Under the pieces are notes generated by a model. That model was not told the DNA's origin. It saw only the letters and a program-made list of their open reading frames with translations, and did no database searches. 35,837 nucleotides of DNA from a virus, in IMG/VR virus record IMGVR_UViG_3300005747_000520, positions 1 to 35,837 of that record. The stretch is one strand, 5' to 3'. Shown here piece after piece: positions 1 through 35,837 of this stretch (positions are counted from its first letter, which is position 1; each line of letters opens with the position of its first letter). The position numbers were made by a program, and so were the translations under genes.

Positions 1-2167
1 CTGCACCCGCGGCCGCGGCCATTGCGGCACTCACGACGGACTTGACAAAGATTGCTGTCCAAACAACAGTCAATATCCCCATAATGGGAGGCCCGAACTT
101 TGCGAACAGAGTTCCGAACAGGTCTAACAACGATGGAAGCAAATCACTGATCAGAGCATCTTTAATCGAATCAAATGCTAGCATAAATGCGCCACCAATA
201 CCAGTGCCAATAGCATTTGCAGTGTTGTTATCTCCATTTAAGAAGTCACCGAGAGCTTGCGCAAACTGCGTGATATATTTTGCTGCTGTCTTAATGATCT
301 TTGGCGCAAGACCGGCAAGGATCAACAGAGCGTTCTCGATTAGGTTCCCTAACATTGTCGAAAGATTCGTAGCAGATGGCCCGCTGCTGAACCAGTCTTC
401 GAAGGCACCGAAGACTTTGTCGAATAGATTTTCTACAGCTTGTTTCGGATCTGTTTTAAGAAGTTCAAAGAACTCGCCGAATGCTTCTTTGACAACGTCT
501 AAAAACGCACGGACCCTTTTGATGTCGAAGATATTCTTAAGAGTGTCGAACATCCCGGATCCAGGGCCTCTGATAAAGTCTAAGAACATACGCCCTACAG
601 CTTGTCCAGCCTTGTGGAACTCTTTAAGCCACTTACCAACCATCGTAAGTATTTCTCTCATCTCAGGAGATCTATTAAGAACTTTCATAAAACCAGCGAT
701 GAAGTTCGACAACGGACCACCTGTTAATTTATCCAGTTTTGCGGCCAATCTATCCATCGAATCAGCTACGTCTTTCATTGCTTCTTCAGGCGTGATCTTC
801 TGTGCTGCTTCATTGGCGGCATCTTCGAAGTCACCAAAACCCATTTCGTCTGTGGACATCGAAAGAGCATTCTTCAATTCGTCGACAGGCATGCCACCCA
901 TAGAATCAGATAGCATCTTTAATTCGTGTCTGGAAAGATCAGCAACTGATTTCCCGGTGGCCTCGAATGATTCTCGAAGCATGTCCATTCGTTTCGCCGG
1001 ATTCTCTTCGTTCATCATGGCCATCGCATCAATGTTCATTCCAAACGCCTCAGCCAACTTTCCTGCGTTTTGAGCAGCTGATTCAAATGTATCAAACGCT
1101 GTCATTGTGCCTTTTAATGATTCGATACTCACGCCGAGCTTGGTCGCATAAGTTGCAACCGCGGCTAATTGTTTCGGAGCCAACGAACCAAACGATCCCA
1201 CATCTTTTGCCATTTTATCAATGTTCTTTCCAATGACCTTAACGTCTACACCAAAAGTTTTGGAAAGATGAGATGAAGCAACCATCGTTTCTGTCAATGC
1301 TTCTTGCATTGTCGTACCTGAAGCATTTGCAGCGGAAGCCATTTGCTTGAACGCTTCTCCCGACATATTCATACCTTTGCGCATGAGAAGCATTTCTGAG
1401 GTTGCACCATTGATCTGATCTTGCATCGCAACCAGCGAATCTCCAAAGTCCATCGCCATTGCATGCAGCTCTTTTAAGACTTCGTGACTCTGACCTATCG
1501 TGCTCCTTAATGATGTACCCGATGCCGCCAGCGCGCTGGTTGCTGTATTTAGGTTCCCCATCAAATCTTTGACGAATTTACCCTGATCGGAATTGATGTC
1601 ACCGATATCTTTACGAATGGATTCGTTTGCTTGATGCCATGCTTGATTCGCTTGGTTTGCATAGTCAGCAGCGGTAGACATAAGGCCCTGAAAGAAACCA
1701 CCAATGATTCCGATACCACCTTTAAGAATACCCAATCCAGATGAGAATACTCCGGTGAATAAGTTGAACGCCCCATTCGCAGCTTCGAACGCGTTTGCAA
1801 CACCAGCAACAGCTGCCGACAACGCTCCCATGACAGCTACAGATTTCCCTACTGTCGCTCCTAGCTTTTTCTGAGTTGTTTCGGCTTCTTTTGCTTTGCC
1901 AGCCTGAACTCCTAATGCATCGCCTAATGCGGAGGCTCCACCAGTGTTCTCTTTCATCGCTTCTGTCAGTTCTTTAGTCTGATCAGATGCATTCTTAGCA
2001 CTGTCTGCAACTTTGTTGTTACCTTCGGTTGCTTGTTGCGCAGCCTGAGCTTGCTGGCCCATAGCACCAGCGAGTTGCGACAAGATCTTGTTTTGTTCTT
2101 GCAACAACTTGTTCATCTGTTGGACAATATCCAACTGATCTGGTGTATTCATCCCTTCGCCTGCCAC
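1..2167 (-). CDS. Tail tape-measure protein, N-terminal part (runs off left edge)
   Basis: An open frame of about 722 codons has no stop before the window's left edge. I chose the GTG at 2167 because GGAG lies 7 nt upstream; an ATG five codons later is the alternative. The N-terminus is Gln/Ala-rich and helical (residues about 15-70). A hydrophobic Gly/Ala stretch follows at about 110-165, then a long mostly helical body, with further hydrophobic patches near the truncated end. Tape-measure proteins fill the tail tube, set its length and often carry membrane-active segments. The position supports this: it follows the tube gene and a chaperone pair with a probable frameshift, the usual order in long-tailed phages. 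I see no enzymatic domain in the visible part. The rest of the gene lies outside the window. A T4 gp29-type hub/tape-measure role is the same idea under another name. Confidence 0.8.
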   Translation of the reverse strand, partial: MAGEGMNTPDQLDIVQQMNKLLQEQNKILSQLAGAMGQQAQAAQQATEGNNKVADSAKNASDQTKELTEAMKENTGGASALGDALGVQAGKAKEAETTQKKLGATVGKSVAVMGALSAAVAGVANAFEAANGAFNLFTGVFSSGLGILKGGIGIIGGFFQGLMSTAADYANQANQAWHQANESIRKDIGDINSDQGKFVKDLMGNLNTATSALAASGTSLRSTIGQSHEVLKELHAMAMDFGDSLVAMQDQINGATSEMLLMRKGMNMSGEAFKQMASAANASGTTMQEALTETMVASSHLSKTFGVDVKVIGKNIDKMAKDVGSFGSLAPKQLAAVATYATKLGVSIESLKGTMTAFDTFESAAQNAGKLAEAFGMNIDAMAMMNEENPAKRMDMLRESFEATGKSVADLSRHELKMLSDSMGGMPVDELKNALSMSTDEMGFGDFEDAANEAAQKITPEEAMKDVADSMDRLAAKLDKLTGGPLSNFIAGFMKVLNRSPEMREILTMVGKWLKEFHKAGQAVGRMFLDFIRGPGSGMFDTLKNIFDIKRVRAFLDVVKEAFGEFFELLKTDPKQAVENLFDKVFGAFEDWFSSGPSATNLSTMLGNLIENALLILAGLAPKIIKTAAKYITQFAQALGDFLNGDNNTANAIGTGIGGAFMLAFDSIKDALISDLLPSLLDLFGTLFAKFGPPIMGILTVVWTAIFVKSVVSAAMAAAAGA

Positions 2168-2182
2168 GAACTAACTCCAAAT

Positions 2183-2219
2183 AAAAAAATTCCTAACGAA
2201 ATTAATTATCCGCTAGGAA
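2183..2219 (-). terminator. Rho-independent terminator upstream of the tape-measure gene
   Basis: On the minus strand TTCCTAGCGG pairs with the downstream TTCGTTAGGAA arm in a stem of about 10 bp (two G-U pairs), with a 9-nt AT-rich loop, followed directly by seven T residues. It lies between the end of the 81-aa gene and the ribosome binding site of the tape-measure gene. It would therefore limit read-through into that gene rather than end the whole module. Confidence 0.7.
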
Positions 2220-2243
2220 AGAAAATCGTAAAGGAAACTACGA

Positions 2244-2489
2244 TTAGAGGGGCCAAGTTTGTCCAGTGATCTTCTTGAACCTTTTAGCAGCCTTATTCTT
2301 TTTTGCTACGAGTCTTTCGATTTCTTGTAGACTTACGTCTTTTCGTTGTAGATTTTCGTACAACTTTTTGCTTGCGTTTAGTACGTTTCGGAACGCTGTC
2401 ATCTCCGTCAGTTTTCCTTTGATCTTCACTGACTTCTGATTGCCCGTGATGTATCGTATCGATTCGATTATCAGTCTCTGTTTCTTCAT
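2244..2489 (-). CDS. Small basic helical protein, 81 aa, function unknown
   Basis: The ATG at 2489 is preceded by AAAGGAG at good spacing, one of the better ribosome binding sites in the window. That is the main argument that this frame is translated. The product is Lys/Arg-rich. Its C-terminal half is predicted helical, with the pattern IERLVAKKNKAAKRFKK, and it ends in TGQTWPL. No family is recognised. It lies between the chaperone region and the tape-measure gene, so a role in tail or hub assembly is a guess from position. It overlaps the preceding 153-aa frame by 197 nt in another reading frame, which is unusual; one of the two may be only partly real. A terminator follows its stop codon. 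Confidence 0.65.
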   Translation of the reverse strand: MKKQRLIIESIRYITGNQKSVKIKGKLTEMTAFRNVLNASKKLYENLQRKDVSLQEIERLVAKKNKAAKRFKKITGQTWPL

Positions 2490-2754
2490 CGTTATAGTAC
2501 TCCTTTGCCCACTGTCTGTAATTATGTTCGATCTTTACGATCTTACCTTTCTTGGCAGCTTTTTCTTCCCAGTAGGCATTGGGCGCCATCACCGTACGAT
2601 TGCCCCAAAGATCTGTGAAAACCTCGACTGCATTCTCTTTTTCTAGTATTCTTGTGATCTCACAGAACACAGGTGTGTTCTGGACTGTTAGAAGAGCGTA
2701 TATACAATCTCCTACGTTGGCTTCGTTTATGTCAATCACTTCCAAATAACCCAT
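2293..2754 (-). CDS. Hypothetical protein, 153 aa, with very basic C-terminal tail
   Basis: I start this frame at the ATG at 2754 (MGYLEVIDINEAN). A longer version from a TTG at 2811 would run further into the preceding gene. The first 95 or so residues look like an ordinary small globular domain (for example VGDCIYALLTV, VEVFTDLWGN). The last 50 residues are almost entirely Lys, Arg, Ser and Thr. This tail coincides with the overlap with the well-supported 81-aa gene, so its composition may reflect that other frame. No clear ribosome binding site precedes 2754. Translation may be coupled to the 60-aa gene, whose stop lies 20 nt inside this frame. The function is unknown. Confidence 0.5.
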   Translation of the reverse strand: MGYLEVIDINEANVGDCIYALLTVQNTPVFCEITRILEKENAVEVFTDLWGNRTVMAPNAYWEEKAAKKGKIVKIEHNYRQWAKEYYNDEETETDNRIDTIHHGQSEVSEDQRKTDGDDSVPKRTKRKQKVVRKSTTKRRKSTRNRKTRSKKE

Positions 2755-2914
2755 CCCAATCAAAATCAAAGTCTCTCGCTCTTTCCGTGCACTTCTCGAT
2801 GACTTTTTCAATTAAAACAGGAGTAGACCCTGCTCGAATCATCTTCAAGACCTCCGGAAAACACCCCGCTTGGAACGCTCTGTCTAAAAAATCTAAAATC
2901 TGTGATTCGCTCAT
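2732..2914 (-). CDS. Small acidic protein, 60 aa, function unknown
   Basis: The ATG at 2914 has AGGAG 7 nt upstream, overlapping the end of the preceding frame. The product looks like one compact helical domain (ILDFLDRAFQAG, then VLIEKVIEKCTERA) with an acidic aromatic C-terminus DFDFDWDGLFGSD. The family is not recognised. It lies between the tail-assembly chaperone and the tape-measure gene and overlaps the next gene by 23 nt. It is probably part of the same translationally coupled tail operon. A small tail or hub assembly factor is possible, but nothing in the sequence proves it. Confidence 0.6.
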   Translation of the reverse strand: MSESQILDFLDRAFQAGCFPEVLKMIRAGSTPVLIEKVIEKCTERARDFDFDWDGLFGSD

Positions 2915-2924
2915 GATCTAACTC

Positions 2925-3239
2925 CTACGTAAATCTTCTTAAGTTCGCCGGCACCATGCTTCTATATCTTCCCATCATAGCTCTCGCATCAGGAGTGTTC
3001 TGATGCGCAGCTCTTGTGGGTTGCGCATTACCTTGAGCATCTTGTGTACGTTTAATTTCGTCATTCATTCTTTGAATAAACCATCGACGTTGCCATATTG
3101 GTATGTTATAGCATTCTACGTACGTGAAACCCATGTAATACATCATCAAGAAGATCTGGTCCAAGAAGATGTTTTTATCAGTCGGCGTCAGGCCAAAAAA
3201 ATGACGCCCCAAGTGGCATGGAGACCTCCGACTCCTCAC
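2925..3239 (-). CDS. Frameshift extension of the tail-assembly chaperone (GT-like part)
   Basis: This frame overlaps the end of the gp26-like chaperone gene in the +1 (equivalently -2) frame. It has no convincing start of its own: the only early candidate is a GTG at 3239 inside the upstream gene, and the first ATGs lie about 32 codons in without a good ribosome binding site. A run of seven T (minus strand, 3201-3195) lies where the frames can join. The upstream stop follows five codons after that run. The expected fusion continues as GLTPTDKNIFLDQIF with about 89 residues, including IPIWQRRWFIQRMNDEIKR. Paired tail chaperones made by frameshifting upstream of tape-measure genes are well known (lambda G/GT, Mu-like phages). 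Here it is inferred from frame geometry. Confidence 0.6.
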   Translation of the reverse strand: MRSRRSPCHLGRHFFGLTPTDKNIFLDQIFLMMYYMGFTYVECYNIPIWQRRWFIQRMNDEIKRTQDAQGNAQPTRAAHQNTPDARAMMGRYRSMVPANLRRFT

Positions 3240-4059
3240 CGCAATGAGGGCAGCGGATGTCTTGTTTCATTTCGATGCCGGGTTCGTTAGCATCCATAGA
3301 CTTACGAAGAGCCAAAGAATAACGAGTAGGCATCTTCTGAACAAACATCTGAATCTTTGTCCTGTCAGTAATATCGTTCACTGCGACGATCTGTTGTCTA
3401 TAACGAGTTGTGATCAAGTTGTCAGCTTGGAAACCTTGCTTTTTCTTTCTTTCGTTGATTGCAGTGATCTCAGCTTCGTCATGACCGTTCATGTGACGGT
3501 ATCTGATGACCAAGTCAGGATCAGTTTCTCTCACCTTGGGCATTTTCGCTTCAAACACATTCGATCCAGTCGCGATCGGTTGCTTTGCGAGGCCTTTGAT
3601 AGGCAATTCAGCGAGGTCAAATCCTTGTTTGGATCTTTCACCACAAGAAGGGCATCCAACTTCGATGTTATAATCGGCACCATAACCTGTAATTCGAAGT
3701 GCAACCATGACAGCATTACGATCACCGAGAATCATATCGTTAGGATCGATTCTTTTGTCAATCAAACAAGAACGAATCAACTCTGTGATAACAGTTCCTT
3801 TTTTAATCAACGCTTTTGACGTCAAAATATCTTCTTCTCTTGCAGTCATCGCACGAATCTGTACGGTTTCTTGCAAATGAAGAGGATGCTCAGGGGGATA
3901 TACCGTTCCTTTCGATGGAAGCGGGATATTTTCAACAGGAATTTCTAAACCGAACTCATCTCGAAGTACATCACCTCGTTCACCAGTCCATCCTTGTGCC
4001 ATTGAACCTTCAGGAGTTTCTCCTCCGGTCAATACGTCGTTGTTTTTACGTTTGCTCAT
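3178..4059 (-). CDS. gp26-like baseplate hub / tail-assembly chaperone with two CxxC pairs
   Basis: The 293-residue protein starts at an ATG with GGAG 5 nt upstream. The N-terminus holds an IPLPSKGTVYPP motif, typical as I recall of the T4 base-plate (gp26-like) family. Two CxxC pairs, C136/C139 (CPSCGE) and C270/C273 (CPHCGE), could bind a zinc ion between them. The middle is Lys/Arg-rich and helical. The frame ends in FFWPDAD beside a T7 run that may allow a shift into the downstream frame. Together with the tube gene upstream and the tape measure downstream, this fits a chaperone that coats the tape measure before tube assembly. The alternative is a structural hub component. The family assignment is by motif memory, not by alignment. 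Confidence 0.65.
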   Translation of the reverse strand: MSKRKNNDVLTGGETPEGSMAQGWTGERGDVLRDEFGLEIPVENIPLPSKGTVYPPEHPLHLQETVQIRAMTAREEDILTSKALIKKGTVITELIRSCLIDKRIDPNDMILGDRNAVMVALRITGYGADYNIEVGCPSCGERSKQGFDLAELPIKGLAKQPIATGSNVFEAKMPKVRETDPDLVIRYRHMNGHDEAEITAINERKKKQGFQADNLITTRYRQQIVAVNDITDRTKIQMFVQKMPTRYSLALRKSMDANEPGIEMKQDIRCPHCGEESEVSMPLGASFFWPDAD

Positions 4060-4096
4060 ATTGTCTCCATAACAAAACTATTTTTTTAACTAAACT

Positions 4097-4104
4097 TAAC
4101 TATA
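4097..4104 (-). promoter_or_regulatory. Promoter-like box TATAGTTA before the chaperone gene
   Basis: TATAGTTA reads on the minus strand 38-45 nt before the chaperone ATG, in a 75-nt AT-rich gap. It is a variant of the box that recurs at similar spacing in other gaps of this window. There is no obvious -35 element. This is a promoter inference only. Confidence 0.4.
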
Positions 4105-4134
4105 TATTATCGTGTGTGTCGGCTTTGTACAATA

Positions 4135-4434
4135 TTATCCAAAACACCCTGAATCGAGTACCGCTTGAAAATCTGCTGTGGTCCAACCTGCGTATTGGGC
4201 GCCTAATTCTGGGCCAATGCCACCCATCTCTTCAGGGTCAGTTGGATGACATTCACCCATTGCCCATCTTTCGAAGTCATCTTTAGGGCCTTGCATGAAA
4301 CGTGCAGCCATTGGCCCGAATTGTGCGGCTTGTGCTTCGTATTTTGCGATGATGTCTTCTACGGTCTTGGGACCCATACTCTCAACAAGAACACTTCTAA
4401 TCATTTTTCGTAATTTACTTTCTCTTATTTGCAT
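4135..4434 (-). CDS. Small protein with capsid-targeting-like N-terminus, 99 aa
   Basis: The ATG at 4434 follows AAAGGAG with good spacing, and a TATAATTA box lies about 40 nt upstream. The N-terminus, MQIRESKLRKMIRSVLVES, is a short basic amphipathic helix ending in V-L-V-E. It closely resembles the starts of several other small proteins in this window and fits the (I/L)-x-E site of T4-type prohead proteases. The rest is acidic and Gly/Met-rich (residues about 45-99), with no recognised domain. By analogy with T4 internal proteins it may be packed in the head and trimmed by the gp21-like protease. It lies in the tail region, away from the head genes, so other roles remain open. Confidence 0.65.
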   Translation of the reverse strand: MQIRESKLRKMIRSVLVESMGPKTVEDIIAKYEAQAAQFGPMAARFMQGPKDDFERWAMGECHPTDPEEMGGIGPELGAQYAGWTTADFQAVLDSGCFG

Positions 4435-4472
4435 ATCTTCGCTCCTTTACGTAATATATGAACAGTCAGGGT

Positions 4473-4480
4473 TAATTATA
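4473..4480 (-). promoter_or_regulatory. Promoter-like box TATAATTA after the tube-gene terminator
   Basis: TATAATTA lies on the minus strand just downstream of the terminator hairpin that ends the tube gene and about 40 nt before the next start codon. A terminator followed by such a box is the arrangement expected for a new transcription unit. The box resembles the T4 late promoter TATAAATA, and I see no -35 element. Confidence 0.5.
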
Positions 4481-4488
4481 CCCGATCT

Positions 4489-4524
4489 AAATAAATGAAA
4501 CGCAGAATCCCGAAAGATTCTGCG
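4489..4524 (-). terminator. Terminator after the tail tube gene
   Basis: On the minus strand CGCAGAATC and GATTCTGCG form a perfect 9-bp stem with a TTTCGG loop, followed by the T-rich TTTCATTTATTT. It lies 26 nt after the tube gene's stop codon and separates the tube gene from the next unit. Confidence 0.85.
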
Positions 4525-4550
4525 CCTTTTGCGAACAAATTGCCTTTGTA

Positions 4551-5039
4551 TTAATATTGCAAGACGCAGTTGTCGAAACGAAGAGTGAGTGAGATCTCCA
4601 TTGGAGCACCATCTTCGTAGGATACATCACCAAATCCAGCGTTCGTTAAGAAAGCGCCTTTGATGTCCCACAATTCGATAACTGTACCCACAGGATCGAC
4701 TAGTTTCAATTGGCAATCACGCTTGTAGAAGTCAGCGTAACCTGCACGACCTGATACAGACTCAAAGTGAGTACGTACCCATTCCATCACCTGTTGTGCA
4801 CCAGAAGGTGCGATAGGGTCGTGGAGTGTCACTGCAAGAGTTTCGAAAGAAGCAAGACCCGCAACATAACGCTTAGAGTTCATGTATGAGATAGTCTGTT
4901 CTTCAATCGAGATACTCGGGCGAGCAGCTGTCTTGATTAAGAAAGAGTCGATTCCCTCAAGCGCAAAGATCCAACGATTTTTACGTTTTGGTTCAAACTT
5001 GTTTGGCAACATGTCCTGTACTGATAAAGTTTCTGCCAT
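4551..5039 (-). CDS. gp19: Tail tube protein (gp19-like)
   Basis: At 162 residues the product is almost the same length as T4 gp19 (163). It polymerises into the inner tube through which DNA leaves the head. The family pattern is visible: an N-terminal region with KNRWIFALEGID, a central YVAGLASFETLAVTLHDP, and a C-terminal half with IELWDIKGAFLTNAGFGD followed by LTLRFDNCVLQY. The start has GGAG 7 nt upstream, and a TATAGTTA box lies about 35 nt upstream. It follows two sheath genes and is closed by a strong terminator, as expected for a highly expressed structural gene. It is the only tube gene in the window, although there are two sheath genes. Confidence 0.93.
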   Translation of the reverse strand: MAETLSVQDMLPNKFEPKRKNRWIFALEGIDSFLIKTAARPSISIEEQTISYMNSKRYVAGLASFETLAVTLHDPIAPSGAQQVMEWVRTHFESVSGRAGYADFYKRDCQLKLVDPVGTVIELWDIKGAFLTNAGFGDVSYEDGAPMEISLTLRFDNCVLQY

Positions 5040-5071
5040 TTTAATTCTCCTGAAAAATTGTATTCATTTAA

Positions 5072-5079
5072 TAACTATA
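5072..5079 (-). promoter_or_regulatory. Promoter-like box TATAGTTA before the tube gene
   Basis: TATAGTTA lies on the minus strand between the second sheath gene and the tube gene, 33-40 nt before the tube ATG, at the same spacing as the other copies. It could give the tube gene extra transcription beyond read-through from the sheath genes. Confidence 0.4.
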
Positions 5080-5085
5080 GTTTAT

Positions 5086-8000
5086 TTAGATTTCCGCACC
5101 AGCATTTGTCACGACGAAGTCGAGAGAGATGAACTCAATAGAGCGAGTCGGCTGGAGGAAGATCTTACCACGGATCGTATTGTTTTCCACATCTTGCTGA
5201 GTCGTGGTTGTTGTATCGATGACAACTTTGTATCGATCCAGACCCTGCTGTTGTTGGATACGTCCAAGAATGGGATTAACTAACGCACTGAATCTTGCAA
5301 GTGTAGATTCGCGATTGGGTTCGAAAAGAACTTGGTTTGCAACCTTTCGAACTTTACGACGAACATCGATCAGCAATCTTCTTACGTTCACTCGATCCAA
5401 AGCAGACTGAGCTTGAAGCATAGTTTTTTGTCCGAAGACAATCACGCTAGAACCAGTTTGTGGGAAAGAAGTAATTGGGTTGATGTCTGAATCGTATAGA
5501 ACGTCCATATTAGATCTGTTAAGTTTAACTGCTGTTTCAATCGTAGAAGCCAAAGCACCGCGAGCAAAACCAGCAGGAGCGTACCAAGGATGCGCAACAG
5601 AGTCATTCAATGACAATGCTCCAAGTACAGCAACTGAAGGAGGTGCAACAACGTTATTTGAACCATCCGCGATTACAAGATCAGGGAAGTAAGTCGCTGC
5701 GAACGAAGTATCCAAGTTTCTGTTAGAAAGATTTTGTGCAGTGTTCGTAACACTTGTTTCTTGCGCTCTTGTAAGAACTAGTTTGTCGTCATGATCGTAT
5801 GCAGGCATATCCATGATGTACAACGCGTCGAAACGATCTTCGGTCTTGTCGATCGCATAGTCAGTGATTCCTGCAGATCTCATGCCGGGAGTAGCGAGCA
5901 ACTGGATGTCTACATCAGATTTTTCTGAAAGAATATCAAGTGCTTTTCTAAACGCAGCCGTCGTAGAACCGTCAGGACCGCCGTAGTAAGCAGAGCCCGT
6001 AGTATCCATCTCACGGAATGCTGCCATCGTACTCATCGAAGCCTTGTCGGCGTCAAGGATGTCTAAACCGTCCCAACCACCTTGCATCGGTACAGAGAAC
6101 TTAAAGAACTTCTTAGAAGCAGAAGAACCAAAGTCTTTAGCAACGTCAAGATAACGATAACCGCTAGATTTGTTATTCCCGTCAGCATCTTGGAAATAGC
6201 TTCCGGAACTGTCCCATGTTTCGCCACTAGCGTTTCCGTCTCGGATGTACACAGCTTCGTGCCATTGCGTAGGATCTACCGCATTACTCGTGTTCCCACC
6301 AACGCACCTGATCCAAAGCTTTTCAAGAGAGAATGCATTGTCGTTGTATTCGTCTGCATCGAGGGAAGCATTTCCTGTAGAATCTGATGCTCCTTTGTTG
6401 TCTCCAACCCACGCTGCTTGCGCTGCAAAGTTTGGATACCACTTAGTGAGATTATCAACGAGTGAAACGATACCAGAATCTCTATTCTTTTCAGCAGCGT
6501 TTGACACCATCTGATTTTGCATACCCCAGTAGAATCTAGAATCAACAACTTTTGTAGCACCTGATCCGACAGATACGCTTTCTCTGAAAGGTAGTGGAGG
6601 TTCAACCAAGTTCTGATAAGAATCACCCATGTCCGACAGTGCTTGACCGTCAAGTACGAGGTGGTTCTTGCCTTGGAAACCAAGAGGCAATGCAGTTGCT
6701 TCCATCTGTCCAGCTTCGACTTGGTCGTTCACTTCAACTCGAACGTATTGTGAATTGTTTGGATACAATCCTTCTGTGACGAGCTTTTGTTTACCGATGT
6801 CTTTTTCAAACTCGAAGAAAGTATTCTGATCTCCGATGACTCTTGCGATGTAACGATCAGATGAAGGATTCAAGTTCACTGCTGAGAACTGTTGCAAGAT
6901 CTGTGGATCCAAGTCAGTGTCGTTTGCAGATCTGATCTGTACGTCAAAAGAACCATAGTCACTTGAAAGATCTGTAGACTTTGTAATGTTTGCGATGGAA
7001 ACTTTCACTTGGCCGTGTCCTACGCTACCAGCATCTAACATGTGGAACTTGAAAAGCTTCTTAGCAGATTCACCAAGAGTCTGTGACATGATCCAAGGAG
7101 TTGCAGCATGTTCGAATCGTTGACGCCAATCCTCGAACGTAGGAGTCCAAGCATCCGCAGTACTATGAACTGTTCCAGAATAATCTGTCACTTCGTTTGC
7201 ACCGGGTCTCAAGATTGCTGAAGCATTACCGTTGTCAACCGATGCAAGAACATCAGGGACATCGTAGTGTGCATACAGATAGTGACCTTTCTCTTGAATC
7301 TTTGTAGGATCAGTATTGAATACTTTTGACAAGTAGATCGGAGAAGTAGTTTCGAAAGAAGCGGTAAGAATCTTTTCGTAAGAATCATTGGAGAAACCGT
7401 TCAATGCGATGACAAAATCACCACTGGCACTAACGCGCCCTAATCCACTTGAATTACCAATGTCTTTATTTGTTCCGTATTCACCGAATGCACCATCTGG
7501 CAGATTAGCCTCTATTAAATCTACATTGTTATCTTCGATTCCGGGAATGACTCCGGATGGGAACATCAATACACCACGAAGGATTCGTTTGGAAGTGGCC
7601 TGACCTAGGTAGTCATTAGCTGGCGATTGACCCGCAGTGTGATTCGCACCTAAGAAGTACACTCGGCCAGCAGGAGAACTTGGGCTGTTTTCTGAGATAG
7701 TAAGTGTTGGAACACTTTCTGCAGAAGAGGTGCCGAGTGCAAAAGCGATCTCGACAGATGTTCCTTGATCAGTAAATGTCAGATCACCCGCTGCAGCCGA
7801 TGGGTTTGGCAAAAATGCTTGAAGCAATAGATCACCATCCGCATTTGTAGTATTTTGAGTTTGCAACGCGGCGTACGCCAACCCAAGCGCAGCATGAATA
7901 GCAGCACTTGTAGCTGCTCCAGCAGCAACAGCGTCAGTATCGACAGCTGAATAAAAACTAGTTGCTGTATCTGCAGTTGCAACGCCTCCTGCGTTTAATT

Positions 8001-9162
8001 CGACAACAATCTCGGCAGTACCGTCGGCACCTACGAGAGTGATTGAAGAATCTGCAGGAACACTGATGTTTGCGTCTACTGTAAAGCTTAATTCCAAACC
8101 AGTTCCATCAGGTGTATTCAATGCATAAGCAACCGCAGGAGTCACAGCAGAGAATGTCACATCTGCTGCAGCAGCGCCAGAAGCGTCTTGTGCAACGAGA
8201 ATAGATGGGTTATTCGCTAGATCTGTTGAATTAAGAGAACCAGCACCGCCTAAGTAAGCTGCACCCGGATTATTCGCAAGATCTGTTGTTGCAATAGACC
8301 AGTCAATTGTAATATCAGCCCCAGCAACAAGGTAAGGAACAACGCCGTTTCCGGATGTATCCCAATCTTCTGCAGCGCCTGAAGGATATAACGTATCTAA
8401 TTCACCCTCAAGAAGTAACGCAATGTCTGCACCAGTTGTTAATCCTGTCGCATCCAATCGAACCAATGTTGCACCAGCAAAGTTGGTATTAATATTGAAG
8501 ATTTCAAAACCACCGTCTGTGATCGCTGTTCCATCATCTGTTCTTGTCCCATATTGTGCATCCATAAAGTACACATAAGATGCAGCTCCGTGAATGTCTT
8601 CGTATGCGATAGTTAGACCATCGTATCCAGCACCATTGTCAGCGATAGATACTGTGAAGATCTCTTGTTGTCCAGCTTCGGTGGGAACAGCAACTACGTT
8701 GTCTGTGTCTGTTGCAACAACCCCAAGTGCATTATCAACACTTCCTCCAGCGTGTGGATTAGCTACAGGTATATCAGCAGAACCATCTGTCTCTAACGAG
8801 GTCTTGCCGATTCTGTCTTTGTCTCTCATGTCTTGCCCGACGATGAATCCAGCGTTTGTCACCGATCCGTCGGAATTACTTTTCTTTCCGTCTCCGACAC
8901 CTAGGACACGAAGATACAAACCACTTCGTGCGTTGCGCATCCATTCATTGACCGCCATCGCACCGAAGTGCTTTCCTTCGGAAGCACCGAAGAGATTCGC
9001 AAAGTCATTAGCTGTTGCGAAGGTGACGGGAACAAATGCAGGTCCTTTTTGTGCGGTACCAACGATCCCTGCTGGAATCCCTTGTGGACGTACACGCCCA
9101 GGTGCCGAGAGATCTAATTCTCTCGTGGTGACACCGGGACTTCGTAAAACTCTTTCTGCCAT
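5086..9162 (-). CDS. gp18: Tail sheath protein B, giant paralogue with Ala-rich insertions, 1358 aa
   Basis: This contractile sheath subunit surrounds the tube. The N-terminus (SPGV, then GIPAGIVGTAQKGPAFVP) and the C-terminus (VIFGQKTM, LDRVNVRRLL, PTRSIEFISLDFVVTNAG) are sheath signatures, shared block by block with the neighbouring sheath A. T4 gp18 has 659 residues, so this protein is about twice the usual size. The excess lies mostly in residues about 130-510. This segment is rich in Ala, Gly, Asp and Thr and looks like beta domains that would decorate the outer tail surface. Within it the motif TDLANNP occurs twice, 20 residues apart. Part of the insertion (ITLVGADGTAEIVVELNAGG and following) resembles a segment of the 284-aa protein at 16056-16910. 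The start has AGGAG 8 nt upstream. Confidence 0.93.
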   Translation of the reverse strand: MAERVLRSPGVTTRELDLSAPGRVRPQGIPAGIVGTAQKGPAFVPVTFATANDFANLFGASEGKHFGAMAVNEWMRNARSGLYLRVLGVGDGKKSNSDGSVTNAGFIVGQDMRDKDRIGKTSLETDGSADIPVANPHAGGSVDNALGVVATDTDNVVAVPTEAGQQEIFTVSIADNGAGYDGLTIAYEDIHGAASYVYFMDAQYGTRTDDGTAITDGGFEIFNINTNFAGATLVRLDATGLTTGADIALLLEGELDTLYPSGAAEDWDTSGNGVVPYLVAGADITIDWSIATTDLANNPGAAYLGGAGSLNSTDLANNPSILVAQDASGAAAADVTFSAVTPAVAYALNTPDGTGLELSFTVDANISVPADSSITLVGADGTAEIVVELNAGGVATADTATSFYSAVDTDAVAAGAATSAAIHAALGLAYAALQTQNTTNADGDLLLQAFLPNPSAAAGDLTFTDQGTSVEIAFALGTSSAESVPTLTISENSPSSPAGRVYFLGANHTAGQSPANDYLGQATSKRILRGVLMFPSGVIPGIEDNNVDLIEANLPDGAFGEYGTNKDIGNSSGLGRVSASGDFVIALNGFSNDSYEKILTASFETTSPIYLSKVFNTDPTKIQEKGHYLYAHYDVPDVLASVDNGNASAILRPGANEVTDYSGTVHSTADAWTPTFEDWRQRFEHAATPWIMSQTLGESAKKLFKFHMLDAGSVGHGQVKVSIANITKSTDLSSDYGSFDVQIRSANDTDLDPQILQQFSAVNLNPSSDRYIARVIGDQNTFFEFEKDIGKQKLVTEGLYPNNSQYVRVEVNDQVEAGQMEATALPLGFQGKNHLVLDGQALSDMGDSYQNLVEPPLPFRESVSVGSGATKVVDSRFYWGMQNQMVSNAAEKNRDSGIVSLVDNLTKWYPNFAAQAAWVGDNKGASDSTGNASLDADEYNDNAFSLEKLWIRCVGGNTSNAVDPTQWHEAVYIRDGNASGETWDSSGSYFQDADGNNKSSGYRYLDVAKDFGSSASKKFFKFSVPMQGGWDGLDILDADKASMSTMAAFREMDTTGSAYYGGPDGSTTAAFRKALDILSEKSDVDIQLLATPGMRSAGITDYAIDKTEDRFDALYIMDMPAYDHDDKLVLTRAQETSVTNTAQNLSNRNLDTSFAATYFPDLVIADGSNNVVAPPSVAVLGALSLNDSVAHPWYAPAGFARGALASTIETAVKLNRSNMDVLYDSDINPITSFPQTGSSVIVFGQKTMLQAQSALDRVNVRRLLIDVRRKVRKVANQVLFEPNRESTLARFSALVNPILGRIQQQQGLDRYKVVIDTTTTTQQDVENNTIRGKIFLQPTRSIEFISLDFVVTNAGAEI
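8206..8291 (-). repeat. Short direct repeat, 60-nt period, inside sheath B
   Basis: Near-identical stretches around TTATTCGC(T/A)AGATCTGTTG begin near 8209 and 8269. They encode TDLANNP twice, exactly 20 residues apart. The pair probably reflects a recent in-frame duplication in the surface-exposed insertion. Confidence 0.75.
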
Positions 9163-9206
9163 TTTTTAGCTCCTAATAATTGTTTGATTCGTTATTGATA
9201 AGTATC

Positions 9207-12200
9207 TTACTCGAAAGAAACTCCAGCATTTGTTACGATGAAGTCAATCGCAATAAATTCGATGGTTCTTGTCGGGATTAACACGATCTTACCGTTTAAT
9301 CTGTTTTCCTCTGCGTCAGCAGGCGTGTTATTTGAATCATCGCAGATAACTCTGAATTTTTCAATACCCGCCTGAGCTTGGATCAATGCCAATCGTGGTT
9401 GAACCAAGTTCACAAATCGTGCACGAGTTTGAGGTGTATTCTGTTCGAATAGAACCACGTTTGCGACTTCTACAACTTGTCGCTTCACTTCCAGAAGCAG
9501 TCTTCGTACATTTACACGATCCAAAGAGCTCTGGTTGATTTGCATGGTTTTCTGTCCGAAGATTACGAAACCGCCATCAGGGAAGTTTGCAATCGGGTTG
9601 ATTCTTCTTTCATATAGATCATCTCTGTCTCCTACAGACAATCTTGTTCTTACGTTCTCTACGAAGTCGAGAGCGCCTCTATTGAATCCAGCAGGTGCAA
9701 ACCAAGGATAACTTACGTTATCGTTATATGCCAACGCACCAAGTGCAGGAATAGACGCAGGAACAAGTACTCTTCGGTTATTGACAGGATCTGTGATGTA
9801 TACATCTGGGAAGTAAGAAGCAACGTAGTTATTATCGATCGCTCTTGCTTCAAGGTCATTTGCAGTGTATTCAACATCTGGTCTAGAACCTGTGTCGAAG
9901 ATTCTGTTATCATCGCCGTTCTTGTTAGGAATGTCCATCACATACATTGCCATTGAGTAATCTCTTACCTTTCCAGCAGCATAGTCTGCAACGTATGGAT
10001 CACGAATTCCCGGGATTGCCAAGATGTTCGTGCGAACCGTCATTGGATCTGTCATTTGGTTGATTGCTTGTCTATAAGAGGCAATTACGTTGTTGTCTTT
10101 ACCCTTACCCATCATTGAACCATCGTCGGTACCTTCAAGTCCGAGGCCGCCGGATATTGTATCAGCTGCTTTTCCACCCGATTCTGTAGATGCCGCTTTG
10201 TCATTCAAGTCTTCGATGTCTTCGTCAAGAATATTAAGTCCGTCCCATCCGCCGTAGAAGATGTTGGTGAACTTCGCAAACTTTGCAAACTTATTGAAGT
10301 TATTCGCAGTGGCATCATGAACCAACGAAGCGAAAGTGACTCGATTAAGAGTTGGTGTGGCGTAAGTGTCAACGATTTCGTAAGTAGCAGCATCTGGAGC
10401 ACCGTTACGTACGTAGCATGCTTCTCTCATTTCATCAGAAGCAGATCCGACAGATGCGATAGAGCTTTGAGCCAAAGCAACACGAGCAAGAGTGAATTTG
10501 TTCTCGTTGAAGGTGTCAGCGTTATCTACGAAAAGACCTGAAGCAGTCGTTCCACCAGCAAGACCCATCAATTTAGTGTATGCTCTTGCAAGCTTTGATT
10601 GTCGACCTGAAAGGTTTGACTGAAGGATAGAATCACTTCCTGCGATGTCTGCAGATTCGATGCGAGAGAGTTTAACTCCAAAGTATATTCTAGAGTCGGC
10701 TCTTTCGTTATTTCCTGCTTCACCTTGTCTGGATAGGTCAGAACTTTTCACTTTACCTTTTGTCGCCTTGAACGTGAAAGGAAGAGGAGGAATAATAGAT
10801 GCATCTGCAACAGTGTGTGCACTATTAAGAAGCCCTGCAGTTTTAAGAACTGGTATACCACGGAAACCAAATGGAAGTGCGTTTGCTGGTACCTGATCTG
10901 TATATACAGCATCATTCATCACGATACGGATGTTCAGAGATTGATTAGGGTATCTACCAGAGATTACTAATCTTCTTTCTTCTGCAAGTTCCGCGTCGAA
11001 GTCGAATACAACTTTCTTATCACCAATTTTTCTTGCAACAAAGTTTTCACTCTTAGGATCCAATGAAACTCCTACGAATCTTTCTAGAACTTGAGGATTA
11101 AAATCAGAATCACCGAATCTTCTTACGAGCACATCGAATGTTCCGTAAGGGTAGTTAGGATCAGTACTTTTCTTAATATTTGCGATAGAAACTTTGAATG
11201 ATTCGTTTGCAACATGTCCATCAGACAAGCATTCGAAGTGGAACAGGTCATATTCTACTTTACCGAACGGCTGTGAGATAAACGAAGTGGTACGAGGTGA
11301 TTGGTATCTTGCATTGAAAAGACCATACTGTTCTTGTACAGACGTAATACCTTGTGCTTGCGCAGTTTCGTATTGAGCGTCACTACCAGTTAGCACCGTG
11401 CTGTCTCCTTCAGAGATCTCAATATCTGCTGAATCTTTGACGACAGCAAGTTCTTTTTCAATAGAGAAGTCTAACCAAAGCAAATGCCCTTCAGATTGGA
11501 ATTTCTTTGGATCAGTGTTCAGAATCTTCCCAATGTATTTTGTGTTGTCAGGATCCAACGATACAAGCATGGTTCTAGAAGATGATCCCTCAAGAGTAAG
11601 CCAGAATTGTCCTCCATCCTCATTGGATGTTGCAGCTTGGCCCGTTGCAGCCGCAGCTGAGTCACCGATGGTGATATGATGATCTTTTGCGTTGATGATC
11701 ATCGCTCTAATCAATTTCGCATCGTTGTCAGCAAAGCTGTTCAACGAATCTTTAAGCCCGGTGAAAGACCCGTTATCTGTGAATACGGGATAACCGATGT
11801 CAGATTCTGCAGTGATTTGATGTGTTGCTGCAATGAACTGTACCGATCCATCCAAAGATCCAACGACAGGAGGAACTGCCTTGAACCCTGCGTTCTTTGC
11901 GAAGCCATGAGCTTTAGTGTTTGAAAAGTCCGTTGATGTCGCATTGGCACCAGCACCAAGAACTCTCATGAAAGTCACAGATTGTCTGTGCTTTAGCCAT
12001 TCTCTTACCGCGTATGGTGCGAATTTTTCTGGTGTTAGAGTTCCGAATCTATTTTCGAAATCCTTAAACGTGCCTAACGTTAAAGGGACGAAGGCCGGCC
12101 CCATTTGCGCAGCGCCGATGATGCCCGCTGGTACTCCCGTTGGTTGTTGCTTTTCCGCAGTCAACTCGATCTCTTGCTCGAAGAAGCCGGGTGATTTGAA

Positions 12201-12215
12201 AGTATTTTCAGCCAT
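9207..12215 (-). CDS. gp18: Tail sheath protein A, 1002 aa
   Basis: This is the first of two sheath genes. The N-terminus (GVPAGIIGAAQMGPAFVP, then KDFENRFG) and the C-terminus (VIFGQKTMQINQSSLDRVN, then PTRTIEFIAIDFIVTNAG) are typical of contractile sheaths. It lacks the largest Ala-rich insertion of sheath B but is still about 340 residues longer than T4 gp18. The start has AAGGAG about 8 nt upstream. It follows the gp15-like terminator gene with 44 nt between them and precedes sheath B by 44 nt, so all are probably co-transcribed. The sheath fold contracts on injection, and its conserved C-terminal domain forms the inner shell that contacts the tube. Whether A and B mix in one sheath cannot be told from the sequence. 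Confidence 0.95.
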   Translation of the reverse strand: MAENTFKSPGFFEQEIELTAEKQQPTGVPAGIIGAAQMGPAFVPLTLGTFKDFENRFGTLTPEKFAPYAVREWLKHRQSVTFMRVLGAGANATSTDFSNTKAHGFAKNAGFKAVPPVVGSLDGSVQFIAATHQITAESDIGYPVFTDNGSFTGLKDSLNSFADNDAKLIRAMIINAKDHHITIGDSAAAATGQAATSNEDGGQFWLTLEGSSSRTMLVSLDPDNTKYIGKILNTDPKKFQSEGHLLWLDFSIEKELAVVKDSADIEISEGDSTVLTGSDAQYETAQAQGITSVQEQYGLFNARYQSPRTTSFISQPFGKVEYDLFHFECLSDGHVANESFKVSIANIKKSTDPNYPYGTFDVLVRRFGDSDFNPQVLERFVGVSLDPKSENFVARKIGDKKVVFDFDAELAEERRLVISGRYPNQSLNIRIVMNDAVYTDQVPANALPFGFRGIPVLKTAGLLNSAHTVADASIIPPLPFTFKATKGKVKSSDLSRQGEAGNNERADSRIYFGVKLSRIESADIAGSDSILQSNLSGRQSKLARAYTKLMGLAGGTTASGLFVDNADTFNENKFTLARVALAQSSIASVGSASDEMREACYVRNGAPDAATYEIVDTYATPTLNRVTFASLVHDATANNFNKFAKFAKFTNIFYGGWDGLNILDEDIEDLNDKAASTESGGKAADTISGGLGLEGTDDGSMMGKGKDNNVIASYRQAINQMTDPMTVRTNILAIPGIRDPYVADYAAGKVRDYSMAMYVMDIPNKNGDDNRIFDTGSRPDVEYTANDLEARAIDNNYVASYFPDVYITDPVNNRRVLVPASIPALGALAYNDNVSYPWFAPAGFNRGALDFVENVRTRLSVGDRDDLYERRINPIANFPDGGFVIFGQKTMQINQSSLDRVNVRRLLLEVKRQVVEVANVVLFEQNTPQTRARFVNLVQPRLALIQAQAGIEKFRVICDDSNNTPADAEENRLNGKIVLIPTRTIEFIAIDFIVTNAGVSFE

Positions 12216-12259
12216 TATAGGTCTCCTTGTTTATAATTCTGATGATAATTATGTAGTTG

Positions 12260-13453
12260 TTAGTCCAAAGTTTCAATTAATATGTATACAGTCTCGCCCT
12301 TCGAAAGGTTTTTCGCTTTGACCGTAGCTTTAGAAGGTTCTCCCGTGAATGGGTCCGTGAGCTCAACACTTTGTTCTCTCTTCGGAAGATTCGTGGGATT
12401 TGCCGCTAATGTTTTCAATGATTCCTTGGTACCGTCTCGTATTTCTCCCCCGATGTTGACAGATAAATCCTCGCCTTGTGAATCCACGAATCCGATCGCT
12501 TTTCCAGGAAGTGGTTGTCTCTCTGTAAGAAAATCATCAAAGACGTAATCTTCGGGATTTCCTGAGGGGATTTTAGAACTTGAAACGAACGTAGGTTTCT
12601 CTACCTTTGTCTCGAACTCAACTTTGGGTGCGCTTACGTATCTTCTAAAAGGTTTCGGTGCACCCGGGTACTGAGGATTGATGATATATCCTGTCACTTC
12701 CATCGTAATAGAAGTCTTTATTACTCTTTCATCGTCTAGATAACTGTCGAAGTTATTAGCGTCACTCAAACCAGACTCCATCGTTGCCACAAACCAATAT
12801 CCTTTGTCAGTTTCAATTTTGAAGCTCCTAGCTGTTTGGTTGTTATACGATGTGATCACTGCTTCGAGGATGTTATTCATCTGTTGTAAGTATTGTGCCC
12901 AAAACGTGATTTCATAAGTAGCTTTGAAAAACCGGGGATTAGGCATGGAGATCACTTCGTACACATTGAGGTTCTTAAGACTTAAGTCCGTGTCACCCGT
13001 GCGAGCTACTCCTTGAGTATTGTCTTGATTTCGCAAGCCATTGATATTGTACAGTCTTTTGAACAATCTGTCTTCTGGCGCCAATCTTTTCTTTAGCGTT
13101 ACCTGGCCCGTTCCTGTCGAGATAGCCTTGTATTCAGTAGACTGATCTACTCCGTTACGTAGGATTGATACTAACGGAAGAATAAGTGCACCTTGTCTAT
13201 CTCGCAAGGGTTCTTTTCTTCTCAAGATCATTGCTCTTTCGCCACCAGCGAAGATACAAGGGATTCTTTTCATATCTCCATCTTGGATGTAGTACAATGG
13301 AAGGTCTTCGTTGAAGAGTTTGAATAATGCTCGGTCGACATCTTCGATGCCACACGAAGGTAATTCGAAATCGTCTGGAATGTCGACGCCTTCGAGCCCT
13401 GTCTGTACACCACCTGTCGTAAGATACGGTTTTACTTTCCATCGAGTGCTCAT
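12260..13453 (-). CDS. gp15: Tail terminator / sheath stabiliser (gp15-like)
   Basis: The 397-residue product resembles T4 gp15 (272 aa), the hexameric ring that caps the finished tail and receives the head. Recognisable stretches are a central LPLVSILRNGVD, then SMPNPRFFKATYEITFWAQY and MNNILEAVITSYN, then a later TSITMEVTGYIINPQYPG. These match the gp15 pattern of an aromatic strand-helix core followed by a strand closing the domain. About 100 extra C-terminal residues are not part of that core. The ATG overlaps the preceding stop (ATGA), and GGAG lies 7 nt upstream, so translation is coupled to the gp14-like gene. Its place between the neck genes and the sheath genes supports the call. Confidence 0.78.
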   Translation of the reverse strand: MSTRWKVKPYLTTGGVQTGLEGVDIPDDFELPSCGIEDVDRALFKLFNEDLPLYYIQDGDMKRIPCIFAGGERAMILRRKEPLRDRQGALILPLVSILRNGVDQSTEYKAISTGTGQVTLKKRLAPEDRLFKRLYNINGLRNQDNTQGVARTGDTDLSLKNLNVYEVISMPNPRFFKATYEITFWAQYLQQMNNILEAVITSYNNQTARSFKIETDKGYWFVATMESGLSDANNFDSYLDDERVIKTSITMEVTGYIINPQYPGAPKPFRRYVSAPKVEFETKVEKPTFVSSSKIPSGNPEDYVFDDFLTERQPLPGKAIGFVDSQGEDLSVNIGGEIRDGTKESLKTLAANPTNLPKREQSVELTDPFTGEPSKATVKAKNLSKGETVYILIETLD

Positions 13454-14091
13454 GTGTCATCTCCATAGAAAGACGAAGAGATCGAATCTTTCTTCACCTG
13501 TTGTTTTACGTGGGTTGTGTTATCGACCTTCCCTTGGTCGACCAATTCACGAGAATCACCCTTAGACGCATCTCCTCGCTGTTGCTCAAACTCTTGCTTG
13601 ACAGCATCCGAATCTGTATACAGTTCTTCGGTAGGCCCGTGAGGCTTCGTAAAGATTTGTCCTTTTCTTGCTTGTTTCGCTTTGATAACAAATCCACAAA
13701 TATGTTCAACTTGGCCGAAGATGGTTTTATCGTATACGATAGAAGTAATCTCAAAGAAGTTATCTCCATATTGGAAGAAATCGCCCTCTTCTAGTTTAAT
13801 GCCTCTGTCGATCATATCACGATAGTGTATATACACTTCTGTCTGATAGATACCCTCGTGACCAAATCGGTCTGTACGAACTTCTTTTGGATTCCATTGC
13901 ACTCTCGCATCGACTTCAACGGGAGGGTCAAAGATCTTTTCAGGGGCTTCTTCGTATACATCATGAACTTGTGACACATCTTCTCTAACTTTGTAATAAT
14001 AAATGACATCGCCAATCACGTCTTTCGTGATTTCTTTTACGATATCTGAGATAAAGTCAATTTCTCTCGGGGTAATAAATAATCGTGACAC
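13450..14091 (-). CDS. Neck / head-completion protein (gp14-like)
   Basis: The 213-residue protein starts at a GTG with AGGAG 7 nt upstream. It contains VIGDVIYYYKV, then DPPVEVDARVQWNP. A central beta-rich part, KLEEGDFFQYGDNFFEI, matches in style the T4 gp14 segment where a ligand-like strand set precedes a GQ-containing turn. The C-terminal 60 residues are charged and probably disordered. It lies between the gp13-like and gp15-like genes, exactly where T4 keeps gp14, and overlaps the gp15 start by 4 nt. In T4, gp13 and gp14 close the filled head and form the neck to which tail and whiskers attach. The similarity is moderate. Another head-closure protein is the alternative. Confidence 0.55.
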   Translation of the reverse strand: MSRLFITPREIDFISDIVKEITKDVIGDVIYYYKVREDVSQVHDVYEEAPEKIFDPPVEVDARVQWNPKEVRTDRFGHEGIYQTEVYIHYRDMIDRGIKLEEGDFFQYGDNFFEITSIVYDKTIFGQVEHICGFVIKAKQARKGQIFTKPHGPTEELYTDSDAVKQEFEQQRGDASKGDSRELVDQGKVDNTTHVKQQVKKDSISSSFYGDDT

Positions 14092-14101
14092 TTAGTTTCT
14101 C

Positions 14102-15331
14102 CTATCCGATGGTGATACACTTTCCTAACGGAATTGGAACAGCCTTCAGGATAGTTTGCATGTTGCCCACTTCTGCGGCTTGACCCTCGAGTAGTTTATC
14201 GTAGGTCAACGAATCTAACATTTCTTTTAATGACGTAATAAGTTTCTCTTTTTCGCCTTGTGCCTGCGACAAGAGATCGCTCCCATTCAGTTGTAAATCT
14301 CCATTCGGGATAGGAACCGAGCTAAATTTTGAACGCACTAGACCGAGCACTTCCTTCGAAAGAGCGAAAGTGAACTGTCGTATCCATTGTCTTCCCATAG
14401 AGTTAATCATTTGATACTTGATGTTATCAAAGGGCAAGTTATGCATGCCCGAAACACCATCGATCGATGCGTCATCTATATCTGGCGCAAGGCCATCTGT
14501 CGCTTTCCCAAATCTGATAATCAACTTCTTCTCACCATTGACTGTCGGCCGAGGGAAAATACGAATTTTTGTCCCGATGAGTTCGTATGAATAGTTAGAT
14601 CTTCTCACTCGATTGGATATATCCATCTGCTGTGCACGAAGAAGATCTTCAAATACGGGTAGAACGTAAAATACGGTTTCTGGAGTGAATGATTCGAAGG
14701 CAAACTCGTTATTCAAGTAGTTGATCGCTGAAGTAGTATCAAAGAAACGATATGCGGCTTGTGGTGAGAAATGCATCACCTCGAAGATACGAAGTTTCTG
14801 TCTTGGAAATGCTTGTGTCGCCAATTTCTCTGTATCGTCTGTAGGATCAACAAACATGAGTGATTCGTAAAGATCGTAATCTTGAACACCGTCTTGCAGA
14901 TCGATCGATCCAGAGTAGATATTATAGGCACCACCGACGGCAGCATGCGATGCATACGGTTCTGCTTTTCTCATTAAGTATTCCAACGTCTCTCTCGGAA
15001 ACTTGTTCTCACCGCCTCTTGGGCCTCCATCAATCGTATCGTTACTTCCTTCAACATATGACTGGTCATCCGAAGAAGTTCCCAAGTCATTGCCTAGCAG
15101 ATTCCCTAATTGAGATTTTGCTTGGTATTCGTTAACGATCTTGCCGTATTCTAACACAGCTTCTTCAAAAGACATCCAAACTTGTCTATTTGTCAATTCG
15201 ACAGACAGTATGTCATCACCTAACTTTCTCTTAACAAACGTGACCATCGAATTAGCATCAATGATAAAGTCTTTTTCAGAATCAAAGATACCAAACGGGG
15301 TCGGACTCGTAGTATTTTGAAACGATGCCAT
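14102..15331 (-). CDS. gp13: Neck / head-tail adaptor protein (gp13-like)
   Basis: The 409-residue protein begins at an ATG with AGGAG 8 nt upstream. Its N-terminal domain contains FVKRKLGDDILSVELTNRQV followed by WMSFEEAVLEYG. That is a helical pattern I associate with gp13-type neck proteins, which bind the portal ring after packaging. T4 gp13 has 309 residues; here a Gly/Asp-rich insertion near residues 90-115 adds length. The C-terminal third is helical, with KEMLDSLTYDKLLEGQA. The gene starts the neck-and-tail run, 10 nt upstream of the gp14-like gene, and is preceded by a 203-nt non-coding gap with a hairpin. The assignment rests on this motif and on gene order. Confidence 0.6.
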   Translation of the reverse strand: MASFQNTTSPTPFGIFDSEKDFIIDANSMVTFVKRKLGDDILSVELTNRQVWMSFEEAVLEYGKIVNEYQAKSQLGNLLGNDLGTSSDDQSYVEGSNDTIDGGPRGGENKFPRETLEYLMRKAEPYASHAAVGGAYNIYSGSIDLQDGVQDYDLYESLMFVDPTDDTEKLATQAFPRQKLRIFEVMHFSPQAAYRFFDTTSAINYLNNEFAFESFTPETVFYVLPVFEDLLRAQQMDISNRVRRSNYSYELIGTKIRIFPRPTVNGEKKLIIRFGKATDGLAPDIDDASIDGVSGMHNLPFDNIKYQMINSMGRQWIRQFTFALSKEVLGLVRSKFSSVPIPNGDLQLNGSDLLSQAQGEKEKLITSLKEMLDSLTYDKLLEGQAAEVGNMQTILKAVPIPLGKCITIG

Positions 15332-15410
15332 CGCTTGTTCTCCTATTATGGGTTCAGTCTATAACTATTGTATAAATCTCTCGTCATTCCTTCGGTCATT
15401 AAATATGACA

Positions 15411-15446
15411 CGGGAGATTGGCCGCTATCGCAGACGCAATCTCCCG
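15411..15446. other. Perfect 10-bp inverted repeat in the gap before the neck genes
   Basis: CGGGAGATTG and CAATCTCCCG frame a 16-nt GC-rich loop within the 203-nt gap (15332-15534) between the EF-hand gene and the gp13-like gene. On the minus strand it follows the EF-hand gene and could end its transcript, but the bases after it (TGTCATATTTAA) are not a T run. Otherwise the gap holds only AT-rich sequence and the ribosome binding site of the gp13-like gene. Confidence 0.6.
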
Positions 15447-15534
15447 GTTTGATACGAAAAGAATTATTTTGTATTTTTTTCGGTATCGATATAAATCGTA
15501 AACTACGAATTACTTACGTAGCACCACGATGGAA

Positions 15535-15927
15535 TTACGATTTAGCATTTTTTCTTGCACGAGCAGGTGATCTTCCAGATCTTCTTTCTGAAACATAACG
15601 GAAAAGCTCTTCCCAATCGAGAGACCCGTCGCCATTTGTGTCTGCTTTTTCTTTCCAAGACTTAGCTTTTTCTTTGAGTTCATTTACTTCAGAACTCAGC
15701 TTCAATTTCGCTTCATCTAGTTCATTTTTAAGTTTAGAAGCAGCTTCGATTCCGTCGAGCAATCCTTTCAATTTCTTCTCGAGATCAGCAACCTTACTGT
15801 CTAAGTCTGCGATCTTAGAGTCGCATTTTGCGCAGCAATCTTCTGACGTTGCAGCTGCTGGAGTTTCAACTGTTTCAGCAGTAGCTTTCGCTGATTTCGC
15901 TTTGGACGTAGATTTTTTGAATGCCAT
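15535..15927 (-). CDS. Coiled-coil protein with a canonical EF-hand calcium loop, 130 aa
   Basis: The protein has four parts. First comes a basic Ala/Ser/Thr-rich N-terminus (1-30), then a Cys cluster CCAKC (C31, C32, C35). A long heptad-like coiled coil follows at about 36-92 (IADLDSKVADLEKKLKGLL and onward). An EF-hand loop lies at 96-107, DTNGDGSLDWEE, with D96, N98, D100, S102, D104 and E107 in the calcium-binding positions. The end is an Arg/Ser-rich tail. The start has AAGGAG and a TATAATTA box 38-45 nt upstream, after the terminator of the preceding unit, so it is its own transcription unit. A coiled-coil virion protein such as a fibre or whisker stabilised by calcium is possible. The family is not recognised. 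Confidence 0.7.
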   Translation of the reverse strand: MAFKKSTSKAKSAKATAETVETPAAATSEDCCAKCDSKIADLDSKVADLEKKLKGLLDGIEAASKLKNELDEAKLKLSSEVNELKEKAKSWKEKADTNGDGSLDWEELFRYVSERRSGRSPARARKNAKS

Positions 15928-15964
15928 AACATTTCTCCTTTTATGGTTAATTGTCTTACGTATC

Positions 15965-15972
15965 TAATTATA
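15965..15972 (-). promoter_or_regulatory. Promoter-like box TATAATTA before the EF-hand gene
   Basis: TATAATTA lies on the minus strand between the terminator at about 15992-16028 and the EF-hand ATG at 15927. It shows the same terminator, box and start order as at the tube gene. Confidence 0.5.
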
Positions 15973-15991
15973 GCCTTGCACGTGTTTTTGT

Positions 15992-16028
15992 AAAGAAAAC
16001 CGCCAATCCCACGAGGAGAGAGGCGGCT
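15992..16028 (-). terminator. Terminator after the 284-aa virion gene
   Basis: On the minus strand AGCCGCC pairs with GGCGGTT (one G-U pair) across a 17-nt loop and is followed by TTCTTTAC. It lies about 30 nt after the stop of the 284-aa gene. The stem is short but GC-rich. Confidence 0.6.
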
Positions 16029-16055
16029 ATTAATATCTGAATAATACAGAAGATA

Positions 16056-16910
16056 TTAGGTTACAGTACCAGCTGAAAGACCAAGATACCATTGCGATCC
16101 GTTCCAGATCAACCATTCGGTATCACCTGCGGCCAACGATAGATTCGTTCCTGTGCTAGCACCATCTTGGAAGTTACCTGTCAGGATAACTGCACCTGTG
16201 GATGCCGCCTGTTGAATAAATTTCTCTTGGCCTACATCGCTTCCATCGGCAAAAGAAAGTTCTAAAGCTGCATCTGCATTATCTGATTCGAGAGTGACAA
16301 CACTCAAGCCTGCACCATGAATCTGATTAGCTGTAGGCCGAGGTTTGTTGTTTCCACGATCTTGATTGATATATCCAGCAACTCTAGAAAGAGCTCCTTG
16401 AGAAGATACAGACATTGTAATCAAATCATCTGCGGGTGTTTGATCTTCAATAGTATCTTTGGACGGGTCACCCAGAAAACCTGGATTCAAAGAATACACG
16501 ACAACCGTGTCTCCTGATACGACTGCATTGAAAGTTGCAACGCCATCGATGGCATCTTTGATGTCAGTGATCAGTGCAGCTTTGTTATCAGTGTCAGCGA
16601 AACTAATTGCTACTTCTGTCGTCAAAGTCGATGCTGGGATATTTCCAGTTCCTGCTTCAGCGCATTCAAAAAAGAATGTGTGAGAAGTTCCTGCTGCATC
16701 GATCAAAACGAAGGTTTCATTTTGGTACGTTGTAGTTTGCGCTTCTTCTGCAGCTGCAGCAAGATTTGTACAATCGATTGTGTACTTGATTTGTTTTAAT
16801 TCGACCGCTTGGGTCCCGAGGATAATAGGAGCATCTGAAATAGAGAAACCTGAACCGGTATCTGTACTTTCATAAAGTCCCTTAGCCGCGGTATAAATTG
16901 CTTTTGGCAT
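16056..16910 (-). CDS. Beta-rich virion protein candidate, 284 aa, related to its upstream neighbour
   Basis: The N-terminus (MPKAIYTAAKGLYEST, then GSGFSISDAPI) and the C-terminus (WLIWNGSQWYL) match those of the 106-aa protein encoded next to it, so the two are paralogues. The longer copy carries an insertion at about residues 40-190. It has a VLIDAAGTSHTFFFE strand pair, then ALITDIKDAIDG and a strand GDTVVVYSLNPG. That layout resembles part of the large insertion in sheath B. Ser/Thr/Gly-rich beta proteins ending in W-N-G-S-x-W are common among phage decoration or fibre-type proteins; a head-surface or fibre role is inference. AGGAG precedes the ATG. The two genes are 21 nt apart and share a unit that ends at the terminator downstream. 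Confidence 0.6.
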   Translation of the reverse strand: MPKAIYTAAKGLYESTDTGSGFSISDAPIILGTQAVELKQIKYTIDCTNLAAAAEEAQTTTYQNETFVLIDAAGTSHTFFFECAEAGTGNIPASTLTTEVAISFADTDNKAALITDIKDAIDGVATFNAVVSGDTVVVYSLNPGFLGDPSKDTIEDQTPADDLITMSVSSQGALSRVAGYINQDRGNNKPRPTANQIHGAGLSVVTLESDNADAALELSFADGSDVGQEKFIQQAASTGAVILTGNFQDGASTGTNLSLAAGDTEWLIWNGSQWYLGLSAGTVT

Positions 16911-16931
16911 AAGTTATTCTCCTATTAATGA

Positions 16932-17252
16932 TTAAGCTGATACTCGAATCCAAGCAGATCCATTCCAAAGAAGTACAACAACTTCGCCTGCACCAGATCC
17001 GACAACGTCATTACCACTGGCAACAGTGATTGTATCTGTGTCTCCGAAAATACAAGTTACTTTTTGTCCTGCAGTATCGCCATCAGCAAGCGTGAAAGAA
17101 CCAGCAGCAGTAAGAACGTTAACGCCGTAAGCGTTGATCGCTCCTGTTGTAATTGTTTCACTTCCTTCTGTGATGGACACATCGTTGATAACGAATCCGG
17201 ATCCGGATGATTGTTCAATGCCTTTTGAGGCACTATAAGTAAATTTTGGCAT
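16932..17252 (-). CDS. Small beta-rich virion protein candidate, 106 aa
   Basis: This is the short paralogue of the 284-aa protein. It shares the opening MPKFTYSASKGIEQSSGSGF and the closing LLWNGSAWIRV. The middle is a plain run of Gly/Thr-rich strands (AGSFTLADGD, QKVTCIFGDTDTITVASG) that looks like a single small beta domain. The start has GGAG 8 nt upstream. It is the first gene after an unusually long leader of about 90-110 nt. Its position just downstream of the capsid genes suggests a capsid decoration or spike-base protein. That is inference, and I cannot name a family. Confidence 0.6.
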   Translation of the reverse strand: MPKFTYSASKGIEQSSGSGFVINDVSITEGSETITTGAINAYGVNVLTAAGSFTLADGDTAGQKVTCIFGDTDTITVASGNDVVGSGAGEVVVLLWNGSAWIRVSA

Positions 17253-17293
17253 AATTTTTCTCCATTATTGTTTGAGATTACTTGTTCGCAAGA

Positions 17294-17357
17294 TTCCGAT
17301 GCGGTGGCGAGGTCACCTATATGCTATGCACCGGGCCTAACACTAACTATATCGGAA
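17294..17357 (-). other. Leader region with nested inverted repeats before the 106-aa gene
   Basis: The 209-nt gap 17253-17461 holds a terminator on its upstream side and then this segment. On the minus strand TTCCGAT (17357-17351) can pair with ATCGGAA (17300-17294). Inside it CGGTG (17333-17329) can pair with CACCG (17306-17302). A small CTTG-CGAA-CAAG hairpin follows closer to the gene. No tRNA-like arms are present. A structured 5' leader is possible but unproven. Confidence 0.35.
17344..17351 (-). promoter_or_regulatory. Promoter-like box TATAGTTA before the 106-aa gene
   Basis: TATAGTTA lies about 92 nt before the start codon, further away than the other copies. A second candidate hexamer, TATAGT, lies at 17370-17365. 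Which one is used decides how much of the folded leader is transcribed. Confidence 0.4.
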
Positions 17358-17394
17358 CTATGATACTATACTCACCAAGATACGATTGTTCAAA

Positions 17395-17437
17395 CAAAAA
17401 AGAAAGGTATTCTCCCGATGAAAACCGAGGGAATACC
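17395..17437 (-). terminator. Terminator after the tagged 173-aa gene
   Basis: On the minus strand GGTATTCCCTC and GGGAGAATACC form a stem of about 11 bp with one mismatch, followed by the T-rich TTTCTTTTTT. It lies about 25 nt after the stop of the 173-aa gene. Confidence 0.8.
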
Positions 17438-17461
17438 CGAATAAGATAGATTATCTCGAAA

Positions 17462-17983
17462 TTATGAAAGGGCTGCTAATTCTGATTTGAATAGGGCCAA
17501 CGCTGCAGCGTAGAGTTCTTTGGTTTTATCTTCTCTTTCTTCTTCCGGAAGCTCATCTACGATTTTCTTAAAAGATGAATATCCCTTAATCGTATTCGTG
17601 ATGTTCTTCTGGATGTCGCCAAGATCGGATTTCATTTCATCTCGGAATGCTTCCATTGCATTTTCATCAGCATCGATCTTTTCGCCTAGGTCATTCCAAG
17701 CCGTTACTGTCGCATCTTTAATCTTGGTAGCTTGTTCCATACCTTTCGAAAACATACCGCCGATTTGCTTGAGGAACTTTCCAAGACCTTCTTCTAGAAC
17801 TTGGTCACATGCGTAATTTCTGCGAGCTTCTGCAAGAATAGCTTTTCTCTTCTTAGCCTCAACAATGCGTCGTTGCTTGGCAGTAAGCTTACGAGTTCTT
17901 TTACGAGCTGGCTTCTTAGTCCCATAAACAATTGCGTGTTCTTCTGCAATAATTCTCTTCAGTTGTCTCTTTGTAATTTTCAT
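17462..17983 (-). CDS. Internal head protein candidate with capsid-targeting-like tag, 173 aa
   Basis: The start MKITKRQLKRIIAEEHA is a short basic helix ending in I-I-A-E, which fits the (I/L)-x-E cleavage site of T4-type prohead protease. A very basic segment follows (residues 20-55, repeated Lys/Arg). The C-terminal body is helical, amphipathic and charge-balanced (FLKQIGGMFSKGMEQATKIK, then SSFKKIVDELPEEERED). T4 internal proteins likewise carry a short N-terminal targeting peptide cut off during maturation, and the mature part is packed or injected with DNA. The basic stretch suits DNA contact. The gene lies directly after the major capsid gene and its terminator, with AGGAG upstream of the ATG. 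The function of the mature part is unknown. Confidence 0.65.
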   Translation of the reverse strand: MKITKRQLKRIIAEEHAIVYGTKKPARKRTRKLTAKQRRIVEAKKRKAILAEARRNYACDQVLEEGLGKFLKQIGGMFSKGMEQATKIKDATVTAWNDLGEKIDADENAMEAFRDEMKSDLGDIQKNITNTIKGYSSFKKIVDELPEEEREDKTKELYAAALALFKSELAALS

Positions 17984-17997
17984 TGTATTCTCCTATG

Positions 17998-18028
17998 AAA
18001 AAGGGCGGCGGTCAAAGACACGCCGCCC
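17998..18028 (-). terminator. Strong terminator after the major capsid gene
   Basis: On the minus strand GGGCGGCG and CGCCGCCC form a perfect 8-bp GC stem with a 10-nt loop, followed by TTTTT. It ends the transcript about 30 nt after the capsid stop codon, as expected for the most abundant late message. Confidence 0.9.
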
Positions 18029-18056
18029 ACATATCCAGTATGGACATTCACCTAGA

Positions 18057-20006
18057 TTAGATGATGTTCATGTCCAAACAAGTTACAGTACCGTAGAAGT
18101 CAGAACGAACCATCTTCTTACCGTAACGAGTCATCACACCCTTACGAGGAGTGAAGTCCTCAGGAGCGAAGATTGTTGGAGTAACAATAAGAGGTACGTA
18201 TGGAGCATACACATAACCGGTTTCAAGGTAAGAACCACCTTTGTATCCGATCAACACTTTGTTGCGTGGGAAGTAAGGATCTTTGTAAACAGTGAATCTG
18301 TTAGAAAGATTACCGATCTTCTCAGCACCGATAGAGAGAGCAGAAGCTTGTCCCTGTCCGTCGATAGAGTATGAAGGCTTGTACATTACGCTTGATTCGA
18401 AGATTGTAGCAACATCTGGACCGATAACGATGAAGTTCGCAGAACCACGAAGAGTTTTTCTGTGAATGATGTTAGCAGCGTCGATGATGGTTTCTACAAG
18501 AGTTTCGTACCAATCTCTTACTGTACCAGTGAACTGAGGTCCAGGACGAAGAGAAGTGTTACGTGGAATCTCAACACCAGTCAACTTGTTTACAAACTTA
18601 CCAGGAGCACGTGACCAGAACAAGTTAGCACCGTTAGCTTGAGTGAGGAGGTCGTTAAGAACTTCACGATCCAATTCAAGAGCAATTTGCTCAGAAAGGA
18701 TTTGAGTCAATTCAACTTCCGCATCCAACGAGTGGTACGCGTTCAAGTCTTGAGCAAGCTCTGGAGACCACTTAGCTTTCAACTTACGAGATACAGCTGT
18801 AACTGCCAAAGATTCGATCTTGATGTCGATTTCTGGAATAACAGGTGTTTGCGTTGGTGAAGAACTGTCTACCAAAGTGGATTCGAATGAAGGAATAGTC
18901 AAAGCTGAACCGTCATTGTCGTCGATGTCCAAAGTAGAAGAAACAGGAGCACTCAAGTTGATTGCTGAATCTGCAGCAGGCGTTGCTGTTGAGTCTGAAA
19001 CCAACACTGGGAAACAGATGTACTTACCGCCGATTGGATTCACAGTGATTTTCCCACCTGTAACAGCTCCAGCAATGTCAACTCTTTTGGTGTGACGTCG
19101 AAGGTTTTGAATGCCTTTTCCTGATTGGAAACCAGCAGCTGAACAATCAACAAGACCAAGACTAGTATCTTCATAAAGAACAAAGTCTTGCAACATTGTC
19201 AAGTCAAATTTAGCAGCGAAATTATCGCCATCCATGTTTGCTACAGGGGAAAGGATGAAAAGCAAACTTGAGCCAGAGTTGTCAGCAAGATACTGAGCAA
19301 CAGCAGAGTCAAAGTCAACCAATCGACCAACAGCGCCAGTCAAAGAAGTAGCACCACCTAGTTCAACTGTTGTACCATTAAGGCCAACAACGTCCCATGC
19401 ACCAGTAGAAGCATTCACAGCACCGATTGCCATGTCCTTATCGGCACTCACTGCTGGAAGAGCTGCTTTCACTTCGTTGGCTTGTTCGTCATGACGACGA
19501 GAATAACCAGAACCGAGAAGATCGTAGTGACCACCAGTTGCCAAAGAACCAGATTGGATTCCTTTACCAGTAGGGTTGTTGTAGATAGATTGGCCTGCAT
19601 CGTAAGTAGAAGCTGTACTACCGTTGCTTGTACCGTTGTCAGCGCCACCTTGATCTGTACCATAGGTGTAATCTAAGTAGAACAGAAGACCAGAAGGAAG
19701 AGACATTGGTTGGATAGAAACCAATTCGTTAGCAACCAATCCACCGAATACACGACGTACAATTGGGAATGCTACATTTTGGAAACCACGAATGTCACCA
19801 GCTGCGCCGGGAGATCCAAGAGTATTTGTTTCGCGAAGCAATTGTGCAGCTTGGTTTTCAAGCATAACAGCCATGTTTTCGCGGTTGTAGCCCTGAAGGC
19901 CACGAAGAAGACCAGTTCGGTTCCACTTTTCAGTCAATCGTTGGTGTTGTGCACCCATGTGACGCTGGCGGATACCTTCGGTCAAAGTTTTCATAGTAAA
20001 TGACAT
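18057..20006 (-). CDS. gp23: Major capsid protein (gp23-like)
   Basis: This protein forms the hexameric HK97-fold lattice of the head. The region GFQNVAFPIVRRVFGGLVAN followed by ELVSIQPMSLPSGLLFYLDY aligns in style with T4 gp23 just after its processing site. The C-terminal half contains LTQILSEQIALELDREVLND and RKGVMTRYGKKMVR. At about 650 residues it is longer than T4 gp23 (521); the excess is a Ser/Asp/Ala-rich insertion around residues 185-400, perhaps exposed on the shell. The prohead protease probably cuts after LLRE (about residue 59), which lines up with T4's cut at residue 65. I prefer the ATG at 20006, 7 nt after GGAG; an ATG two codons earlier is the alternative. Scaffold upstream and terminator downstream agree with this call. 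Confidence 0.95.
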   Translation of the reverse strand: MSFTMKTLTEGIRQRHMGAQHQRLTEKWNRTGLLRGLQGYNRENMAVMLENQAAQLLRETNTLGSPGAAGDIRGFQNVAFPIVRRVFGGLVANELVSIQPMSLPSGLLFYLDYTYGTDQGGADNGTSNGSTASTYDAGQSIYNNPTGKGIQSGSLATGGHYDLLGSGYSRRHDEQANEVKAALPAVSADKDMAIGAVNASTGAWDVVGLNGTTVELGGATSLTGAVGRLVDFDSAVAQYLADNSGSSLLFILSPVANMDGDNFAAKFDLTMLQDFVLYEDTSLGLVDCSAAGFQSGKGIQNLRRHTKRVDIAGAVTGGKITVNPIGGKYICFPVLVSDSTATPAADSAINLSAPVSSTLDIDDNDGSALTIPSFESTLVDSSSPTQTPVIPEIDIKIESLAVTAVSRKLKAKWSPELAQDLNAYHSLDAEVELTQILSEQIALELDREVLNDLLTQANGANLFWSRAPGKFVNKLTGVEIPRNTSLRPGPQFTGTVRDWYETLVETIIDAANIIHRKTLRGSANFIVIGPDVATIFESSVMYKPSYSIDGQGQASALSIGAEKIGNLSNRFTVYKDPYFPRNKVLIGYKGGSYLETGYVYAPYVPLIVTPTIFAPEDFTPRKGVMTRYGKKMVRSDFYGTVTCLDMNII

Positions 20007-20035
20007 TGTCATTCTCCTTTATATTTGATTTGAAG

Positions 20036-21736
20036 TTATTTTTTGATACCAGCAAGAACTGCCCAACGATCCAACTCAACACCATTGTTGCGAGGCGCCT
20101 GTCCCGACTGGAGTGATCTGTTAGAATAAGAAGTTCTTGATTCATTGAGAGTAGCTTTCGCTTTCTTTGATTCGTTCAACTTGCGGTTGTTCAAAGATTC
20201 ATTCAATGAGGTGAAAAGCAACTTGGCTTCGCGTTGTGTCTTGGCATTGTCCATCGCCTCGATAATAGCACGCTGCTGCTTGTTGTTTAGTGAATGCGAC
20301 TGAAGTAATTTAGTAACCATCAGCAATTTCGCATTGAATAGATTTGATTCTTTAAGTTCTGCTTTGGCAGCCTTAGCTACACGAGCATTCTTACGAGCAA
20401 CTCTTTTTGTCTCGTTAAGAGCACGCTTGGTGCGTCTGTGCGCACGAGCTTCCATAACAGCTCCTTTCTTGATAGAACCACCACCAAAGTGACCTGCCAT
20501 CTTAGAAGCTTGTCCTTGGTTTGAGGTTGCATTTCCGTATGAGCCTAGTTCTTCAGCCAAAGCATTCAGAAGTGTGTTTTCGTCGACTTCAACGAACATG
20601 TCTTTAGAAGCCTTTCCACCACCGAAGTGCTTTGCCATAGCTTTTGCTTCGCCTTCAGCCAAACGTCTGCGACGTCGTGCACGGGCGATTCGAGCTTTAC
20701 GTGATTCATTTACTTTTCTAGAAGGTCTACGAGAAGTAGTACGACGACGACGTGAAACACCAAGTGCACGACGCAACATTGCTTCGTTTACTTCGACAAC
20801 TTCGTCATCTTCTGAACATTCATCTTCGTCTTGCTCATCTGATTCTCTCATAGTCTCATAAGTTTCATCGCCCATTTCGTCAGATTCTTCAAGTTCATCT
20901 TCATCATCGTCTTCATCGTCGAAGTCAAGATCTTCATCATCTTCCATATCGAGTTCTTCGCCACCAGCCGCAGAAAGCGTGCCGGCCTCTAGGCCAAGAG
21001 CATCTTCAAGAGCACTAGCATCTACTTCGATAGTATCGCCACCCTCTTCGGCTCCCTCATCATCGAACTCCATATCGTCGAATTCCATTTCTTCGCCAGC
21101 TTCTCCGTCTTTGCCTTCGAACAACCAGCTGTTTTTACGTCTTCTCATAGTTTTACTCTCCTTTAAGATAACTGATAAGTTGTTTGCCAGTCGTTTGTTC
21201 TGGCGGTTTTCTGTAATTATAAGAGCCTTACGCAAAATATTTAGCTCTTTACGAATTTTTTGTCGTTGTTTTCGAGTTTTTGCTTCACTCAACGCCTTAA
21301 CTAAACGAATAGCACGATGTCTTAGGAGGTGGTTTCTCTTTCCTTCGACAGTGATATTCACGTGGACAGATTTGTTCTGTCTTTCGTCTTCGTATTCTTC
21401 GATTCCTGATTCTTCTTCATCAGGAATAACTTCTATTGAAGCCAATCCGTCTGAATCGACATCCAATGGTGCCGGTGCAAGATCCATCTCTTCAGGTCCA
21501 ATGTCTTCTATTTCTTCAGAATCCTCATCGAACATATCCATTGCATCGGGAGAGTCAACTAATCCTCCCTCCAGATCATCGGAAAAAAGATCTTCGTCGC
21601 CTTCAGCTATTTGCCTTTCGATCAATTGTCTGAGCTTTGGAGTAACGGCCTCGATAATACGATTTTTGGCGTTTTGTTCCGCAGTCTCTCTCAATTTACG
21701 GGCATCGGCTATGGCGTCTTTGTATAAACTACTCAT
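20036..21736 (-). CDS. gp22: Prohead core scaffold (gp22-like), 566 aa, highly charged
   Basis: It lies directly upstream of the capsid gene, as in T4. Composition is extreme. Long acidic stretches (about 45-120 and 220-320) alternate with Arg/Lys-rich ones (about 125-200, 325-365 and 425-460). A helical C-terminal domain (AKLLMVTKLLQSHSLNN and onward) ends in ELDRWAVLAGIKK. At least ten sites of the type L/I-x-E are scattered through it (for example LSEA, ILKES, LNETK, LKESN, LNESL), as expected for a core protein the gp21-type protease destroys during maturation. Short internal repeats occur: MA(K/G)HFGGG twice, and (V/I)EVD/N followed by LxxAL three times. It is about twice the length of T4 gp22 (269). 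The ATG has GGGGAG upstream. Some parts may survive as internal peptides. Confidence 0.75.
   Translation of the reverse strand: MSSLYKDAIADARKLRETAEQNAKNRIIEAVTPKLRQLIERQIAEGDEDLFSDDLEGGLVDSPDAMDMFDEDSEEIEDIGPEEMDLAPAPLDVDSDGLASIEVIPDEEESGIEEYEDERQNKSVHVNITVEGKRNHLLRHRAIRLVKALSEAKTRKQRQKIRKELNILRKALIITENRQNKRLANNLSVILKESKTMRRRKNSWLFEGKDGEAGEEMEFDDMEFDDEGAEEGGDTIEVDASALEDALGLEAGTLSAAGGEELDMEDDEDLDFDDEDDDEDELEESDEMGDETYETMRESDEQDEDECSEDDEVVEVNEAMLRRALGVSRRRRTTSRRPSRKVNESRKARIARARRRRRLAEGEAKAMAKHFGGGKASKDMFVEVDENTLLNALAEELGSYGNATSNQGQASKMAGHFGGGSIKKGAVMEARAHRRTKRALNETKRVARKNARVAKAAKAELKESNLFNAKLLMVTKLLQSHSLNNKQQRAIIEAMDNAKTQREAKLLFTSLNESLNNRKLNESKKAKATLNESRTSYSNRSLQSGQAPRNNGVELDRWAVLAGIKK
21214..21221 (-). 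promoter_or_regulatory. Possible internal promoter box TATAATTA in the scaffold gene
   Basis: TATAATTA occurs inside the scaffold coding sequence, with the same eight bases as the intergenic copies. It could add transcription of the capsid gene or be chance in AT-rich coding DNA. Confidence 0.2.
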
Positions 21737-21787
21737 CTACGGTACTCCCCTTCGTTAAATATAATAAACTTAAACTTCACTTGTTAA

Positions 21788-22015
21788 TTATCGGCTTACT
21801 TTACGATTATTCCGTCTTTTTCCTAGGTATCGCTTCTTTCTTGCCTTCATTCCTCGAGTTTGTGGATAACTTTTATCTTTAATCTCGCGGAGGATGCCAG
21901 ATAATTTCCACTTTTTCAAGAATTTTTTAATTAATATATTGTTTTGTTCTTCTTCAGATTTCTTTCCCGCTAACTTCGGGTTTCTCTTGACAGAAAAATT
22001 ACAGCCTTTACTCAT
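21788..22015 (-). CDS. rpsU: Ribosomal protein bS21-like
   Basis: The 75-residue basic protein starts at the ATG at 22015, which overlaps the preceding stop (ATGA) and has GAGG 5 nt upstream. The segment ILIKKFLKKWKLSGILREIK, followed by a Tyr/Pro/Thr turn and the basic helix KARKKRYLGKRR, matches bS21: a helix with FKKK, then the SGIL(R/A)E(I/V) turn, then an Arg/Lys-rich helix. In bacteria bS21 sits on the small-subunit platform near the anti-Shine-Dalgarno end of 16S rRNA and aids initiation. Phage-encoded bS21 is known from aquatic phages and probably replaces the host copy on ribosomes. Here it lies in the capsid operon between a head-region gene and the scaffold gene, so it would be made late. 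Another small basic head protein is the alternative. Confidence 0.78.
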   Translation of the reverse strand: MSKGCNFSVKRNPKLAGKKSEEEQNNILIKKFLKKWKLSGILREIKDKSYPQTRGMKARKKRYLGKRRNNRKVSR

Positions 22016-22608
22016 AGTTTCCTCAACAAAATTAGGCGTATGCATTCTCGAAGCGCATCTTCTTCGTCAGATGCAACATCTTCTAGAGTGTAATTATACT
22101 CGATTTCAGAATCTGTATCAATTTCTTTGTAGACGGGATTACTCCATCCCCAACGATCACCAGTGTCAATGGTCGCAGACATCGTACTTCCATCAGCTCT
22201 TGCAGTTCCTGCTCTTGTCCCTCCCACAGTCGATTGACCACGATTTTTGTACATTGACGGAAAAGGAACCATCGAGTCACTGGCGAATGATTCGCCGATG
22301 TGCGAAGGACCAGATAGAGTCGTGTTAGATCCCGCAAAAGAAAAAGGATCGTAATGTCCGCCGCCTGGATCGTAATCCTGAGGGCCTGACATGCGATCCC
22401 ACATTTCTTCTTCTTCATCTTCAGACATGAAAGTCTCTAGATCATCGAGTTCTTCGTCCTGATCTCTGTATGGATAGGAATCATTTCCCAACATTTTCTC
22501 TACATGATAAATAGGATCGAGGCGACCGTATCCCAGGTCGCCTCTGCCGTCACCATGTGATGCTGGAAAATTACCACCACCTATAGAAACCTTTGATGGT
22601 GGATTCAC
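22012..22608 (-). CDS. Acidic low-complexity head-region protein, 198 aa
   Basis: Translation probably starts at the GTG at 22608; no ATG lies near it and the ribosome binding site is weak, so coupling to the preceding gene is likely. The protein is Gly/Asp/Ser-rich, with an acidic stretch ELDDLETFMSEDEEEEMWD at about 53-71, and is probably largely disordered. It ends in a helix ALRECIRLILLRKL that resembles the N-terminal tags of other small proteins here, but at the C-terminus. No domain is recognised. It lies two genes upstream of the scaffold gene in a run of likely head proteins and overlaps the bS21 start by 4 nt. A minor capsid or core protein is plausible from position only. Confidence 0.6.
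   Translation of the reverse strand: MNPPSKVSIGGGNFPASHGDGRGDLGYGRLDPIYHVEKMLGNDSYPYRDQDEELDDLETFMSEDEEEEMWDRMSGPQDYDPGGGHYDPFSFAGSNTTLSGPSHIGESFASDSMVPFPSMYKNRGQSTVGGTRAGTARADGSTMSATIDTGDRWGWSNPVYKEIDTDSEIEYNYTLEDVASDEEDALRECIRLILLRKL
22091..22098 (-). promoter_or_regulatory. Possible internal promoter box TATAATTA upstream of bS21
   Basis: TATAATTA lies inside the end of the 198-aa gene, about 75 nt before the bS21 start. If active it would let bS21 be expressed apart from the head genes upstream. It is in coding DNA, so chance is a real possibility. Confidence 0.25.
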
Positions 22609-22610
22609 GT

Positions 22611-23081
22611 CTAGCTCGATCGATTAGAAGGTAAGTCACCAATCTTCTGACCAGAGATAGCCGCCGAAGAAGCTGCTGGAGAGAGTTGTGAACCAACACC
22701 GTTACCCCAGTTATCAGCAGGTGTCTGACCGTATCCTTCAGGAGCTTCAGGAATAGATCCTGGGTTGTTCACTCCGTCGGTAGGCGATGCAGGATTTGGT
22801 ACCCATGCAGAAGCAGGTAAACCAGCACCACCTGTTTCTACATCACCATACTCTGGAGCGTCAGTGTAATCTCTATTAATAGAGCCGAAAGTATGCCCCA
22901 TGTCGTTCACTTCGCCATCTAGAAGAAGTGCTTGACCAAGAGCTTTTACAGCATCCTTATCGTAATCGTTATGGTATGGGGCTGAACCAAACATTGATTT
23001 CAGCGCCGCTCTGTTCGCCTTAGAACCACTTGCGGTTTGGTTCTCGTCTGGCTCAACAGTAATTTGTGAATGAGTAGGCAT
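22611..23081 (-). CDS. Pro/Gly/Asn-rich head-region protein, 156 aa, function unknown
   Basis: The ATG at 23081 has AAGGAG 7 nt upstream. After about 50 residues with a helical ALKSMFGSAPYHN and ALGQALLLDGEVND, the chain becomes low in complexity and rich in Pro, Gly, Asn and Ser (SAWVPNPASPTDG, then EAPEGYGQTPADNWG). This suggests an extended or disordered virion-associated protein. No catalytic motif is visible and no family is named. It lies two nt upstream of the next gene in the run between the prohead protease and the scaffold gene, which points to a head role. The C-terminus (GQKIGDLPSNRSS) is short and polar. Confidence 0.6.
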   Translation of the reverse strand: MPTHSQITVEPDENQTASGSKANRAALKSMFGSAPYHNDYDKDAVKALGQALLLDGEVNDMGHTFGSINRDYTDAPEYGDVETGGAGLPASAWVPNPASPTDGVNNPGSIPEAPEGYGQTPADNWGNGVGSQLSPAASSAAISGQKIGDLPSNRSS

Positions 23082-23092
23082 CTACGTTCTCC

Positions 23093-23404
23093 TTATTTAA
23101 GTTTGCGAAGGATTTTTTTCTTCGCAAGGTTTTTGTTTCTACGAACTTTACGTGCTTCTCTAACTAATTTTCTATACTGTCGACGCATACGAGCTTCTTT
23201 GATTTTCATCGCTTTGTACATGTCCAAGTCTTGCTCGAGTGTATCTGCAAATCCGTCAGCATCGACTTCTTCTGCTTCTACTTTAGACACATCTTCGAGT
23301 TCACCACTAAGTTTAGCGGCTTCTTTCATTACAAATCTTCTGAGTGCTGCCGGAGTCATTTTTCTTGCGACAGGTTTACGAGTTTTTCGTGTATTTCTTC
23401 TCAT
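23093..23404 (-). CDS. Basic helical head-core protein candidate, 103 aa
   Basis: I start at the ATG at 23404, 6 nt after GGAG; a longer frame to 23431 would run into the promoter-like box. The N-terminal 15 residues are Arg/Lys/Thr-rich. Then come AALRRFVMKEAAKLS and a central acidic stretch (ELEDVSKVEAEEVDADGFAD). A long basic helix follows (MKIKEARMRRQYRKLVREAR) and ends in KKKILRKLK. The alternating charge blocks are like those of prohead core proteins and DNA-packing internal proteins. F-V-M-K-E-A could be a poor protease site. It is the first gene after a 60-nt gap with a TATAATTA box, so it may begin the late head transcript leading to scaffold and capsid. Confidence 0.6.
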   Translation of the reverse strand: MRRNTRKTRKPVARKMTPAALRRFVMKEAAKLSGELEDVSKVEAEEVDADGFADTLEQDLDMYKAMKIKEARMRRQYRKLVREARKVRRNKNLAKKKILRKLK

Positions 23405-23434
23405 GGAAATCTCCTCTAAATAATTGAACAATTC

Positions 23435-23442
23435 TAATTATA
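23435..23442 (-). promoter_or_regulatory. Promoter-like box TATAATTA opening the head gene run
   Basis: TATAATTA lies about 31-38 nt before the ATG at 23404. It may start the transcript carrying the small head proteins, bS21, scaffold and major capsid protein. There is no clear terminator upstream, so read-through from the packaging genes is also likely. Confidence 0.5.
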
Positions 23443-23464
23443 GTGTACGAAGAAAATAATTCTA

Positions 23465-23914
23465 TTATTCTGATTCTCCGAATGCGATTGCAGCCCAGTT
23501 TCCTGCACCTTCAAAGATGTCACTCATATCTTCGACATTGTTGACAACTTGTGCTGCGTTGTCAGCAGGGACTCTTCTGCCTTCTCCCTTCGTTTGTTCT
23601 TGCAAAGTGGTTTTTGCGGTGTCTGCGAATATTGATGCCATCATTGGATCATCTGTCAGTTCATTTACAGCTGAATCTACATATTCATTGCGAACATATT
23701 TTTCCCTAATAGGCTTCTGACTGTGTGTAGATCTTTTTACTGCTGCAGCAAGATCCCGATTTGGAGAAGGCCGGGGTGCACGCCTTTTTGGTTGACGTGC
23801 CTCCCGGATCGGCTCTTCGTCGTACCCTGGCTCAGAATCGATGCCTTCAAATAATATCTCTAACAAGCATTCTTTAACTATTTCTTTAAGAACTGAACGT
23901 TTAACTTTAGCCAT
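23465..23914 (-). CDS. Tagged head protein candidate, 149 aa
   Basis: The start MAKVKRSVLKEIVKECLLEI continues to LFEG. It gives a basic amphipathic helix followed by two possible prohead-protease sites, CLLE and ILFE. The rest is charged and poorly ordered: an Arg/Pro-rich segment (residues 38-55), then polar helices (DSAVNELTDDPMMASIFADT), and an end in NWAAIAFGESE. The start fits the capsid-targeting tag shared with four other proteins of this window. It lies between the 191-aa beta-rich protein and the basic core protein, close to the protease gene. A role as processed core or internal protein is inferred. The ribosome binding site (AGGAAG) is reasonable. Confidence 0.62.
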   Translation of the reverse strand: MAKVKRSVLKEIVKECLLEILFEGIDSEPGYDEEPIREARQPKRRAPRPSPNRDLAAAVKRSTHSQKPIREKYVRNEYVDSAVNELTDDPMMASIFADTAKTTLQEQTKGEGRRVPADNAAQVVNNVEDMSDIFEGAGNWAAIAFGESE

Positions 23915-23926
23915 AACTTAACCTTC

Positions 23927-24502
23927 CTATGGTATTGGTGCTACTGCGTCATTTTCTACGAGGACTGTAGCGGCAGTCTCTATTCCAACGTTGGAACCAT
24001 CACTAGTTTCTACAGTGAATTGAGATGATGGAACACCTGTGAGACCGGCGATGACCTCTATATGTTCGACTGCATTCACATCATCTAGTCGAAAATATAA
24101 TTTGCTAGCTTTCATTTCCAAACGAACACCATCTACGAATGCTAAGTCTACAAAAGAAGACGCTCCAGAAGCAACGCCCGTTTCGGACATTCCTACGAAA
24201 ACCTTGTCATTAGGTATTTTCGAATTTCCAGAGTGTGCAGTCATCATAATCCACCGGGAAACGTATGGAAACTCAATAGATATAATATCACCATCGTCCA
24301 AAGCGATATCCGTCGAGGTGTCATCAGCATCTGGGTAACTCGTATTATTGATGGCTATCGTTTGAAAAAACGGATAACCACTCGATTGGTATTCTGCAGT
24401 GTTGCCTACATGTGTGTAAGGATGATTCATAGTACCTGCAGCTGTTGCATTTGACCCAAATGCACCATTTGGATTTCTGTCTCTATCGTAATAACCTGCC
24501 AT
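23927..24502 (-). CDS. Beta-rich virion protein candidate, 191 aa
   Basis: The ATG at 24502 overlaps the protease stop (TAATG) and uses GGAGGAAAG at the protease 3' end, so it is translationally coupled. The N-terminus (AGYYDRDRNPNGAFGSNATA) is polar. The body is a series of strands with few charges (DIISIEFPYVSRWIMMTAHS, then KLYFRLDDVNAVEHIEVIAG) and a Ser/Thr-rich end. It looks like a compact beta-sandwich of the kind used for decoration or head-surface proteins. No family is recognised. Placement directly after the prohead protease suggests a head function; in T4 this position holds the scaffold, which here lies several genes later. Confidence 0.6.
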   Translation of the reverse strand: MAGYYDRDRNPNGAFGSNATAAGTMNHPYTHVGNTAEYQSSGYPFFQTIAINNTSYPDADDTSTDIALDDGDIISIEFPYVSRWIMMTAHSGNSKIPNDKVFVGMSETGVASGASSFVDLAFVDGVRLEMKASKLYFRLDDVNAVEHIEVIAGLTGVPSSQFTVETSDGSNVGIETAATVLVENDAVAPIP

Positions 24503-25113
24503 TATTCTTTCCTCCACGACATAATGTCATTGAATATTCTATCGACTCTATCACTTTTCGTAAAATGACGATTGAGATCGTTTTCATTTATTTCTTTACC
24601 CTCTTTCATCATGAAAGCACCGGGAGTGCTTGGCTCTGTTACAAAGTCCCAACAGATAAGTTGAAAATCGTCTTGTACGACTTGGTAGTCGCCTTCTTTG
24701 CGAGTGCTCCCAACACCACGTGATGATATACCAAGAGTTACGCCAGAATCGACTAGAGACTTAAGGATTTTCCCAGAAGGCGTATCCAAAATCTCGACTG
24801 ACCCGTAACAGATGTCACCTTGCATATAAGCTTCTCTCACAATGTGAGATGCGTTCTTCAATTCTACAACAGATGAATCAGGATGATCGAGTTCACCAAG
24901 AGCTCTATTTTCTGCAATAAACTTTTGGTAGTTTCTGACTTCACGTTCTAGAATGTCTATTGGATACACTCGGCCGTTCTGATTAAGTGTGTTCGCTTTT
25001 TGTAAGATCCCACGCATGATATAACGACCACCATTCGAAGATGCTTCTGTGATTGTCTTCTCTTTATCGTATTCCCACGCTGACCATTCAGTAATTAATT
25101 TGAGTCTACTCAT
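24502..25113 (-). CDS. gp21: Prohead core protease (gp21-like)
   Basis: This serine protease matures the prohead by cutting scaffold, capsid and internal proteins after (I/L)-x-E. The catalytic pattern of the T4 gp21 family is visible: His77 in GELDHPDS, Ser130 or Ser131 in GISSRGVGS, and Asp156 in ICWDFVTEPSTPGA. An I-T-E-A sequence at residues 21-24 could be a self-cleavage site. At 203 residues it is close to T4 gp21 (212). The ATG lies directly after the stop of the preceding gene, which contains the ribosome binding site. It is encoded between a gp67/68-position protein and virion proteins, and its substrates are encoded downstream, as in T4. Several short tagged proteins in the window are likely substrates. 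Confidence 0.92.
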   Translation of the reverse strand: MSRLKLITEWSAWEYDKEKTITEASSNGGRYIMRGILQKANTLNQNGRVYPIDILEREVRNYQKFIAENRALGELDHPDSSVVELKNASHIVREAYMQGDICYGSVEILDTPSGKILKSLVDSGVTLGISSRGVGSTRKEGDYQVVQDDFQLICWDFVTEPSTPGAFMMKEGKEINENDLNRHFTKSDRVDRIFNDIMSWRKE

Positions 25114-25956
25114 TTATTTTCTCCGCAACTCTTCTGATAGGTCGCACAACGTTAGAAAACGTGTCATCGTTTGATCATCAAGAGTATTTATGTCCAAGGA
25201 TTGTATATCCTCCTTGACTTCGTTAATTTTGTTTGAAACGTGATTATTGTCACATTCAGTTTGGTAATCTACAAGATCACGAAGAACTGTTTCTTTAATT
25301 CTTTTAAGCATGTTTCTAAATCCTTTAGTGTCTCCGCTTTCAGCGAATACATACTGCTTGATTAGAACTTGCTGAACGTCTGTCAATTGTTTTCCGTATT
25401 TGTCATTGAATTTTTCAGTCATGACTTTTACGACAAGATTATCAACTTCTTTGTCATGCTCTTTTAAGATCGATCCTGTTTGTTTAGGTGACGTCAAGAT
25501 CGAATGTACTTTGGATTCATATAGAGTGACCCGATTGAAATCGGCTTTGTTCCATAGTCTCCAGTCATTGAGAAGAGTTTGAACTGTTGCAAAGTCTTTG
25601 TAGCTTTTTACGGGCTGTGCGTAGAATCCTTTACCAAAGGAGTGATTAATCTCCTTGATTAGTCTAGATTTTTCACGCTCCAAACGCTGCACATTATGCG
25701 CTCTTGCAGCTTTCTTTGCTTCGTCTAAGATTTTGGTGGCTAAAGAACCATCTTTAATCTCTGGTTCTACGATAGCTTTGAATAATCGGTGTTCTCGATA
25801 TATTTCAGTGCCCTCTTTGTAGAACCGCTTGATAAGCGTTTGTGCTCGTTTTGTCAATACTGGTTTATTTTCTACGATACCTTTCGCTGCTGTTGCTAGC
25901 AACTGTTCGTAGATAATCCCGACATTTCGTTTTTTGTTGTGGGATCTAGTTGTCAT
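25114..25956 (-). CDS. Conserved-looking helical protein in the gp67/68 position, 280 aa
   Basis: I start at the ATG at 25956 with GGAG 7 nt upstream, overlapping the portal's C-terminal codons. The protein is almost entirely helical and charged: RNVGIIYEQLLATAAKGIVE, then a long Lys/Glu helix (KILDEAKKAARAHNVQRLE), and a C-terminal pair (KINEVKEDIQSLDINTLDD). No catalytic motif or membrane segment is visible, and no family is named with confidence. T4 places the small core proteins gp67 and gp68 between portal and protease. This single larger protein fills that gap and may be a core or portal-assembly factor. It is tightly coupled to the genes on both sides. Confidence 0.65.
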   Translation of the reverse strand: MTTRSHNKKRNVGIIYEQLLATAAKGIVENKPVLTKRAQTLIKRFYKEGTEIYREHRLFKAIVEPEIKDGSLATKILDEAKKAARAHNVQRLEREKSRLIKEINHSFGKGFYAQPVKSYKDFATVQTLLNDWRLWNKADFNRVTLYESKVHSILTSPKQTGSILKEHDKEVDNLVVKVMTEKFNDKYGKQLTDVQQVLIKQYVFAESGDTKGFRNMLKRIKETVLRDLVDYQTECDNNHVSNKINEVKEDIQSLDINTLDDQTMTRFLTLCDLSEELRRK

Positions 25957-27979
25957 CGTCATTCTCCAATTCAAAGTCTAGATCGAATGATTCTTCGATC
26001 AGTGTTTCATAATTTTGTGCTTCTGTCATTAACTTACGTATGCCTAACTTCGAGTTCATTTTCTCTAACATTCTTTGTGTGTCATAGGAAAGGGATGGTC
26101 TAATAGTTTCGGGTATTGGATCCTTGATCCCACTGTCCATTCCAGCGATCACATCGGCTAATCTTTGAGGCGATTCCAATTGTGTACGTTTGCCCCAATT
26201 TCTGATCCAACTTGAATCGTAAGGATCGTTCATTGTATCCTGAGGCCTGGAACCTCCAACCATTGCGTTGAAGTTCGGCATGTGAAGATCTTGCGCACCG
26301 AACTTAACCGATCTGTCACGCTTGGTTTCTATGTCATTGCCGAATACACCTTTCGCAGATTGGCTCGCTTTTATTTCGCCATCACCAATGTGTTGGGATA
26401 TTCTTTCCAAATCTAGGTATTCTTCATCTTCTGCAGAATCTTCGTCAAATTCGTCAGTTTCACCGAGTGTAGGAGTGATCTTAATGTCAGAAGTTCCATC
26501 CACGAGACTTCCAGTTCGGATATCAGCATCGAACATGCCACCCCCTGCATCTCCACCATCATCACCGTCGCCACCTGCGCCGGCATTTTCGACTTCCATT
26601 CCTTCGAGCTTCTCTCGTATAAGATCACTGTGTATTTGCTCTATAGTTTCTTTATTAAATCCGAATATGTTCTGGTATACCCAGGTTTTCGATACCATTC
26701 CTTCAGGAGCAGAACCAGCTATGCTAAACTTTTGTTCGATAAGAGAGAGCTTCTGTTGTTGTGCAAGTGACGATGGGTTAGACAAAGATAAAGAAAAATC
26801 AAGAAGATCTTCACCATCGAATCCGTGAGCGTATAGATGAATCATTGCAAGTTTATTAAGTTCTGCAATGATTGTTTTTTGAATACGCGCTATCGATCGA
26901 GAGAATCGTATATCTTCTTGAGCCAATGTTGCCTTCGATCCTACTTCTTCATCGTATCCTAGATACGCTTTCGGTATCTTGAGAGCGGCAAAAAGTTTCT
27001 TCTGTATGTATTCAACATCCTCGATGGCTGACGTATTTTGGCCTCCGGACAATGAATCGATTCGAGTGCCAGAGTCACCACCTCTTACGGGGATGAAATA
27101 ATCTTCATCAACAGCCATCGGATTATACCTGAGATCAACGTTACCAGAACCGTTAGCAACTTTATTCACTTTCAAAGAGTTCTTTGCTTGCTCTACGTAA
27201 TTCGCAACATCTTCAGGAGGTACGTTACCTACATCAATATAGAAAACCCTTCTTTCAGGTGATCGAATAACACGATACACCATCATTGCATCTTCGATAA
27301 GAATCAGTTGGCGCCATATCCTACGTGCAGCTTCGAGAACTGAAGATCCATACGGGAGGAATGCGTCATTACCGAGCAATCTAAAATGAGAGATTTGCCA
27401 ATTTTCTAGGATAGTATTCCCTTGCGAGATCCATCTAAACCTGACTGCACTCGGATCGTTTGCATCGTAACCTTCTTCTCTTTCGATCTCGGTGATGGGA
27501 ATAGGGTATGCGTTGATAACGCCATACTCTGGAGACACATCATTGAACAAGAAGAAGTCACCATACTTGCAAAGATTACGGGTCCACATCACCATATTAA
27601 AGTTCACATTTAAAGTGTCGTAGAATAACGTCTCTAGTAATTCTTTTACTTTTCTGTTGTTTGAATAGATGTGTAGGACTCGTCCTTCTGCGTCTTGGGA
27701 GCAGCTTTCTTCTGCGTAGATGTCCAAGGCGCTAGCAATCTCGGGTGTAGATTCCATTTCAGAAAAATCACTATACCGAGCCATGCGGTCAAAAGTGCCA
27801 TAAGCAGAAAGAGTGCTATTGTACACGTCTGAATGAGCTTTCTTAAAAAGCTCCACAGCAGAAGAGGCATTCTTTTCAGCTTTTGTATAATTCTTGACCT
27901 TGCGTTTGACGCTTGGTCCGGATCGAAACAGCTTCGTAAGTCGCTGAAACAAGTTGTCTGGGGTTTTTCTTTCTGCCAT
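25946..27979 (-). CDS. gp20: Portal protein (gp20-like)
   Basis: The dodecameric portal forms the DNA channel at one head vertex and starts prohead assembly. Familiar stretches include MARYSDFSEMESTPEIASAL followed by a short Asp-Ile-Tyr-Ala-Glu-Glu turn. Further along come VMWTRNLCKYGDFFLFNDV, then VIRSPERRVFYIDVGNVP and IQKKLFAALKIPKAYLGYDE. At 677 residues it is longer than T4 gp20 (524). Part of the excess is a Gly/Asp linker (AGAGGDGDDGGDAGGGMFD) and an acidic tail ending ELENDDDN. L-M-T-E-A near the C-terminus could be a protease site. The start has AAGGAAGG upstream. It lies between terminase and the core-protein candidate, the standard packaging order. Confidence 0.94.
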   Translation of the reverse strand: MAERKTPDNLFQRLTKLFRSGPSVKRKVKNYTKAEKNASSAVELFKKAHSDVYNSTLSAYGTFDRMARYSDFSEMESTPEIASALDIYAEESCSQDAEGRVLHIYSNNRKVKELLETLFYDTLNVNFNMVMWTRNLCKYGDFFLFNDVSPEYGVINAYPIPITEIEREEGYDANDPSAVRFRWISQGNTILENWQISHFRLLGNDAFLPYGSSVLEAARRIWRQLILIEDAMMVYRVIRSPERRVFYIDVGNVPPEDVANYVEQAKNSLKVNKVANGSGNVDLRYNPMAVDEDYFIPVRGGDSGTRIDSLSGGQNTSAIEDVEYIQKKLFAALKIPKAYLGYDEEVGSKATLAQEDIRFSRSIARIQKTIIAELNKLAMIHLYAHGFDGEDLLDFSLSLSNPSSLAQQQKLSLIEQKFSIAGSAPEGMVSKTWVYQNIFGFNKETIEQIHSDLIREKLEGMEVENAGAGGDGDDGGDAGGGMFDADIRTGSLVDGTSDIKITPTLGETDEFDEDSAEDEEYLDLERISQHIGDGEIKASQSAKGVFGNDIETKRDRSVKFGAQDLHMPNFNAMVGGSRPQDTMNDPYDSSWIRNWGKRTQLESPQRLADVIAGMDSGIKDPIPETIRPSLSYDTQRMLEKMNSKLGIRKLMTEAQNYETLIEESFDLDFELENDDDN

Positions 27980-27997
27980 TCGTTCATACCTTCCTTA

Positions 27998-28023
27998 ACT
28001 AACCAATAAATATACGTTAGTTT
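27998..28023 (-). other. 7-bp inverted repeat between terminase stop and portal gene
   Basis: On the minus strand AACTAAC and GTTAGTT enclose a 12-nt AT-rich loop directly after the terminase stop codon and before the portal ribosome binding site. No T run follows, so it is not a classical terminator. It could slow a polymerase or protect a message end. Confidence 0.35.
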
Positions 28024-29604
28024 TTATTTCAACCAGTCAAAACTACCATAAGGGTTCTTAGAAGCGGGAAAAGTGACACTCTTACGATGATGTTGTATCT
28101 TTTGTCCGTTTTGATCCAATACAGTATCTTCTACCTGGGTTGAGTTCACTGCAAACGCAGCGAGCATTGCTTTGTTTAAGTCTGTTCCTGACTTAGATAA
28201 TTGAGGCGAGGTATCATAGAGCCAAACACCAATCGCAAGAGCCATGATAAGGTCGTCGTTTTGACCTCTCATCGCCTGTGCCTTTCCATTCTTCCATACG
28301 AAGGTTTTGAGCTCTTCATATAACCGACTGGAACGAATCTTTACTTGCTTAGTTCTCAACACTTCTTCCAATTTCGTCAGTATTTGTGCACGGGTTTTAG
28401 AATTAGTCTGAAACCCAATTTTGGCAATGTCGTGATTGCCGTATAAATAATTATATCTGTCTTTCTCGTTTTGGAAATATAAATTTCTATAATCTAATTC
28501 GCTTAGTTTCATAATTACAGCGTAACCATACGAATTATTTTCTGGACATATCAATGCGTCGTTATATCTCTTTCCGGCTTCTGCTAATAGCTGTGCGAAT
28601 CTATCTGGTGGCAACTTGCCTTGGTATTCTGCTACGATACAAGAGGCTTCGGTATCGATTACGTGGAAAGTGGAATAGTCTGTCGCATCACCTCTCGAAA
28701 CATCTGCGGAGATCACGTACTTCTTCTCTTTCAGAGGATAATCCCAAGCCCAAACACCCATGTCAGGGCCCCAACGATCAATAGGTGTACGTATCCATTC
28801 TCGGATATATTCGATGTCTTCTACTCGAAGAAACGTTTCACCCGATGCAGCAAAGTCACATAATAATTCTTGCGCGATTTGTTTCTGCGACATGTTCTTA
28901 GTTTCTGCTTCAAACCATGCGTCATCTCGGTCTGGATGAACTTCCCATGGAAGCTTGATAGGATTGAAAATATTTTCGCCCTTTTCAGCATACACCCAAA
29001 GATCATAATATTGTCCACCCACTCCATTGGGTGTGGAAAGCACGATGGCTTCACCACCAGTAGACAATGTGGGATATAACCCTGTCCACAACGTGTCGAA
29101 GTTTCTTACGAATGCAGCCTCATCTACAATCAGAAGTGACAAAGCTTCTGAACGACCTGCATCTTCTGATGTAGGAATCGCTTTAATTTGAGACCCATTA
29201 TTAAACTCGAGTGCCTGCGAATTATTCTTCACAATCTGTGGTAGAATAAGCCACTTCGGGCATGACGCTAATAAAAACTTACATTTTCGAATAAAGTTCT
29301 GAGCCACCGCTAATTTTGTAGCGATGACTAGAACGTTCTTGTCTTTATGAAACAATACCATCCACATTGCGTAAGCAGCAGTAATAGTGGACAGACCAAG
29401 CTGTCTAGACTTAAGAACGATGTTGAACCTGTTCTGCCTGAAGTCATTGACACAGCGATCTTGGAAATCATAAGTCTTAAAGGGAATCGAGCCTTGCGTT
29501 GGATGTTGGATCTTCACATACTTGTTGAAGAAATGAATAGGATCCTTTCCACATTTGATGATCTCTTTGATCTGCGCTTGCTTGTTGTTTCGTATTGATG
29601 CCAT
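28024..29604 (-). CDS. gp17: Terminase large subunit (gp17-like)
   Basis: This is the packaging motor ATPase and headful nuclease. The ATPase motifs are a Walker A variant KSRQLGLST (65-73), Walker B LLIVDEAAF (157-165, D161 and E162), and a coupling-type LSTPNG (189-194). The RNase H-like nuclease has acidic residues in ISADVSRGDATD (D301), ICPENNSYG (E355) and RGQNDDLIMALA (D450/D451), in the order expected from T4 gp17. At 526 residues it is somewhat shorter than gp17 (610), mostly at the N-terminus. The ATG overlaps the preceding stop (TAATG) with a weak ribosome binding site, so coupling is likely. It docks on the portal encoded next. No clear small terminase subunit was recognised in the window. 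Confidence 0.95.
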   Translation of the reverse strand: MASIRNNKQAQIKEIIKCGKDPIHFFNKYVKIQHPTQGSIPFKTYDFQDRCVNDFRQNRFNIVLKSRQLGLSTITAAYAMWMVLFHKDKNVLVIATKLAVAQNFIRKCKFLLASCPKWLILPQIVKNNSQALEFNNGSQIKAIPTSEDAGRSEALSLLIVDEAAFVRNFDTLWTGLYPTLSTGGEAIVLSTPNGVGGQYYDLWVYAEKGENIFNPIKLPWEVHPDRDDAWFEAETKNMSQKQIAQELLCDFAASGETFLRVEDIEYIREWIRTPIDRWGPDMGVWAWDYPLKEKKYVISADVSRGDATDYSTFHVIDTEASCIVAEYQGKLPPDRFAQLLAEAGKRYNDALICPENNSYGYAVIMKLSELDYRNLYFQNEKDRYNYLYGNHDIAKIGFQTNSKTRAQILTKLEEVLRTKQVKIRSSRLYEELKTFVWKNGKAQAMRGQNDDLIMALAIGVWLYDTSPQLSKSGTDLNKAMLAAFAVNSTQVEDTVLDQNGQKIQHHRKSVTFPASKNPYGSFDWLK

Positions 29605-30017
29605 TATTCTACGTGATACTGGATAGTTCTGTAGTATTTACCACGAAGAAGTGAAGGATTGAAAGAAAAGATGTCTAGATGAGATTCGAAGAGTGGCTGT
29701 TGACCCTTTCTTTCGCTCTTGAACTCTTTAATCTTAAGAGCACGACCAGCAACATCTTTAAAGTCTGTTTTGAGCTGTTTTACTGCTTCATTGATCGCTT
29801 TGATCGATATATCGTCATGTTTCTGTTGTTCGGTTTGAACACCCTCAACAGGATTCACGTTGACTATTGTTTCGTATCGAATTTCTAGCGTGTGTCCTTC
29901 GTCACAATGATTAATCAATTTATACGCAATGGCATGCCCAGCATCTCTGATAGCTGTACGGCCAAAAGAAGTGTCGATTAGACCACCTAGTACTCGTAAT
30001 TCATGAATATCTAACAT
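29604..30017 (-). CDS. Hypothetical 137-aa protein coupled to terminase
   Basis: The ATG has AGGAG 8 nt upstream. The protein mixes strands and helices: LDIHELRVLGGLIDTSFGRT at the start, HTLEIRYETIVNVNPVEG in the middle, a Lys/Glu helix (ISIKAINEAVKQLKTDFKD), and a C-terminal strand pair (DIFSFNPSLLRG, then RTIQYHVE). No helix-turn-helix or catalytic motif is evident. It overlaps the terminase start by one base, which is the place of a small terminase subunit in T4. However, nothing in the sequence identifies it as one, and the strand content argues against the usual helical gp16. A small virion or packaging accessory protein is equally possible. Confidence 0.6.
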   Translation of the reverse strand: MLDIHELRVLGGLIDTSFGRTAIRDAGHAIAYKLINHCDEGHTLEIRYETIVNVNPVEGVQTEQQKHDDISIKAINEAVKQLKTDFKDVAGRALKIKEFKSERKGQQPLFESHLDIFSFNPSLLRGKYYRTIQYHVE

Positions 30018-30038
30018 AAGTTATCTCCTATTTTGTAT

Positions 30039-30233
30039 TTAATTATCTGGTCTCCAACCATTTTCCCACTTTTCTCTGTTGGGATAACGAAACTTTACAT
30101 CACAGACTTCGCAGCACCCGTATTTCTTAAAGTTAATAACATCTTTTATATCTGAAAATGCTTTGTTACAGATTGGACAATCCTTTGGGTCTGGTTCGTA
30201 TCCTTCGGGCACTATCACTATTGGTTTATTCAT
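30039..30233 (-). CDS. Small zinc-binding protein, 64 aa
   Basis: Two Cys pairs, CPIC and CEVC (with an extra neighbouring Cys), are spaced to bind one zinc ion in a rubredoxin- or zinc-ribbon-like fold. The N-terminus IVIVPEGYEPDPKDCPIC is a strand and loop leading to the first pair. The C-terminus ends FRYPNREKWENGWRPDN. It overlaps the 3' end of the recombination gene by 8 nt, and that gene's end (AAGGTG) supplies the ribosome binding site, so it is translationally coupled to it. Partnership with the recombination or packaging machinery is possible from location. I cannot give a function. Confidence 0.7.
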   Translation of the reverse strand: MNKPIVIVPEGYEPDPKDCPICNKAFSDIKDVINFKKYGCCEVCDVKFRYPNREKWENGWRPDN

Positions 30234-33200
30234 ATTTCACCTTGGAATCCATTCCTTCTCTAGTGATAACAATAACGTCATCCACGGAATCTTTTACTAC
30301 TTCTACGTGTGATATAACGAGAATCAGTCTATAGTATCTCTTGAGACGATGGAGAAGGCCTACAACCGCCTCTATATTTTGTGGGTCGAGTGCACCAAAA
30401 CCTTCGTCTACTACGAACATGTCAGACTTACTTAGGGATGACACATTCGACATTGCCACACGGAGTGCCATAGACGATACCATCTTTTCCATACCAGATC
30501 CGCACTCAACAGGCCTACGAGTGTCACCGTAATTGATAAAGATGTCAGTGTTCCTTTCATCTACTTCTAACTCAATCGTAAAGCCTGTGACATCTGATAG
30601 GATTTTCGCAAGTTCAGCATTGATCGCTGGCAATTGTTTTGCCATCACTTGCGTAGGTATACCTTTCCATGACGTGGCTCTTTGTAAGAAGTCATAAACT
30701 TTATATTCCATCTGAAGTCTATCGTATTCGAGCTGATCTTTCTTCAATTGTTCGATGTCTGCGGTGTATTTGCCAACCTTTTGAATATTCGACATGTACG
30801 ATGAATCTTTGGAATGTATCTGAGTACTCACGTTCTCGATTAATCGCTGAAGACGTTTCAATTCGTCACTTTTATCAGCATTCAATTTTAATTTAAGAAC
30901 AGATATATGTTCGTTTAACTCCTCAATGTCCTTAACAAGCCGATTGATGCGTAGATTCGTAGCTTCTATCGATGATTCAAGTCTGGCGTGGGTGATCTTA
31001 TCTTCAGCTTCTTGTCTTAACATAGATTCGTATTTAGCGATTCTATTTCGAAGACCTTCACCTTGTAAATCCTCTATGTTTTCCTTCATCTTGGCGACTT
31101 CTTCACGTAGTTCTGTGACTAGTACCCTCTGTTCGTTCATCAGAGTTTTATTTCTGTGTGATTCAGCTATAAACTTGCACGTTGGAAACGAATCACCACA
31201 AGGCACTTCCTTTAATAACGACACAGAATGCTTTTGTCCTTTTAAGATACGATTTTCTTTATCTAGCAAGTTCTTCTGTTTCATCAATGATCGATTTAGA
31301 TCTTCGAGATTCTCGAGTCTTCTGCGAAAACCTTCGATAGGGAAGGTTGCTTTGATATTATCGTATTTTCCGAACTTAACTTCCAAAGATTCAATCTCGT
31401 CTTTGGTTGTTTCGATGGAGTTACGCAATTTACGAAGTTGAGATTGCTTTGTCTGTAAATTAGATTCAGCTCTATGTAGGACAGAAGGATCGACAAAATC
31501 ACCATCTGATTCGTTGTTCGCTTGTTGCTGAAGAATCACCAATCTTTCTTTAAGTTGGTCTGTTTCCATTTTAAGTTCTACGTTGGTTTCGTGTAACTGG
31601 CCGATTTTTTGTTTCTTACTTCGGATTTCTGCAACCCAATCTTTTTCTTGCATTCTTCGTAGGATACCTTTGATGCCTTCGCCTTCTTTACGGATATGCT
31701 TATTAATCTCTTCGAAAACATCAAGACCCATAAATGTCGATAGAAGCTTCTTTCTATCAGTACTTCCTTTATTGATGAAAGCATTCATCTGTCCTTGCGC
31801 AGCAAAAGAAGTCATCATAAACTCGTCGGGTGTCCCGATAAGATCTCTTAGTTCTTTTTCTGTTTCTCTTCTCTGTTCTCCACTAAGGTCACGTAGGATG
31901 CATCCATCTTCGTCTACTTCGAACAAGTTGAGATATGTCTGTGCACCGTCTGTACCATTTCGTCTAGATGTGTATCGTACAGATTGTCGCTCTAAACGAT
32001 ATAATTTGGAGTTTACAGAGAATGTAAGATCTGCATTCCCTTCTTTCTTGCGATAATTCACAACATGTGCATTTGAAGTGAGGCCTCTATCGTTGGAATT
32101 GTACAATGCGTACATTACGGTACCCGGAATAGATGACTTTCCACAACGATTTTGGCCAAAGAGACCTACAACACCTGATAACTTACCAAAGTCTATCGTA
32201 TTGTCGTGGCCATAACCGAACATATTGTCGAAGTTCATCTTGCGGAGAGACCATTTCTTTGCCGCGGGAATCGAATAATCGAGCTCTTTGATGGTTTTGT
32301 CCATAATTTCGTCGCATTCGATCCAAAACTCTTCATCAAAACCCTCGTCAGAACCATATTCTCTAATCAGTTCCTTGTGAGTTTCATTATTCGAAAGATC
32401 AAGCACTTCGAGTTTTTCGATCTGTTCTTCTTCTGCTAATTGTTTCTTTGGCACTAATTTGAAAACAACTTCGTGAGCATCATACTCTCTACGTAGAACA
32501 GTGGACACTTTTCTTTGAGTCTTTGGATCAAGTTGTTCATTGGCTCGAATTCTATAACGAGCACCACTTGGCCAAGCTTTAGTACACTCTGTGATGGTTG
32601 ACACAATGTTTCCTTGCCAATCGACTGTCACGAAAGGATTTTCGTGTGCAACTGGATGAAACTCTACTTTCCAATCGCCTGGATCGTTGATGTGCCAACA
32701 CAAGAAACCCTTGCCGGGTGTTTCACCGTAGTTCTGTTGTATTGTGGAACCCGGGTAGTGAATACGACCATCACGGTCCATCTGTTGGCGTTTGTGAATG
32801 TCACCCAACATCGTAAATGTGAACTCACGGAACCTCGACATTTTCGTCTCACCTTCGAGCATAAAGTCACCGTCGGTGTGAGAACCCCAAACTGAACCGT
32901 GATACAGCGCTATAGAGATAGGTCTGGTGCCGCTGGGTCTCAGATTATCGAATCCAGCGGTATCAAAAGGACAGTATACACACCATTCGACATCTGGTAG
33001 GTGAGGATCTGGATAAACTCCTGTTCCTTTGTATAGGTACAATCGTGGTAGATTAAGCATATTCACGATGGGCGAGATAGCATCTTGTCGGTCTGTATTC
33101 AAAACGAGTCCATCATGGTTACCTAACATTACGTGGACAGGACAGATCTTATGCATCTCTGTGAACCACCATGCAAGTGAATCGATTAATTCGGGTGAAA

Positions 33201-33357
33201 TACCTTGTGTCTTCGAATGAACGATGTCTCCTGCGATAACGATTGCATCAGGATTGATTTCTCTACATTGTGAGAACATGTCTTCAAATGAGCGTCGGTA
33301 TTCCTCATGGCGTTGTAATCCACGCCAATGAACGTCAGCTATATGTACTATCTTCAT
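30226..33357 (-). CDS. Fused Mre11-Rad50 (SbcD-SbcC, gp47-gp46) recombination nuclease, 1043 aa
   Basis: One polypeptide carries both subunits of the DNA end-processing complex. Residues 1 to about 350 form a calcineurin-like nuclease: D8 and H10 in IADVHW, IAGD (41-44), GNHD (79-82), LGDIH and YPGS. Residues about 370-1043 form a Rad50/SMC ATPase: Walker A GLFGQNRCGKSS (398-409), a Q-loop FAAQGQMNAF, long coiled coils, and a CGDSFPTC hook (C720, C727; spacing six rather than two). The signature region is CGSGMEKM, Walker B MFVVDEGFGALD (980-991), and the H-loop SHVE (H1017). In T4, gp47 and gp46 are separate and drive recombination-dependent replication and host DNA breakdown. I chose the ATG at 33357 (MKIVHIADVHW), with CGGAG upstream; 12 codons earlier is the alternative. 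A TATAATGT box precedes it. Confidence 0.92.
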   Translation of the reverse strand: MKIVHIADVHWRGLQRHEEYRRSFEDMFSQCREINPDAIVIAGDIVHSKTQGISPELIDSLAWWFTEMHKICPVHVMLGNHDGLVLNTDRQDAISPIVNMLNLPRLYLYKGTGVYPDPHLPDVEWCVYCPFDTAGFDNLRPSGTRPISIALYHGSVWGSHTDGDFMLEGETKMSRFREFTFTMLGDIHKRQQMDRDGRIHYPGSTIQQNYGETPGKGFLCWHINDPGDWKVEFHPVAHENPFVTVDWQGNIVSTITECTKAWPSGARYRIRANEQLDPKTQRKVSTVLRREYDAHEVVFKLVPKKQLAEEEQIEKLEVLDLSNNETHKELIREYGSDEGFDEEFWIECDEIMDKTIKELDYSIPAAKKWSLRKMNFDNMFGYGHDNTIDFGKLSGVVGLFGQNRCGKSSIPGTVMYALYNSNDRGLTSNAHVVNYRKKEGNADLTFSVNSKLYRLERQSVRYTSRRNGTDGAQTYLNLFEVDEDGCILRDLSGEQRRETEKELRDLIGTPDEFMMTSFAAQGQMNAFINKGSTDRKKLLSTFMGLDVFEEINKHIRKEGEGIKGILRRMQEKDWVAEIRSKKQKIGQLHETNVELKMETDQLKERLVILQQQANNESDGDFVDPSVLHRAESNLQTKQSQLRKLRNSIETTKDEIESLEVKFGKYDNIKATFPIEGFRRRLENLEDLNRSLMKQKNLLDKENRILKGQKHSVSLLKEVPCGDSFPTCKFIAESHRNKTLMNEQRVLVTELREEVAKMKENIEDLQGEGLRNRIAKYESMLRQEAEDKITHARLESSIEATNLRINRLVKDIEELNEHISVLKLKLNADKSDELKRLQRLIENVSTQIHSKDSSYMSNIQKVGKYTADIEQLKKDQLEYDRLQMEYKVYDFLQRATSWKGIPTQVMAKQLPAINAELAKILSDVTGFTIELEVDERNTDIFINYGDTRRPVECGSGMEKMVSSMALRVAMSNVSSLSKSDMFVVDEGFGALDPQNIEAVVGLLHRLKRYYRLILVISHVEVVKDSVDDVIVITREGMDSKVKYE

Positions 33358-33380
33358 AGGTCTTCTCCGGTTAGATAGAT

Positions 33381-33388
33381 ACATTATA
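33381..33388 (-). promoter_or_regulatory. Promoter-like box TATAATGT before the recombination gene
   Basis: TATAATGT lies on the minus strand 24-31 nt before the ATG at 33357, in the gap after the tagged 216-aa gene. It differs from the TATA(A/G)TTA boxes only in its last bases and may represent an earlier expression class. No -35 element is clear. Confidence 0.4.
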
Positions 33389-33405
33389 CTCACTTATCTC
33401 GCAGT

Positions 33406-34056
33406 TTACATTCTTAGATAATTTTGATAATGCTGAGTCATTTGTGGCGTTGCATATTTTTGCAACTTGGGATAAACTGCTTCATAGAATTTATCAACTT
33501 GCATCGTTTTGGCTGTCTTGCTCCCGTAGGGTACAAGAACTTTCATGCATTCAACAATTTCATCGTGCCAAAGTGACAATTCTTCTAGAAGAACTGGTGC
33601 TGGCATGCCGTCTTTCGAATGTTTGTAATTTTTGAAAGGGAAATAAACTTCAGCCATCGGTTGTGCCCATGTCGCTCTCATTGCTCCTTTGCGGATGCGC
33701 ATCGAAAGATAGATTCCTGCAGGCATATCGGATGACAATGCTTCTGGAAAAATAGCGAGCCTTAAATCATTATTCTTTCTCTTCGACCACGTATAACCCC
33801 AAGAACCGTATCTAACTACAGCTCCTTCGCTTTCATATGAAGGTGAAAATTCACCCATATAATTCTCAGTCATCCAACCTTTCTGTGAAGGTATCTGCGG
33901 GAATAGCCAATCTCTTTGACATTGGAAAAACCAAGCGTTCCATTTACTCCATGCTTGTTCGTATCCAGGTGACCCGTATGTCACGTAAGGTGGTTCTTTC
34001 GGTATATTTGTATTTTCTAAGAGTATCATTCTCACCATCTGCCTGAGTGCTTTCAT
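33406..34056 (-). CDS. Tagged protein, 216 aa, function unknown
   Basis: The start MKALRQMVRMILLENT is a short basic amphipathic helix ending in I-L-L-E, a fit to the prohead protease site. After it the chain is rich in Trp, Tyr and Pro (YVTYGSPGYEQAWSKWNAWF, then YGSWGYTWSKR), so a compact domain is likely. This is followed by a helical C-terminal part (LLEELSLWHDEIVECMKVLV) and TPQMTQHYQNYLRM. No known domain is recognised. The ATG overlaps the preceding gene's stop (TAATG), so the two tagged proteins form a translationally coupled pair between primase and the recombination nuclease. If the tag is a capsid-targeting signal, this is a candidate head-packed, possibly injected protein encoded far from the head genes. 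Confidence 0.62.
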   Translation of the reverse strand: MKALRQMVRMILLENTNIPKEPPYVTYGSPGYEQAWSKWNAWFFQCQRDWLFPQIPSQKGWMTENYMGEFSPSYESEGAVVRYGSWGYTWSKRKNNDLRLAIFPEALSSDMPAGIYLSMRIRKGAMRATWAQPMAEVYFPFKNYKHSKDGMPAPVLLEELSLWHDEIVECMKVLVPYGSKTAKTMQVDKFYEAVYPKLQKYATPQMTQHYQNYLRM

Positions 34057-34724
34057 TATACATCCTGCGTCATTGTTTGGCGTCCTGGGAGTGCATCGGT
34101 CAATGCTGCTTCTACATCTTCGATTGCTTCGTCACCTTTCGCGACTTTAGAAAAGTACGCTGCGGCTTTTTGAATACGATCACCAAAAGCTTCGAGACCT
34201 TCGATACCGGCATTGATTCTTGCGATAATTTGCGCAAACGTTCCAACCCGATTCACTGGTGTCGAGGAGAAAGAATAGTACATCTGTGCATCTTGTGGTA
34301 CACCAGCGACTCTTGCGTATGCTCCAGGGATGGTATATTCTATCTTAAAGTATACTCGACCTTTTGCTCGAGGAGCGAACCTGAACGTCTTACCAGACTT
34401 TTGAGTAGGATCTGGCTCAGTTTTCACAGAAGTGAACACACTAAGTTTCATTCCATTCTGAAATGTCTTTCTCCACACGATCTCTTCGCCATCTGACAAT
34501 TGTCTAATCGGTTTTGTTCTAAAACCTTGTTGGGCTTTTGTCATGTTCTTGTAGAGATCTTGAGCTAACAACTGACGGTGTTTGTCGTTTCTACCATCAT
34601 ATTTGCCCTGGTTGGTTTGAATCTGATTGGGAACCCACTTCCTATCTTTTCTACCTTTTCTAGATCTTCTGGCTTCTTGCAGAATGTTTCGTATCACACG
34701 CCTTAATTCGTTTATTGTTTTCAT
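34056..34724 (-). CDS. Tagged basic protein, 222 aa, function unknown
   Basis: I start at the ATG at 34724, 6 nt after GGAG, giving MKTINELRRVIRNILQEARR. This is the clearest copy of the tag, ending in I-L-Q-E then Ala, and close in style to the T4 internal protein leader. A TTG four codons earlier is the alternative. Residues 18-60 are Lys/Arg-rich and probably disordered. The middle (GEEIVWRKTFQNGMKLSVF, then GRVYFKIEYTIPG) is beta-rich, with a helical C-terminus (FAQIIARINAGIEGLEAFGD). A TATAATTA box lies 25-32 nt upstream. The family is not recognised. The tag, the position away from the head genes and the basic segment suggest an internal protein that may enter the host with the DNA. Confidence 0.62.
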   Translation of the reverse strand: MKTINELRRVIRNILQEARRSRKGRKDRKWVPNQIQTNQGKYDGRNDKHRQLLAQDLYKNMTKAQQGFRTKPIRQLSDGEEIVWRKTFQNGMKLSVFTSVKTEPDPTQKSGKTFRFAPRAKGRVYFKIEYTIPGAYARVAGVPQDAQMYYSFSSTPVNRVGTFAQIIARINAGIEGLEAFGDRIQKAAAYFSKVAKGDEAIEDVEAALTDALPGRQTMTQDV

Positions 34725-34748
34725 GAATGTCTCCAACTATTACAGGAG

Positions 34749-34756
34749 TAATTATA
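34749..34756 (-). promoter_or_regulatory. Promoter-like box TATAATTA before the tagged gene pair
   Basis: TATAATTA lies directly after the primase stop codon and 25-32 nt before the ATG at 34724. It would transcribe the pair of tagged proteins as a unit separate from the primase gene. Confidence 0.5.
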
Positions 34757-35689
34757 CTAAAGATCTTGAATCATATTCAATAACTTCGTATTGGACGTAT
34801 ATTGATACTTGACCTGCATTTTGTTGTATACTTCTTCTGGATTCATATCGCCCCAATCGTAGCCATCGTCAGGTGGAGGGACCCAATACACTTCCTTATC
34901 GTATGACATCAGAAGTGAGGCTATCTTATCTTGTTTCGATCGAGCATCAATGTCCATCGCTAGCACGATCTTTTCGGGATATGTTATCAATTTACGAAAA
35001 AGTGCACTATTCTCGCTAAGTGTACTCCCGAGTAAACATGTCGCATTTAGTAAACTACACTTGATAAGATCGAATGGTCCTTCGACTAATACGATTTCTT
35101 CTTGGCTCCAGTCAAGATCCAGCTCACCCACTATGAACTGTGTCTTTGGCACTTTTGCGTTGATGTATCGATAGTCTGGATTATCGTCTACTCTACGAGC
35201 AGTCCAATAGTTTAGATTACCTTCCTCATCGAAGGAAGGTAGTATCATGCGTCTTCTAAGTGCGACAGAATAACCCACACGGAATCTCCACAGATCAGTG
35301 TCAGATAACCCACGTGTGTGAGAGTACCTACGTATTCTTTTCGCATCTGGATCGTGGAGATTTGTCATAACAAGCTTGAAGTCTTTTGGAAGTTCGCATT
35401 TAACGAAGTCTTCTTGGTGTTCTGCAAACTTGACTTGGCCAAATTGGTTTTGATAAGAGCTTGCAAGTTGTGGTCTCACCTTGCGGATAAGGCGTGCTAC
35501 TGATCTCCCTTTAAGATCACATACCCAACAGTGATACAAGTCATTGTCTAGCCTGATGCATAACTTAATCTTATCTGGCCGAGACTTATCGCCACACTTG
35601 GGACACATGACTTTAAATTCACGGCCACTAGAAGTGATTTGGTGTCTCGGCCAGACTCTACTTAGAAATTTGATTTTAGATTCGTACAT
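34757..35689 (-). CDS. gp61: DNA primase (gp61-like)
   Basis: It makes RNA primers for lagging-strand replication together with a gp41-type helicase. The N-terminal zinc finger has CPKC (C29, C32) and CWVC (C54, C57). A Toprim catalytic domain begins at IVLVEGPFD (E203) and has the acidic pair in LAMDID (D246, D248). At 310 residues it is near T4 gp61 (342). The ATG lies at the edge of a perfect 15-bp inverted repeat, with no Shine-Dalgarno sequence before it, and a TATAAT box ends 6 nt upstream. Translation may therefore be leaderless or controlled by the repeat. It is followed after 32 nt by the pair of tagged proteins. No helicase gene is present in this window. Confidence 0.88.
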   Translation of the reverse strand: MYESKIKFLSRVWPRHQITSSGREFKVMCPKCGDKSRPDKIKLCIRLDNDLYHCWVCDLKGRSVARLIRKVRPQLASSYQNQFGQVKFAEHQEDFVKCELPKDFKLVMTNLHDPDAKRIRRYSHTRGLSDTDLWRFRVGYSVALRRRMILPSFDEEGNLNYWTARRVDDNPDYRYINAKVPKTQFIVGELDLDWSQEEIVLVEGPFDLIKCSLLNATCLLGSTLSENSALFRKLITYPEKIVLAMDIDARSKQDKIASLLMSYDKEVYWVPPPDDGYDWGDMNPEEVYNKMQVKYQYTSNTKLLNMIQDL

Positions 35690-35716
35690 AAACTTATTAT
35701 AATGTACGAATCTAAA
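35675..35716. repeat. Perfect 15-bp inverted repeat at the primase start
   Basis: TTTAGATTCGTACAT (35675-35689) and ATGTACGAATCTAAA (35702-35716) are exact reverse complements with a 12-nt spacer. On the minus strand the spacer reads TATAATAAGTTT and the second arm begins with the primase ATG. It can act as a DNA operator or fold as a hairpin in RNA or DNA. Confidence 0.9.
35694..35701 (-). promoter_or_regulatory. TATAATAA box in the loop of the primase repeat
   Basis: On the minus strand TATAAT ends only 6 bp before the primase ATG. Used as a -10 element, it would place the start of transcription at or within a base or two of the ATG. Confidence 0.45.
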
Positions 35717-35724
35717 GTTTACAA

Positions 35725-35837
35725 TTACACAGAAAAGCCAGCTGCATGCAGGTTAGATAGGACTTGTTGGGCTTTGGAGTAATACTTTCCACCTCGATCT
35801 TCTCGGAATATATATTCCACAATATCAAGAACCATTT
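35725..35837 (-). CDS. Small protein, C-terminal end or complete short ORF (right edge)
   Basis: A frame ending at 35725 reads from an ATG at 35835, two bases from the edge, and gives 36 residues: VLDIVEYIFREDRGGKYYSK followed by AQQVLSNLHAAGFSV. It may be the end of a longer protein or begin at that ATG; the window cannot tell. The sequence looks like a helical, non-repetitive coding stretch. It lies 35 nt upstream of the primase gene, with the inverted repeat between them. The function is unknown. Confidence 0.4.
   Translation of the reverse strand, partial: MVLDIVEYIFREDRGGKYYSKAQQVLSNLHAAGFSV

Follow-up and report, generated by a model that had tools for sequence, protein, structure and literature searches.

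Our results show that a basic, amphipathic helix recurs as a common tag at the extreme N-terminus of proteins with unrelated bodies in large marine Far-T4 myoviruses, in 196 of the 2,021 predicted proteins of five records of ~280 kb (31-52 carriers per genome), that this tag ends in the sequence signature of the phage's own prohead protease site, in common with the substrates of that protease, and that it is absent from control sequences; cleavage itself was not observed. It is likely that the tag represents a T4-like capsid-targeting sequence employed at an unprecedented scale, with packing, cleavage and injection being inferred rather than demonstrated.

The window, i.e., the whole stretch of DNA analysed here, is a 35.8-kb IMG/VR fragment of a Far-T4-type myovirus. 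It encodes T4-type capsid, terminase and gp21 genes and is nearer to Rhodothermus phage RM378 and Flavobacterium phage immuto than to the T-evens or cyanophages, although no tree was built; the best tblastn matches of its capsid protein were to the huge phage LR756508, immuto, Microcystis phage Mel-JY01 and RM378. Using the prohead protease as query, we retrieved 80 relatives, and the genome-scale counts are based on five related records of 273-293 kb that were read in pieces. Genes were called by a simple ORF-plus-RBS method, with starts computed, not measured. Since the five genomes are mutually related, their counts cannot be treated as independent, although the majority of bodies are unshared. 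The relevant features of the window are the following (↓ marks the putative cut):

34056..34724, minus strand: tagged protein, 222 aa; tag MKTINELRRVIRNILQE↓A at 34674-34724
33406..34056, minus strand: tagged protein, 216 aa; tag MKALRQMVRMILLE↓N at 34015-34056
24502..25113, minus strand: gp21-type prohead protease, phrog_207 (E 3e-50); predicted tag-processing enzyme
23465..23914, minus strand: tagged head-module protein adjoining the protease; tag MAKVKRSVLKEIVKECLLEILFE↓G at 23846-23914
23093..23404, minus strand: sixth tagged protein, in the head module; MTPAALRRFVMKE↓A, tag region (end RRFVMKE↓A) at 23321-23404
20036..21736, minus strand: acidic prohead scaffold with 20 Phi-x-E↓[ASGTQN] sites; predicted docking partner and substrate
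18057..20012, minus strand: major capsid protein, gp23 type; propeptide at 19830-20012 with end LLRE↓T, the same site signature as the tag
17462..17983, minus strand: tagged protein downstream of the capsid gene; tag MKITKRQLKRIIAE↓E at 17942-17983
4135..4434, minus strand: tagged 99-aa protein; tag MQIRESKLRKMIRSVLVE↓S at 4381-4434

A preliminary description had reported a tag on at least five scattered proteins of the window (34056, 33406, 23465, 17462 and 4135) and a gp21-like protease encoded alongside them. Both claims held; the N-termini of all five were confirmed on the minus strand, each opening with ATG behind a good ribosome-binding site. It had omitted the sixth carrier, the head-module protein at 23093-23404, where the motif follows a short basic lead-in and relatives read 'MSKIRKLTPSLLRKIVLEEKRRIIRE' and similar. 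The position-specific (PSSM) scores of the five were 27.8 (17462), 18.9 (23465), 15.7 (4135), 13.2 (34056) and 9.3 (33406), the last falling under our cut-off of 11, and the terminase N-terminus scored 14.1, a false positive.

The tag of the 34056 protein, for which a low-confidence structure model gives a helix at residues 4-22, is kept in L306 (NELRHAIRSILSE↓A) and L307, and the tag plus basic stretch of the 17462 protein is kept in L318, L319 and L006. A body homologous to the 33406 protein carries the other tag flavour in G002_537 (MKVTRRQIREAIRRVITE↓S), the swap being MKALRQMVRMILLEN in the window vs. MKVTRRQIREAIRRVITES in G002_537. The 23465 protein, with five protease-type sites within 149 aa, stays beside the protease in most relatives long enough to show this, and its position recalls, by analogy only, the T4 core proteins gp67/gp68; two tagged genes adjoin the protease in nearly all relatives. 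The sole relative found for the 4135 protein aligns over residues 4-31, which are mostly tag. No function is claimed for the two largest tagged proteins of the window, because their AlphaFold2 models were poor (pLDDT 43 and 60) and the better of the two had no significant match in Foldseek.

A few other observations on the window and its relatives are recorded here in their own right. The product of window 22012-22608 has a tag-like helix at its C-terminal end (EDALRECIRLILLRKL); given that T4 Alt and gp21, too, undergo cleavage close to the C-terminus, a C-terminal version of the tag is possible. The adjoining large proteins at 5086-9162 and 9207-12215 (1358 and 1002 aa) have the same N- and C-terminal sequence features and are apparently the products of duplicated tail sheath genes. 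In L055:14729-18584 and L038:14992-19075, the major capsid gene is present as two diverged tandem copies within one phage.

The genome-wide search used an iterated profile with an 11-residue core, scored within the first ~26 residues, and a profile was adopted because the bare 22-aa tag had matched nothing as a tblastn query against phage records, probably due to the low-complexity filter. It matched 204 of 2,058 proteins (five relatives plus the window), as opposed to 2.3 shuffled N-termini, 5.4 random internal windows and 5 C-termini at the same cut-off; that is, the enrichment is strictly N-terminal and about 90-fold over shuffling. Excluding terminase large subunit false positives gave the 196 carriers, which are clustered in runs of up to 15 neighbours, far above chance, and whose tags have a mean net charge of +3.4. 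Identical tag peptides are encoded by different codons within one genome (the seven QLRRIIKE copies in G005 are seven DNA sequences), a pattern that points to selection at the peptide level rather than to recent copying of DNA. Hence, the tag observation of the preliminary description is confirmed at a scale far beyond its five carriers, while the single motif it proposed held only in part: there are at least two flavours instead, the main ones being 'MKITKRQLRRIIKE(E..LLxE)' and 'MKxLRxYIRxLLxE', and both close in hydrophobic-x-Glu.

The tag also extends beyond these five genomes. A DNA pattern for the tag alone identified at least 120 IMG/VR stretches, and all 24 contigs of 80 kb or longer tested among these matches bear tags (2-33 each). 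A 43-sequence tag profile gave 24 matches in the 484-kb phage LR756508 and two in immuto, a cultured phage with at least one clear carrier (gp080, MKKSQLRQIIKE↓A), and none in T4, KVP40, P-SSM2, S-H38, HTVC008M, phiKZ, RM378 or LR756511; no clear use of the tag was seen in Mel-JY01 and RM378, and 177,635 distinct PDB sequences contained no profile match. Separately, a further recurring N-terminal pattern ending in hydrophobic-x-Glu was noted ('RMQKLAGIITE↓S' and 'WCKLAGILQE↓Q'; L276:6676-7140, which is immuto gp083, and G005:176272-177561), which may be an additional flavour.

The end of the tag matches what the phage's own protease is expected to recognise, since the capsid propeptide and the scaffold bear the same signature. 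Hydrophobic-x-Glu (Phi-x-E) occurs at residues 9-32 in 196 out of 196 carriers and at residues 9-20 in 98% of them, compared to 22% of untagged proteins at residues 9-20. As the position of Phi-x-E is partly built into the profile, tags with a spacer were examined separately: in those with an EEK/EEY-type extension, the site lies at residues 17-31, beyond the scored core, in 45 of 47 cases vs. 25% for untagged proteins. The residue after the tag Glu is enriched in Ala, Ser and Gln (in tags without the extension, Ala 24, Ser 20 and Thr 7, out of 78), and the tag P1' residues A, S, Q and T are those of the capsid propeptide, whose ends in 41 relatives read L-(R/K)-E followed by A (21), S (8), Q (5) or T (4). 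The 20 sites in the window scaffold compare with a shuffled mean of 5.9 (maximum 12), and scaffold homologues (n = 66) have 3.2 sites per 100 residues vs. 0.74 genome-wide, an about fourfold enrichment. Within the carriers, such sites are densest at residues 9-32 and no more frequent than background beyond that, from residue 33, indicating that the tagged bodies are spared. The claim of the preliminary description that the tag is fitted to the phage's gp21-like protease is therefore supported by independent sequence tests (capsid propeptides and scaffold).

Tag and protease also occur together. The gp21-family (S77) protease is encoded by the same phage as the tags (phrog_207 in the window, with Pfam Peptidase_S77 matches for its orthologues in relatives). 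When the 24 large contigs, selected by tag alone, were checked for protease, capsid and terminase, a gp21-type protease was found in 15 and a T4-type capsid in 14, and all 14 capsid-positive contigs were also protease-positive. In the remaining nine, protease and capsid gene are both missing, as is the terminase in eight, and the tag spacing of one of them (G015) is that of G027, which has protease and capsid; for these reasons, the nine probably represent fragments.

What the tag is attached to is diverse. Grouping the 194 bodies that exceed 75 residues by homology gave 144 groups, 105 of them singletons, so that the unrelatedness of the remaining sequences, as stated in the preliminary description, held broadly; one body family has 14 tagged members. 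A scan of 120 tagged bodies matched just 15 PHROG and 17 Pfam families, whereas a length-matched untagged set matched 95 and 74, respectively, rich in replication, repair and metabolism, which indicates that the tag marks a distinct class of accessory proteins, poor in replication and housekeeping genes. The preliminary description had held that its idea would be refuted by a motif equally common in non-virion proteins; that comparison was run and the refutation failed (15 vs. 95 PHROG families). The tagged families include a zeta-toxin-like kinase, GNAT, PAP2, HAD, HD, polynucleotide kinase, ribosome modulation factor and RNA-polymerase ADP-ribosylase. Homologous bodies may bear either flavour, HAD- and HD-type bodies are also found untagged, and tagged bodies are acidic (median -4.7 per 100 aa). 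The tagged protein G002_174903 matches the ModA/Alt-type ADP-ribosyltransferases (E 8e-10), a family that also finds two T4 genes. Judged from sequence alone, the bodies likely resemble accessory host-takeover proteins, including this T4 ModA/Alt relative.

Several individual assignments need separate mention. One of the 120 scanned proteins (set A2) matches ribosome modulation factor (PF04957, E 1e-4); ribosome modulation factor is a translation shut-down protein. ADP-ribosyltransferases guessed by eye in G004 and G005 were not confirmed by Pfam or PHROGs, the G004 protein giving a weak GNAT match instead, and neither was a guessed isochorismatase. In LR756508 (L289:17697-23576), an array of related proteins with T4-like N-termini of 8-10 residues (M[KR][LF]K..L.E) adjoins the capsid gene; 'LYRGT'-type motifs suggest ADP-ribosyltransferases, an enzyme family that Pfam and PHROGs did not confirm.

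Under the capsid-targeting model, the helix, about 14-27 residues long, would dock its carrier onto the acidic core that the scaffold forms during prohead assembly, the gp21-type protease would cut behind the tag-terminal hydrophobic-x-Glu, as with the capsid propeptide and scaffold, and the freed body would remain in the mature head, leave with the DNA at ejection and act on the host bacterium ahead of phage gene expression. The carrier set would comprise a few head-module core proteins near the protease plus dozens of fast-changing cargo proteins. The window scaffold has a net charge of -29 and includes 60-residue blocks that reach -25 and -29, and with basic tags and an acidic scaffold, electrostatic docking is plausible by inference. 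The idea of the preliminary description, a capsid-targeting code for head packing and perhaps injection, is supported to this extent, with docking, packing, cleavage and injection all remaining inferences.

Several points speak against this reading. No virion proteomics was found for any tag-bearing phage; the tagged bodies are acidic, unlike the T4 internal proteins, described as basic (PMC9026906); homology to the tag of T4 is not shown; the terminase large subunit, a protein not anticipated within the head, is also picked up by the profile at its N-terminus; and nine of the 24 tag-bearing contigs, the fragment-like ones without capsid, show no protease. Further, the L307 homologue of the 34056 protein (L307:1309-2157) has its tag internal, behind an N-terminal extension of ~66 residues. 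The last point is not fatal because the propeptide that gp21 takes off the T4 capsid protein is itself 65 residues long (PMC9026906). The extra L307 domain appears winged-helix-like by eye.

Alternatively, the tag might be a prohead-core signal only, its carriers entering and being processed as an assembly or size-setting core rather than as host-delivered effectors. Consistent with this, the protease and scaffold genes flank two tagged genes of the head module, a position in which core proteins would be expected, and one head-module carrier has several further protease sites in its body. However, structural core parts would not be expected to number 30-50, to change fast and be poorly conserved, or to contain enzyme domains (zeta-type kinase, GNAT, HD, HAD, PAP2, ADP-ribosyltransferase), as the tagged bodies do, and protease-site density past residue 33 is at background; we consider this alternative unlikely. 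Less probable still, and in our view very doubtful, is that the likeness to protease substrates is coincidental and the helix directs its carriers to another destination, such as the membrane, nucleoid, ribosome or a phage-made compartment. The helix is indeed basic and amphipathic (+3.4), and no partner has been shown; yet this alternative leaves unexplained the fixed Phi-x-E, the P1' preferences matching capsid propeptide and scaffold, and the retention of Phi-x-E behind variable spacers. A third alternative, in which the tag is merely the conserved start of a single paralogous family that has expanded, or of a DNA element copied recently, is all but ruled out despite the runs of up to 15 tagged neighbours and the 14-member body family, given the 144 groups and 105 singletons among 194 bodies, several unrelated domains, either flavour on the same body and identical peptides on different codons within one genome.

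The capsid-targeting reading has its closest counterpart in T4, where the first ten residues of IPIII are enough to direct packing and are removed by gp21, and where Alt, like the internal proteins, is ejected (PMC9026906). Like the T4 signal of IPI-III and Alt, the present tag is a short N-terminal peptide with an M-K start and a gp21-type hydrophobic-x-Glu end, on unrelated bodies that include ADP-ribosyltransferases, in a phage with a gp21-family protease. Unlike it, the tag is a longer, different basic helix (about 14-27 residues vs. 10), with 31-52 carriers per genome vs. a handful, and the bodies are acidic rather than basic. Homology to the T4 tag is not shown because our profile (A3) has no match in the T4 genome, and only the M-K start and Phi-x-E end are alike. 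In phage P1, at most 30 N-terminal residues of DarB suffice as a head signal directing an injected protein into the head (PMC9024508), but no common sequence was found among Dar N-termini, in contrast to one tag across dozens of proteins here. Phages of the SPN3US/phiKZ type (prohead protease gp245) likewise pack many proteins into the head and cut some of them (PMC10052503), although 42 head proteins are uncut there and phiKZ has no tag match. Head-packed ADP-ribosyltransferases and polyvalent effectors of contractile-tail phages are similarly predicted to be injected, host-modifying enzymes (PMC9503650), a review predicting the former from context, but they are recognised via MuF/portal fusions or gene context and not through a common removable N-terminal tag.

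The idea of T4-type tags carrying various proteins in T4 relatives has already been stated (PMC9026906). In the open-access literature searched, including a Far-T4 survey and a paper on marine Bacteroidetes Far-T4 phages, the tag is not described, and searches for the tag string and for capsid targeting in metagenomes returned nothing relevant. What is new is a different tag, dozens of carriers per genome and, with injection inferred, a listing of injected proteins from sequence only. A bolder reading, towards which we lean by a modest margin, is that in large Far-T4 and some huge phages each virion carries 30-50 injected effectors (8-15% of the genes), all defined by one removable N-terminal address; the set would be open-ended and secretome-like, a new effector being recruited simply by gaining the tag.

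Phage-injected proteins are known for very few phages, and virion proteomics is normally required to find them; if the bolder reading is true, reading the tag would list a phage's injected proteins straight from its sequence. Should the tag be a packing address, it would name injected proteins by the dozen in each genome across uncultured marine and huge phages, the many tagged proteins without known relatives would become candidates for early host takeover and counter-defence, and a new, longer packaging tag would be available for comparison with the T4 and P1 signals.
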